Part shown: piece by piece, positions 1 to 43,267 of the stretch
How the letters are laid out: every line of letters starts with the position of its first letter
Numbering within the stretch: position 1 is the first letter of the stretch
Source of the DNA: Bacteroidales bacterium
GTDB lineage: Bacteria; Bacteroidota; Bacteroidia; Bacteroidales; Marinilabiliaceae
Reading direction: 5' to 3'
Assembly (NCBI GenBank): GCA_022361295.1
Contig: JAKSBD010000735.1
Coordinates: 1-43,267 of the forward strand
DNA length: 43,267 bases
Translations under genes and position numbers: made by a program
The notes under the pieces: generated by a model
Told to the model about the DNA's origin: nothing
The model's database searches: none
Seen by the model: only the letters and a program-made list of their open reading frames with translations

Positions 1-47
1 AAAAGAATCAGACCGAGAATTTGATTGTTTGTTAGTTTTGTTTTCAT
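1..47 (-). CDS. 5' end of a gene leaving the window, possible membrane protein
   Basis: An ATG at 45-47 on the minus strand opens a frame of 15 codons that runs off the left edge. The visible residues, MKTKLTNNQILGLIL, look like a short polar start followed by the beginning of a hydrophobic segment, as in small membrane proteins. An inverted repeat (65-83) lies 17 bp upstream of the ATG, which favours a real start. The rest of the protein is not visible, so no function can be given. Confidence 0.4.
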   Translation of the reverse strand, partial: MKTKLTNNQILGLIL

Positions 48-64
48 ATTTTAGGTATTAAAAG

Positions 65-83
65 TACTCTGCATTACAAAGTA
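65..83. promoter_or_regulatory. inverted repeat, candidate operator 1 (ACTCTG-N5-CAAAGT)
   Basis: The half-sites ACTCTG (66-71) and CAAAGT (77-82) are an inverted repeat with one mismatch, a 5-bp spacer and matching outer T/A bases. It sits just upstream of the ATG at 47. The same architecture recurs at 311-329 with perfect half-sites, and the flanking TTAAAAG is shared too. That suggests one dimeric regulator acting on both starts. The regulator is not identified. Confidence 0.45.
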
Positions 84-101
84 GATGTTCAAAAAAATAT
101 A

Positions 102-284
102 CTATTCACTGTAAGCAACTTGCCTTTCTAACTGTAAATCAAAAGAAACTAATATTAGGGCCCACCAGGTCATTGTTCTATTTAATAAGGCGATATTGAC
201 TACTGAGCCTACTGCAAGGCCTGACGTTTTATGGCATCCAGTCTTTCGTTCCCCTACTAATCTGATGGTCGTAATAATATTCAT
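102..284 (-). CDS. possible small ORF, 60 aa, unknown
   Basis: An ATG at 282-284 preceded by an A-rich GAAAGAAACT stretch opens a 60-codon frame on the minus strand. It contains a short hydrophobic stretch (TWWALILVSF) near residues 35-45 and a charged end. I do not recognise it. The only support is the upstream perfect inverted repeat at 311-329, placed much as the repeat before the neighbouring start at 47. It could equally be a decayed gene or a chance frame. Confidence 0.25.
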   Translation of the reverse strand: MNIITTIRLVGERKTGCHKTSGLAVGSVVNIALLNRTMTWWALILVSFDLQLERQVAYSE

Positions 285-310
285 TAGTTTCTTTCTATTA
301 ATTTTAAAAG

Positions 311-329
311 CACTTTGCGTTTCAAAGTA
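311..329. promoter_or_regulatory. inverted repeat, candidate operator 2 (ACTTTG-N5-CAAAGT)
   Basis: Perfect half-sites ACTTTG (312-317) and CAAAGT (323-328) flank a 5-bp spacer. It is the better-conserved copy of the element at 65-83 and shares the adjacent TTAAAAG. It lies 26 bp upstream of the possible start at 284. It is probably a binding site for a dimeric repressor, but no candidate regulator is in view. Confidence 0.45.
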
Positions 330-362
330 AGCGATTAATTTTATATAATCCAACCAGTACAA

Positions 363-711
363 AAATTATCCATCAACTCCACATAGGTGTGCGTGTCTCC
401 AAGCGTTCAATTATCGTTCTATTTAAATCGAAATCAGGTTACTATGTCACATAAGATAATCGTAATTTTAGTGAGGCTGTTTATAATTCCTCGTATAAAT
501 ATTAGCCTAATTACCGAGGCGGGATCGGTGCCGTACTGAAGGTGACTGCAAGCCGGCAGCTAGAAATATCGAAGAAATTTGGAGCGAATACCGAATAGTT
601 GCTTTAAATATTCAATGAGAATATTCATAAAAGGCATAGTAGTCGTCATTAATTTTAAATAGTTTAATATTTGAAATTGTCTTGCCTAATAGTTTTTGTT
701 TAATGCGTATA
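363..711. other. non-coding stretch, nothing recognised
   Basis: About 350 bases with no frame that looks coding on either strand and no clear repeat or RNA. It includes a GC-richer patch near 515-565. It separates the left-edge genes from the 3' end of the fucosidase gene. Confidence 0.5.
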
Positions 712-2952
712 TCAATTTCGTTCATCGTTTAAAAAGTCTATTTCACTTATTGCAGCGGATTTATCATTTGCGGCTATTTCTGTTGCTTCCAACCTGACAT
801 ACCTGGTTTGGACCGGTACTGCAAACATATGTTGCCTGGTGCCTGGATCATTAATCAGGTTACCAAATGTAAAATCATCCAGAAAGGTCCAGGTGTGACC
901 ATTCATACTGGTTGATATCTTTCCTTTCTGTATCATCCCTTTTGAATGAGCCAGTTGCGGCGAATATGTAAATCCCTTCAGTTGGTATGTTTTACCTAAA
1001 TCAATAGCAAGATAATGTCCGGGGCTATTTTCCTCTGAATGCCAATATGTATTCTTATCCCCATCAAAGGCCATTGCTCCAGGATGATTTTTGCGCTCAC
1101 TATCAACACCTAATAGTTTCCAATTACTCTTGATGACACCAAATAATTCGGAAGCCACAGAGCCAGTTTGATCCGTCATATAAGCACGGGCATTAATTTC
1201 GCCACTTTCCAACAAAAATGGTTCGGTATAAATATCCGAGCTTCGTGAAGGCTCACTTCCGTCTTTGGTAAACCTTATCTCAAAATTGCCATATAAATTC
1301 TCAGCTACATCTTCTCCGTGCGGCTTCCATCTGAATTGGTGCTTTTTAACCTGTATGGATACCTGACCGTTAACATCTCTGCTTATTTCAAGTTGTGGTG
1401 GTCGTGTTTGGTAATAATGAGCCGACACATTGGAAATTGCAGGTTGAAAACGCGACTTTAATACCCTGAACCGGAACTTTTTGCCTGTAACCTCCCTGAA
1501 ACGCAAAATGCGCTTGTATCCAACATTTTTTCCTGTAGCTACTTCTTTCCATTCCTTATTGACCCATACATCCAGGGCACACTCTTCAATGCGCTCACTA
1601 TGTGTTGCAATAGCTTCCTGAATAAGGAATCGGTTAATGGTTATTTCTTCCGGGACGGTGATAATTAAGGTTTTATCTTCTTCACTCAGTACAACATAGC
1701 TTTCCTCATCATTATCAAGGATATTGGCAGGCCCCTGGGCATTGAGCAACAAATTCTCACCATAGGTTTCATTAATACGTTTACCCGTTTCCTTTAATAC
1801 TTCCACATCTTTGGGAGAGAATTTACCTTCCCTGTTGGGTGGTATGTTTAGCAGGAAAATAGAGTTACCTCCAACCGATCGCTCATATATATCAAACACA
1901 TCATCTGCATTCCTGACCTTTTGATCTGTATCATCACGATAAAACCATCCTTCCCGGATTGAAGTATTGGTTTCGGCGGGTTGATAGTGCAGGTATTTAG
2001 CTGTATAAAGCTGCTCTCGTTGGGCTATAAATTCCCCTGTTATATCGGCAAAATGATTCATTTGATTGGGATCATCCTGGTATGGGATAATATTCCATTC
2101 TGCATCACGCGTGCCTCCTGATTCATTTCCACACCAACGAAGGTCCTGCCGACCAAAAATAACGGCCTTAGGAGCTAATGTCTGGATGAGTTCTTTCCAG
2201 GCTATATAGTTATATTTTTGTCCACCTTTTCGTTTTGGGTGAGCACCATCAAACCACACTTCATCAATTGGTCCGTATTCGGTTAATAATTCGAATAATT
2301 GATTGAGCATGTATTCATTATAGTCGTCTACCTTGAAGGTGAAAGTTGTTTTATTTTCAAAAGGTCTGCCTTCAACCTCACGGGGAATAACCCGATGTGT
2401 ATATTCACTCAGGTTACCATAAAGGCCATCCGGGCTTTCTATTTGAAAAAGATCGGCCGGCGACAGGTATACGCCGAGTTTTAAACCATACTTCTTACAT
2501 GACACAGCCAGGTCTTTCATAACATCACCTTGACCATTCATATATGGCGATGACATAATTCCATGTTCTGTATATCTCGACTGCCACAAACAAAAGCCGT
2601 CGTGATGCTTTGCGGTAAATATCACCATTTTCATGCCTGCCGCTTTCATAGCTTCGCACCACTGGTCGGTATCAAGGTTTTGTAAATTAAAAACAGACGG
2701 ATCTTCTTTCCCACTTCCCCACTCCATTCGCGTAAAGGTATTGGGGCCAAAATGAATAAAGGCGATAAATTCATTTTTCAATGCCTCATACTGGTTAGCT
2801 GTTGGCACAACATGAGCTGCCTTAAGAATAATAGAGTCTTTACTATCGAATGGTGATATCGCTTTGGTAGCGGAAACCGACATGATAGTTCCATCCGGAT
2901 TAGAACAAGACATCAACAACATGCAAAACATCATTAAGGGGATCATTTTCAT
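712..2952 (-). CDS. alpha-L-fucosidase, GH29, with C-terminal F5/8-type CBM; lipoprotein
   Basis: Predicted surface or periplasmic lipoprotein that removes alpha-L-fucose from glycans. It begins with a signal peptide ending in a lipobox (LLMSC, Cys16). The GH29 barrel follows at about residues 45-400, with the HFGPNTF motif near 67-73, KHHDG at 115-119 and the nucleophile motif VWFDG (Asp235 by family analogy). A beta-sandwich linker holds a chitobiase C-terminal-like segment at about 555-610 (TKDGSEP). The last 130 residues form an F5/8 type C (CBM32-like) domain with FDGDKNTYWHS and a YVRLEA strand. The 746-aa length suits GH29 enzymes with appended domains. No transporter or other glycosidase is adjacent, so it is not in an obvious polysaccharide utilisation locus. 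The exact linkage specificity (GH29-A or -B) cannot be told. Confidence 0.93.
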   Translation of the reverse strand: MKMIPLMMFCMLLMSCSNPDGTIMSVSATKAISPFDSKDSIILKAAHVVPTANQYEALKNEFIAFIHFGPNTFTRMEWGSGKEDPSVFNLQNLDTDQWCEAMKAAGMKMVIFTAKHHDGFCLWQSRYTEHGIMSSPYMNGQGDVMKDLAVSCKKYGLKLGVYLSPADLFQIESPDGLYGNLSEYTHRVIPREVEGRPFENKTTFTFKVDDYNEYMLNQLFELLTEYGPIDEVWFDGAHPKRKGGQKYNYIAWKELIQTLAPKAVIFGRQDLRWCGNESGGTRDAEWNIIPYQDDPNQMNHFADITGEFIAQREQLYTAKYLHYQPAETNTSIREGWFYRDDTDQKVRNADDVFDIYERSVGGNSIFLLNIPPNREGKFSPKDVEVLKETGKRINETYGENLLLNAQGPANILDNDEESYVVLSEEDKTLIITVPEEITINRFLIQEAIATHSERIEECALDVWVNKEWKEVATGKNVGYKRILRFREVTGKKFRFRVLKSRFQPAISNVSAHYYQTRPPQLEISRDVNGQVSIQVKKHQFRWKPHGEDVAENLYGNFEIRFTKDGSEPSRSSDIYTEPFLLESGEINARAYMTDQTGSVASELFGVIKSNWKLLGVDSERKNHPGAMAFDGDKNTYWHSEENSPGHYLAIDLGKTYQLKGFTYSPQLAHSKGMIQKGKISTSMNGHTWTFLDDFTFGNLINDPGTRQHMFAVPVQTRYVRLEATEIAANDKSAAISEIDFLNDERN

Positions 2953-3369
2953 ATGCGGAAATTTTATTTTCAGTTAACTGATGGGTTATAGCAACTAAAC
3001 TAGTGTTAGTATTTCATTTTGATAGTAAACATATGTTCTAATTCTACACTATTGGGAGAACAATATCATTAAGTTAAGGCTCTTCAATCTACATAAAAGA
3101 CTTTTTACATTAAAGCAAAGGGCATCTCCCCTTTAGTGTTCGGAATCCTGCTTTTGCTGAAATAATTAATACTACTCAATTCAATATTTCCAATATCCCG
3201 AAGGGACATCGGAATAAAGAAGAATTAAGTATTCTTTATTGTTTCAGTTCTGAACCCCGAACATCGGAATAATTTTGAGTAAACCCCAATAATTATCGAG
3301 AATAGCATGCAAGTCAATATATATGTGAACATTGACATCCTTTCGAACACTAAAAGGCAGCACGTAAAA
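2953..3369. other. intergenic region with a small hairpin and a dispersed-repeat copy
   Basis: 417 bases between the fucosidase start and the helicase stop. It holds a hairpin AAAGGG/CCCTTT (3117-3122 with 3129-3134) and a copy of a dispersed motif (about 3208-3255, CATCGGAATAAAGAAGAATT) that recurs near 36267 and partly near 12540. The fucosidase promoter must lie here, but I see no convincing -7 box. Confidence 0.4.
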
Positions 3370-6069
3370 TTACTTTATCATCTTTTTAATCATTTTTATG
3401 GCTGCTACTTTATCCTTTTTCCAGAACGAATAGTGCAGCGGAAAGCTTTTGACGCCTGTACGTGCCAGTGTTTTGTAGCGTTCCAGTGTAAAGGCTTCCT
3501 TGAACATACCCGGGTAGCCAATCAGGTCAATAAAGTAATTTTTGTTTTGATGTGTTACCAAAACATCAAGCATATTTCCGGCTAGTGGATAACCACATTG
3601 TACTGAGTCATATTTAAGCTTTACGAGTTCATTGAATACTTCGTTTTGGAAATCATCCTTTTCCGGGCTCTGACCGTTGATGTGCGAAAATTCATTTGCA
3701 AACCTGAAATACTGATACAGCAGGCTTTCCTTATTCATCGACTCATCTGATACAGATTTGAAGATGACCTGGTAAGATTTTGCACGGGTAATGGCAACGT
3801 TCAGAACTTCTTGTTTATTGGCATGAATAAATGCCGAAGGGTGTGTTGAATCGCATACGGAGAAAGAAAGCAGTATAATGTCCCGTTCTGATCCCTGGAA
3901 ATTATACGGAGAGCCGCACAGTATTTGATGCATCTTAAGCTCTTTAAGATCGTATTTATCCTTTAACAGCTTATTGATGTGTGCCACCTGCTTACTAAAG
4001 GGAGAAATGATTCCTATGGACGGTTTTTTGGAAGAGCCATGGTGTTTCCTGATGATTCTGTCGAGTGTATCCATGACAGCCTGTGCTTCCACTTCATTTA
4101 CTCCTTTATCATTTCTTTTTCCGTCTGTATTGACTATTTCAAGCTGATTACCTGCGACATGTTTTGGAGTGGATTTTAATACTTCCAGTTGTCCGTCATA
4201 GAATTGCTTATTGCTGAACTCGATTAATGAAGGCGTTGACCTGAAATGCTCCCTCAAAAAGGATACCTGTTGTTGATCAGCCACTTTCGAAATAAAGAAG
4301 TCCAGAACACTCCTGTTTCTGTAATCGAATATTTTATCTTCAGGCAGGTCATACTTTTCCTGAAGAGCGAACTGTTGAGCACCTGAAACAAATGAATAAT
4401 GACGCAACTGGTTAGGGTCTCCTACTACTATGGCTTTCTTAGCTCGGTACAAGGCTGGTAATGCTGAAGCAATATCACACTGGGTGGCTTCATCAATAAT
4501 GACCAGGTCGAATAAATCCTTTTCCAGGGGAAGAACCGAGTTCAGGTCCGAAAGGTTTGCCAGCCATATGGGAAAAGCTTTTAAAACATTTTGCTGCTTT
4601 ACGTCGGCCAGGAGTCGCTTATATTCTGAAAAGCTGCTTGCTTCCAGTGCATCCAGGAAATGTGAAATATCCCTTCTGAACAGTCTGAAGTTATTGTTTA
4701 TATTTGCTTGTATTTTACACTTGGTAAAATAGCTGATTTCCCTTTCAAGACGACGCAGTACATTATCCATATTATTGAAAAGTCGCCACAGTTTATCGCC
4801 GTCAAAAGACCGTATCTTTAGGTAAAATCGTTTCCACTTATTCAGAAGGCTTAATCCTTCTGCAAATTCAAGATCAGATAGCTCGAGCTCATGTCCAACA
4901 AATTGTTCAAATTGCTCTTCAAGCTGACTTAGTTCATTAAATAATTGATGAATGACAGTTTCTTTAAAAGCAAAGTCTTTTCGCTCGGTAATACCACTGA
5001 GGTATTTCCTGATCTTTACTTTCAGGCTGAATTTATAATTCCTTCCAGTTGTATGAATCAGGTTATCTTTCAGCTTAAAATCGTCCTGCAGCATTGATCG
5101 CAGCACTTCAACCGCCTGCTTGGTTTTTGAAACAACCAGTACCGATTTATTGTTGAGTACCGCATCTGAAACAATAGATGTTATGGTATAGGTCTTGCCG
5201 GTTCCCGGAGGCCCAACAATAACAGAATTGGTATATCTGTAAGCGTTTTGAAGAGCCCTATACTGGTCGGTATTTAGTCTTGATTTATACAGGCTGGCTC
5301 CAAATTCAGTTTCAATGCATTCTTCATTAATCAGGTTTTGAATGCTTGAATTGAACGCATCACTCTTTGCCAGCTCAGACAGGTCGTTAAGCACCCTTAG
5401 GGATGATTCTGATTTTTCGATAAATACCGTTCCTGCAGCCGGAATAACCTTAAATTGATTCTCGCCATACTCCGTTTCTGAAAGATCTTTTCTGATTTTA
5501 GTTACTGGCCATACAGTTGGATAAAGCAGTAACTCATTGGTATCTATATTAGAAAAGTACTTATCAAAAACACTTTTCAGGCTTATAAAATCGCTGTAAT
5601 CGGCATTTAAAAGATCAGAAACTTCCTGTATAAAACAGTCTTTAGTCAAATTGGATTCCTTTGGCTCCAGCTTCGTGAGAACAGCTCTGTTGATTATCAA
5701 ACTATCTCGTTCAATTTTAAGGTATTTCTCTTCGTCGATTGTTTTTATTTCGGCCGGAAACAGAAATAAGGGAGCACATACCCTTTTATCTTTAGAGAAT
5801 GAGTTTTCCTTCTTACCTACTAGAAAAAAGCAACCGTAAAATAGTTTCTTTTCTAATTTGAATAGCTCTATTTCTTTTTCGAGTTCCTCTGATTTTTTAT
5901 TGAAATAAGGAATAACAGGCAACTTTCCGCTTAGCAATTCCTCCGTTTTAGATACAAACCATTTGAATGAATGCTTTTGAGATAGAATATTATCTACTTC
6001 AAACTCTTTGTAATCCAGCTTATAGCAATCTCTGTAATAATTGTAAAAATCTTTGGCTCTATACTTCAC
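3370..6069 (-). CDS. SF1 helicase of the DNA2/NAM7 (Upf1-like) type with C-terminal nuclease-like domain
   Basis: Predicted cytoplasmic ATP-dependent helicase acting on nucleic acid. The Walker A is GPPGTGKT (Lys292) and the Walker B is IIDEAT (Asp526, Glu527). The later SF1 motifs follow: GDPNQL, REHFRS, ISPFSKQV, NFQGSERDII and VAITRAK. About 180 residues between Walker A and B form an inserted, charged, probably coiled region. The C-terminal 100 residues (QNEVFNEL, then DVLV...YFIDLIG) resemble a PD-(D/E)xK or Vsr-like endonuclease fold. The start is GTG at 6067-6069; no in-frame ATG lies upstream before a stop. Solitary helicase-nuclease fusions of this kind are often antiphage or repair proteins, which is inference. 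The neighbours give no further clue. Confidence 0.85.
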   Translation of the reverse strand: MKYRAKDFYNYYRDCYKLDYKEFEVDNILSQKHSFKWFVSKTEELLSGKLPVIPYFNKKSEELEKEIELFKLEKKLFYGCFFLVGKKENSFSKDKRVCAPLFLFPAEIKTIDEEKYLKIERDSLIINRAVLTKLEPKESNLTKDCFIQEVSDLLNADYSDFISLKSVFDKYFSNIDTNELLLYPTVWPVTKIRKDLSETEYGENQFKVIPAAGTVFIEKSESSLRVLNDLSELAKSDAFNSSIQNLINEECIETEFGASLYKSRLNTDQYRALQNAYRYTNSVIVGPPGTGKTYTITSIVSDAVLNNKSVLVVSKTKQAVEVLRSMLQDDFKLKDNLIHTTGRNYKFSLKVKIRKYLSGITERKDFAFKETVIHQLFNELSQLEEQFEQFVGHELELSDLEFAEGLSLLNKWKRFYLKIRSFDGDKLWRLFNNMDNVLRRLEREISYFTKCKIQANINNNFRLFRRDISHFLDALEASSFSEYKRLLADVKQQNVLKAFPIWLANLSDLNSVLPLEKDLFDLVIIDEATQCDIASALPALYRAKKAIVVGDPNQLRHYSFVSGAQQFALQEKYDLPEDKIFDYRNRSVLDFFISKVADQQQVSFLREHFRSTPSLIEFSNKQFYDGQLEVLKSTPKHVAGNQLEIVNTDGKRNDKGVNEVEAQAVMDTLDRIIRKHHGSSKKPSIGIISPFSKQVAHINKLLKDKYDLKELKMHQILCGSPYNFQGSERDIILLSFSVCDSTHPSAFIHANKQEVLNVAITRAKSYQVIFKSVSDESMNKESLLYQYFRFANEFSHINGQSPEKDDFQNEVFNELVKLKYDSVQCGYPLAGNMLDVLVTHQNKNYFIDLIGYPGMFKEAFTLERYKTLARTGVKSFPLHYSFWKKDKVAAIKMIKKMIK

Positions 6070-6262
6070 TTACTTAATTTTTTATCCAAAATACTATAAT
6101 TCTTGTCATCAGGGATACGAAGAGAGGGTACTGAGTAATTTATTTTTCACCTAAAGCCTGCTCTTTCAATGCTACCGCAAGGCCAATGTCATTGGCTGCA
6201 CGTTTCTGCCCATGTGGTTAAAAATGAACGTGTGAATACACGCACACGAGCAAAAGTTAACT

Positions 6263-6640
6263 TCAATTAACAGAACTGTTATAAGGCAATGTTAATCTAT
6301 TTATTTCACTAATAACCTCCTTACATTCTACGATGTCGGCATCCCTGACTTTTCTTGAAAGAACACGATGACCTGTTAACTCAATTTCCAGTTCGTAAAC
6401 AGTTCGATAGTCCTCGTTATAAGACCGATTGTCTAAAATGCCCATAAAGCTTCGTTTTACGAGAAGTTTCTCCATCCAGAATGCCAGTTTCCTTTCCAGA
6501 GGAATATAGGCACTTTCCAGGGTGATATCCTTAATTTCTGAAAATTCTAAATTGTATTCATTTGAGTCATCATCATAAAAAACAAGGCCCCCATCTTTTA
6601 TTTCGAGTCCTAAATATTTTAATATATCGTAATCGGTCAT
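6263..6640 (-). CDS. conserved-looking hypothetical protein, 125 aa
   Basis: ATG-initiated, soluble and acidic, with no signal peptide or membrane segment. The pattern (KDGGLVFYDDDSNEYNLEF, then alternating hydrophobic strands, then a C-terminal helix EVISEINRLTL) suggests a small alpha/beta cytoplasmic domain, perhaps a PH-like fold. I do not recognise the family. It stands alone between the helicase and the PD40 lipoprotein, 193 bp upstream of the helicase start. Confidence 0.6.
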   Translation of the reverse strand: MTDYDILKYLGLEIKDGGLVFYDDDSNEYNLEFSEIKDITLESAYIPLERKLAFWMEKLLVKRSFMGILDNRSYNEDYRTVYELEIELTGHRVLSRKVRDADIVECKEVISEINRLTLPYNSSVN

Positions 6641-6735
6641 CCGTTCTTTTTCAATTATGCCTCACTACCACTTGACATTACACTTTGATTTGATGCTAGT
6701 TACACCACTATAAGTATCTCGTTAACTTTTTATTA

Positions 6736-7896
6736 CTACTCCTCCACTACAATTTTAATTGTATTTTCCGTTTCGTTGGCATATTTATCAATTGCTTTAA
6801 ATGTCAATGCAAATTCTCCCAGCTCTTTTGGATTCAATGTTAAAGTCATTTTCATTTTATCAAACTTAGCCCAATGGTGCTTTTCATTATTCAAACTAAT
6901 TTCCAGTGTCTTATTATCTATGTCTTTAAAGTAGTTTTCAGGGAGTGATAACTTAAACTCTTGTCCAAGCTTTATGATCTTGGGAGAGATTGGCTGAAAA
7001 ACAAATGGCTTAAATATTTTTTGCGTACTTACCCAGTAAATATCAGATTCTGCATATCCTTTGTCATCAAAAATCTGTTTTGTAAAAAACAGAAATCTAT
7101 TATCTGTGGATACAAATGGTCGTCTTTCCCAATCAGCCGTGTTTATTGCAGTATCCAATGATGCTGCTTGCGTCCAATTGCCGGTGTTATTCTTATAACT
7201 AATAAACAAATCGGGTCCTTTCTCATTGGTAGCATACCTGCTAAAAATAATATATGACTCATCCGGAGCAATGAAGATACTTTCTTCATCGCGAACAGAA
7301 CTGATTGAATTCAGACGTTTGACATTTCGATATTGACCATTATCTATTGATGAGCAATATAAATCAGCTAAACCGTTCCCATCTCGATTTGACGAAAAAT
7401 ATATAGTACCATTTAAACTCATACAAGCTGTTGACTCTCTGCTCATAGAACTAATCGGTGTATCTACTTTTTGGGGATGCGCCCAGCTATCATTAATACG
7501 TTCTAAAATCCAAATATCGGTAAATCCATTGTTCGTATCGGGCCTGCTTTGTGCATACAATATCGCCTTGCCATTGGGAGTAAAATATGGAAGATAAGCA
7601 CTTTTGTTTTTCAATGGCTCAAATAATTCAGGAGAAGTCCACTTCCCTGTACTTATTTCAGAGTGATAAATTGTGCCGCTAAAGTCACCTTTATTAAGTA
7701 TTCCAAATGCTAATTCCTTTGAATCAGGTGTAAATGATATACCGTGCTCAAACCGTCCTTTAACCGAAATTATACCTTCTGCAAATTTTTCAGGTGTATT
7801 ACCTGGTTCAGTTTGTCCAAAAGAGTCCACCGTTTTGGTCTCAGTTTTACAGGCAATCAAACCTAAGATGATTATAATCGGGAGAATTCTTTGCAT
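6736..7896 (-). CDS. PD40/WD40-like beta-propeller lipoprotein (TolB-like)
   Basis: Lipoprotein with signal peptide and lipobox (LGLIAC, Cys16). Five PD40-type blocks follow. Examples are YLPYFTPNGKAILYAQS, SLNGTIYFSSNRDGNGLADLY and IAPDESYIIFSRY, each with the D-x-DIY/LY end typical of TolB-like propeller blades. The C-terminal 90 residues (from about 298) look like an Ig- or cadherin-like beta-sandwich. It probably sits in the periplasm or outer membrane as a binding or scaffolding protein. No partner is adjacent; the next gene upstream is a separate unit with its own terminator. Confidence 0.8.
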   Translation of the reverse strand: MQRILPIIIILGLIACKTETKTVDSFGQTEPGNTPEKFAEGIISVKGRFEHGISFTPDSKELAFGILNKGDFSGTIYHSEISTGKWTSPELFEPLKNKSAYLPYFTPNGKAILYAQSRPDTNNGFTDIWILERINDSWAHPQKVDTPISSMSRESTACMSLNGTIYFSSNRDGNGLADLYCSSIDNGQYRNVKRLNSISSVRDEESIFIAPDESYIIFSRYATNEKGPDLFISYKNNTGNWTQAASLDTAINTADWERRPFVSTDNRFLFFTKQIFDDKGYAESDIYWVSTQKIFKPFVFQPISPKIIKLGQEFKLSLPENYFKDIDNKTLEISLNNEKHHWAKFDKMKMTLTLNPKELGEFALTFKAIDKYANETENTIKIVVEE

Positions 7897-8001
7897 AGTC
7901 TTTTTCCAAAAATACTAAATAATTACATAATGTAAATCAATGTTTTATTCATTGTCAGCTAATAAATCTACAAAATTCTGGTACATGGAGATTAAGATAA
8001 C

Positions 8002-8028
8002 AAAAAAAGGGTGCCGTAAACGACACCC
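8002..8028 (-). terminator. intrinsic terminator of the PhnD-NapG-NapH-propeller unit
   Basis: On the minus strand an 8-bp stem (GGGTGTCG/CGGCACCC, one G-U pair, 4-nt loop; 8009-8028) is followed directly by seven Ts (8002-8008). It lies 55 bp past the stop of the propeller gene and closes that operon before the PD40 gene. Confidence 0.85.
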
Positions 8029-8083
8029 CATCCTACATAACACAATTGAGACTAACTATTGCGTAATCTGTTTATTGTAAGTT

Positions 8084-9670
8084 TTAAATGGCAACACATT
8101 TCACCACACCCTTGGTTGGTGATGCCAGGTATAAGTTGTCACTGGCATCCACAATCATTGGAATATAGCTACAGCCCTTCACCATTTCTTCAATGCCTTC
8201 TATTTGCCTTGCTCCGTCTTTACTGTAAATCTTCACGCGTGTAGGGTCCTTTTCTACGGTAACAATGGCTCCGTTTGACAGATAAGCTACACTTACCGGA
8301 TTACAACAGCCATGGAAATCGTCTGTCGCCTTACCACGCTTTCCAAAAGCCAGCAATTGCTTTCCCGTCATATCAAAAGCCTGCACCCGGAAAGCGCCGA
8401 GATTAGCCACCAATATTTCATTCTTATCATTCACGCTGAAATCCAGAATCATACAACATGGACGCATATCTTCCAGCGCTGCTTCTTTTGCTCCTGTTTC
8501 AGGATTAAATACACCAATAATACGGTTTTTCCAATCGGCCACCATCAGTTTGTTGTTGGCTACACGGGCTCCTGTTGCTGTTTTTAGACCATCAAGTGCC
8601 ATGGTTCTTAATTCTTCACCTTTAGAATTAAAGACGGCGCATTTATAGCCGGTTGTTTCCATCACTTTCATGGTTTTACCACGAAACTTACGTGTTACCT
8701 CTTTTTGTAGTGGCAGCATCACGTAAATATTGTCTTTTTCGTCAATAGCCATGGTCGTTGGTACAATATCAAAAGCGGGCTTAAAACTGTTTATTTCTTT
8801 ACCACTGCTATCAATGGTTTTAATGGTTCCGTCTTTAGTAAGGGTGCATACATGGTTATTGCTGAGTATGCCCATGTAAATCACATCGAGGTAGGCGGTT
8901 CCGTTAAAGGTATTTTCAACTTTATAGGACACATTACTGGCTGAGATAACCTCTGAGATATTCACATCTTTTGAGTTGGCAAGCTGATCTTTCAATTTAC
9001 GAACATGAGATGAATTAAGTGACGGATCCAAAAGGGCCAGTACTTCTTCTATACCCTTGCTATCCATACCGTGTGTTAAACGGGCAGCCACAGTACCTGA
9101 GAAAAAGGCATCGGGGTACTTCTTGATAAAATCTGTTTGTGCCTTTTTCACTTTAATCTCACGTTCTTCTACCATTTTGGTTACCTCTTCCTGCGACATA
9201 TTGTGCATGGCATTAATATCGCCATAACAGGCTCGTAATGCCTCGTTGAATTCCTTCTCATGATCATTAGCTATTGAACCGATAATCACCTCATTTTCAA
9301 TCTGCATAAATTTTTGGGGTGGCATATCTCCCCATGCAGGCATCTCTTTTTCTACCAGCTTACCTGTATAAGTTGATTCGCCATTTTCGACGAAAAGACC
9401 AAAGCGTACATCCTTATCTTTAATCTCAAGAAGTATTTTTGTTGGTTCATCAACCGCAGGACCGGTAATGGTAAACTGACCGGCTGTCATTTTAAACTCC
9501 TGCGGCTGAGGATCGTTCATATCCTTCTTCAGGCAGATGACGCCTTCACTAATGCCTTCAAGTGTTCCGTTAACGGTCCATCCTTGTTGCTTTTTCGATT
9601 GATTACAGGCCAGCATCAGTACAACCAGCATCAATGCACTTGTTAATTTTAAGATTTTGTTCATGTTCAT
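8084..9670 (-). CDS. DUF4369-type N-terminus plus six-bladed beta-propeller lipoprotein (propeller 1)
   Basis: Lipoprotein with lipobox VLMLAC (Cys22). ATG codons occur at 9670 and 9664 and either could start it. Residues about 30-130 resemble DUF4369, the beta-sandwich domain often placed before thioredoxins in Bacteroidota. From about 250 to the end there is an NHL/6-bladed propeller. Its cysteines are striking: vicinal pairs at 405-406 (RPCC) and 455-456 (FHGCCNP), plus KCAVF, KGC and a final VKCVAI. All of these recur in propeller 2 at 22850-24535. It is the last gene of the PhnD/NapG/NapH unit, 36 bp after NapH. A redox or metal-binding role is inference; the family has no assigned function that I know of. 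Confidence 0.85.
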   Translation of the reverse strand: MNMNKILKLTSALMLVVLMLACNQSKKQQGWTVNGTLEGISEGVICLKKDMNDPQPQEFKMTAGQFTITGPAVDEPTKILLEIKDKDVRFGLFVENGESTYTGKLVEKEMPAWGDMPPQKFMQIENEVIIGSIANDHEKEFNEALRACYGDINAMHNMSQEEVTKMVEEREIKVKKAQTDFIKKYPDAFFSGTVAARLTHGMDSKGIEEVLALLDPSLNSSHVRKLKDQLANSKDVNISEVISASNVSYKVENTFNGTAYLDVIYMGILSNNHVCTLTKDGTIKTIDSSGKEINSFKPAFDIVPTTMAIDEKDNIYVMLPLQKEVTRKFRGKTMKVMETTGYKCAVFNSKGEELRTMALDGLKTATGARVANNKLMVADWKNRIIGVFNPETGAKEAALEDMRPCCMILDFSVNDKNEILVANLGAFRVQAFDMTGKQLLAFGKRGKATDDFHGCCNPVSVAYLSNGAIVTVEKDPTRVKIYSKDGARQIEGIEEMVKGCSYIPMIVDASDNLYLASPTKGVVKCVAI

Positions 9671-9706
9671 ATTTGTTTGGAATAATGACTAAGTCACTTT
9701 TGTATG

Positions 9707-10717
9707 TTATACTATTGCGTCTTTTTTACAGCTCTCGTTACACTTGTTGCACTGTATGCAGTCGTAATTTGAAACGACAGCCAGCTTTGTCTGACGGTCG
9801 ATGGTAATGGCCTGTACCGGACATACCTTTGAGCACAAACCACAATAGACACAGTTATCTTCTTTAATGGTTCGACGCTTAATGGCAAACATTGATACAA
9901 GTCCGAGCAGTACACTGTATGGGCAGATAAAACGACAGAAGGGACGTGGAATAAAGTAGCCAATTACCAGCATGATTCCCATATATATCCAGGTGGTTAT
10001 TAAACCACCAATCAGAATCTTTGACTCCATTGGCTGACCCATCAGGTAAGCAAGGCCTTGCTCAAACCACGACTGCCCGGTAAAAAACAAGGCTTTGTAT
10101 GGGTCCAGCTCACAGGCAAAAAAGCATGCGGAACCGTTGGCCGCAAAATACACTGTCAGTATCAGAATGATTACAGGTGCAAGCTTTAAGGCCGTGTTAA
10201 GTTTTTTGGGCAGACGAATCCACTTTTTATGCTTTTTAGCTTTTCCTATATGCTGTACAGCTCCCATAGGGCATGCTGTGGAGCAAAAAACACGTCCGCC
10301 TGCTAATGCTACCAGCATTGGCCCGATAAACACCACAAAAGCAGTAAGGCTTACCAGAGCGGGCTCGATAATTCCCATGGTAGCATTGGTGATTGCGCCA
10401 ACAGGACAAATACACCCTCCCCTGATAAGGGCCAGGTAAATAAACGTGAATAGCATTAAAATATTCATTGGGCGGCCGCTTTTACGCTTTAGCACAAATA
10501 AAAGCCCTAAGCCCAGTAAAAGCAGTAAAATGCCCAGGTCCACAAACGACATGTACTCCGGTAAGGCATGGTACTCAACCGGAATATAAGCATCTTTAAA
10601 TTCTCTGATGTTCCCCCTTGACAGGTCATCAATTGAATGCGCATCCTGTGCAAAGGAAGAGCTCAATAAAGAAAATAAGAAGCCGAGGACTATAGTTATT
10701 AGTCTAATCTTTTTCAT
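9707..10717 (-). CDS. NapH/MauN-like membrane 4Fe-4S protein
   Basis: Polytopic inner-membrane protein expected to pass electrons from the quinone pool to periplasmic partners. An N-terminal signal or anchor is followed by several membrane helices. It has GGCICPVGAI and FCSTACPMGA Cys motifs and the NapH-type FCRFICPYSVL motif. Two C-terminal ferredoxin clusters follow (CVYCGLCSKVCP and CIQCNKCNESC). Length is 336 aa, near NapH (about 290) plus an N-terminal extension. It lies 94 bp after the NapG-like gene and 36 bp before propeller 1. No NapA, NosZ or other catalytic subunit is nearby, so the terminal acceptor is unknown. Confidence 0.88.
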   Translation of the reverse strand: MKKIRLITIVLGFLFSLLSSSFAQDAHSIDDLSRGNIREFKDAYIPVEYHALPEYMSFVDLGILLLLLGLGLLFVLKRKSGRPMNILMLFTFIYLALIRGGCICPVGAITNATMGIIEPALVSLTAFVVFIGPMLVALAGGRVFCSTACPMGAVQHIGKAKKHKKWIRLPKKLNTALKLAPVIILILTVYFAANGSACFFACELDPYKALFFTGQSWFEQGLAYLMGQPMESKILIGGLITTWIYMGIMLVIGYFIPRPFCRFICPYSVLLGLVSMFAIKRRTIKEDNCVYCGLCSKVCPVQAITIDRQTKLAVVSNYDCIQCNKCNESCKKDAIV

Positions 10718-10811
10718 CTTTTAAAATTCTGGGTGTAAGCATCTACACACGTGATGTTTAATAAATAATATCAACACACGCTGTCACTCTATTAATGAGA
10801 GGCTTACATAA

Positions 10812-11432
10812 TTACATATTCATTCCTTCCAACTCATAGATGCCACGGAAGTTATCCTCAGGTCCGTAATACAGGCGCTCAATAGCACCATCGGGGCATG
10901 CAGAGGCAATATTGCAGGCATTGCAGTTCAGGCATAAATCGGGTCGAATTATCAGGAACATGGATTTGGTTCCCTTGTCGTTACAACCTTTGGCACATTT
11001 ACCGCATCCGGTGCACTTATCATCATCAATATCATAGATAAAATAGCCGTCTTTGCCTCCCGAATAATTCACACGTGTTACTGCATCATGAGGACATATG
11101 CGAAGTCCGTCGCTCATAATTTTTTCTGAAGGAATTTCCTTATTGGTGATATGGCCATAGCAAACCACACAGCATGAACATTTCTTTTGGTCATTAACGG
11201 CTTTAACGGCTGATGGCGTTCGGTTGCAATGAGTTTCACACTTTCCACAGAAGGTACACTTATCGGGGTTAATGGCCCAGACATAACGTGAGCGTGGTCC
11301 TGCTGTCTCCTCATCCATGTGTGCACTTACCACCCGGTAAGCCAATCCACCTAAAGCCAATCCAAAGGCTGCACGTCCCGCATTCAATAAAAAACTGCGA
11401 CGGTTAATCGATTTCTTTTCATTCTGAGCCAT
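10812..11432 (-). CDS. NapG-like periplasmic polyferredoxin with Tat-type signal
   Basis: Probably a periplasmic electron carrier paired with the NapH-like protein. The N-terminus has NRRSFLL followed by a hydrophobic stretch, a twin-arginine-type signal. Four Cys clusters follow: CTFCGKCETHC, CSCCVVC with a later CPHDA, CTGCGKCAKGC and CLNCNAC with a later CPDGA. These suit up to four 4Fe-4S centres. I chose the ATG at 11430-11432; a GTG one codon upstream overlaps the stop of the PhnD-like gene by one base, so the two genes are translationally coupled. The second cluster (KKCSCCVVC) is denser in cysteine than in NapG. Confidence 0.88.
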   Translation of the reverse strand: MAQNEKKSINRRSFLLNAGRAAFGLALGGLAYRVVSAHMDEETAGPRSRYVWAINPDKCTFCGKCETHCNRTPSAVKAVNDQKKCSCCVVCYGHITNKEIPSEKIMSDGLRICPHDAVTRVNYSGGKDGYFIYDIDDDKCTGCGKCAKGCNDKGTKSMFLIIRPDLCLNCNACNIASACPDGAIERLYYGPEDNFRGIYELEGMNM

Positions 11433-11434
11433 CA

Positions 11435-12370
11435 CTACAAAGTTTTAAGGTAAGGAACAGGCGTCCACTTAGCCGGTTTAACAAAGCCATCGCTTAACAT
11501 TGTTTCCGGTGAGTTTTCGTTGGAAACGTTTAACAATGCTTTCTGTAATCGCATGGCATCTTCTTTACTTACCTTGTCACGGTCTATGATTAAGGAGGTT
11601 AAAGGCGTTGCTTCAGTCTCATAGATGATACGGTAGTCATCCGGATTGGCCACATCAACTGCACATGAGGCAAACATGACATAATCGGACACGACAGCTA
11701 CCTCTGCATTTTTATCCATCAGTTCATTGATACACTCCAGACAACTGGATTTGTGATAAATTTTACCTGGCTGTACCCCTTTATTATCCAACACGGCCAA
11801 TGGCTGGTGATATTTCTCATAAGCATCCTTTTCTCCTGCTACAAGTACTTTACCATTGATATCTTCCAGTGTTTGAACAGGAGAATCTTCAGGCACTAAA
11901 AACACGCCTTTTAACCATTGGTTATTAAAGGCATCTTTAATATCGGCCACACGTTCATAGTTTAGATCATGTGCCTTACTTAGCATGTAAACATTCCAGG
12001 GCTTGCAAATGACCCCATCAAATTCCCTACTTTTTATTTTATCCTCCAGGTGGTAAATCTCCTCAAAGTAGGTAATCTCAAGGTTGATATTATGTTTTTC
12101 TTTGAGTTCTTGCTGCAGGTCTTCATACTCACGTGCTGCTACGTTGTGAATACATACGCAGGCTGTAGCCTTGCAATAAGTATCGTTGACAGCAATTTTC
12201 AAGGTTAGCGGTTCGGTATCGGGCGCCGGTTCGCCACAGCATGGTATAAAGGCCGTTTCTTCAAAGCCAATATCTGGCTTTTGATTGTGCTTGTGCTCTG
12301 TTACCGATATACAGGCAAACAGGCTAAAGGCTAATAATAAGCCGGTTAATGTTTTTAGTGTTAGTCTCAT
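11435..12370 (-). CDS. Cys-rich PhnD-like substrate-binding lipoprotein
   Basis: Lipoprotein (lipobox LFAC, Cys20) with the phosphate/phosphonate-binding-like (PhnD) fold: AVNDTY near residue 60, YEDLQQELKEK near 82, DGVICKPW near 118 and ADVAVVS-like text near 224-228. PhnD relatives normally feed an ABC transporter, but no permease or ATPase is here. The gene leads a unit with NapG- and NapH-like genes. The mature protein has nine further cysteines (44, 45, 66, 71, 73, 122, 210, 213, 236), unusual for this fold. Transcription probably starts at the TTAACC promoter (12426-12491). The PhnD-like arsenite sensor AioX shows that such folds can bind soft ligands through Cys, so a metal(loid) or thiol ligand is possible; this is inference. 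Confidence 0.82.
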   Translation of the reverse strand: MRLTLKTLTGLLLAFSLFACISVTEHKHNQKPDIGFEETAFIPCCGEPAPDTEPLTLKIAVNDTYCKATACVCIHNVAAREYEDLQQELKEKHNINLEITYFEEIYHLEDKIKSREFDGVICKPWNVYMLSKAHDLNYERVADIKDAFNNQWLKGVFLVPEDSPVQTLEDINGKVLVAGEKDAYEKYHQPLAVLDNKGVQPGKIYHKSSCLECINELMDKNAEVAVVSDYVMFASCAVDVANPDDYRIIYETEATPLTSLIIDRDKVSKEDAMRLQKALLNVSNENSPETMLSDGFVKPAKWTPVPYLKTL

Positions 12371-12425
12371 TTTGTCTCAATTTAAATTAGTTAATCCACT
12401 GTAATTAAGGTAATAGTCGATGCTT

Positions 12426-12491
12426 CAAAATAAAAGAAAGCTTTCTGTAATTCAGGTTAATAGTTGGCTAAACAGGGTTAATTAAGGTTAA
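12426..12491 (-). promoter_or_regulatory. TTAACC-array promoter for the PhnD-like operon
   Basis: Read on the minus strand, three TTAACC repeats start at 12491, 12481 and 12460 (steps of 10 and 21 bp). The -7-like TTATTTTG starts at 12433, 27 bp after the third repeat. The same array and the same 27-bp step occur at 33730, 35478 and 38553. Tandem hexamers one helical turn apart are typical of OmpR-family response-regulator sites; the regulator encoded at 36307-37002 is the natural candidate (inference). Confidence 0.7.
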
Positions 12492-12596
12492 TGGAATTGG
12501 GTTTAGGGTTTGGGGTTTCAGCTCAATGATGAATTAAACCTCGGAGTAAAGAAGAATTAAACCCGGAACCTTGAACTCGAAATAAACATTAAAACA

Positions 12597-12626
12597 ATCC
12601 CTGTCAAACTACTGCTCAACAGGGAT
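12597..12626 (-). terminator. hairpin after the FG-GAP/DsbD-N gene, probable terminator
   Basis: A perfect 8-bp stem ATCCCTGT/ACAGGGAT (12597-12604 and 12619-12626) with a 14-nt loop lies 26 bp past the stop of the gene at 12652-14544. On the minus strand it is followed by TTGTTTTAA, a weak U-tract. It separates the thioredoxin unit from the PhnD unit, which has its own promoter. Confidence 0.55.
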
Positions 12627-12651
12627 GCTCATCATTAAACCAACCCCTTGG

Positions 12652-14544
12652 TTAAAACATGCTGATTGCAGCTGTAATATTTTCTGTAATGGTTTCAGGA
12701 GGAAGACACATGTCGTTATTGCAGGTCTGGAACTTAATGGTAACCTTTACCTTAACCTCATCCAGATCTTTAAAGCCTTCTGCCATATACTCCTCGCGAG
12801 TGGGTGAATTCAGTTTAAACTTCTGAACAAATTGAACGTCATCGCCCTTATAAACCACCATGCCACCCTTAGGGTGCTCTTTGGGTTTAAGCATTTCTGT
12901 TGTTTTCTCCACCTTATCGCTTTCAAATTCAACAGCAACAACCGTTGGAATAAAACCAGCGGCTACGTTTGCCTTATTCTCAGAATATAAATACCAATCT
13001 TTCTTAAGCTTGAAATCAACCACTAACTCCATTTCTTTTCTGTATTTAATACGCTCAGGAAATGTAATTGAATAATTGACGGGACCGTCCAGCTGGCTGT
13101 GCTTAGACTGCTCATTCGTTAGAACTATGTTTTCGACAGTAGGTAATGCTTTTGTATGTTTTACTGTTGCTTTCTCGGGATTTTTCTTTCCCTCGAACAC
13201 AAAAACATAACCACGGTGACGCATTGTCAGGTATTTATAATCGTCCAGGTTACCCATGTACATTCGCCTGGTCCATCCTTTGGCATCAGCCTCAATTTTC
13301 TCGATGGCACCTTTAACACCACCTGCATATTCAATGGTTCGTCCTGCATCCTTTCCCGGCATTTCAATACCCATTTCTTTAGTCCATCGCCAGGCGATTT
13401 CAGGTACTGCCTCATAACCGTTAATAGTTGGTATTGAAAGACCCATTACAATGTCATTAACACCATCGTTGTTGTAATCCACCACAGTTATCATTGGCTG
13501 ACATCCGGGCATCGCTTTTTCGCCATTAACTTCGGTGAATAGTGGTTGTGTCTGTTCAAAACGAAGACCTTTATCAGTATTCACGCCTCTGAAGAATTCG
13601 ATGGGATGATGACCTTCTTTATAGTACTCATGAGTGATTAGTAAATCCAGAACACCATCGCCATCCCAGTCTACCGGTGTCATATACCCCTTACCAACAC
13701 CCGACATATTAGGATATCGTCCTGTTTTATGTGCTTCTTCAATTTCTTTTTGTGATGGTTGGTCTACATTTAGTATATCTCCGTTGACATGGTAGAGGTA
13801 CTTACGAATGCCAAAAGAAGGTTTCTCTTTAGTTCCAATATTTAATGCTACCCGGAACCCATCAGAACCACCAACAAAAAGATCTAACAGACCATCGCCA
13901 TTAAAATCGGCAAAATCAGCTGATGTATAATTCCAGTATGCCCATGATTCTTCGCTCCAGGGCTCCCTGTCCTGTGCAAATCGTTTACCTTCCTCATATC
14001 CTTTCTGTGGGATAAACTCGCGGGGCATAAAACCTTTGTCTGAGCCTCGCCACATAGAGATTAACCCGGGATTATACTGACCTGATAACAAGTCAAGGTG
14101 ACCATCACCATCCATATCCACCAGGCGGGGATGAATACCAATACAACACCACTGATGATTAGTAATGGTATCGCCATTTACATCGGTGGCATAAAAGTAC
14201 TCACCCGAAAATTCTGGCTTTTTATCAGAACCTTCATTTAAATAGACTTTAATGTATGAACCTGTATCCCCTGTCTCGAACTCACCCAGCATCAGGTCTT
14301 TTTTACCATCGCCGTTCCAGTCAAAGAATGCCGGATAGATTAAACCGTGCTTTTCAATACGTATTTCATTTTTCGTTCCTTCCAGATATTGAGGTTGACC
14401 AGGAATAGGAGCTCCCGGTATATCTGTTGCCACCATCTTTCGCATTTTAGGAAAATTGGTGGTTTTTTCAGTGTCTTCTGCCCTGTTCTGAGCATGAATG
14501 CCAAGCGTTATGGCTGATAATATAATGGTGATAATTAATCTCAT
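12652..14544 (-). CDS. FG-GAP/VCBS repeat protein fused to a DsbD-N-like domain
   Basis: Secreted protein (signal peptide, LGIHAQ cleavage region). Residues about 60-430 carry FG-GAP/VCBS-type repeats with calcium-loop-like motifs such as DWNGDGKKDL, DMDGDGHLDL, DFNGDGLLDL, DWDGDGVLDL and DYNNDGVNDI; these build a seven-bladed propeller. The last 140 residues resemble the N-terminal periplasmic domain of DsbD, ending with TCNNDMCLPPE (Cys608 and Cys613), which matches the redox-active Cys pair before PPE in that family. The DsbD membrane and thioredoxin parts are absent. It follows the thioredoxin gene by 85 bp and probably exchanges electrons with it; that is inference. The fusion is unusual. 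Confidence 0.82.
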   Translation of the reverse strand: MRLIITIILSAITLGIHAQNRAEDTEKTTNFPKMRKMVATDIPGAPIPGQPQYLEGTKNEIRIEKHGLIYPAFFDWNGDGKKDLMLGEFETGDTGSYIKVYLNEGSDKKPEFSGEYFYATDVNGDTITNHQWCCIGIHPRLVDMDGDGHLDLLSGQYNPGLISMWRGSDKGFMPREFIPQKGYEEGKRFAQDREPWSEESWAYWNYTSADFADFNGDGLLDLFVGGSDGFRVALNIGTKEKPSFGIRKYLYHVNGDILNVDQPSQKEIEEAHKTGRYPNMSGVGKGYMTPVDWDGDGVLDLLITHEYYKEGHHPIEFFRGVNTDKGLRFEQTQPLFTEVNGEKAMPGCQPMITVVDYNNDGVNDIVMGLSIPTINGYEAVPEIAWRWTKEMGIEMPGKDAGRTIEYAGGVKGAIEKIEADAKGWTRRMYMGNLDDYKYLTMRHRGYVFVFEGKKNPEKATVKHTKALPTVENIVLTNEQSKHSQLDGPVNYSITFPERIKYRKEMELVVDFKLKKDWYLYSENKANVAAGFIPTVVAVEFESDKVEKTTEMLKPKEHPKGGMVVYKGDDVQFVQKFKLNSPTREEYMAEGFKDLDEVKVKVTIKFQTCNNDMCLPPETITENITAAISMF

Positions 14545-14629
14545 GATATTAAGTTTTATCGTAATAAGTTGTCAGTAGTGAGAGATGAGTAAATAACAGA
14601 TTGCCCATTCTCATAACTCATATCTCTAT

Positions 14630-15907
14630 TTACTTTAATGCACTGATTTTTTTAGTCATGTTTTCCTTATAATAAGCAGCAGAACGCGCATTATCTTTGG
14701 TTAGATCAATAACGGTGTTATATTGTGCAATAGCCTTCTCATTCTGACCTAACAAGGCATAGCAATCACCCATATTATCAATGAGGGATGTAGCTTTCGG
14801 ATCTAACTTCAGGCCTTCTTTAAGATAGCCCATTAGTCGCTTGACCTGCTTATCTGTTATATATTCTTTTGAAGCGTGCAGGCAATTACCAACAAAAGCC
14901 ATATAGCTTCTTGCGTCCAGTTCGCCTTTTTCTTTCTGGTATGCTTTGTATTTCTCATTCCAGTCGCAATAACCATCAACATCTTTCTGCCCATGCAGGC
15001 AGTAACCCGCCTCACATACATACTTCATCACCGTATAGGTGTCATCAGCATCTGCATCCGGTGTATCCTCATACACTTTTGCCAATCGCCCGTGAACAGC
15101 AGCCAGGTATTCTCTGAATTTCAGGTTACCACTTTGATATGATTCATGCATCGACTGATTATTAGTACGAAAGATAAACATGGATAAATCTTCGTTTGGT
15201 ATTATTTTGGCCCATGCCTCGTAATTATTATAGATATGCTCTACGAAAGGATTACCATTATTTGGCCCGTCAAGATACATTGAGATAATGCGAAAATCAT
15301 CTTTATTCATCATTTCATGAGGCTGCTTTGCTACAAAATACCAGGCTGCCATTTCAGCAAATTTTTCAAACCATGGTCCTTGTTCCTCACGCGGTAAGGT
15401 AGAAGCATAAACTCCACCACTTAAAATTAAACCACGAACAAAATCCAGGTTACGGTTTCCTTTTTTGTATGCTTCATATTTCTCGAGGAAAGGTGTTTCT
15501 TCACCTGTTACCTGTTTTGCAAAACTTAAAAAGAAACCAGCATCGGGAGTTGCACCAACCAGACGTTTGTTCTCAGATCCGTCAGGATTAAAAAATATCA
15601 TTGTTGGAAAACCTTTTACCTCATACTTCTTTGCAAGCTCAGGTCCTTCACCTTTTTCTGCATCAATTTTAAGCGAGATAAAGTGCTTATTGAAGAAAGT
15701 GCCAATTTCTTCGCGAGGAAAGATATCCTTACTCATTTTTTTACATGGACCACACCAAGTGGTATAAAAGTCAACGAACAGTAATTTGTCCTCAGCCTTT
15801 GCTTTTGCCAGCGCTTTGGCAAAGGTGCCATGTTCAAATTCAATACCCTGGGCAAAAATGCTCAGGCTCACTACGGCCGCCACAGCCAATAATAATAGTT
15901 TTTTCAT
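14630..15907 (-). CDS. periplasmic thioredoxin-fold protein with WCGPC and TPR-like C-terminus (Trx 1)
   Basis: Secreted (signal peptide, cleavage near residue 20). A thioredoxin domain at about 25-135 has the active site WCGPC (Cys52, Cys55) and a cis-Pro motif KGFPTMIFF. The rest is helical, ending in a TPR-like repeat (GDCYALLGQNEKAIAQY). The family is a disulfide reductase or isomerase, and the long helical tail suggests a docking surface. It is paralogous to the gene at 21537-22742, with the CxxC at the same residues. It starts the unit that continues into the FG-GAP/DsbD-N gene. The promoter is the ECF-type element at 15954-15986, and the leader carries the shared 14-mer at 15919-15932. 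Confidence 0.88.
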   Translation of the reverse strand: MKKLLLLAVAAVVSLSIFAQGIEFEHGTFAKALAKAKAEDKLLFVDFYTTWCGPCKKMSKDIFPREEIGTFFNKHFISLKIDAEKGEGPELAKKYEVKGFPTMIFFNPDGSENKRLVGATPDAGFFLSFAKQVTGEETPFLEKYEAYKKGNRNLDFVRGLILSGGVYASTLPREEQGPWFEKFAEMAAWYFVAKQPHEMMNKDDFRIISMYLDGPNNGNPFVEHIYNNYEAWAKIIPNEDLSMFIFRTNNQSMHESYQSGNLKFREYLAAVHGRLAKVYEDTPDADADDTYTVMKYVCEAGYCLHGQKDVDGYCDWNEKYKAYQKEKGELDARSYMAFVGNCLHASKEYITDKQVKRLMGYLKEGLKLDPKATSLIDNMGDCYALLGQNEKAIAQYNTVIDLTKDNARSAAYYKENMTKKISALK

Positions 15908-15918
15908 TGTGATTGTTT

Positions 15919-15932
15919 TTGATTATTTAACG
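15919..15932 (-). promoter_or_regulatory. conserved leader element CGTTAAATAATCAA, copy 1
   Basis: The minus-strand 14-mer CGTTAAATAATCAA ends 11 nt before the ATG of thioredoxin 1. Exact copies precede thioredoxin 2 (22754-22767, 11 nt) and susC (31445-31458, 10 nt). The fixed distance to the start codon suggests a translation-level signal rather than a promoter. Confidence 0.55.
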
Positions 15933-15953
15933 ATGATATTTCTGTTAATTCAG

Positions 15954-15986
15954 AACCATAACACGCTCTTCTGCAAAATGGGTGAC
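15954..15986 (-). promoter_or_regulatory. ECF-sigma-type promoter of thioredoxin 1
   Basis: On the minus strand GTCACCC (15980-15986) and CGTGTTATGGTT (15954-15965) are 14 bp apart. The same two boxes with the same spacer precede fecR (32729-32761) and propeller 2 (24583-24615). The -10 box ends 46 bp before the ATG. The sigma factor at 32900-33454 is the likely reader. Confidence 0.75.
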
Positions 15987-15994
15987 GCCTGCAA

Positions 15995-16010
15995 GGTTAA
16001 TTTAGGTTAA
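15995..16010 (-). promoter_or_regulatory. tandem TTAACC repeats upstream of the ECF promoter of Trx 1
   Basis: Two TTAACC hexamers 10 bp apart on the minus strand (starting at 16010 and 16000), the second 14 bp before the GTCACCC box. They match the repeats of the four TTAACC-array promoters, so this promoter may answer to both the ECF sigma factor and the response regulator. Confidence 0.55.
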
Positions 16011-16090
16011 TGACACGTTTTTGTGATCTACAAACCGATCTATAACCATATTGAACACAAATGCTATACTCAATCAAACCAAACTAGTTC

Positions 16091-16121
16091 TTTGTTTTCG
16101 TAATAGATATAAGTATGTTTG
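16091..16121 (+). promoter_or_regulatory. housekeeping promoter of the Fnr-like regulator gene
   Basis: TTTG (16091-16094), 19 bp, then TATGTTTG (16114-16121) fits the Bacteroidota consensus (-33 TTTG, -7 TAnnTTTG). It lies about 60 bp upstream of the ATG at 16184. Confidence 0.6.
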
Positions 16122-16183
16122 AAGCCTTCATCACAAATAGTTTTTAGTTCTTCTATATTAATTGTTATTACTTAGATTGTAGC

Positions 16184-16741
16184 ATGCAAAACCTATTACA
16201 ATACATCAGCACCCGTTGCTTTGTCGATGCACAGCTTAAAGCACGCATAGAAACCGACTTTGAGTATATAGAGCTTACGCAAGGAGCACATATTCTTAAG
16301 CAAGATCAACATTGTCGGAAACTGTATTTTATTGATAAAGGTGTTATTCATAACTACTACTATCATAATGACCGAATGATAACCTCCTGGTTTTATGCCG
16401 AAAAACAATTTGTAACAGCCTGGTACAGTTTTTATGCTCAAAAAGGAAGTTTTGAAGAGATGCAATGCCTCGAAGACTGCACCGTATATGCAATTAGTTT
16501 TGACAAATACCAAAAACTAATCGCCGACTCACCTGCTTTTGGCAACTTTGCCCGTCTGCTGGCAGAAGAGGCACTGGCTTTTCTTGATTACTTTTCAAAG
16601 GGATGGTCTTTTCTGTCTGCGAAAGAGCAATACAACCAACTTCAGCAATACTTCCCTGGAATCGAACAGCGTGTTAAGCTGGGCCATATTGCTTCTTTTC
16701 TGGGTATTACACAGGAAACGCTAAGTCGTATCAGGCGGTAA
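16184..16741 (+). CDS. Crp/Fnr-family transcriptional regulator
   Basis: 185-aa regulator with an N-terminal cyclic-nucleotide-binding-like beta-barrel (about residues 20-110), a long dimer helix and a short C-terminal HTH ending in the recognition helix TQETLSRIRR. The E-x-x-S-R pattern in that helix is the one FNR uses to read TTGAT. Two TTGAT-type boxes lie immediately downstream at 16750-16763 and 19763-19776, so it probably controls the following operon and the lipoprotein. It lacks the clustered N-terminal cysteines of oxygen-sensing FNR, so the signal is unknown. The protein stops right after the recognition helix, as many Bacteroidota family members do. Confidence 0.85.
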   Translation: MQNLLQYISTRCFVDAQLKARIETDFEYIELTQGAHILKQDQHCRKLYFIDKGVIHNYYYHNDRMITSWFYAEKQFVTAWYSFYAQKGSFEEMQCLEDCTVYAISFDKYQKLIADSPAFGNFARLLAEEALAFLDYFSKGWSFLSAKEQYNQLQQYFPGIEQRVKLGHIASFLGITQETLSRIRR

Positions 16742-16749
16742 ATGTTTTT

Positions 16750-16793
16750 TTGATCCAGATCAAAAAAACTCTGTTCAGGCATGCATAGTTTTG
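16750..16793 (+). promoter_or_regulatory. FNR-type box (TTGAT-CCAG-ATCAA) with -7 element
   Basis: A perfect FNR/Crp palindrome (16750-16763) is followed after 22 bp by TAGTTTTG (16786-16793), a Bacteroidota -7 box. A box centre near -41 from the expected start point is the class II activator position. It drives the OM protein gene and probably the radical SAM and ABC-membrane genes behind it. Confidence 0.75.
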
Positions 16794-16810
16794 CAGAAAA
16801 CATTTTGTTT

Positions 16811-17383
16811 ATGAACAGGTTATTAAAAGCAATAGCTGCATTTATTGCTTTATGCATTAGTGGATTATTACTTAGTGCTCAATCAAAAAAGCCGATTTTT
16901 TATTCCATTAGTGGTTCGGTTGATTTCGGAAGGTTTCAGAACAGAATTGAGCTAACACCATCTATCGCTATCAGGGCATTGCCTAAAACATATTTCGGAC
17001 TGGGAATATCTGCCTCCTATTACTCAAGCGAAAATACTGTTTACAAAGCCAATATTACTCAACAATCAATAATTGATGATGACATTTGGTATTTAGGTGG
17101 CGAATTATTTGCCCGATATTTACCTTTTGAAAACAAAGATGGAATCGTTAATAACTGCTTTCTGCAAACATCATTTGAAACCTTATATGGGCGTGGGAAA
17201 TATAAAGACGAAAGCGGCCAATACCAATACAAAACCAACACTTACACCCTATTTACCGGAATTGGCTATAAACAGCCTATTAACGACAAACATGCCATAG
17301 GTTTATTGTTAAACTTTAAATTAAACAATGCAAAAGATTCTCCTTATAGAAACCCGATTATCCGTGTTTCATTTGAGTTTTAA
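16811..17383 (+). CDS. small outer-membrane beta-barrel-like protein
   Basis: 190 aa from the ATG at 16811, with a signal peptide (MNRLLKAIAAFIALCISGLLLSAQ spans residues 1-24 as two short runs). I prefer this start because the ATG ten codons upstream falls inside the -7 box. The mature part has alternating strands and ends in VSFEF, a C-terminal aromatic typical of outer-membrane barrels. It is the first gene after the FNR-type box and lies 22 bp before the radical SAM gene. Function unknown. Confidence 0.7.
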   Translation: MNRLLKAIAAFIALCISGLLLSAQSKKPIFYSISGSVDFGRFQNRIELTPSIAIRALPKTYFGLGISASYYSSENTVYKANITQQSIIDDDIWYLGGELFARYLPFENKDGIVNNCFLQTSFETLYGRGKYKDESGQYQYKTNTYTLFTGIGYKQPINDKHAIGLLLNFKLNNAKDSPYRNPIIRVSFEF

Positions 17384-17405
17384 TCATTAATAAGACATTT
17401 TAATT

Positions 17406-18932
17406 ATGAAAATATATTTAATAAAAGCATCGGCCGGAAGCGATTATTCTAAATACAAAGCCGAAACAGGAGGACCTCCGCAAAACATTTTTTCGGCTGC
17501 AGCTGCTATGCCAGCCGGCACCAACATCGGAATGTGTGATGAGACCATTGGTATGTCTGCCAATTTTAAATCTGATGCCGATGTGGTAGCTGTTTTTATG
17601 TCTACTCCGGATGCTTATCGTGCTTATGAAATATGCCAGAAATTTAGAGCAAAAGGAAAGGTCACTGTTTTAGGTGGTCTTCATACTTTCTTTTTCCAGG
17701 AAGAAGCAGCCGAACATGCTGATACTATAATTATTGGCGAATCAGAAGGGGTATGGGAGCAGCTATTTGCAGACATCGAAAATAAACGGTTGCAAGCCAT
17801 ATATAAACGTACGCAACCACTCGACTTATCAGAGTTAAAAAACTATCCAACCAATCTAATACCGGTTTCTAAATATAATTACACCTGGTCGGTGGTAGTA
17901 AGCCGTGGTTGCCCTATGCATTGTGACTTCTGCCTCGTACATCAATTCTTCGATAAGTATACCCTGCGCCCAATTGAGCACATTGTAGAAGAAGTAAAAG
18001 CGCTTAAAAAGTTAGGGGTGAAATGGGTAGAACTGCACTCTGATAACCTGACGCATAACCGAAAATATGCGTTGGAACTGTTTGAGGCATTGGAGCCACT
18101 CAATATGAACTTTTATGGTGAAACAACCATATTAATTGCTAAGGATGAAGCTTTATTGAAGGCTGCCCAAAAAGCCGGGGTGAAAGCTCTGCTATTTGGT
18201 ATTGAAACACCATCAGAAGAGGCCTTAAAAGAACAAGGTAAAGATTTTGTGAAACCAGAGCAGATAAAAGCATATGTCAATATAATCAAGCAATATGGAA
18301 TTGAAGTGGTTGGTGACTTTTTATTTGGATTCGATGCGCATGACACCAATATCTTTTCGCAAACTATTGAATTCATTAAAGCAATAGGTGTTGATAAAGC
18401 TTATCCCCACCTGATGATTCCTTTCCCTGGTTCTGAAAGTTATAAAAAACTTGATGCCCAGGGGCGTATTAAAACTAAAGACTGGTCGAAGTATGATGGC
18501 TCACATGCGGTTTATAGTCCGGCAAAGATGAGTGCCGAAGAACTGGAGATGGGAACGTGGGAGGTGTACCAGGAAATAGAAAGATGGAACAACAAGGTGA
18601 AGCCTAAAGCACAACTTAAAACCGCACCTTCTACTGATAGAAGGGAGCAGAGAATACCTTTGGCGAATAACATCAAGTGGAAAACCAGCATTGCTCTGAT
18701 ACTTTTGCCCCCTGCTATTTATTTTAATTACACCAGTTTCTATTTCGCAGCCTTGTTTTTGATATGGAGCATACAAGGTATTAAAAAAGGGCACACCTTC
18801 TTTCTTGATACTTTTGACAGAAAAGAGCAACCCGTCTTTTTCTGGTTAATATCAATACTGTGGATTCTACTATCGTTGTGGAGCCTGGTTTATTCCGAAC
18901 CATTTGTAGCATGGATGTATTATGGCTATTAA
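17406..18932 (+). CDS. B12-binding-type radical SAM protein with C-terminal membrane helices
   Basis: N-terminal domain (about 1-140) resembles the cobalamin-binding Rossmann domain of BchE-like radical SAM enzymes (VAVFMSTPDAYRAYEI, VTVLGGLHTFF, IIIGESEGVW), but the DxHxxG histidine motif is missing. The radical SAM site is RGCPMHCDFC (Cys169, Cys173, Cys176), with a GIETPSEE glycine/SAM motif later. The last 90 residues add about two membrane segments (LILLPPAIYF and WLISILWILLSL regions). It therefore acts at the inner membrane, possibly on a lipid or membrane-bound substrate. It overlaps the next gene by 11 bp, which indicates coupling. The substrate is unknown. Confidence 0.85.
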   Translation: MKIYLIKASAGSDYSKYKAETGGPPQNIFSAAAAMPAGTNIGMCDETIGMSANFKSDADVVAVFMSTPDAYRAYEICQKFRAKGKVTVLGGLHTFFFQEEAAEHADTIIIGESEGVWEQLFADIENKRLQAIYKRTQPLDLSELKNYPTNLIPVSKYNYTWSVVVSRGCPMHCDFCLVHQFFDKYTLRPIEHIVEEVKALKKLGVKWVELHSDNLTHNRKYALELFEALEPLNMNFYGETTILIAKDEALLKAAQKAGVKALLFGIETPSEEALKEQGKDFVKPEQIKAYVNIIKQYGIEVVGDFLFGFDAHDTNIFSQTIEFIKAIGVDKAYPHLMIPFPGSESYKKLDAQGRIKTKDWSKYDGSHAVYSPAKMSAEELEMGTWEVYQEIERWNNKVKPKAQLKTAPSTDRREQRIPLANNIKWKTSIALILLPPAIYFNYTSFYFAALFLIWSIQGIKKGHTFFLDTFDRKEQPVFFWLISILWILLSLWSLVYSEPFVAWMYYGY

Positions 18933-19752
18933 TAGGATCTTTAAACAAAATCAGGGACGTCTTTTATTAACATTAGGCCTGATTTTTATGGAAGCCATTC
19001 TGGGCATTTTATTTCCGTTATTTATTGGTAAAGCCATTGATGGTCTCATCAATAACAACCTGCTGGCTTTAGTTCATCTTGCGTTACCAGGGCTTTTACT
19101 GATACTAATTGGTGGTAGTCGTCGTTTATTCGATTCGCGTTTTTACGCTAAGATTTATACACAACTTTGCACCAGCACCATGCACAAAACGGAAACCTTG
19201 AATACCTCTGTTAAGGCAGCCCGTTTGAATATGCTGGCCGAAATGGTGAGTTTTGCAGAAAACCAATTACCCGAGATAATTCAACATAGCATTGGCTTAA
19301 TAGCTGTTACATTTATTATTGGCTTTCTTAATTTTGAAATCTTCATTGGAGCCATCGTCTGTGGCTTATTGGTTTTTATTATTTACTTATTGAGCAGCAA
19401 AAAAACTCACGATTATAACTCCTCTTTCAATAATGAAATGGAGAACCAGGTGAATATTATAGCCCTCAATAAACAGTCAGAACATAAGTATCATTTGCTG
19501 AAGTTAATGAAATGGAATATTCGTTTATCAGACATTGAAACGGTCAACTATTCAATCAGCTGGTTTATCATGTTGTTGCTACTTATATCGTCCATTTATA
19601 TGGCAATGCAAGGTGATAATATTCAGTACGGGGTATTGCTTACCTTAATTATGTATGTATACCAATTTATAGAAAGTGTAGTTAGCCTGCCGTTATATTA
19701 TCAACAATGGTTGCGTTTACGGGAAATAACCCAGCGAATAAAAATAGTTTAA
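18922..19752 (+). CDS. ABC-transporter six-TM domain protein lacking an ATPase domain
   Basis: 276-aa polytopic membrane protein resembling the transmembrane half of type I ABC exporters (LFPLFIGKAIDGL in the first helix pair, later helices IGLIAVTFIIGFL and WFIMLLLLISSIY). It ends without Walker motifs, and no ATPase gene is adjacent. The start overlaps the radical SAM stop by 11 bp. It probably works together with that enzyme, either as a permease using an ATPase encoded elsewhere or as a membrane scaffold (inference). Confidence 0.75.
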   Translation: MAINRIFKQNQGRLLLTLGLIFMEAILGILFPLFIGKAIDGLINNNLLALVHLALPGLLLILIGGSRRLFDSRFYAKIYTQLCTSTMHKTETLNTSVKAARLNMLAEMVSFAENQLPEIIQHSIGLIAVTFIIGFLNFEIFIGAIVCGLLVFIIYLLSSKKTHDYNSSFNNEMENQVNIIALNKQSEHKYHLLKLMKWNIRLSDIETVNYSISWFIMLLLLISSIYMAMQGDNIQYGVLLTLIMYVYQFIESVVSLPLYYQQWLRLREITQRIKIV

Positions 19753-19762
19753 TCACCCATTT

Positions 19763-19806
19763 TTGATCCATGTCAAAAAAAACTGATTTCCTATAATCTA
19801 TGTTTG
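19763..19806 (+). promoter_or_regulatory. FNR-type box (TTGAT-CCAT-GTCAA) with -7 element
   Basis: A near-perfect FNR box (19763-19776, one half-site mismatch) is again followed after exactly 22 bp by a -7 box, TATGTTTG (19799-19806). This is the same geometry as at 16750-16793, so the two promoters are probably co-regulated by the protein encoded at 16184-16741. Confidence 0.72.
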
Positions 19807-19837
19807 TACTCACCAATCAATAACAAAAACTTAAAAA

Positions 19838-20365
19838 ATGAAATTATACATTATCTCAATTACCACTCTTTTATTAATTAGCATTAGTTCATGCCAGGGT
19901 GGATCAAAGCAACGAATGATTGAACAACGCATTGTGGAGATGCAAATTGAAAATGAAACACTCGATATCATAAATAAAAACCCTGGCACCAAACAATTAA
20001 CCGATTCTCTAAAGAACGACACACTCAATGACGGTGATAATATTTTAGGTATTTGGGAAGTCAATAACGACTATTACAAGGCTATCTATGAGATTGTGAA
20101 ATTCAATCAGCAATACTTTGGAAAAGTGCATTATTACAACGATGGAACGACTGAAATAAAAGCAGTTGGTGGGGAAAAAGACTTCTTCCTTGAAGATATT
20201 TTATATAAAGATGGGAGCTACACCTATGGAAAAATGCACTTGCCAGATGGTTCATTTTACTACGTTCGCTTTACACTCAAAGGCGATGAACTAACAGTTA
20301 AAATGACCATTCAGGGACAACCTTATACTGAAGTATGGAAAAGACAGAAAGAAGATAAAAATTAA
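19838..20365 (+). CDS. DUF2147-like lipoprotein
   Basis: Lipoprotein with lipobox ISISSC (Cys19). After a polar, helical linker, residues about 68-175 look like DUF2147: ILGIWEV at the start, a YEIVKFNQQYFGKVHYY strand pair and a closing TEVWKR. Members are small secreted beta-barrels of unknown role. It has its own FNR-type promoter 32 bp upstream and is separated from the ABC-membrane gene, so it is a second transcript of the same regulon. Confidence 0.72.
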   Translation: MKLYIISITTLLLISISSCQGGSKQRMIEQRIVEMQIENETLDIINKNPGTKQLTDSLKNDTLNDGDNILGIWEVNNDYYKAIYEIVKFNQQYFGKVHYYNDGTTEIKAVGGEKDFFLEDILYKDGSYTYGKMHLPDGSFYYVRFTLKGDELTVKMTIQGQPYTEVWKRQKEDKN

Positions 20366-20478
20366 ATTTTGGGTTAGAGAGACCTTGGGCCTGTCGCATT
20401 GTAAAGAATTACCGGCTCCGGGTTTAGGCCTGCTTCTTAATTGATACAATCATCACTTTATAAATCAAACAATTATCT

Positions 20479-21195
20479 ATGACACCAAACACTCCGTTTT
20501 TTGCAGATCTTTCAACATACCATCCTCAAGAATCAATTTCTTTCTACCAAAATGTTTTTGGATGGAGCTTCTACGAATCGCATGGTTACTACACCGCCTA
20601 CCTGGGTACAAAACCAATTGCTGGCCTATACGAAACACCTGATAAGTTTAAACAAATGCGCATGCCGCACTTTTGGATGACCTATATCAGTGTTAACAGT
20701 GTTGATGAAACCGTTTCTAAAGCCAGAGCATCAGGTGGTATAATAGAGATGCAGGAGTGCATAAATGACATTGGCAAAGTAGCACTTATTCGAGATCCAC
20801 AAGGTGCGGGTTTTACTGTTTATGAAGGTAATGTACTTCAAAATACCCGAAACTACACCCCTGATAATCTAATCTGGAACGAACTGCATATATCCAACAC
20901 AGATAAAGTTTTAACGTTTTATCAGAGCATTTTTAACTGGTCATTTCAACCCGATGATTATGGACATCTTCAGGTGTGGAACACCAATAACGAACACATA
21001 GCCAACATATTGGAAATACCTAATATTATGAAAGGTAAATATGAATACTGGGTCTCATGTTTTGGCGTAAGTGATCTAAACAAAAGTCGAAATAAAGTGC
21101 TTAAAAATGGCGGCTGTGTAATCTTTGAAGAAGACCATCGTATTTTGGTAAGCGACAATTCCGGAGAAGCTTTCTTTTTTATTGTAGAAATTTGA
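20479..21195 (+). CDS. VOC-superfamily protein with two glyoxalase-like domains
   Basis: Cytoplasmic, 238 aa, two tandem VOC (glyoxalase/bleomycin-resistance) modules at about 5-118 and 130-237. Each shows the pattern of SISFYQNVFGWSF or VLTFYQSIFNWSF near its start, and DPQGAGFTVYE closes the first. Such proteins bind a divalent metal and act as dioxygenases, isomerases or binding proteins; the substrate cannot be assigned. It follows the DUF2147 gene by 113 bp and is the last plus-strand gene of this block. Confidence 0.85.
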   Translation: MTPNTPFFADLSTYHPQESISFYQNVFGWSFYESHGYYTAYLGTKPIAGLYETPDKFKQMRMPHFWMTYISVNSVDETVSKARASGGIIEMQECINDIGKVALIRDPQGAGFTVYEGNVLQNTRNYTPDNLIWNELHISNTDKVLTFYQSIFNWSFQPDDYGHLQVWNTNNEHIANILEIPNIMKGKYEYWVSCFGVSDLNKSRNKVLKNGGCVIFEEDHRILVSDNSGEAFFFIVEI

Positions 21196-21536
21196 AATCT
21201 ATATTTTGTGTAAATATTTCTTATTCATCCTGTTTTATCAATGAAACAACTGCTCAGTTTTTAAACGCTTTTAATTCGACAAACATTCTATGCGATATAT
21301 GATATTGAAAAAAGAATAAGTACAACAATATTGAATCTTAAAGTAATAAAAAACCTATTTGATTTGGTTTTCCTTACATAAACGCAATGGAACCTGTTTC
21401 CCGCATTCTCTTCTTATTAAAATTCAATGTTCTATAGTTAAACCTAGCCAAAAATCATTAAGACAATACAAAAACGTTCTCACCGGACAAATAAGCTATT
21501 CACCCGGTGAGAAGAATATATGGTATTAAAAATTAA
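21196..21536. other. convergent intergenic region
   Basis: 341 AT-rich bases between convergent genes. Apart from the hairpin at 21477-21513 I see no promoter, RNA or repeat. Confidence 0.5.
21477..21513 (-). terminator. hairpin terminator after thioredoxin 2
   Basis: A perfect 10-bp stem TTCTCACCGG/CCGGTGAGAA (21477-21486 and 21504-21513) with a 17-nt loop lies 23 bp past the stop of thioredoxin 2. On the minus strand it is followed by ACGTTTTTG, a short U-tract. It could also stop plus-strand transcription. Confidence 0.65.
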
Positions 21537-22742
21537 TTAATGCTTCGGATAACTTAAAGGTTGAGGTTCACTTCCATTCAACACCTTTTGAACAGTATTA
21601 TATGCCCAGGCCGATTTTTTTGAATCTTTGTATTTCTCAGCTTCTTTAGCAAAGCGCTGCGCTACGTCTTTGGCTTCTTCTGTTTTACCGGCTTTATAAC
21701 TAAGGTAGATATATGCGCCCACCGAGAAGAAGTGTACCGGTTCACTGTTCATACCTTCTTCATACTTAGCACGGATAAAATCAGCATGTTCTGGTTTTAA
21801 TTGCTTAGCCTGAAGGGCTGAAGAGCCAACCATAAAATCGAATTGCAATGGCTCGCCATATTTTTCCTTATAAGCCATCATCTGCACTACATGCTCCGTA
21901 TTCTTACTGTTAAATCGCAATTGGTCAGCATCAAACAGTTCTTTGGCCTGATCGGCATAGCGTGGAAAATCGGCTTTTATGCCATTAAATACCTCATCTA
22001 ACTTTTCAGGTTCCCTCATAGCGTTATATAAAGACGAGTTAATCCAGCCAACAGCATTATGACTGTCTTTTAACAGAGGGAACTTGTCCTTGTTATTCTT
22101 AACCAACTCATAGAATTGGTTACCATAACGGGCCTGCCAGAAGGCTATCTGTAGCGGTTTTCCTTCCCATCGCTCCGACTCGGGATATGAATTATACAAA
22201 TCCCACATATCATCAGGTGACGGTGGCATACTTTTCTCAGCCATGCGAGCATTGAAGAAAGCTTCTAAAAATTCGGTTTTTCGATTGCCGTTGTTATACT
22301 CTTCTTCGTACCACGCCCAAGTTTTTTCTTCTAAACCAAGGGCCAGTCTTCCCAAACGCAAAAAACCCTCTTCATCACTGGCTCCAATGGATGAACCTTC
22401 GTATATAGACTTACCTTCAGCATCAGCATAGATAAATGTAGGAAAGCCCTTTACCTCATATTGCTTCGCCAATGCCGGCCCGTCGCCTACCTCAGCATCA
22501 ACCTTATAATTAATAAAATACTGGTTGTAAAACTCACCAACTGCAGGTAATGGGAATACATTTTTAGCCATTGCCCGGCATGGTCCGCACCACTTGGTGT
22601 AAAAATCAATGAAGATTTTCTTGTTTTCCTTTTTTGCTTCTGCTTTACATTCTTCCCAAGTGCCTTGGAAAAACACCATTCCCTGAGAGAATGTGTTTAA
22701 ACTTATCAGGCTTGCCACGGCCAGTAGTAGTAACTTTTTCAT
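21537..22742 (-). CDS. periplasmic thioredoxin-fold protein with WCGPC (Trx 2)
   Basis: Secreted, 401 aa. The first 20 residues (MKKLLLLAVASLISLNTFSQ) are nearly those of Trx 1. The thioredoxin active site WCGPC again sits at Cys52/Cys55 and a KGFPTFIYA cis-Pro motif follows; the rest is helical. It is a recent or slowly diverging paralogue of the gene at 14630-15907. It lies 107 bp after propeller 2, whose ECF promoter probably serves both; the spacer holds a 14-nt tandem repeat. The leader has the 14-mer at 22754-22767. Confidence 0.88.
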   Translation of the reverse strand: MKKLLLLAVASLISLNTFSQGMVFFQGTWEECKAEAKKENKKIFIDFYTKWCGPCRAMAKNVFPLPAVGEFYNQYFINYKVDAEVGDGPALAKQYEVKGFPTFIYADAEGKSIYEGSSIGASDEEGFLRLGRLALGLEEKTWAWYEEEYNNGNRKTEFLEAFFNARMAEKSMPPSPDDMWDLYNSYPESERWEGKPLQIAFWQARYGNQFYELVKNNKDKFPLLKDSHNAVGWINSSLYNAMREPEKLDEVFNGIKADFPRYADQAKELFDADQLRFNSKNTEHVVQMMAYKEKYGEPLQFDFMVGSSALQAKQLKPEHADFIRAKYEEGMNSEPVHFFSVGAYIYLSYKAGKTEEAKDVAQRFAKEAEKYKDSKKSAWAYNTVQKVLNGSEPQPLSYPKH

Positions 22743-22753
22743 TGCCTTAATAT

Positions 22754-22767
22754 TTGATTATTTAACG
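22754..22767 (-). promoter_or_regulatory. conserved leader element CGTTAAATAATCAA, copy 2
   Basis: Exact minus-strand 14-mer ending 11 nt before the ATG of thioredoxin 2, as at 15919-15932 and 31445-31458. Confidence 0.55.
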
Positions 22768-22807
22768 AAATGACTTTTGGTTAGTGATAAATTAATTTGA
22801 TTACAAA

Positions 22808-22846
22808 TCTTATGTCCTGTGTCTTATGTCTTGCCTCTTGTGTCAT
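22808..22846. repeat. 14-nt tandem repeat, about 2.7 copies
   Basis: TCTTATGTCCTGTG is followed by TCTTATGTCTTGCC and then TCTTGTGTCAT. It lies in the spacer between propeller 2 and thioredoxin 2. It is low-complexity intergenic DNA with no visible role. Confidence 0.6.
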
Positions 22847-22849
22847 CTA

Positions 22850-24535
22850 TCAAATCACCACGCACTTAACCAGGCCTTTTTTAGGTGAGGCCAGATAAAT
22901 ATTGTCTTTACTGTCAGACATAACCGGTATGTGGAAACATCCCTCAACCAACTCTTCTATACCCTCAACAAACTTCGCTCCTTCGCGACTATATACTTTG
23001 ATACGGGTAGGTGCTTTCTCAACAGTGATAACAGCTCCATTGTGTAAACGACGTACACTAACAGGGTTACAACACGAATGGAAATCATCAATTCCGCGAC
23101 CACGCTGACCAAAGGACACAATTTTCTTACCTTCCATAGTATAGCCATCTACACGGAATGACCCCAGGTTGGCAGCTAATATCTCTCCTTTTTCAGAATC
23201 AACATCAAAGTCAAGAATGGAACAACAAGGTCTTAAGTCTTTGATAGTTGATATGAGTTTACCATTGGATGAATTATAAATTCCCAGGGCTCCTTTTCCC
23301 ACATCTGACACCAATAGTTTATCCTTGTAAATGCGGGCTCCTGTTGCATATTCACGACCTTCAAGCAAAAATTCGTTTTGCTTTTCACCGTTGGTATTAA
23401 ATACATAGCACTTGGCTCCTACCTTTTCCATGTAAACGGTTTCGCGCCCGCGAAACTTGGTTTTCTTCTCTTTCAAAAGAGTTGTTAATACATATATATT
23501 ATTATCTGCATCGGCAGCAATACACGATGCCAGCCCTTCTGCCACCACCTTGAAACGATTCAATTCTTTACCTTCAGGATTAATAATTTGCACATTGAAG
23601 GCTTTAGGTTCTTCCTTTTTTCCTCCATGTGAATTGTAATCATCATGAATTCCAAACTCACTGGAAAGGGCTACCAGGTTATCATTGTTTAATACTGCCA
23701 GGTACTTCACATTGGTATGTGCAGCGCCCTTGTATGATCTATCAACTTTGTATTTTACATCATGTGCATCAGCTACAAACTTGTCCAGACCGGCCTCTGT
23801 TTCCAACATACTGTTCAGCATGCTAAACATTTGTGCAACAAATGGGTGCTGACGAATTGATTCATCAATAGGTTCAGCCCATTTTGCCAAAGCCTGAGCA
23901 CTTTGACCTCCTGTTTTAGAAGTTAAGCGTACATAAACAATTTGTGCCACGTAAGGATCTTTGGGGTTTAAGCGAATGTATTCTTTATAAAAATCCTCTA
24001 TCTTATTGTTATAAAGAACCTTCTCTTCCTCTATCTTCTTTTTCTCTTCTTCGGTTTTGGCAGCATAAATGCGCGAATCAAAACCATAGGGATCGCCATT
24101 TTCTTCATAAAATGCTTTAGTGGCTTTCCTATAACGCATAGCGCCATCTTGTACTACGCCTCCGGTAATTACACTCTCATACGATCCTTTAGTTCCTTTA
24201 ATGGTCATGTTAGCGTTTTCAGCATAAAAACGAGCAAACCAGCCGTCCCCTCGTTCGCCTATACTCAAACTCACTTCAGTTGGAATAGGAAAATCATAGT
24301 TGAAAGCAAACTGTCCATCCTTAATTTCAGCTTCGCCAAGTAGTTTACTCTCGCCGTCAACAAATGCTTCCATTTTAACCGTTCCTGAATTATAGCCTTC
24401 TACAGTTCCGGTCAAATTAAATCCGCCTTTTGTTTCTTCTTGCTTAGATTTGCTTCCACAAGCGCTTATAATCATGGAAAGCGCCACAATACTCAAAAAA
24501 AGAGTTGTTCGTGAAATTGTTTTAAAGTTGTTCAT
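22850..24535 (-). CDS. DUF4369-type N-terminus plus six-bladed beta-propeller lipoprotein (propeller 2)
   Basis: The frame opens 11 codons earlier with TTG, but the ATG at 24533-24535 gives a proper signal peptide with lipobox IISAC, so I use it (561 aa). The layout is that of propeller 1: a DUF4369-like sandwich at about 35-135, a charged helical stretch, then an NHL/6-bladed propeller. The cysteines match those of propeller 1: CYVFN, RPCC (437-438), FHSCCNP (488-489), EGC and the final VKCVVI. The C-terminal 40 residues are nearly the same in both. Its own ECF-type promoter (24583-24615) puts it in the sigma regulon with thioredoxin 2 downstream. Confidence 0.86.
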   Translation of the reverse strand: MNNFKTISRTTLFLSIVALSMIISACGSKSKQEETKGGFNLTGTVEGYNSGTVKMEAFVDGESKLLGEAEIKDGQFAFNYDFPIPTEVSLSIGERGDGWFARFYAENANMTIKGTKGSYESVITGGVVQDGAMRYRKATKAFYEENGDPYGFDSRIYAAKTEEEKKKIEEEKVLYNNKIEDFYKEYIRLNPKDPYVAQIVYVRLTSKTGGQSAQALAKWAEPIDESIRQHPFVAQMFSMLNSMLETEAGLDKFVADAHDVKYKVDRSYKGAAHTNVKYLAVLNNDNLVALSSEFGIHDDYNSHGGKKEEPKAFNVQIINPEGKELNRFKVVAEGLASCIAADADNNIYVLTTLLKEKKTKFRGRETVYMEKVGAKCYVFNTNGEKQNEFLLEGREYATGARIYKDKLLVSDVGKGALGIYNSSNGKLISTIKDLRPCCSILDFDVDSEKGEILAANLGSFRVDGYTMEGKKIVSFGQRGRGIDDFHSCCNPVSVRRLHNGAVITVEKAPTRIKVYSREGAKFVEGIEELVEGCFHIPVMSDSKDNIYLASPKKGLVKCVVI

Positions 24536-24582
24536 TTTGTTTGTTTTATTTAGGTTATAATACGACAATTAACCAATGTTGA

Positions 24583-24615
24583 AACCATAACACGCTTCGT
24601 TTCTACATGGGTGAC
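24583..24615 (-). promoter_or_regulatory. ECF-sigma-type promoter of propeller 2
   Basis: GTCACCC (24609-24615), 14-bp spacer, CGTGTTATGGTT (24583-24594) on the minus strand. The -10 box ends 47 bp before the chosen ATG, almost the same distance as at thioredoxin 1. Confidence 0.75.
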
Positions 24616-24633
24616 ACGTGAGGAATTTGTTTA

Positions 24634-24649
24634 GGTTAATTAAGGTTAA
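24634..24649 (-). promoter_or_regulatory. tandem TTAACC repeats upstream of the ECF promoter of propeller 2
   Basis: Two TTAACC hexamers 10 bp apart (minus strand, starting at 24649 and 24639). The second is 24 bp before GTCACCC, one helical turn farther than at thioredoxin 1, so the same face of the helix is kept. Confidence 0.55.
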
Positions 24650-24651
24650 TG

Positions 24652-24900
24652 GGGGATGTTGGGATGTGAGATGGGGATTGTATATGTTAGATCAATAGAT
24701 AGTTAGGTCGATAGATAGTTAGGTCGTTAGGTCGATAGATAGTTAGGTTGATAGATCAATAGGTAGTTAGGTAGTTAGGTCATTAGATCAATAGATAGTT
24801 AGGTCGATAGATCAATAGGTAGTTAGGTTGATACGTCATTAGGCAATTCAACTATTAAACTCATCAACTTTTTCAACAGTTCGACAACTCGACAGTTCAA
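24652..24900. repeat. irregular GATAGATAGTTAGGTC-type repeat array, copy A
   Basis: About 230 bp of short interleaved units (AGTTAGGTCGATAGAT, AGATCAATAGGTAGTT and variants), flanked by a GTTGATGAGTTTAATAG stretch (minus strand). Related arrays occur at 33571-33690 and 35371-35476 on the other strand. In all three the array lies directly upstream of TTAACC repeats and a promoter. This copy fills the 365-bp gap between TlpA and propeller 2. Confidence 0.75.
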
Positions 24901-25962
24901 CTATTTCATCAACTCCTCCATCAGTTCCATCAAATCCTCGGCGGGTATATTGTTTCTGATGATTGTTCCATTCTTATCGAGCAGGAAGTTATCTGGCACC
25001 TGGTTAATGCCATATACTTTTGATATGCTATTTTGATAGTTCTTTAGTTCTGACAAGTTGATATATTCTTCCATACCATCCTGTTTAATAGCTTTTAACC
25101 AGGAAGACTTCTTGCTGTCAAATGAGATGCTTACCAATTGGAATCCTTTACCTTTAAATCTGTTATAAACCTCATCAAAATACCGGTATTCTTCGCGACA
25201 TGGCCCACACCATGAAGCCCAGCAATTAACGAACATATATCCTTTACCGTAATGGTCAGACAAACGGACAGATTTCCCATTGGGTAGTTGTGACTGGTAT
25301 TGAATAAACGGAGTACCTTCCTGTCGCAAAGCCGTTGCATTGGTAAAATGTTGTAATTGTTTAAATTCCGGTTCATTTTCAAAGGTCGGTTTTAAAAGCC
25401 TAACAATTTGTTGCAGCACATCAGCCGAGCCTTGTCCGGTATTAAGATACTTTAAAAGGTGCTTTATTCCCATTAGTGAAACCGGGTGTTGAGGGTATTC
25501 CTTTACCAGTTTTAAACTGTGTTGCAATAAATGAGCCTGCGTCTGCTTATTTAGTTCACAGTTATATGCCCTAAAGCAATGTTCGAGCGTTGATTGGTAC
25601 TGTTGATACAGTTGGTTAGAAAAAGAGCCATCCACCTGCTCTATTGCATCTATACCTGTGCTTGATTTATAGTTTATAGATGTATTTTCAACAATCAGAT
25701 GTCCGTTAAACGTTTTGAAATCTTTTGTGTAAAAATCCAGCTCTGCCGGTTCTCTCAACTTACCTTTTAAAGTAAATCGACCGTTCCTGACAAAAAATGA
25801 ATCCTTTATTGTTATTATATCAGAATGAAAGTCGCGATCGAAATACAGATACTGATCGCTCAGCCCTTTAATCTGACCTTTGATTATAAAACCGTCTTCA
25901 TGGCAGGGAGATGAACAGGCAAAAAAAATCAATAGTAATATTGAAACAGGAAATAACTTCAT
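24901..25962 (-). CDS. TlpA-like thioredoxin lipoprotein with DUF4369 domain
   Basis: Lipoprotein (lipobox FFACS). Residues about 22-120 are a DUF4369-like sandwich (FIIKGQIKGLSDQYLYF). After a helical linker comes an AhpC/TSA-type TlpA domain with WCGPC (Cys252, Cys255) and a cis-Pro motif NQVPDNFLLD. It should reduce disulfides in periplasmic partners. It follows SusD by 79 bp, but a terminator-like hairpin (25993-26021) stands between, so expression is probably lower than SusCD. Such DUF4369-TlpA proteins are common in Bacteroidota, often beside SusCD, without a proven substrate. Confidence 0.9.
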   Translation of the reverse strand: MKLFPVSILLLIFFACSSPCHEDGFIIKGQIKGLSDQYLYFDRDFHSDIITIKDSFFVRNGRFTLKGKLREPAELDFYTKDFKTFNGHLIVENTSINYKSSTGIDAIEQVDGSFSNQLYQQYQSTLEHCFRAYNCELNKQTQAHLLQHSLKLVKEYPQHPVSLMGIKHLLKYLNTGQGSADVLQQIVRLLKPTFENEPEFKQLQHFTNATALRQEGTPFIQYQSQLPNGKSVRLSDHYGKGYMFVNCWASWCGPCREEYRYFDEVYNRFKGKGFQLVSISFDSKKSSWLKAIKQDGMEEYINLSELKNYQNSISKVYGINQVPDNFLLDKNGTIIRNNIPAEDLMELMEELMK

Positions 25963-25992
25963 AAGAAAGGGAGCATAGATTAATGAAAGAAG

Positions 25993-26021
25993 AAAAAAAT
26001 CCCCCCCTATTGGGAGGGATT
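25993..26021 (-). terminator. terminator or attenuator between susD and tlpA
   Basis: On the minus strand a 10-bp stem with one mismatch (AATCCCTCCC/GGGGGGGATT, loop AATA; 25998-26021) is followed by a run of Ts (25993-25999). It lies 20 bp after the SusD stop, inside what otherwise looks like one operon. Confidence 0.75.
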
Positions 26022-26041
26022 GAGAATATATGATCGATCTG

Positions 26042-27673
26042 TTATTGATCTGCCGGATAGGAATTTTGTTTCATATCTACACCATAAACAGCAACCTGAT
26101 CAATATCTTTACGTGGGATTGGGAAAGCAAATTTCTGCAATTCTGATGCTGGATTAAAAGTATAGGTTTTGGGAGCATCTGTAAATACATTGTTCAAATC
26201 AAACTCATAGAATTCGCGCGAAATAGTTGCCGGCAAAAGTGTTGAAGCTTCACCATACCCAGCAATACGGGCCATGTCATTCCAACGAAAAAAGAATGGC
26301 ATTTCTCTTCTTCTTTCCTCAAGCACCTGCTTGATTGCATTTTCAGCATTGGCAAAAGACAAATCAACTATTGATGCATCAGCTGCAGGATCAAAGCGCG
26401 TTTTACGCAACATATTAACTGTTGCTTCTGCCCCACTCAAATCGCCTGTACGGGCTTGACACTCTGCCTTTATAAGGTACATTTCTGCCACTGAAGGTCC
26501 AATATCAGGCCTGCCAACCCATGCACCAATCTCCTCAGCAGGAGTGAATGTTCCTGTCCACCAATTCATTCCACCACGATAATCAGATTCAGTGTATGAA
26601 TAATTTTCAATGTAATAATACTTCCAACGCAAATCTAATTCACGTGTGGCTTCATCGACGCCAAACAAAGCTATTAGCTCATCACTCGGTACTAACCACA
26701 ATCCTCTTGGAGCACTTGTTGTTCTCTTGTAATAGGTTTCCTTCCAATCATACCGACGGAACATTTGACTGGATGTTAACGGATATTGAATAGTCACCTC
26801 CGTTCCCGGATCAGTCTCTGAAGTATAAATTATTTCTGTGCGTTCCATCTCATCTGCATAGCTCATTTCGGTGGCATAGTTCACTAGACGTGCCTCTCCA
26901 TTATTCTCCAACGCTTTTTGAGCATAAGTCAATGCACTGTTAAAGTCACCCATTGTCAAATAAACACGTGCATATAAAGCGTACAATGCAGGTGCACTGG
27001 CTCTCCATTGCATAATATTGCCAACCTCAGCAATTTCTAATGCTTGATCTTTTAAGAATGTTTCTGCTTCAGTTAATTCTTCCAAAATAAGATCGTAAAC
27101 TTCACCAACTGTTGCTCTGTTTGGAAAATCCTCTAGGTTAGTATCCGGTTTAATCGGCACTCCTAAAGAAGAGCGTGTTGATCCGTTGGGTTGATATGGA
27201 AGAGCATAATTAGTGATCAGATAATAATAATTTAAAGCTCTCCAATAATGTGCATCAGCCGCCGTTCTGGCCTTTTGTTCGTCTGTACCTGATACTTCTG
27301 GTAAATATTCAAGCATTGTGTTGGCTTTATACATATAATCATAACAATTACGCCATGGTCCGGATTCATAATCTGAAATAGTAATAGCATTCATACTCCA
27401 GGTAATAGGCATCTGCGCCTGACTTCCACTGTAATGCCAGGCATCGCGCTCCTGAAAAGTATTTAAGGGCACATAATCATCACTCATTAGAATTTGAGCA
27501 TCCAGTGTAATAGATTGTTGATCATTATTTGATAGAAAACCATCCAGATATTCAACTTTTGTCGGAATAATCTCCTGTTGTTTACTTGGTATTTCCTCCA
27601 GCATATCTTCGCAGCCAACAATTATTGGCGCTGCTAAAAGTATCGGTAGGAATATTTTATATAATTGTTTCAT
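26042..27673 (-). CDS. SusD/RagB-family outer-membrane lipoprotein
   Basis: Surface lipoprotein (lipobox IIVGC, Cys21) that forms the lid of the SusC channel and captures the ligand. It has the SusD-like N-terminal TPR region (YYYLITNYALPYQ, YDLILEELTEAETFL) and the C-terminal RagB/SusD part (AEMYLIKAECQARTGD, LEERRREMPFFFRWNDMAR, FAFPIPRKDI). At 543 aa it has the normal length. It follows SusC by 17 bp. No glycosidase lies in the operon, and thioredoxin-fold genes follow instead, so the cargo may not be a glycan (inference). Confidence 0.95.
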   Translation of the reverse strand: MKQLYKIFLPILLAAPIIVGCEDMLEEIPSKQQEIIPTKVEYLDGFLSNNDQQSITLDAQILMSDDYVPLNTFQERDAWHYSGSQAQMPITWSMNAITISDYESGPWRNCYDYMYKANTMLEYLPEVSGTDEQKARTAADAHYWRALNYYYLITNYALPYQPNGSTRSSLGVPIKPDTNLEDFPNRATVGEVYDLILEELTEAETFLKDQALEIAEVGNIMQWRASAPALYALYARVYLTMGDFNSALTYAQKALENNGEARLVNYATEMSYADEMERTEIIYTSETDPGTEVTIQYPLTSSQMFRRYDWKETYYKRTTSAPRGLWLVPSDELIALFGVDEATRELDLRWKYYYIENYSYTESDYRGGMNWWTGTFTPAEEIGAWVGRPDIGPSVAEMYLIKAECQARTGDLSGAEATVNMLRKTRFDPAADASIVDLSFANAENAIKQVLEERRREMPFFFRWNDMARIAGYGEASTLLPATISREFYEFDLNNVFTDAPKTYTFNPASELQKFAFPIPRKDIDQVAVYGVDMKQNSYPADQ

Positions 27674-27690
27674 TTTAATTCTCCTTTACT

Positions 27691-30600
27691 TTAGAAATTA
27701 GTCTTTAAACCAAATGTAAATACGGCTCTAGGCTTATAAAATCTGTATTCAGGATCCTCATCATAATCGTTAAATAAGATGGTTCCCACATTATTAATCT
27801 GTCCGTATAATCTGAAGTTTTTCAAGCCTGTTTTACCCAGGATAGTTTGTGGAACATTATAACTCAGGTTTATTTCCTGGAATCGAATGTGTGAGGCATC
27901 GGTGGTTCGGTAATCCATATTTTGTGAAGCACCATACAAACTGTTTATATATGGGTGATAACCTTCAGATGGTAATGGAATTGTGGAATTTGGATCTGCA
28001 TCCAGAGCCTCATGATATAGGTTCGATACAGAGGCATTATTATCCGGTAACCAGAAATCATAAACACTTCTTTGGAAAACATGACCAAACTTACCCATGA
28101 TGATGAATGAAAGATCAAAATCATACAGCTTAATATTTGAACTCAGACCAGCAATATATGGCGCAACAGTAACACCTTGGTTATATGAATAATCAAGAGC
28201 CTCTCCATCAAGTCCCCAAATATTAGTTGCATCATGCTTATTCCCATCTTTGTCTTCAATCATAGGCACACCATCTTCCATACCAGCATATTTGTAAGCC
28301 CATAATGTATTGGCATTATACCCTTCAAGGTATGATTGTGGAGCACCTTGTGTCAGAGCACTTACCCATGCAGGTTTCGAATACAGTTTCAGAATCTCGT
28401 TATTGTTATATGCAAAATTCAGGTTACCTGAGAACATTATATCTCTTCCCTTGATTGGTAAAGTAGTACCTACTTCGAACTCTATACCTGAGTTGCGCAT
28501 TTCAACAGCATTAAGGTTAGCTGAAAAAGTCCCCTGGAATGATGGCAAGTTAATAGGTGTTACTAAATCTTCACTTTTCTTACTGTAGTATTCAACCCGT
28601 CCGAATAATTTACCATTCCACATAGAGTAATCGATACCCACGTTTGTTTGTCCGATTAACTCCCATCGTAACGTAGGGTTACCATGACCACGGAAGATAG
28701 TCGTAGCATATTCTCCTGAATCAGGATCCTTAGTCTGCTCAATGCTTACCACTGTTTTGGCATAAGTTGATTTATTAGGGTTACCATTGAAACCATAACT
28801 AGCTCTCAGAGCCAAACGATCTAACCATTCTAATCCTGACATAAAATCTTCTTTATGTGCCTGCCAGTTACCGCCAATAGACCAGAATGGCGAGTAACGA
28901 TATTCAGGATCGGCAGAAATAAAGTTAGAAGCATCGGTACGTACCGAGCCAGTCACACTATACTTTTCATTATAAGTATAAGAAAAGTTGGAATACAATG
29001 AGAAATATACATCATTAAAATAGCCTGGTACTGACGTACTTCTGAAACCATCAAATGAAGAAACAAAGCTGGCACCAGTACCTGAAGGATAAGGCGTTGT
29101 AATACGACGTGGTGCTCCATACCAATCTCTTATAAAAGAATTGTATAAGAACCCACTGGCCACATTACCCGGACCATTTGGTAACACCTGCGTAGTTCCT
29201 CTTTCATGGTCGTAACCATATGAACGTGGTAGCACCCAAATATCTGTTGTGCGTTTGCTAATTTCCTGACCGATCAACAAACTGATCTGATGCTTTCCAA
29301 AAGTGCGGTTATAGTTAGCCTGATTACGCCAGTTCCAAGCTTTTATCGTACGGTTGAATTTATCAACAAACTCTCCCTTTGGCAGGTTTGGTACTACATT
29401 TCCGGCAACTGCATCGTCAAACGTTCCTCCGGAGGTTTGATTAACAGTCATACGCACCTCAAATGAATCTTCGAAGTATCTTTCTGTATCATCGTAATCA
29501 TACATTTCGTACATAAACTTCGAATCAATATCCAATCCCTTAAATAATTTGATGTTCAATCCTGCATTAATACGTGCATGTATTGTTTTAGCTCTGAATT
29601 CCCTTGCATTAATTTCCTCAATAGGATTATATGTCCAGTTGTCGTAAGGATAAAGGGTCGGATCAACAAAACGATCAAAATTTGGTTGGTATATTTGCGA
29701 TTCATTACCATAAGGTCCCCATGATGTGACAGGTCCGTTTGTCCACCTGGCCAATGAACCGTCACTATTAATTAATTGCTGATATGGTGCTACACTAATA
29801 GCATCCTGAAATGGTGAATCAGTATAATAAATTCGAGCATTTGAACCATTATACGTATCATCCTGATAATTGAAATTGGTGTTTAAATCAAATCGAATGA
29901 AGTCAGTAAAGTTATAGCTCATGTTATAATTCACCATATACTTTTGCTTATCATCACCTTTATAATCCGTTTTACTATCTTCAAACATAAGAGATATGCG
30001 ATTTCGCATCTTTTTAGTCGCTCCTGAAATAGCCAGGTTATATTGCTGTGTAAACGGATTCTGTAATAGATGATCTTTAATCTGCTGCGTATTATCAAAT
30101 GAACCATACTTGGCCAATTGAGCATTTAGTTCCTCCTCAGTAATATTTCCTAAACGAAACTCGTTAAAAGCTGTTTGTGTTGCAGACAATCGGGCTTTTG
30201 CAATGTCGTTGGAGGAATTTCCGGGAAGTCCCCATGAAGATAAATAGGCCGGAGATCCCCAGTCATTTGTTGTCAGCCAGGTAAATTTCTCCAATTCTAT
30301 CTGGTCAGCAGCACTTACGCGGTTTAGCTCTTCTGTTAAGTTGCGTTTGTTTTGAAAACGCCAGAATGAACTAAACTCAACCGTAGTGGGCTGTGCCTTC
30401 TTCGCTTTTTTGGTAGTAATTACAATAACTCCGTTACCAGAACGAGCCCCCCAAATTGAAGCAGCAGCAGCATCTTTCAATATTGTAACACTTTCAATAT
30501 CATTTGGATTAACACTTTCGAACTCACCTTCAATAGGAAATCCGTCTACTACAATCAGCGGTGAAGCTACTACTCCATATTCTGGTTTAAGAGATGATTG

Positions 30601-31434
30601 TCCACGAATTTCAAATCGTTTATTTCCCTGCTCATCAACCACCTGTTGAACCCCTGCAAGGGTACCTACTAAACGTTCCGAAATATCTATTGCTGGCTTA
30701 TCGATGAGATCTTCGCTCAGCTTACCAAATGAACCAGATGAACGCTCACGTGAAATTTGTGTAAATCCCGTAACTACTACTTCATCAATCCCTTGAATAT
30801 CTGACACCAACACAATGTCAATAACTGTTCTGCCATTAATTTCTATTTCCTGTGTTTTAAAACCAAGGCTCGACACTTCAAGCATTAAGCCTTCTTCAAC
30901 TGGTGCCTCAAGCACATAATGCCCGTCAACAGCCGATACACAGCCATAGGTTGTTCCTTTGAAACAAACAGCAGCAAATGGTAAAGGCTCGCCATTTTCG
31001 TCGCGCACGGTACCCGATATTTTCATTTTCTTTTCTTCCTGCACCTCTTCCACAACAACAGGAGTTGGTTCTGGTGCTTTGCGGTGAATGACATATACGC
31101 CATTTTTTAATTCAAATGACAGATCTTTATCAGCTAATATTTCATTAAGAATATCCTCAATGTCCCCTTCTGTGTTGACATCAATACTTGAGAATGCTTC
31201 AACATCTTCATTGCTAAATGCAAAGACAAAGTCTGTCTGGGACTGAATTTTCCAGAATAATTCAGCCAATGTGATGTTGCTTTCTTTGAGCTTTACCCGG
31301 TTTCCCTGCGAGTAAACAGATGCAGATACCTGCAACATCCCGATTAACAATAGTACAACAGACAGTTTCATAATCCTGTACAGTTTTAACATCTTTCTTC
31401 CCTCAAGAAAGATGGGTTCTCGATTTTTCTTCAT
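27691..31434 (-). CDS. SusC/RagA TonB-linked outer-membrane transporter with STN domain
   Basis: 1247-aa TonB-dependent transporter. After an anchor-type signal, residues about 45-112 form an STN (secretin/TonB short N-terminal) domain (LAELFWKIQSQTDFVFAFSNE), the part that signals through FecR-type anti-sigma factors. A CarboxypepD_reg-like sandwich follows (ISGTVRDENGEPLPFAAV), then DEVVVTGF, the plug (SIWGARSGNGVIVITTK) and a 22-strand barrel ending in TFGLKTNF. The STN domain, fecR and sigma genes in line make a trans-envelope signalling system. The leader holds two hairpins (31463-31517) and the 14-mer at 31445-31458. Confidence 0.95.
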   Translation of the reverse strand: MKKNREPIFLEGRKMLKLYRIMKLSVVLLLIGMLQVSASVYSQGNRVKLKESNITLAELFWKIQSQTDFVFAFSNEDVEAFSSIDVNTEGDIEDILNEILADKDLSFELKNGVYVIHRKAPEPTPVVVEEVQEEKKMKISGTVRDENGEPLPFAAVCFKGTTYGCVSAVDGHYVLEAPVEEGLMLEVSSLGFKTQEIEINGRTVIDIVLVSDIQGIDEVVVTGFTQISRERSSGSFGKLSEDLIDKPAIDISERLVGTLAGVQQVVDEQGNKRFEIRGQSSLKPEYGVVASPLIVVDGFPIEGEFESVNPNDIESVTILKDAAAASIWGARSGNGVIVITTKKAKKAQPTTVEFSSFWRFQNKRNLTEELNRVSAADQIELEKFTWLTTNDWGSPAYLSSWGLPGNSSNDIAKARLSATQTAFNEFRLGNITEEELNAQLAKYGSFDNTQQIKDHLLQNPFTQQYNLAISGATKKMRNRISLMFEDSKTDYKGDDKQKYMVNYNMSYNFTDFIRFDLNTNFNYQDDTYNGSNARIYYTDSPFQDAISVAPYQQLINSDGSLARWTNGPVTSWGPYGNESQIYQPNFDRFVDPTLYPYDNWTYNPIEEINAREFRAKTIHARINAGLNIKLFKGLDIDSKFMYEMYDYDDTERYFEDSFEVRMTVNQTSGGTFDDAVAGNVVPNLPKGEFVDKFNRTIKAWNWRNQANYNRTFGKHQISLLIGQEISKRTTDIWVLPRSYGYDHERGTTQVLPNGPGNVASGFLYNSFIRDWYGAPRRITTPYPSGTGASFVSSFDGFRSTSVPGYFNDVYFSLYSNFSYTYNEKYSVTGSVRTDASNFISADPEYRYSPFWSIGGNWQAHKEDFMSGLEWLDRLALRASYGFNGNPNKSTYAKTVVSIEQTKDPDSGEYATTIFRGHGNPTLRWELIGQTNVGIDYSMWNGKLFGRVEYYSKKSEDLVTPINLPSFQGTFSANLNAVEMRNSGIEFEVGTTLPIKGRDIMFSGNLNFAYNNNEILKLYSKPAWVSALTQGAPQSYLEGYNANTLWAYKYAGMEDGVPMIEDKDGNKHDATNIWGLDGEALDYSYNQGVTVAPYIAGLSSNIKLYDFDLSFIIMGKFGHVFQRSVYDFWLPDNNASVSNLYHEALDADPNSTIPLPSEGYHPYINSLYGASQNMDYRTTDASHIRFQEINLSYNVPQTILGKTGLKNFRLYGQINNVGTILFNDYDEDPEYRFYKPRAVFTFGLKTNF

Positions 31435-31444
31435 AATTTTGAAA

Positions 31445-31458
31445 TTGATTATTTAACG
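31445..31458 (-). promoter_or_regulatory. conserved leader element CGTTAAATAATCAA, copy 3
   Basis: Exact minus-strand 14-mer ending 10 nt before the susC ATG, directly after the second leader hairpin. Copies 1 and 2 precede the two thioredoxin genes. Confidence 0.55.
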
Positions 31459-31462
31459 AATG

Positions 31463-31517
31463 AGCTGAGTGCCAATCAGCTTGTGATTAACAGGGGATAG
31501 TGCCAATATCCCCTGTT
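31463..31517 (-). ncRNA. tandem hairpins with identical UUGGCAC loops in the fecR-susC spacer
   Basis: In the minus-strand transcript the first hairpin has a perfect 11-bp stem (AACAGGGGATA/TATCCCCTGTT; 31507-31517 and 31489-31499) and the second a perfect 6-bp stem (AGCTGA/TCAGCT; 31476-31481 and 31463-31468). Both expose the same 7-nt loop TTGGCAC (31500-31506, 31469-31475). They stand 7 nt apart, just before the 14-mer and the susC ATG. On the plus strand the longer hairpin is followed by TCTTTTTT. I call it a cis-acting leader RNA; a protein or sRNA partner is unknown. Confidence 0.7.
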
Positions 31518-31546
31518 TCTTTTTTGATTCTGTAGGTTTCTGTTTC

Positions 31547-32710
31547 TTAATTTATGGATTTAATTACAATATTATCTTCAAATATTTCAAATTTAACTTT
31601 ATTGGTTGCCTCCAATATCTCCAGCATCTCCTCTATAGAATCGTAACGATTTGTATATAAAGAGAATCGCTTGTCTTTCATGATCTCATTTTGGTAAAAA
31701 ATATTGAGCTGATACCATCGCGAAAGGTCTTTCATAATGGTCTCCAACTGTGCATTATTATACACAAACTTACCATCTTTCCATGCAGCATATATATTGG
31801 CGTCCACGTCATTAACATCTATTTGGTCAGCATTCTGTGCAATGATTGCCTGTTGGTCGGGTGTTAAAATAACGCTTTCCTGCATAGCATCTAACGCAAT
31901 ACTACCTTCAACCAGGGTCACTACATCAGCTTGTTCATCATTGTAGCAACGCACATTAAACTCTGTACCCAATACCCTGATACGCTTCTCATTGAAATTC
32001 ACAAAGAATGGCCTGTTCTTATCTTTAGCCACTTCAAAATAAACCTCACCTTCAACATAAACCTCGCGTGTATTGCCAATAAACCGCTCGGGATAGCGTA
32101 ACTGCGATTCAGCATTCATCCAGACTTTAGTGCCGTCTTCCAGTGTAAGGTTAAACTCTCGCCCCCTGGATGTAATCATGGTATTGTAACGTAGTTGACT
32201 GCTTAACTTATCCTGTTCAACACTATAATCAGCTCCCAGCGAATCAATATTAATATTAGTTCCTGATTTCAGAATATTAATAAGTGTATCGGCTGAGGCT
32301 ACTTCAACAGTGCTGCCATCGTGCAGGGTTAAAACAGCCTTATTTTCACCAGGCTTAATCTCATAAACTTTTGCATAGTCGTTGCGATTTCGGGCATCAT
32401 CAGAAATTTTATAAACGCTAAAGAATAAAACCAAGGGTACCAATACCGCTGCAGCGTATGATATCCATCGGCCAATTGAGCGTTGAGCATTAATCTTTCT
32501 GCCTACTGATTGCCAGGCAATATCACTGGCAAATTTGTCGAACAAAAGCGATTGATTCAATAGGTTTTCTTTATTCACTATCTTCTCAAACAACTGCCTG
32601 TTATTATCTTTAATCAACCACTTTTCGAGCACCTGCCGATCGGTATCGGACAGCTCACCTTTGAGGTGGCGGGTAATTAGATCTGCTATTTTTTTGTTGT
32701 TGGTATGCAT
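31547..32710 (-). CDS. FecR-family anti-sigma factor
   Basis: 387-aa single-pass membrane protein. An N-terminal cytoplasmic helical sigma-binding part comes first (ADLITRHLKGELSDTDRQVLEKW). A membrane helix lies at about 83-103 (AAAVLVPLVLFFSVYKI). The FecR domain follows (LTLEDGTKVWMNAESQLRYPERF, REVYVEGEVYFEVAKD, VLGTEFNVRCY), then a DUF4974 C-terminus that contacts the STN domain of SusC. It restrains the sigma factor until SusC is occupied. It starts 19 bp after its own ECF-type promoter, which implies autoregulation. Confidence 0.95.
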   Translation of the reverse strand: MHTNNKKIADLITRHLKGELSDTDRQVLEKWLIKDNNRQLFEKIVNKENLLNQSLLFDKFASDIAWQSVGRKINAQRSIGRWISYAAAVLVPLVLFFSVYKISDDARNRNDYAKVYEIKPGENKAVLTLHDGSTVEVASADTLINILKSGTNINIDSLGADYSVEQDKLSSQLRYNTMITSRGREFNLTLEDGTKVWMNAESQLRYPERFIGNTREVYVEGEVYFEVAKDKNRPFFVNFNEKRIRVLGTEFNVRCYNDEQADVVTLVEGSIALDAMQESVILTPDQQAIIAQNADQIDVNDVDANIYAAWKDGKFVYNNAQLETIMKDLSRWYQLNIFYQNEIMKDKRFSLYTNRYDSIEEMLEILEATNKVKFEIFEDNIVIKSIN

Positions 32711-32728
32711 ACAATTTTACTTGTTTGC

Positions 32729-32761
32729 AACCATAACACGGATCAGGTGAATGTGGGTGAC
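32729..32761 (-). promoter_or_regulatory. ECF-sigma-type promoter of fecR-susCD
   Basis: GTCACCC (32755-32761), 14-bp spacer, CGTGTTATGGTT (32729-32740) on the minus strand, between the sigma gene and fecR. This placement is where autoregulated ECF promoters are expected. One TTAACC lies just upstream in the opposite orientation (32779-32784). Confidence 0.78.
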
Positions 32762-32899
32762 ATTATTTTAGTTTTTCTTTAACCTAAATTCACTTTCATC
32801 ACATTATTAGCTGATAATATTAGCCTTAAGAATCGTTTTTTATTTTTTCAAGGGATAATTACTCAACTCGCAATTAGACAATTTAAACAGCTATTTCAA

Positions 32900-33454
32900 T
32901 CAAGAAACAAGAACAATCAATACCCAGTGCATACCTCCAAGTTTCTCGCGAAGGCTTTTATAAGCTCGTTTTTTTAAGGTTTTAACGGTATTAACAGAAA
33001 CATTTAGTTCATCTGCCACTTCATTATTGGTTAACCCGTTCATTGAATGAATAACTACCTCACGGGCTTGTGGCGACAAATGTTGAATAGCTTTATGAAC
33101 TTCAGCATAAACCATTGCTTCAATTTCATGCTCATCTGTATTGTCCGATAGTTGAAACTCTGCCAGTTCTCCTCTGTTGCGCTCTTTTACCTTTTCGTGC
33201 CTAATTATATTTAAACAATTATTACGAACCGATGTAAACAGATAAGAACGCAATGTGCCTTCATTCGAAAAGTTAGCACGATTATTCCAAAGTGTCAGAA
33301 ATACTTCCTGAACCACATCTGCACTGCCTGCTGTATCTTCCAGGTACTTGTATGCAAAAGAACAAAGAGGTGTGTAAAACTCATCAAAGATCTCTTTGAA
33401 AGCCCTTTTGCTGCCCGATTGCATTTTATGTATAGTGTCTGAAAGTTGGTTCAC
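32900..33454 (-). CDS. ECF RNA polymerase sigma factor (RpoE/FecI-like, SusCD-linked)
   Basis: 184 aa with region 2 (AFKEIFDEFYTPLCSFAYKYL, ADVVQEVFLTLWNN) and region 4 (LSPQAREVVIHSMNGLTNNEVADELNVSVNTVKTLKKRAYKSL). The start is GTG at 33452-33454, with no ATG upstream in frame. The later ATG (codon 11) would remove part of the first helix, so GTG is preferred. A -7 box TACATTTG (33499-33506, minus strand) suggests transcription by the housekeeping sigma factor. It probably reads the three GTCACCC-N14-CGTGTTATGGTT promoters. fecR lies 189 bp downstream. Confidence 0.95.
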   Translation of the reverse strand: MNQLSDTIHKMQSGSKRAFKEIFDEFYTPLCSFAYKYLEDTAGSADVVQEVFLTLWNNRANFSNEGTLRSYLFTSVRNNCLNIIRHEKVKERNRGELAEFQLSDNTDEHEIEAMVYAEVHKAIQHLSPQAREVVIHSMNGLTNNEVADELNVSVNTVKTLKKRAYKSLREKLGGMHWVLIVLVS

Positions 33455-33570
33455 CAGGAAATGTTTTCATCAAAAAAAAGAAAATGTTTTTGTTTATACA
33501 AATGTATGTGTTTTAGAACAAGGTTTCTGTTCAAGTTTGAGGGTTTCTTGTCCAAGGATACTGAATCAGG

Positions 33571-33690
33571 AGAAAAGTTGTTGAAAAGTTGATGAGTTGA
33601 ATTGCCTAATGACCTATCAACCTAACTACCTATTGATCTAATGACCTAACTACCTATCGATCTAACATATATAATCCCAACATCGAACAT
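33571..33690. repeat. irregular CCTAACTACCTATTGAT-type repeat array, copy B
   Basis: Interleaved units such as CCTAACTACCTATTGATC and ATGACCTAACTACCTATCG, preceded by AAGTTGATGAGTTGAATTGCC and ending in ACATATATAATCCCAACATC. It is the reverse-complement counterpart of array A at 24652-24900, with the same flanks. It lies upstream of the TTAACC promoter at 33730. Confidence 0.75.
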
Positions 33691-33717
33691 CATAAATCAT
33701 AAATCATAAATCATAAA
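33691..33717. repeat. 7-nt tandem repeat, ATAAATC x 4
   Basis: Four copies of CATAAAT in a row between repeat array B and the TTAACC array. No role visible. Confidence 0.65.
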
Positions 33718-33729
33718 CCCTTTAACCCT

Positions 33730-33795
33730 TTAACCCTAATTAACCTTGATTAGCTAAGCGTTAACCTCTTATCTACCACATATACTATTCTTTTG
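33730..33795 (+). promoter_or_regulatory. TTAACC-array promoter of the OM barrel gene
   Basis: TTAACC repeats start at 33730, 33740 and 33761 (steps 10 and 21; an extra copy is at 33722). TTCTTTTG starts at 33788, 27 bp after the third repeat. Layout equals that at 12426-12491 and 38553-38618. Confidence 0.72.
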
Positions 33796-33818
33796 CAATA
33801 AACTTATTACCGGGAAAC

Positions 33819-35111
33819 ATGAAAAGAATGAATGACTATATGAAGGGCATAATTATTTGTATGCTATTAAGTAGCTTTTTAACAAAGGCTCAGCAACCCA
33901 ATATGCCCAAATTAAATGTATATCTTGACTGTACCATGTGCGACATGACCTATTTACGACAGGAGATGAATTACCTGAATTTTGCACGTGATCAAAAAGA
34001 TGCTGACGTATATATTATGGTATTGACCCAGAAAACAGGCAGTGGTGGTACCGAGTATGATTTAGAGTTTTCTGGTCAGGGTAAATTTGATGAATTGTTT
34101 TACCGCTCATCGTATATTATGGATATGAATGCAACTGCTGATGAACTTCGTGAAGAATTGAAGATGCACCTTGAGATGGGTTTAGGTAACTTTTGGAGTT
34201 ACATGTTTCAAAAGGTCAGGCCCTATATTCCAGGTGATTCAACACAAACAACAACTGAAGTAATTGAACCTCTTGAGGAGAGTGACAAATGGAATTCATG
34301 GGTATTTAGCCTTGGGTTAAGCGGTAGTCAGAGCGGTGAAGAAACATCAACCATTACTAATATTAATGGTAGTTTATCGGCCAAACGTGTTACAGAGAAA
34401 AACAAGTTTTACCTGAGGGGGAGCTGGGATAAAAACACTTCGGAATTTACCTACGAAATGCCTCCGACTGAGCCGGGTGGTAAACCTATCACCCTGACTA
34501 ACAAATACATTAAAGAAAACCGTTCATTGGATGTACGTAATGTATTTAGTATTTATCGTTTGTGGTCATTGGGAGCCTTTGCAGAAGCAGGAAACTCTGT
34601 TTATGGTAATACTGATTTATACCTGAAGTTTAAGCCTGCCATTGAGTTTAGCGTGTTTCCGTACGAAGAGGCAACGCGTAAACAAATAACCTTATCATAC
34701 CGGGCCGGAGCTGTTTACAATGAATATATTGAGTCAAGTATATTTAATAAAAATGATGAATTGCTTTGGGAACAAAGTGTTGAGTTAGGTGGTAGTTTCA
34801 AACAGAAATGGGGCACCATAAGCGGTTCAGCTACATATGATTCCTTTTTGCACGATAGTGAATTATATGCCCTTAACTTTAGTGTCCATGCTAATTTACG
34901 CATATTTAAAGGGTTCTCATTCAATTTTATGTCTTCTTACAATATTACCCATAACCAGGTTCACCTGCCGGGTGGTGGTTTAAGTATTGATGAGTTATTG
35001 CTCCGTCAGAAGCAAGCCCAATCGGGCTATAACTACTATACCAGCATTGGATTCAGCTATACTTTTGGCTCAATGTTTAATCCGGTTGTCAATCCTCGTT
35101 TTGGGTTTTAA
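33819..35111 (+). CDS. outer-membrane beta-barrel protein with N-terminal CxxCD motif
   Basis: Secreted (signal peptide ending near LTKAQ), 430 aa. The first domain (about 30-125) has the motif DCTMCDMTYLRQE (Cys38, Cys41) followed by NFARDQKDADVYIMV and a GTEYDLEFSGQG strand. I recall this DC-D-YxRxE pattern from a widespread family of Bacteroidota outer-membrane proteins without known function. From about 165 onward alternating amphipathic strands form a barrel, ending in NPRFGF. It is transcribed alone from the TTAACC promoter, with a strong terminator downstream. The CxxC is interesting in a region full of thioredoxins. Confidence 0.8.
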   Translation: MKRMNDYMKGIIICMLLSSFLTKAQQPNMPKLNVYLDCTMCDMTYLRQEMNYLNFARDQKDADVYIMVLTQKTGSGGTEYDLEFSGQGKFDELFYRSSYIMDMNATADELREELKMHLEMGLGNFWSYMFQKVRPYIPGDSTQTTTEVIEPLEESDKWNSWVFSLGLSGSQSGEETSTITNINGSLSAKRVTEKNKFYLRGSWDKNTSEFTYEMPPTEPGGKPITLTNKYIKENRSLDVRNVFSIYRLWSLGAFAEAGNSVYGNTDLYLKFKPAIEFSVFPYEEATRKQITLSYRAGAVYNEYIESSIFNKNDELLWEQSVELGGSFKQKWGTISGSATYDSFLHDSELYALNFSVHANLRIFKGFSFNFMSSYNITHNQVHLPGGGLSIDELLLRQKQAQSGYNYYTSIGFSYTFGSMFNPVVNPRFGF

Positions 35112-35266
35112 AACAATGACCTAACCTGGACAAGCCAGAAAAGTAAAAAGTATCAAGTACAGAGTATCAAGACTATTTACAGCTTGCTTAAAATGGTCGG
35201 CCATAAAAACACGAATACCAGTCATAAAGCACTAATTTTAATCAATATAATCAGTTCGTTAATGTT

Positions 35267-35308
35267 AAAGGGCGATACTTCTGTGCCAAGAAGAATCGCC
35301 CTTTTTTT
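35267..35308 (+). terminator. strong intrinsic terminator with GUGCCA loop
   Basis: Outer stem AAAGGGCGAT/ATCGCCCTTT (35267-35276 and 35295-35304), inner stem CTTCT/AGAAG (35278-35282 and 35289-35293) and loop GTGCCA (35283-35288). A run of seven Ts ends the element (35302-35308). It lies 155 bp after the OM barrel gene. The loop plus the next A is the exact complement of the two UUGGCAC loops in the susC leader. Confidence 0.85.
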
Positions 35309-35370
35309 AGTGAATATTTGCTGATTTGTAAACTGTCCAATGACCTTACATCCTTAAATTCTTACATCCT

Positions 35371-35476
35371 ATTGATCGAATTGCTGAACTGTCGAAAAGT
35401 TGATGAGTTTAATAGTTGAATTACCTATTGACCTAACAACCTATCGACCTAACGACCTATTATCGTACATCCTGCC
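35371..35476. repeat. irregular CCTATTGACCTAAC-type repeat array, copy C
   Basis: A shorter array with units such as ACCTATTGACCTAACAACC and CTATCGACCTAACGACC, preceded by AAAAGTTGATGAGTTTAATA and ending in GTACATCC. It has the same flank order as arrays A and B, and lies directly upstream of the TTAACC array at 35478. Confidence 0.72.
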
Positions 35477-35477
35477 T

Positions 35478-35564
35478 TTAACCCCAATTAACCTTAACTA
35501 ACTTTGATTCACACAGTTTTAACCGGCTATTAACCTAAAATGTGCTGTCGCTCCTGTTTCTTTG
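35478..35564 (+). promoter_or_regulatory. extended TTAACC-array promoter of the TlpA-like gene
   Basis: TTAACC starts at 35478, 35488, 35519 and 35530, with a degenerate CTAACT at 35498, so the steps are 10, 10, 21 and 11. TTTCTTTG starts at 35557, again 27 bp after the proximal repeat. It has more repeats than the other three arrays. Confidence 0.7.
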
Positions 35565-35594
35565 TATCTGTAAATAATTAATAAAGCAACGGAT

Positions 35595-36182
35595 ATGAAA
35601 AACGTATTAACCTTAACCATTATCGGGGTATTAACCGTATTGAGTAGTACTGCTCAAAATTGCACTTTTGATGATCTGCAATACGAAAGTATGTATAATG
35701 AATATACCAATGCAGGAGGAGCGTATGATGATGACGGCTGTAGTTTTAACTCGGCAAATCCACATAACAATGTAGGAAATAAGGCCATTCCTTTTAATGT
35801 AAAAGATATCAATGGTACCCGCTTCGCATTAGAGGAATTGAAGGGCAAAATAGTTGTTATCAATTTCTGGTTTATTGACTGTCCTCCATGCGTAATGGAG
35901 ATACCTGTTCTAAATCAAATGGTCGAACACTTTAAAAACGATGACATAGTCTTCTTGGCTATGGCCCTCGATTCTGAAGAGCATTTAAAAACCTTTTTAA
36001 AAACAACTTCGTTCGAATACAACATCATTCCCAACTGCAAAGATATTGTCACTGCATATGGTATTAAGACCTCGCCTGGTCATGTAGTAATAGATAAAAA
36101 CTCACAAATAATTTATACATCAGAAGGCCTTACTTCTGAAACGGTCAACAACCTGCAATCAGCTATTGAAGCGCAGTTATAA
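35595..36182 (+). CDS. TlpA/ResA-like thioredoxin with CPPC active site
   Basis: Secreted, 195 aa (signal peptide ending near STAQ). An AhpC/TSA-type domain fills residues about 65-195: GKIVVINFWFIDCPPC with active-site Cys96 and Cys99, then KTSPGHVVID where a cis-Pro would be expected, shifted to SPG. Three other cysteines lie in the mature protein (23, 53 and 148). ResA/TlpA proteins reduce specific disulfides in the periplasm. The gene has its own TTAACC promoter and stands opposite the response regulator gene. Confidence 0.87.
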   Translation: MKNVLTLTIIGVLTVLSSTAQNCTFDDLQYESMYNEYTNAGGAYDDDGCSFNSANPHNNVGNKAIPFNVKDINGTRFALEELKGKIVVINFWFIDCPPCVMEIPVLNQMVEHFKNDDIVFLAMALDSEEHLKTFLKTTSFEYNIIPNCKDIVTAYGIKTSPGHVVIDKNSQIIYTSEGLTSETVNNLQSAIEAQL

Positions 36183-36222
36183 GGTTTTCGGGTTTATAAC
36201 TGAAAGTCTTGTATATCAAAAC

Positions 36223-36260
36223 AAGGGGCATCGCGTGTGGTTATACATGTTATGTCCCTT
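36223..36260. terminator. hairpin between convergent genes, possible bidirectional terminator
   Basis: Stem AAGGGGCAT/ATGTCCCTT (36223-36231 and 36252-36260) with one G-U pair, 41 bp past the TlpA-like stop and 47 bp from the response-regulator stop. No clear U-tract follows, so the call is tentative. Confidence 0.45.
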
Positions 36261-36306
36261 CAGAACTTCGGAATAGAGAAGAATTGAATATTTAATTATT
36301 TCAGTT

Positions 36307-37002
36307 TCAAATCCTGACAAGAAACAAGTACCCCTTTCCTCTCAGGGTTTGAATTTCAATATTTTCATCTTCGCTAAAATAATTACGAAGCTTTTTAATG
36401 TAAACATCCAGGTTACGAGAATTAAAGAACGAGTCATCTCCCCAAATTTTAAGTAATATATCTTTACGTTCTATTATTTGCGAGCCTTTCCCTGCCATCA
36501 TCTGTAAGAGTTCACCTTCGCGACTTGACAGGTTAATGGTGCCCGATGGTGCAATCAACTCATAACGATTAGGCAAGTATTTATAATCGCCAATAATGAT
36601 TTCTTCATTATCATTAGCGGAAACAGCTGGTTGTGCCTGATGGATATTCAGTTGGTTTTTTATCCTGACAATCAACTCCTGAATACTAAAGGGTTTGCGC
36701 ATATAATCAGTACCTCCGGCTTCAAATCCTTTAACCAGATCATCTGTTTCCGTTTTTGCTGTTAAGAAAATGATGGGCAACGATGGATAACGACTTTTAA
36801 TGTGCTGACATAATGATAAACCATCCACATTGGGCAGCATAATATCCAACACACAAAGATCGGGCATAAATGCATCAAAATGATCCATTACCTTACCTCC
36901 ATCGGTTTCCCAAACCACTTCAAAACCTTGCAGTTTAAGTGTATCGTATGTTATCTTACCCAGGTTTGGTTCATCTTCTATGTAAAATATCTTTGTCTTC
37001 AT
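36307..37002 (-). CDS. OmpR/PhoB-family response regulator
   Basis: 231 aa. The receiver domain has the phosphoacceptor Asp53 (CVLDIMLPNVDG), an acidic pair near residues 9-11 (YIEDEP) and the conserved Lys in MRKPF. The C-terminal winged-helix DNA-binding domain (about 135-231) has the Trans_reg_C pattern LSSREGELLQMMAGK, RKDILLKIWGDDSFFNSRNLDVYIKKLR and RGKGYLF. Family members bind tandem hexamers one helical turn apart. The TTAACC arrays in this window are therefore the prime candidates for its sites, one of them beside its kinase gene. It follows the kinase by 27 bp. Confidence 0.95.
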   Translation of the reverse strand: MKTKIFYIEDEPNLGKITYDTLKLQGFEVVWETDGGKVMDHFDAFMPDLCVLDIMLPNVDGLSLCQHIKSRYPSLPIIFLTAKTETDDLVKGFEAGGTDYMRKPFSIQELIVRIKNQLNIHQAQPAVSANDNEEIIIGDYKYLPNRYELIAPSGTINLSSREGELLQMMAGKGSQIIERKDILLKIWGDDSFFNSRNLDVYIKKLRNYFSEDENIEIQTLRGKGYLFLVRI

Positions 37003-37029
37003 AGTTTTATCTTTTGAGCATCATCTCTA

Positions 37030-38511
37030 TTATAATGGTAGTTTGATAGTAAAACGGCAGCCTCCGTTTTCATTGTTATGAGCCTTAATGGTTCCCCCGT
37101 GTTGTTTAATGACCAGTGCCACAAAACTAAGACCTAAGCCAAAACCTTTAATATTGTGCTGGTCTCCTTTGGGCACCCTGAAGAACTTATCAAATACCTT
37201 ATTGATATGATTCTCCGGTATTCCAGGACCATTGTCACTTAAAGATAAAACCACCTGGTTTTGTTCCGTTTTCATATCAATGGCAATCCGGGTATTGTCG
37301 CCTCCATATTTAATGCTGTTATCAATCAGGTTTTTTAATACGCCTTCAAAATACAACCTGTCAATATCGAGGGAGATATCTTGTTCTGCCTTTTTAAAAC
37401 TCACATCAACCTTCTTTTCAACAAAAAGGATATGCATATTTTTAAGGCATTGTTCTATAAAACCACTCAGGTTGGTGGACTCTAATTTCAGGTTTTTCTT
37501 ATTTTTTTCAAGCTTTGAATGGTCAAGAACACGAGACGTAAGCCCGTCCAGTCTGTTCATTTCATTGGCTACCATATCCAGATACTCGGCCATTATTTCA
37601 GGATCGGCCTGTAAACCAAAACTTCGTAAAGCTTCCAGTGCTGCCTTTGCTGTTGCAACAGGTATTTTAAGCTCGTGGGTAATATTATTGATAAAATCAC
37701 TTCTCAAAACACTAAGGTTTATCTGGCGTAAATAGCTACGATAGGTAAATATAAGAGCAAAGGCGGTGATGCTTAATAATATAAATGCAAAAATCAGTTG
37801 AAAAGATATAACACCAAGCAAATACATATGGTATTTACTGAACAGGATGACCAACTCATACTTTTCCGATTCAGCAGCATATTGGTAAATACCCATTTCA
37901 TGCTCAACCGAATCCACCACTAAAGGAGGATCCTGCCATTCAGACTGAATCTCTATGTTATTGTACTCAAGACGCAGCAGGTATAACTTCCTGAACAATT
38001 GCTCATCAAGATTTAACTCAATTGTTTCCGTTTCACTCTCATCGGACCAATAATTTCCAAATCGAATACCGGCCTGAAAAATATAAGTTTGAATAGTAAA
38101 AATCACATTACGGGTGCGATCATCAGGTCGTGTTCGCGGGTATACCGATGTATAATACTCGAAAACCTTATCCAGGATGGCTTCATTCTCATTCAGAACA
38201 TTAATAACAGACTGTATCAGCTCAAGCTTTTTATCTTCCTTCAATACAATATCCTTAAACTGAATGGCTTCCACATTGGCCTTATCCTGATTTTCGATGA
38301 TGGGTGTAATAATCAATTCGTATATTAAACGATCGAACATCTCATTTTTCACATCGTAGTAATAACTGCGTAATTCCCCATTAAGAGTCTGCTTTTCATT
38401 TTTATATTGTGTTACCAGCCAATAGCCTACAAATGCCGAAAGTAAAAGCTGACTGACAACCATCAGCAATACGATACGCATCTTTTTCTTCAGGTACGGA
38501 TTTTTTTCCAT
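37030..38511 (-). CDS. sensor histidine kinase with large periplasmic domain
   Basis: 493 aa. First membrane helix at about 11-33, a periplasmic sensor domain of about 200 residues with no cysteine that I can see, then a second helix near 236-260. The HisKA motif is NNITHELKIPVATAKAALEAL (phosphoacceptor His279). The ATPase has N-box LIDNSIKYG, G1 SDNGPGIP, F-box FDKFFRV and G2 GFGLGLSFV. It phosphorylates the response regulator encoded 27 bp downstream. It is divergent from the CxxC-less thioredoxin gene; the TTAACC array lies in their 126-bp spacer. Confidence 0.95.
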   Translation of the reverse strand: MEKNPYLKKKMRIVLLMVVSQLLLSAFVGYWLVTQYKNEKQTLNGELRSYYYDVKNEMFDRLIYELIITPIIENQDKANVEAIQFKDIVLKEDKKLELIQSVINVLNENEAILDKVFEYYTSVYPRTRPDDRTRNVIFTIQTYIFQAGIRFGNYWSDESETETIELNLDEQLFRKLYLLRLEYNNIEIQSEWQDPPLVVDSVEHEMGIYQYAAESEKYELVILFSKYHMYLLGVISFQLIFAFILLSITAFALIFTYRSYLRQINLSVLRSDFINNITHELKIPVATAKAALEALRSFGLQADPEIMAEYLDMVANEMNRLDGLTSRVLDHSKLEKNKKNLKLESTNLSGFIEQCLKNMHILFVEKKVDVSFKKAEQDISLDIDRLYFEGVLKNLIDNSIKYGGDNTRIAIDMKTEQNQVVLSLSDNGPGIPENHINKVFDKFFRVPKGDQHNIKGFGLGLSFVALVIKQHGGTIKAHNNENGGCRFTIKLPL

Positions 38512-38552
38512 AATGTAAATATAAGCGCTTTAGTTGATGTCCGATAAAACTA

Positions 38553-38618
38553 TTAACCTTAATTAACCTTGATTGGCCAATTGTTAACTCACTATTTTTC
38601 AGCAAACAGCTTCTTTTG
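38553..38618 (+). promoter_or_regulatory. TTAACC-array promoter of the CxxC-less thioredoxin gene
   Basis: TTAACC at 38553 and 38563 and TTAACT at 38584 (steps 10 and 21), then TTCTTTTG at 38611, 27 bp after the third repeat. It lies in the divergent spacer beside the kinase start, so it might also control the two-component genes. Confidence 0.72.
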
Positions 38619-38637
38619 TGTTCTATAATCGCCATTA

Positions 38638-39867
38638 ATGAGATTTGCTATATTACTCATAACATTAGTAGTATTATCCTGTCATTTACATGCCCAGGGA
38701 ACAGATTGGATTCGCGGTAAACATGATTATCGTGAGGTACTTCAGCTGGCTGTTGAAAAGGACAAACCGGCCTGTTTTGTTGTTTATGCAGATTGGAGCC
38801 GGCAAAGTGAGATATTGCTCAATAATGTGATGACATTAAACCACGTGGCCGACTTCTATAACAGGCATTTTATCAATGTAAAAATAAATGCCGGGGCAAA
38901 GCATGGACGTGCTTTTATAAGCCGGTATAAAGTGGGAAGCATTCCGGCCATCGTGTATATTACGCCCGATGGACAATTGCTCAGAATAGCCAATAATAAG
39001 GGTTTAGTAACTGACAAAGCCATACTAAAGGCGGCGCGCCTGGCCTTAAACGATCCGGATGAGAAAGAATGGTCGTATTACCGTATTAAATATGAAACAG
39101 GACAACGTGACTGGTCATTTCTTGAGCAGTATATCGAAGAGCGCCGGATGGAAACTGGTTTACCTACGCCCTATAACCTTGTTTTGGAATATATCAATGC
39201 CTTACCTGCAACAGCTTTACACAACAGAGAGGACGTGCGTTATTTAATCTACCATCATGCACACTTAAACAATGAGCTGTATGGATTAATGAAGACAAAC
39301 CCGCAAACATTTGCAGAGTTGCATGATACTGAACAGTCCATATTGGTTTTTAACGCCATATTGCATCGTAATATGCATTTGGTCGATAATTGCACAGACG
39401 GCTGCAAAAAGCAACTACTGCAAGATTTTGGCTCAATGGCCTATCCTGCCTTAGAATACTACGAGCTCAATCATTTATTAAACTCCGATAATGCCACTGC
39501 TTTTATCAACGAATATTTCAACTTTATTGCCAAATACAACCTACCTGTTACTTATAACCGCCAGATTTTAATGGTAGTTCTTAAGTCAGAAAAGGTTAAA
39601 AAACAACATATTCTGTTATTGTTGGATGAACTGAATAAGTACACAGGGCAACAGGAGCCGTCAATGATAATAAAAGCTATTAGGGTAAGGTTATTGATTA
39701 AAGCAGGCTATAAAGAGAATGCTTTGGTTACCGCCCGGAATTCTATTTTGGGTATGAATGATTTTCCCAGGTCTAAAGCTGAAGAGCACAGCTTTATTTA
39801 TTTGCAACAGGTGGCCGACGGATATATAAATGAAAGCTTCTCCCGGCTAATGCATTATTTGAAGTAG
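38638..39867 (+). CDS. secreted thioredoxin-fold protein lacking the CxxC (SxxS at the active site)
   Basis: 409 aa with signal peptide ending near HLHAQ. Layout and length match Trx 1 and Trx 2: thioredoxin domain at about 25-135, then a long helical region. The active-site segment reads ADWSRQSEILL, so both catalytic cysteines are serine (Ser54, Ser57), while the cis-Pro region GSIPAIVYI remains. It cannot do dithiol chemistry at this site, and may act as a chaperone, decoy or sensor-side binder. Two nearby cysteines (DNCTDGC, about residue 246-251) could have another role. Its TTAACC promoter lies next to the kinase gene, which hints at a signalling link. Confidence 0.82.
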   Translation: MRFAILLITLVVLSCHLHAQGTDWIRGKHDYREVLQLAVEKDKPACFVVYADWSRQSEILLNNVMTLNHVADFYNRHFINVKINAGAKHGRAFISRYKVGSIPAIVYITPDGQLLRIANNKGLVTDKAILKAARLALNDPDEKEWSYYRIKYETGQRDWSFLEQYIEERRMETGLPTPYNLVLEYINALPATALHNREDVRYLIYHHAHLNNELYGLMKTNPQTFAELHDTEQSILVFNAILHRNMHLVDNCTDGCKKQLLQDFGSMAYPALEYYELNHLLNSDNATAFINEYFNFIAKYNLPVTYNRQILMVVLKSEKVKKQHILLLLDELNKYTGQQEPSMIIKAIRVRLLIKAGYKENALVTARNSILGMNDFPRSKAEEHSFIYLQQVADGYINESFSRLMHYLK

Positions 39868-39911
39868 TTGCCCCCCGGTAGTATTGAGCTACCCGGATAA
39901 ACTTTAAGGTT

Positions 39912-40451
39912 TTACTTTCTTATTTCATTTACCGCCTCAAAACCATTTTCTATTGGAGCTGGTGGTTGACCTGTGTTATTTATAATTATCTCTAAAATGT
40001 CGTCAGGAGATAGATGGTTCTTTCTTCCAATCTCTTCTATTGTTATTGCATTATCTATCACCAGATCATTGTTTCTTAGAATCTTTTCAGCCTCATGATA
40101 GTTTATTTGTAATACTTCGCAAGTATTGACAATGTTGGCTTCACTCAGCTTTTGGATGATGAAACGCTTGTACTCTCCATGCCCTTTCCCCGCCATAACA
40201 ATACCTGTGGATATGAATACGGTGAGAACAAATGAAACATGAAAGGCTCTCTTTTTAAAATGACTTTTTAAGCTCTTCCAGTTGACCACAATGTGCAGTA
40301 TGGAAAAGATAACAAACATCAGGCCTGTAATTTCATGAAGCACTTCAGTGAAACCATCAAAAACATGAAATAACATTAAAATACCTGTGATAGCGATAAC
40401 TAAAAATGAAAATGTAATATAAGGTGTTACAAAACTTCTTTTGATCTTCAT
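39912..40451 (-). CDS. DUF4405-type membrane protein with cytochrome-b-like helices
   Basis: 179 aa with three or four membrane helices: ITFSFLVIAITGILMLFHVF, ITGLMFVIFSILHIVVNW and VSFVLTVFISTGIVMAG. His residues in helices (LHEITG, LHIVVNW) are where DUF4405 proteins could bind heme. The C-terminal 80 residues are soluble and include a HLSPDDILEIIINN helix. It lies 46 bp after the flavodoxin-fold oxidoreductase, so the two are probably co-transcribed and may form a small electron-transfer pair. Confidence 0.72.
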   Translation of the reverse strand: MKIKRSFVTPYITFSFLVIAITGILMLFHVFDGFTEVLHEITGLMFVIFSILHIVVNWKSLKSHFKKRAFHVSFVLTVFISTGIVMAGKGHGEYKRFIIQKLSEANIVNTCEVLQINYHEAEKILRNNDLVIDNAITIEEIGRKNHLSPDDILEIIINNTGQPPAPIENGFEAVNEIRK

Positions 40452-40497
40452 TGTGATTTTTATTAGTATGTATTGGGTGCTTAACTTAGTTTACCGG

Positions 40498-41091
40498 CTA
40501 TAAACCTTCTTTGGCAAAGCGTTTTTCGAGTTTGACTAACCAATTCTTTCTTTTTGATTCCGAAGCCTGTTTAACCATATTCATACTTATCCATTTGCGC
40601 TTTTTATAACCCATTTTCCAAAAGGTGCCCATTAGCATGGCCTTTTTAATGGCATTACCAAATAAAAGACGATAGGCTATACCGGGTGTATTCATTGTTG
40701 TGATCATGGTAATACCTTCCAGGTTCTTAAATAAGGGTTTCATCCCTAAACCATTTTCCTTGTAATCATAGGCAATACCAGGGAATATGACTTTATCGAT
40801 AAAGCCTTTGGTTAAGGCAGGCATCAGCTCCCACCAAATTGGAAAAATAAATATCAGATATTGTGCTTTTTCAAGTTGCCGTTGGTATTCCTTCACTTTA
40901 GGGTCGACTGCCTGCTTGTTAATAAACCCTTTTAAATCATCCTGTGTCATTACAGGATTAAAATCATCTTTATCAAGGTGGATCAGATTCACTTCATGAC
41001 CGCCTTTTTTTAAGCCCTTAATGGTTGACTCTAATATGGCATTACAAAAACTCCCTTTATATGGGTGATTAAATACGATAACTGTTCTCAT
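40498..41091 (-). CDS. NAD(P)H-dependent oxidoreductase, flavodoxin-like fold (NQO1/KefF-like)
   Basis: 197 aa from the ATG at 41089-41091; a TTG three codons upstream is less likely. The fold starts with TVIVFNHPYKGSF, a flavin-phosphate loop, and has the family motif IFIFPIWWELMPALTKGFIDKV. The later TTMNTPG loop holds the flavin ring. Such enzymes reduce quinones or other acceptors with NAD(P)H. The gene follows a separately encoded Crp/Fnr regulator (73 bp) and has its own -7 box TAGATTTG at 41112-41119. Confidence 0.9.
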   Translation of the reverse strand: MRTVIVFNHPYKGSFCNAILESTIKGLKKGGHEVNLIHLDKDDFNPVMTQDDLKGFINKQAVDPKVKEYQRQLEKAQYLIFIFPIWWELMPALTKGFIDKVIFPGIAYDYKENGLGMKPLFKNLEGITMITTMNTPGIAYRLLFGNAIKKAMLMGTFWKMGYKKRKWISMNMVKQASESKRKNWLVKLEKRFAKEGL

Positions 41092-41111
41092 GATTTCCAA
41101 ATTTGTTTTTG

Positions 41112-41155
41112 CAAATCTATCTCGAACAGCTAATGCCAGACGATAACAATTGTTA
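41112..41155 (-). promoter_or_regulatory. promoter of the oxidoreductase gene with TAACAATTGTTA palindrome
   Basis: On the minus strand the -7 box TAGATTTG (41112-41119) lies 20 bp upstream of the ATG. A perfect 12-bp palindrome TAACAATTGTTA (41144-41155) stands 24 bp farther upstream, about where a -33 activator or repressor would bind. The regulator is unknown. Confidence 0.5.
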
Positions 41156-41164
41156 ATAAATAAT

Positions 41165-41707
41165 CTATTTCCTGTTTCTTATTCTGCTTAACGAAACTGA
41201 AGTGATGCCTAAATAGGAAGCTATATAATGTTGCGGAACCCGCTGTAGTATTTCAGGATGATTTTTCTGCAATTCTTCATAGCGTTCGCGTGGAGAATCT
41301 TTAATCATGGAAAGAAATAATTGTGTGTAGTGCCTGAAACGCTGAAAAGCCAATTCCAATAGTTTATCTTTAAAATGAGCATGTTCCATGAGGATATTAT
41401 CAAAATCCTTTTTGCTCAGCGAATATACAATACCGGGCTCTATACTTTCAATTGAAAAAATACTCGGTATATTATTTATAAAACTATCGAATGATGCTAC
41501 TGTCTGATTTTCAAAAAAGAATTGAAAGGTTATGTCTTTCCCATCTTTATTAAACCACTGGCGCAGACACCCCTTCTTTACCAGGTATAATTTATTTGCC
41601 ATTTCCCCTTCCCTTAAAAGGACTGTCTTTGAGGGTATTTCGTGTTGCTCAAAAAGACTTTCAAACTTACTGAAAAGTGAATCTCCTATATTGAAATCAT
41701 GCTTCAT
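41165..41707 (-). CDS. Crp/Fnr-family transcriptional regulator (second)
   Basis: 180 aa with an N-terminal cNMP-binding-like barrel (KTVLLREGEMANKLYLVKKGCLR) and a short C-terminal HTH ending in TSVSLSRIRNRK. The Glu that FNR uses in the recognition helix is replaced by Val, so its site should differ from TTGAT. A perfect 18-bp inverted repeat (TGTATAG-N4-CTATACA, 41765-41782) upstream of its own start is a good candidate. It leads the group of oxidoreductase and DUF4405 genes. Confidence 0.85.
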   Translation of the reverse strand: MKHDFNIGDSLFSKFESLFEQHEIPSKTVLLREGEMANKLYLVKKGCLRQWFNKDGKDITFQFFFENQTVASFDSFINNIPSIFSIESIEPGIVYSLSKKDFDNILMEHAHFKDKLLELAFQRFRHYTQLFLSMIKDSPRERYEELQKNHPEILQRVPQHYIASYLGITSVSLSRIRNRK

Positions 41708-41764
41708 GAATAAATTAACTTTGGTCGTTATATTCCTGTTAAACGGTAGTTAACGAGCCATTTG

Positions 41765-41782
41765 TGTATAGTTCGCTATACA
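41765..41782. promoter_or_regulatory. inverted repeat TGTATAG-TTCG-CTATACA, candidate operator
   Basis: A perfect 7-4-7 inverted repeat 57 bp upstream of the second Crp/Fnr gene. Size and symmetry suit a Crp-family dimer, so it is probably an autoregulatory site. As RNA on the plus strand it would be a hairpin with a UUCG loop, but no plus-strand gene is near. Confidence 0.55.
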
Positions 41783-41829
41783 AATTTACTACTTCTCCAA
41801 CTACTATATCCTTATTTTGAAACATCACT

Positions 41830-42309
41830 CTAATTCTTCCATTCGTGTATCAAATTCTCATTAAGAAGAATGGAGCCAGTCCAGAAATCAATCTGGAATA
41901 CTTTTTCAAATACCGGTTTATTATTTTCATCATAGCTTCTGTGACCTTCATAAACAAGTATACCATTTTGGTGAGATGAATTATAAATCACATTATTGTT
42001 TTGGTCGTATTCATTGACTTCAATAACTTCATAATTATCGATGTAATTTCTTATGGTAGTCTTAACTACGTTATTGTGAGAGTCGTACTCATACATTTCA
42101 GCCTGATAGAGACTACCGTCTCTATATTCTCTTTCAATTTTAAGATCCCCATTATCCGTATAACTCTTTTGAAACTTTATTACTTCCCGGTTGTTTTCAT
42201 CTAATTCAGTCTCCTCGATGGTTCTCCCTTCTTCATCAAGAACAAATGCCTCATAACCTGTTATTTCGCCTTCCTCATTTCGAATAACGGCTTTGTATGC
42301 ATTGCCCAA
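41830..42309 (-). pseudogene. downstream part of a nonsense-split YD-repeat-like gene
   Basis: 159 codons of repeats such as YEYDSHNNVVKTTI, NEYDQNNNVIYNSS and SYDENNKPVFEKVF, which resemble YD/RHS-type or MORN-like strand repeats. The frame has no ATG near its beginning; the first usable codon is TTG at 42307-42309. It lies in the same frame as the gene ending at 42316-42318, separated only by that TAA and two codons. The repeat pattern continues across the stop. So it is most likely the tail of one 266-codon gene broken by a nonsense mutation, although TTG re-initiation is possible. Confidence 0.6.
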
Positions 42310-42315
42310 ATCGGT

Positions 42316-42630
42316 TTATGAATAATCCTTAACTGTTTTTAAACCATTTTCATACTCCAACACCTCCTTTTGTATTTCGCCCGATTCACTTTTTGTAAAA
42401 TGATGCCTTTCCACTAATTCTTCAAAAGCATCATATTCTATGTATTCTTCTATGGTCTCATCGTCAAAATACCTGTAAAACCGTTTGCAAATGATGTTGC
42501 CTTCATCATCAAACTCAATTTCATCTATGGGATTACCTTTAGCGTTAACCTGACATTTACGCCAGGTATACCTTCTGATTTCTTCTTTATTGCTATCCAG
42601 CTCTATTTTAATAGTATTCCATTTTTCCAT
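42316..42630 (-). CDS. upstream part of the YD-repeat-like gene, 104 aa
   Basis: ATG at 42628-42630, 104 codons, ending in a TAA that is followed in frame by two sense codons and the downstream fragment. It has acidic strand repeats (DEIEFDDEGNIICKRFYRYFD, LEYENGLKTVKDY), no signal peptide and no membrane segment. Function unknown. See the downstream fragment at 41830-42309 for the likely original full length. Confidence 0.6.
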   Translation of the reverse strand: MEKWNTIKIELDSNKEEIRRYTWRKCQVNAKGNPIDEIEFDDEGNIICKRFYRYFDDETIEEYIEYDAFEELVERHHFTKSESGEIQKEVLEYENGLKTVKDYS

Positions 42631-42706
42631 AGGTCATGTTTGGTTTGTTATATACTGGTTGGGATTAGGATTTTATAAATGCTGTAAAGTCAAATTCTGC
42701 TACGAA

Positions 42707-42814
42707 TTATGTTCTGTTCATTGAATCATCATAGTCCTCATGAAAACTACATGAAAATACTACTAGTACAACTAACATGGATGATACAGCCTTAAAAATG
42801 TTGATTCGTTTCAT
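42707..42814 (-). CDS. tiny lipoprotein or 5' remnant, 35 aa
   Basis: ATG at 42812-42814. The sequence MKRINIFKAVSSMLVVLVVFSC is a convincing signal peptide with lipobox VFSC (Cys22; residues 1-13 and 14-22). Only 13 further residues follow, rich in Asp/Glu and His. It may be a real micro-lipoprotein or the surviving start of a decayed lipoprotein gene, since its neighbour is also broken. Confidence 0.4.
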   Translation of the reverse strand: MKRINIFKAVSSMLVVLVVFSCSFHEDYDDSMNRT

Positions 42815-42861
42815 TTGATTACTCCAATTTTCATTTAGTTGACTATCTACCCCAACATACC

Positions 42862-43254
42862 CTATTCCTTTCCAATTAACCACTTAAATATCTTTCCAAT
42901 GGTAATAAGCCAGTTTTCTTCTCTGATAGCTTCTAATTCACCTTTGTCAAGCCATATTCCTTTGCAGGACGGACAATAATCTATAATTACTTTCTTATCT
43001 CTGGGATGCTCAATTTTTTCAAGAACCTGAAAGCTATCACATGATGGACAACTAAGAGTTTCCTTTTGGGTCTTCTTACCTGGTATCTTTCTTATTTCTA
43101 AGAATGTTGGCTCAATAACTTTATCAATCTGAGTTAATTCGTCTTTATCAAACCAAATACCTCCGCATGATGTACAACTGTCTACTTCAAAACTGGCATT
43201 AAAATCTATTACTTTTTCCGTTGCTAGCTCGGATTTACACCTGGGACAATTCAT
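42862..43254 (-). CDS. double zf-TFIIB-type zinc-ribbon protein
   Basis: 130 aa, complete. It has two zinc ribbons of the zf-TFIIB family: CPRC...CTSCGGIWFDKDEL at residues 3-37 and CPSC...CPSCKGIWLDKGEL at about 69-108. Each has paired CxxC ligands followed by the family's GIW-(F/L)-DK-x-EL tail. The protein ends in a short hydrophobic amphipathic stretch (LITIGKIFKWLIGKE). These small proteins are common and have no defined function. The gene stands alone at the right edge. Confidence 0.85.
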   Translation of the reverse strand: MNCPRCKSELATEKVIDFNASFEVDSCTSCGGIWFDKDELTQIDKVIEPTFLEIRKIPGKKTQKETLSCPSCDSFQVLEKIEHPRDKKVIIDYCPSCKGIWLDKGELEAIREENWLITIGKIFKWLIGKE

Positions 43255-43267
43255 AATAATCTATAAT

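Follow-up and report, generated by a model that had tools for sequence, protein, structure and literature searches.

A SusCD importer encoded beside thioredoxin-like proteins and ferredoxins raises the question of what is taken up and where the electrons go. Such an arrangement occupies positions 8084-39867 of the analyzed window (the whole stretch of DNA, 43 kb, of a 6.04-Mb host genome) and comprises 24 main ORFs. A preliminary description had named genes of this locus, from an ECF sigma factor to a two-component system, and every one of them was located where claimed.

The importer and its switch are encoded on the minus strand by adjacent genes for (i) an ECF sigma factor (32900-33454; Pfam Sigma70_r2 and r4_2), (ii) a FecR anti-sigma factor (31547-32710; FecR, FecR_C), (iii) SusC (27691-31434; Plug, CarbopepD_reg_2) and (iv) SusD (26042-27673; SusD_RagB, SusD-like_3). 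SusC carries an STN domain, whose score (25.4 bits) is slightly below the cut-off of 28.4, yet it lies where expected. These are the parts, in the usual order, of a SusCD locus with trans-envelope ECF/FecR/STN control. In contrast to such loci, the companions here are thiol-redox proteins and ferredoxins. In agreement with the preliminary description, Pfam recognized neither a respiratory catalytic subunit nor a glycosidase among the proteins of 8084-39867; with no glycoside hydrolase or lyase, this region does not have the make-up of a polysaccharide utilization locus. A fucosidase gene (712-2952) is situated outside the locus. We know of no means of reading SusCD substrates from sequence.

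Five thioredoxin-fold proteins had been predicted and five were found, one of which is devoid of active-site cysteines. Those with a Cys pair are TrxTPR1 (14630-15907, minus strand; WCGPC; Pfam Thioredoxin, with TPR in its C-terminal part), TrxTPR2 (21537-22742, minus; WCGPC; Thioredoxin, with a long C-terminal part), a DUF4369-thioredoxin lipoprotein (24901-25962, minus; WCGPC; DUF4369 and AhpC-TSA, lipobox FFAC) and a TlpA-like redoxin (35595-36182, plus; CPPC; AhpC-TSA). In the fifth, of 409 aa (38638-39867, plus; Thioredoxin_2, 21.8 bits, below the cut-off), WSRQS replaces WCxxC and CxxC is absent, as in its relatives in G604 and G602. A further gene (12652-14544, minus; FG-GAP_3) encodes an FG-GAP protein with a vicinal HQWCC site and a C-terminal DsbD_N domain (34.6 bits versus a cut-off of 25). 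This domain, with its C-x4-C pair, and the periplasmic thioredoxins resemble the DsbD/CcdA pathway; no DsbD-beta/CcdA membrane carrier was recognized among the 30 scanned proteins of the window. The locus also encodes a 430-aa envelope protein (33819-35111, plus) that contains CTMC and matches no Pfam family.

Two NHL propellers share a CCNP motif. PropA (22850-24568, minus), as judged from alignments, joins such a propeller to an N-terminal DUF4369 domain (Pfam), and its start is likely to be the ATG near 24535 rather than TTG. PropB (8084-9670, minus; NHL, 24.9 bits) is a lipoprotein whose N-terminal part is DUF4369-like. CCNP is retained in 24 of 25 propellers from both operon types described below.

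The ferredoxin module follows, on the minus strand. The NapG-like ferredoxin (NapG; 10812-11435; Fer4_7) is a predicted secreted protein with an RRSFL twin-arginine start, four 4Fe-4S motifs and 16 invariant cysteines (kept in 11/11 homologues). The NapH-like ferredoxin (NapH; 9707-10717; Fer4_5), a membrane protein by hydropathy, contains two Cys-x3-Cys-Pro motifs and, at its C-terminal end, two clusters; 15 cysteines are kept in 10/10. Both fall short of the NCBIfam cut-offs (NapG, 33.2 of 269; NapH, 67.7 of 213.05 for TIGR02163). The hydrophobic stretches of NapH, counted mechanically, include residues 261-279, which, should they really cross the membrane, would place the C-terminal clusters in the periplasm. 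Adjoining NapG is a PhnD-like lipoprotein (11435-12370), which matches the phosphonate-binding family Phosphonate-bd (PF12974) with 68.7 bits versus a cut-off of 27. It differs from PhnD of that family in being a lipoprotein beside NapG and NapH, and in its four cysteines (C71, C73, C210 and C236), invariant in 8/8 sequences. The ABC ATPase and permease of a PhnCDE system were not found next to it, and NapG/NapH adjoin it in 8/8 cases; an ordinary PhnD in the genome G454 has no Cys and an adjoining ABC ATPase gene. We found no known cofactor precedent for the Cys pattern, and propose that the protein may carry an Fe-S cluster.

According to the accessible part of the survey of NapG/NapH extracytosolic modules (PMC8238504), these share with our pair the Fer4_5 and C-terminal 4Fe-4S motifs of NapH, the four 4Fe-4S motifs and twin-arginine start of NapG, and modular partner genes. 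The same part of the survey describes NapH-like modules as serving reductases, and most of them as having no assigned partner. Our locus differs in lacking, among the window proteins scanned, both NapA and an FMN-binding domain, the published NapH-like set having itself been chosen for flavinylation; instead, NapG and NapH are partnered with a CCNP propeller, with the Cys-containing PhnD-like lipoprotein and with a SusCD locus. Neither NapA nor NapB, expected beside NapGH in a periplasmic nitrate reductase cluster, was recognized among the 30 scanned proteins, and no FMN-binding family reached E<=0.001 among those scanned.

Shared promoters had been claimed, and two common sites are indeed concentrated in the window far above chance. 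The OmpR-type box TTAACCNNAATTAACC is found, in exact form, 10 times across the genome, and six of these copies are within the window (binomial, 2.8e-11); the reversed pattern, used as a control, has 0 copies. The boxes lie upstream of the genes for PhnD (12476-12491, minus), TrxTPR1 (15995-16010, minus), propA (24634-24649, minus), the 430-aa protein (33730-33745, plus) and the TlpA-like redoxin (35478-35493, plus), and between the histidine kinase and 409-aa protein genes (38553-38568, plus). An ECF-type promoter, GTCACCC-N14-CGTGTTATGG, occurs three times in the genome, always in the window and on the minus strand, before TrxTPR1 (15954-15986), propA (24583-24615) and FecR (32729-32761). 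The two-component system consists of an OmpR-type response regulator (36307-37002, minus; Response_reg, Trans_reg_C) and the histidine kinase (37030-38511, minus; HisKA, HATPase_c). Homologues of the regulator adjoin the box in five other genomes, and one copy of the box stands beside the kinase/regulator pair in all six box-bearing genomes of the genus. Of 27 box sites, 16 precede a gene for a Trx-fold protein, a propeller or PhnD, and three precede an M16 peptidase gene; the regulon also includes DUF4369-thioredoxin and DsbD_N genes.

The core of the locus is colinear in the relative McD6.26, where it is headed by an ECF sigma gene 74.9% identical to ours. Conserved order and the two common sites support the view that the genes form one system, predicted to combine thiol redox and electron transfer and to be coupled to SusCD. 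A unit of about 20 genes had been proposed; its named genes do stand together under common control, but six plus-strand genes at 16184-21195 are probably foreign to it. They encode a Crp-like protein, a 200-aa protein, a radical SAM protein, an ABC membrane protein, a 175-aa protein and a glyoxalase. Counterparts are absent from McD6.26 (39 kb read), and only the Crp-like gene adjoins a common site, the intergenic box that also serves TrxTPR1.

The expected co-occurrence is contradicted only in part: in all eight genomes in which this PhnD was found, the PhnD, NapG, NapH and propeller genes adjoin, while G602, a congener, has SusCD-thioredoxin-propeller loci and no match to PhnD or NapG. The PhnD-NapGH module is thus an add-on that can be missing, and the propeller can do without it. 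Elsewhere in the genome that contains the window, a second operon type has a diverged NapG-NapH pair that comes after another CCNP propeller and is adjoined by a NuoE/F-like diaphorase gene; this recurrence makes the CCNP propeller a likely partner of NapGH.

Further evidence comes from the relative G685, in whose related loci three thioredoxins and five FG-GAP proteins contain an in-frame TGA. All eight codons align with Cys of the window proteins (TrxTPR1 and TrxTPR2 each have such a homologue), and the five FG-GAP homologues read W-TGA-C at the WCC site. No in-frame TGA was found across 121 alignments from 13 other loci. G685 has selA (538.9 bits) and tRNA-Sec (60.2 bits), both above the cut-off and on the same contig as two of these loci, so that TGA at Cys positions is accompanied by selenocysteine machinery in the genome. 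Downstream of the TGA, all five FG-GAP sites contain CCACAGTTTGTGG, which can form a hairpin; none of the bacterial SECIS families of Rfam reached its score. We infer that TGA is read as selenocysteine in G685, which would mark the replaced cysteines as redox-active. Since one TAG interrupts a SusC gene of G685, some of the stops may reflect decay. Putative selenocysteine was seen in this one genome only, and in none of PhnD, NapG, NapH and the propellers. Selenoproteins with Cys homologues, as far as described in the accessible part of PMC1794560, likewise have TGA at a Trx-fold Cys position together with selA and tRNA-Sec; the vicinal W-U-C of the FG-GAP proteins differs from these, and our literature search found no publication on TGA at such a site.

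The reading we favor, at nearly even chances, is that the co-regulated genes encode an envelope system for the import and reductive processing of a substrate containing thiols or disulfides, with peptides that contain Cys as the most likely candidates. SusCD would carry the substrate across the outer membrane, its presence being signaled by the STN/FecR/ECF switch, and the two-component system would add an envelope signal through the common OmpR-type box. The periplasm would be the site of action of the thioredoxins, the CCNP propellers and the FG-GAP protein, the last through its vicinal WCC. Some species would add a wire in the inner membrane, leading from a cytosolic donor to NapH and periplasmic NapG, and on to the thiol relay through the CCNP propeller, the PhnD-like lipoprotein with its four Cys, or both; the electron supply across the inner membrane that had been suggested fits NapH/NapG. 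The gene set and its order, the common sites, the invariant cysteines, the TGA codons of G685 with selA and tRNA-Sec, and the second operon type are read directly from sequence; the substrate, the direction of the electrons, the target reduced by NapG and any cofactor of PhnD or the propeller are proposals. The peptidase genes of the regulon and related loci (S9 peptidase genes sit between SusC, FG-GAP and propeller genes in two G685 loci) appear to lean toward a peptide substrate, and casein use has been reported for Ancylomarina sp. M2P in the accessible part of PMC11129491. Against thiol processing, the DUF4369-thioredoxin of G602 has no CxxC, and the 409-aa Trx-fold protein of the window has lost its cysteines.

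The preliminary description had proposed a cysteine-, metal- or metalloid-containing substrate. The eight TGA codons on cysteines strengthen its thiol part, and the metal part found no support. Uptake of a metal complex by SusCD, with a soft metal or oxyanion bound by the vicinal Cys pairs and reduced by NapGH, would suit these pairs and the Cys-rich binding protein, but neither a metallochaperone nor any transporter or regulator for metals was recognized at 8084-39867, the regulon holds M16 peptidase, DUF4369-thioredoxin and DsbD_N genes, and redox catalysis accounts better than metal storage for selenocysteine at the WCC/WCGPC positions; this explanation is improbable. Defense against envelope thiol stress, in which the thioredoxins, FG-GAP protein and propellers would mend oxidized envelope proteins and SusCD would be merely a sensor or scavenger, accords with a kinase regulon rich in Trx-fold genes and with the selenocysteine forms in one relative. 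We give it a low probability, given the conserved SusCD link, the substrate-type ECF/FecR control and the peptidases.

NapGH, PhnD and the thioredoxins might build or load the CC propellers, in the way proposed for MauD/E/L/M/N and methylamine dehydrogenase. The joint presence of a propeller, a Trx-fold protein and NapG/H-type ferredoxins, and the repeated adjacency of CCNP propeller and NapG-NapH in two operon types, agree with this; the G602 propellers that lack NapG and PhnD speak against it, as does the want of a mau structural gene (neither of the families of MauA and MauB, the structural subunits of a methylamine dehydrogenase cluster, was found among the window proteins), and such a role is very improbable. 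It is also unlikely, if less remote, that NapH/NapG form a respiratory outlet moving menaquinol or NADH electrons via the Cys proteins to an extracellular or imported oxidized sulfur compound (polysulfide, tetrathionate or an organic disulfide) for energy or redox balance. The reductases served by NapH-like modules and the diaphorase of the second operon type are in its favor, but no catalytic oxidoreductase subunit was recognized at 8084-39867, and ECF/FecR/STN control is what would be expected of an importer rather than of an ordinary respiratory chain.

DsbD/CcdA is commonly regarded as the route that feeds thiol reduction in the periplasm. A more specific form of the import reading, which we consider rather doubtful, is that PhnD, NapG, NapH and the CCNP propeller constitute a new trans-envelope relay, passing cytosolic Fe-S electrons to periplasmic dithiol reduction without DsbD/CcdA and driving the reductive processing of TonB-imported peptides. 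The four-Cys PhnD would act like a ferredoxin:disulfide reductase, with the CCNP (NHL) and WCC/WUC (FG-GAP) sites as redox partners. If so, a substrate-binding-protein fold would have been turned to this use, vicinal Cys sites would occur on two unrelated propeller types, and one lineage would employ selenol-thiol instead of dithiol reduction.

A co-regulated set of importer, thioredoxin-like proteins and inner-membrane Fe-S wire occurs in some anaerobic Bacteroidota, and our literature search found no published account of such a redox system. The locus offers defined partners for NapGH, and its regulon includes a dedicated two-component system. With Ancylomarina as named cultured hosts, and a relative whose apparent selenocysteines indicate which residues are catalytic, it opens to test the role of NapGH-type wires beyond respiration and the imports of many thioredoxin-linked SusCD loci.

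The region 8084-39867 contains 24 main ORFs, and comparison of their products with Pfam and NCBIfam bore out the gene inventory of the preliminary description, which had proposed an envelope thiol-redox system joined to SusCD and NapGH-type ferredoxins. The encoded proteins include (i) components of an import and switch unit (an ECF sigma factor, FecR, SusC with an STN domain, and SusD), (ii) redox proteins (a DUF4369-thioredoxin, two thioredoxins with a long C-terminal part, TrxTPR1 and TrxTPR2, an FG-GAP/DsbD_N protein and a TlpA-like redoxin) and (iii) a Cys-rich PhnD-like lipoprotein (PhnD) together with NapG-like and NapH-like ferredoxins. Two lipoproteins, propA and propB, start with a DUF4369-like part and end in an NHL-like propeller with a CCNP motif; related proteins carry a thioredoxin at that end. 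Further products of the locus are an envelope protein of 430 aa and a histidine kinase paired with an OmpR-type regulator. The last is a Trx-fold protein of 409 aa which, like its relatives in G604 (presumably the genome of Carboxylicivirga sp. McD6.26) and in the congener G602 (94% complete), has no active-site cysteines.

The six plus-strand genes located between TrxTPR1 and TrxTPR2 (16184-21195; a Crp-like protein, a 200-aa protein, a B12-binding radical SAM protein, an ABC membrane region, a 175-aa lipoprotein and a glyoxalase) were left out of the system, because they have no counterpart within the 39 kb of McD6.26 that were read; two different genes lie between TrxTPR2 and TrxTPR1 in that strain. 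Beyond the locus limits, an alpha-L-fucosidase with an F5/8 C domain is encoded at 712-2952.

The locus of McD6.26 is colinear, with the order ECF-FecR-SusC-SusD-DUF4369Trx-propA-TrxTPR2-(two other genes)-TrxTPR1-FGGAP/DsbD_N-PhnD-NapG-NapH-propB, and its propA is broken by one TAG. Ancylomarina euxinus and Ancylomarina sp. DW003 share the order SusC-SusD-Trx(s)-propeller-PhnD-NapG-NapH, and four further genomes (G136, G666, G771 and G685) contain PhnD-NapG-NapH and a propeller on shorter contigs. The refuting result named in the preliminary description, homologous loci in which these genes do not co-occur, was seen only in part. PhnD, NapG, NapH and a CC propeller adjoin in all eight genomes found with this PhnD, which were gathered from several searches and do not form a random sample. 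In G602, two SusCD-Trx-propeller loci are present, and PhnD and NapG are unmatched; since these propeller loci occur without either gene, PhnD-NapGH is interpreted as an add-on to an import/thiol part.

The distribution of PhnD was examined in samples of genomes. Matches were found in 2 of 198 genomes drawn from the order, 2 of 71 from the family and 2 of 12 from the family of G136, and a scan of genome contigs revealed three loci. A wide Bacteroidota family was rejected, since in a phylum draw of 395 genomes, with five candidates scored in each, the PhnD profile hit only the own copy and one ordinary PhnD, which is without Cys and whose gene adjoins that of an ABC ATPase. Spread by plasmids was also rejected, as neither PhnD nor NapG was matched in a plasmid search. 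With the full propeller profile, 15 other genomes of the phylum draw gave matches at E<=1e-20 (three candidates scored per genome), all confined to query positions up to 246, i.e. the DUF4369/linker half. A propeller-only profile matched 4 of 393 genomes in a second order draw, all four with a NapG of this type.

A direct repeat, TTAACCNNAATTAACC (box), has 10 exact copies in the 6.04-Mb genome, six of them inside the window (binomial 2.8e-11); the reversed pattern, used as a control, has 0 copies in this genome. The box is spaced like an OmpR-family site. Five window copies precede PhnD, TrxTPR1, propA and the genes for the 430-aa and TlpA-like proteins; the sixth lies between the histidine kinase and 409-aa genes. 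Many copies are extended by further half-sites, TTGATTGGC and TTAAC, which are absent from the copies on other contigs of the same genome (C39, C405 with two, and C700). Among 14 genomes drawn from the genus, six contain the box, in each case with one copy adjoining a histidine kinase/response regulator pair, and the box-adjacent regulators of five relatives share 73-84% identity with the window regulator.

The box was located at 27 sites. Sixteen of these precede genes for Trx-fold proteins, propellers or PhnD, three precede M16 peptidase genes (all three confirmed by Pfam), and three lie between a histidine kinase gene and an outer-membrane barrel gene. The other five concern the 430-aa gene, a 491-aa gene, a second TlpA-near site in G604, a contig end, and a 56-aa ORF of G602 (L086 2960-3130) resembling the remnant of a shortened TlpA-like redoxin. 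In three genomes (L055 3-7201, from contig C39; L081; L084), the boxed M16 gene is downstream of multiheme cytochrome, Rieske-like and cytochrome b-like genes. Contig C405 (L054) contains another thiol cluster (a DsbD_N protein, two DUF4369-Trx-like proteins, the 491-aa protein without a Pfam family, and a Trx), whose two boxes are reversed relative to their genes.

Another shared element, GTCACCC-N14-CGTGTTATGG, resembles an ECF promoter. All three of its genome copies are in the window, before FecR, propA and TrxTPR1, and McD6.26 also has such elements before FecR and TrxTPR1. The box is placed 8 bp (TrxTPR1) or 18 bp (propA) upstream of this element, which suggests double control of both genes. 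The intergenic regions upstream of propA (24686-24847), the 430-aa gene (33605-33717) and the TlpA-like gene (35423-35461) also contain short, imperfect tandem repeats of GTTAGGTCGATAG-like units, roughly 8, 16 and 24 bases in length.

All eight PhnD-like sequences retain C71, C73, C210, C236 and the lipid C20, whereas C66 and C122 are each retained in seven and C213 in six. Sixteen cysteines of NapG (11/11 sequences) and 15 of NapH (10/10) are conserved. By loop charge, the C-terminal clusters of NapH would be cytoplasmic, as long as the hydrophobic stretch 261-279 does not cross the membrane. The CCNP pair is present in 24 of 25 propellers, in an alignment that included propA of McD6.26 as its second piece only and omitted the split third propeller of G602 (L082 4259-5876). 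When compared with solved structures, the propellers matched NHL entries (Thin, TRIM2/3, Brat, TRIM71) as well as Tako8 and Ika8 (E 3e-11 to 8e-4), which yields a fold and no function; NapG matched ferredoxin-like stretches only, and PhnD gave nothing below E 0.01.

A distant NapG (37% identity) is encoded in the same genome (C273) and in G599 and G603, in the order propeller(FAGCCNP)-NapG-NapH; this triad was also found in G666, on a 3.6-kb contig. The propellers of this second type share with those of the window FxxCCNP, followed by EK and R, and a few glycines; the other cysteines are absent. The retention of CCNP while nearly all else diverged marks it as the propeller part that probably matters to NapGH. 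Neighbors of the C273 genes (Pfam) encode PQQ-like propellers, a squalene-cyclase-repeat protein, an 803-aa NuoE/NuoF-like protein and a Fer2 protein, and G599 and G603 have neighbor genes of matching size. The NuoE/F-like neighbor suggests an NADH-linked donor for the second operon type. The cluster spans 18-12628 of L121 (C273), with the same order in L123 and L125 and the triad in L124.

G685, which represents a different family of the same order, contains several SusC-propeller loci. Homologs of TrxTPR1/2 and the FG-GAP protein in this genome have eight in-frame TGA codons, all aligned to Cys of the window proteins: three thioredoxins have W-TGA-GPC (WCGPC in the window) and five FG-GAP proteins have W-TGA-C (HQWCC in the window). 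Apart from these codons, 49 G685 alignments show one in-frame stop, a TAG within a SusC; 121 alignments from 13 other loci contain a single stop, also a TAG. A selA gene (538.9 bits; cut-off 267.9) adjoins tRNA-Sec (60.2 bits; cut-off 47) on a contig carrying two of the G685 loci. Downstream of each of the five FG-GAP TGA sites is CCACAGTTTGTGG, a potential hairpin; the score required by Rfam was not reached by any SECIS family. The TGA proteins are candidate selenoproteins (sites, together with selA and tRNA-Sec: L104 3221, 9261, 12640; L105 5715; L106 10977, 14909, 16247; L107 5429; L103 1286-2816), those of the FG-GAP type perhaps a new family; in the portion of the literature covered by our search, we recognized no description of a selenoprotein FG-GAP in Bacteroidetes. 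Because Sec is found in oxidoreductase active sites (PMC1794560), its predicted use here indicates that the Trx cysteines and the WCC site are presumably redox-active.

NapH-like modules with many partners have been described, in a set chosen for flavinylation (PMC8238504). In the window, no FMN-binding domain was found among the proteins (Pfam), and NapG and NapH fall short of the NCBIfam cut-offs. In the literature searched, as far as its text was covered, we recognized no description that links NapGH to PhnD, SusCD or CCNP propellers.

We propose that a substrate would be imported via SusCD and handled reductively by the thioredoxins, the FG-GAP protein and the CCNP propellers; the thiol-redox part of the mechanism is well supported. 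Where PhnD-NapGH is present, cytosolic electrons may pass through NapH and NapG to a Cys relay, the direction being a proposal. Peptides are our tentative first choice of substrate, because M16 genes are boxed in three genomes and S9 peptidase genes lie between the FG-GAP and propeller genes in two G685 loci. We file the locus as a putative variant of NapGH-type extracytosolic electron transfer, joined to a thiol-redox SusCD locus.
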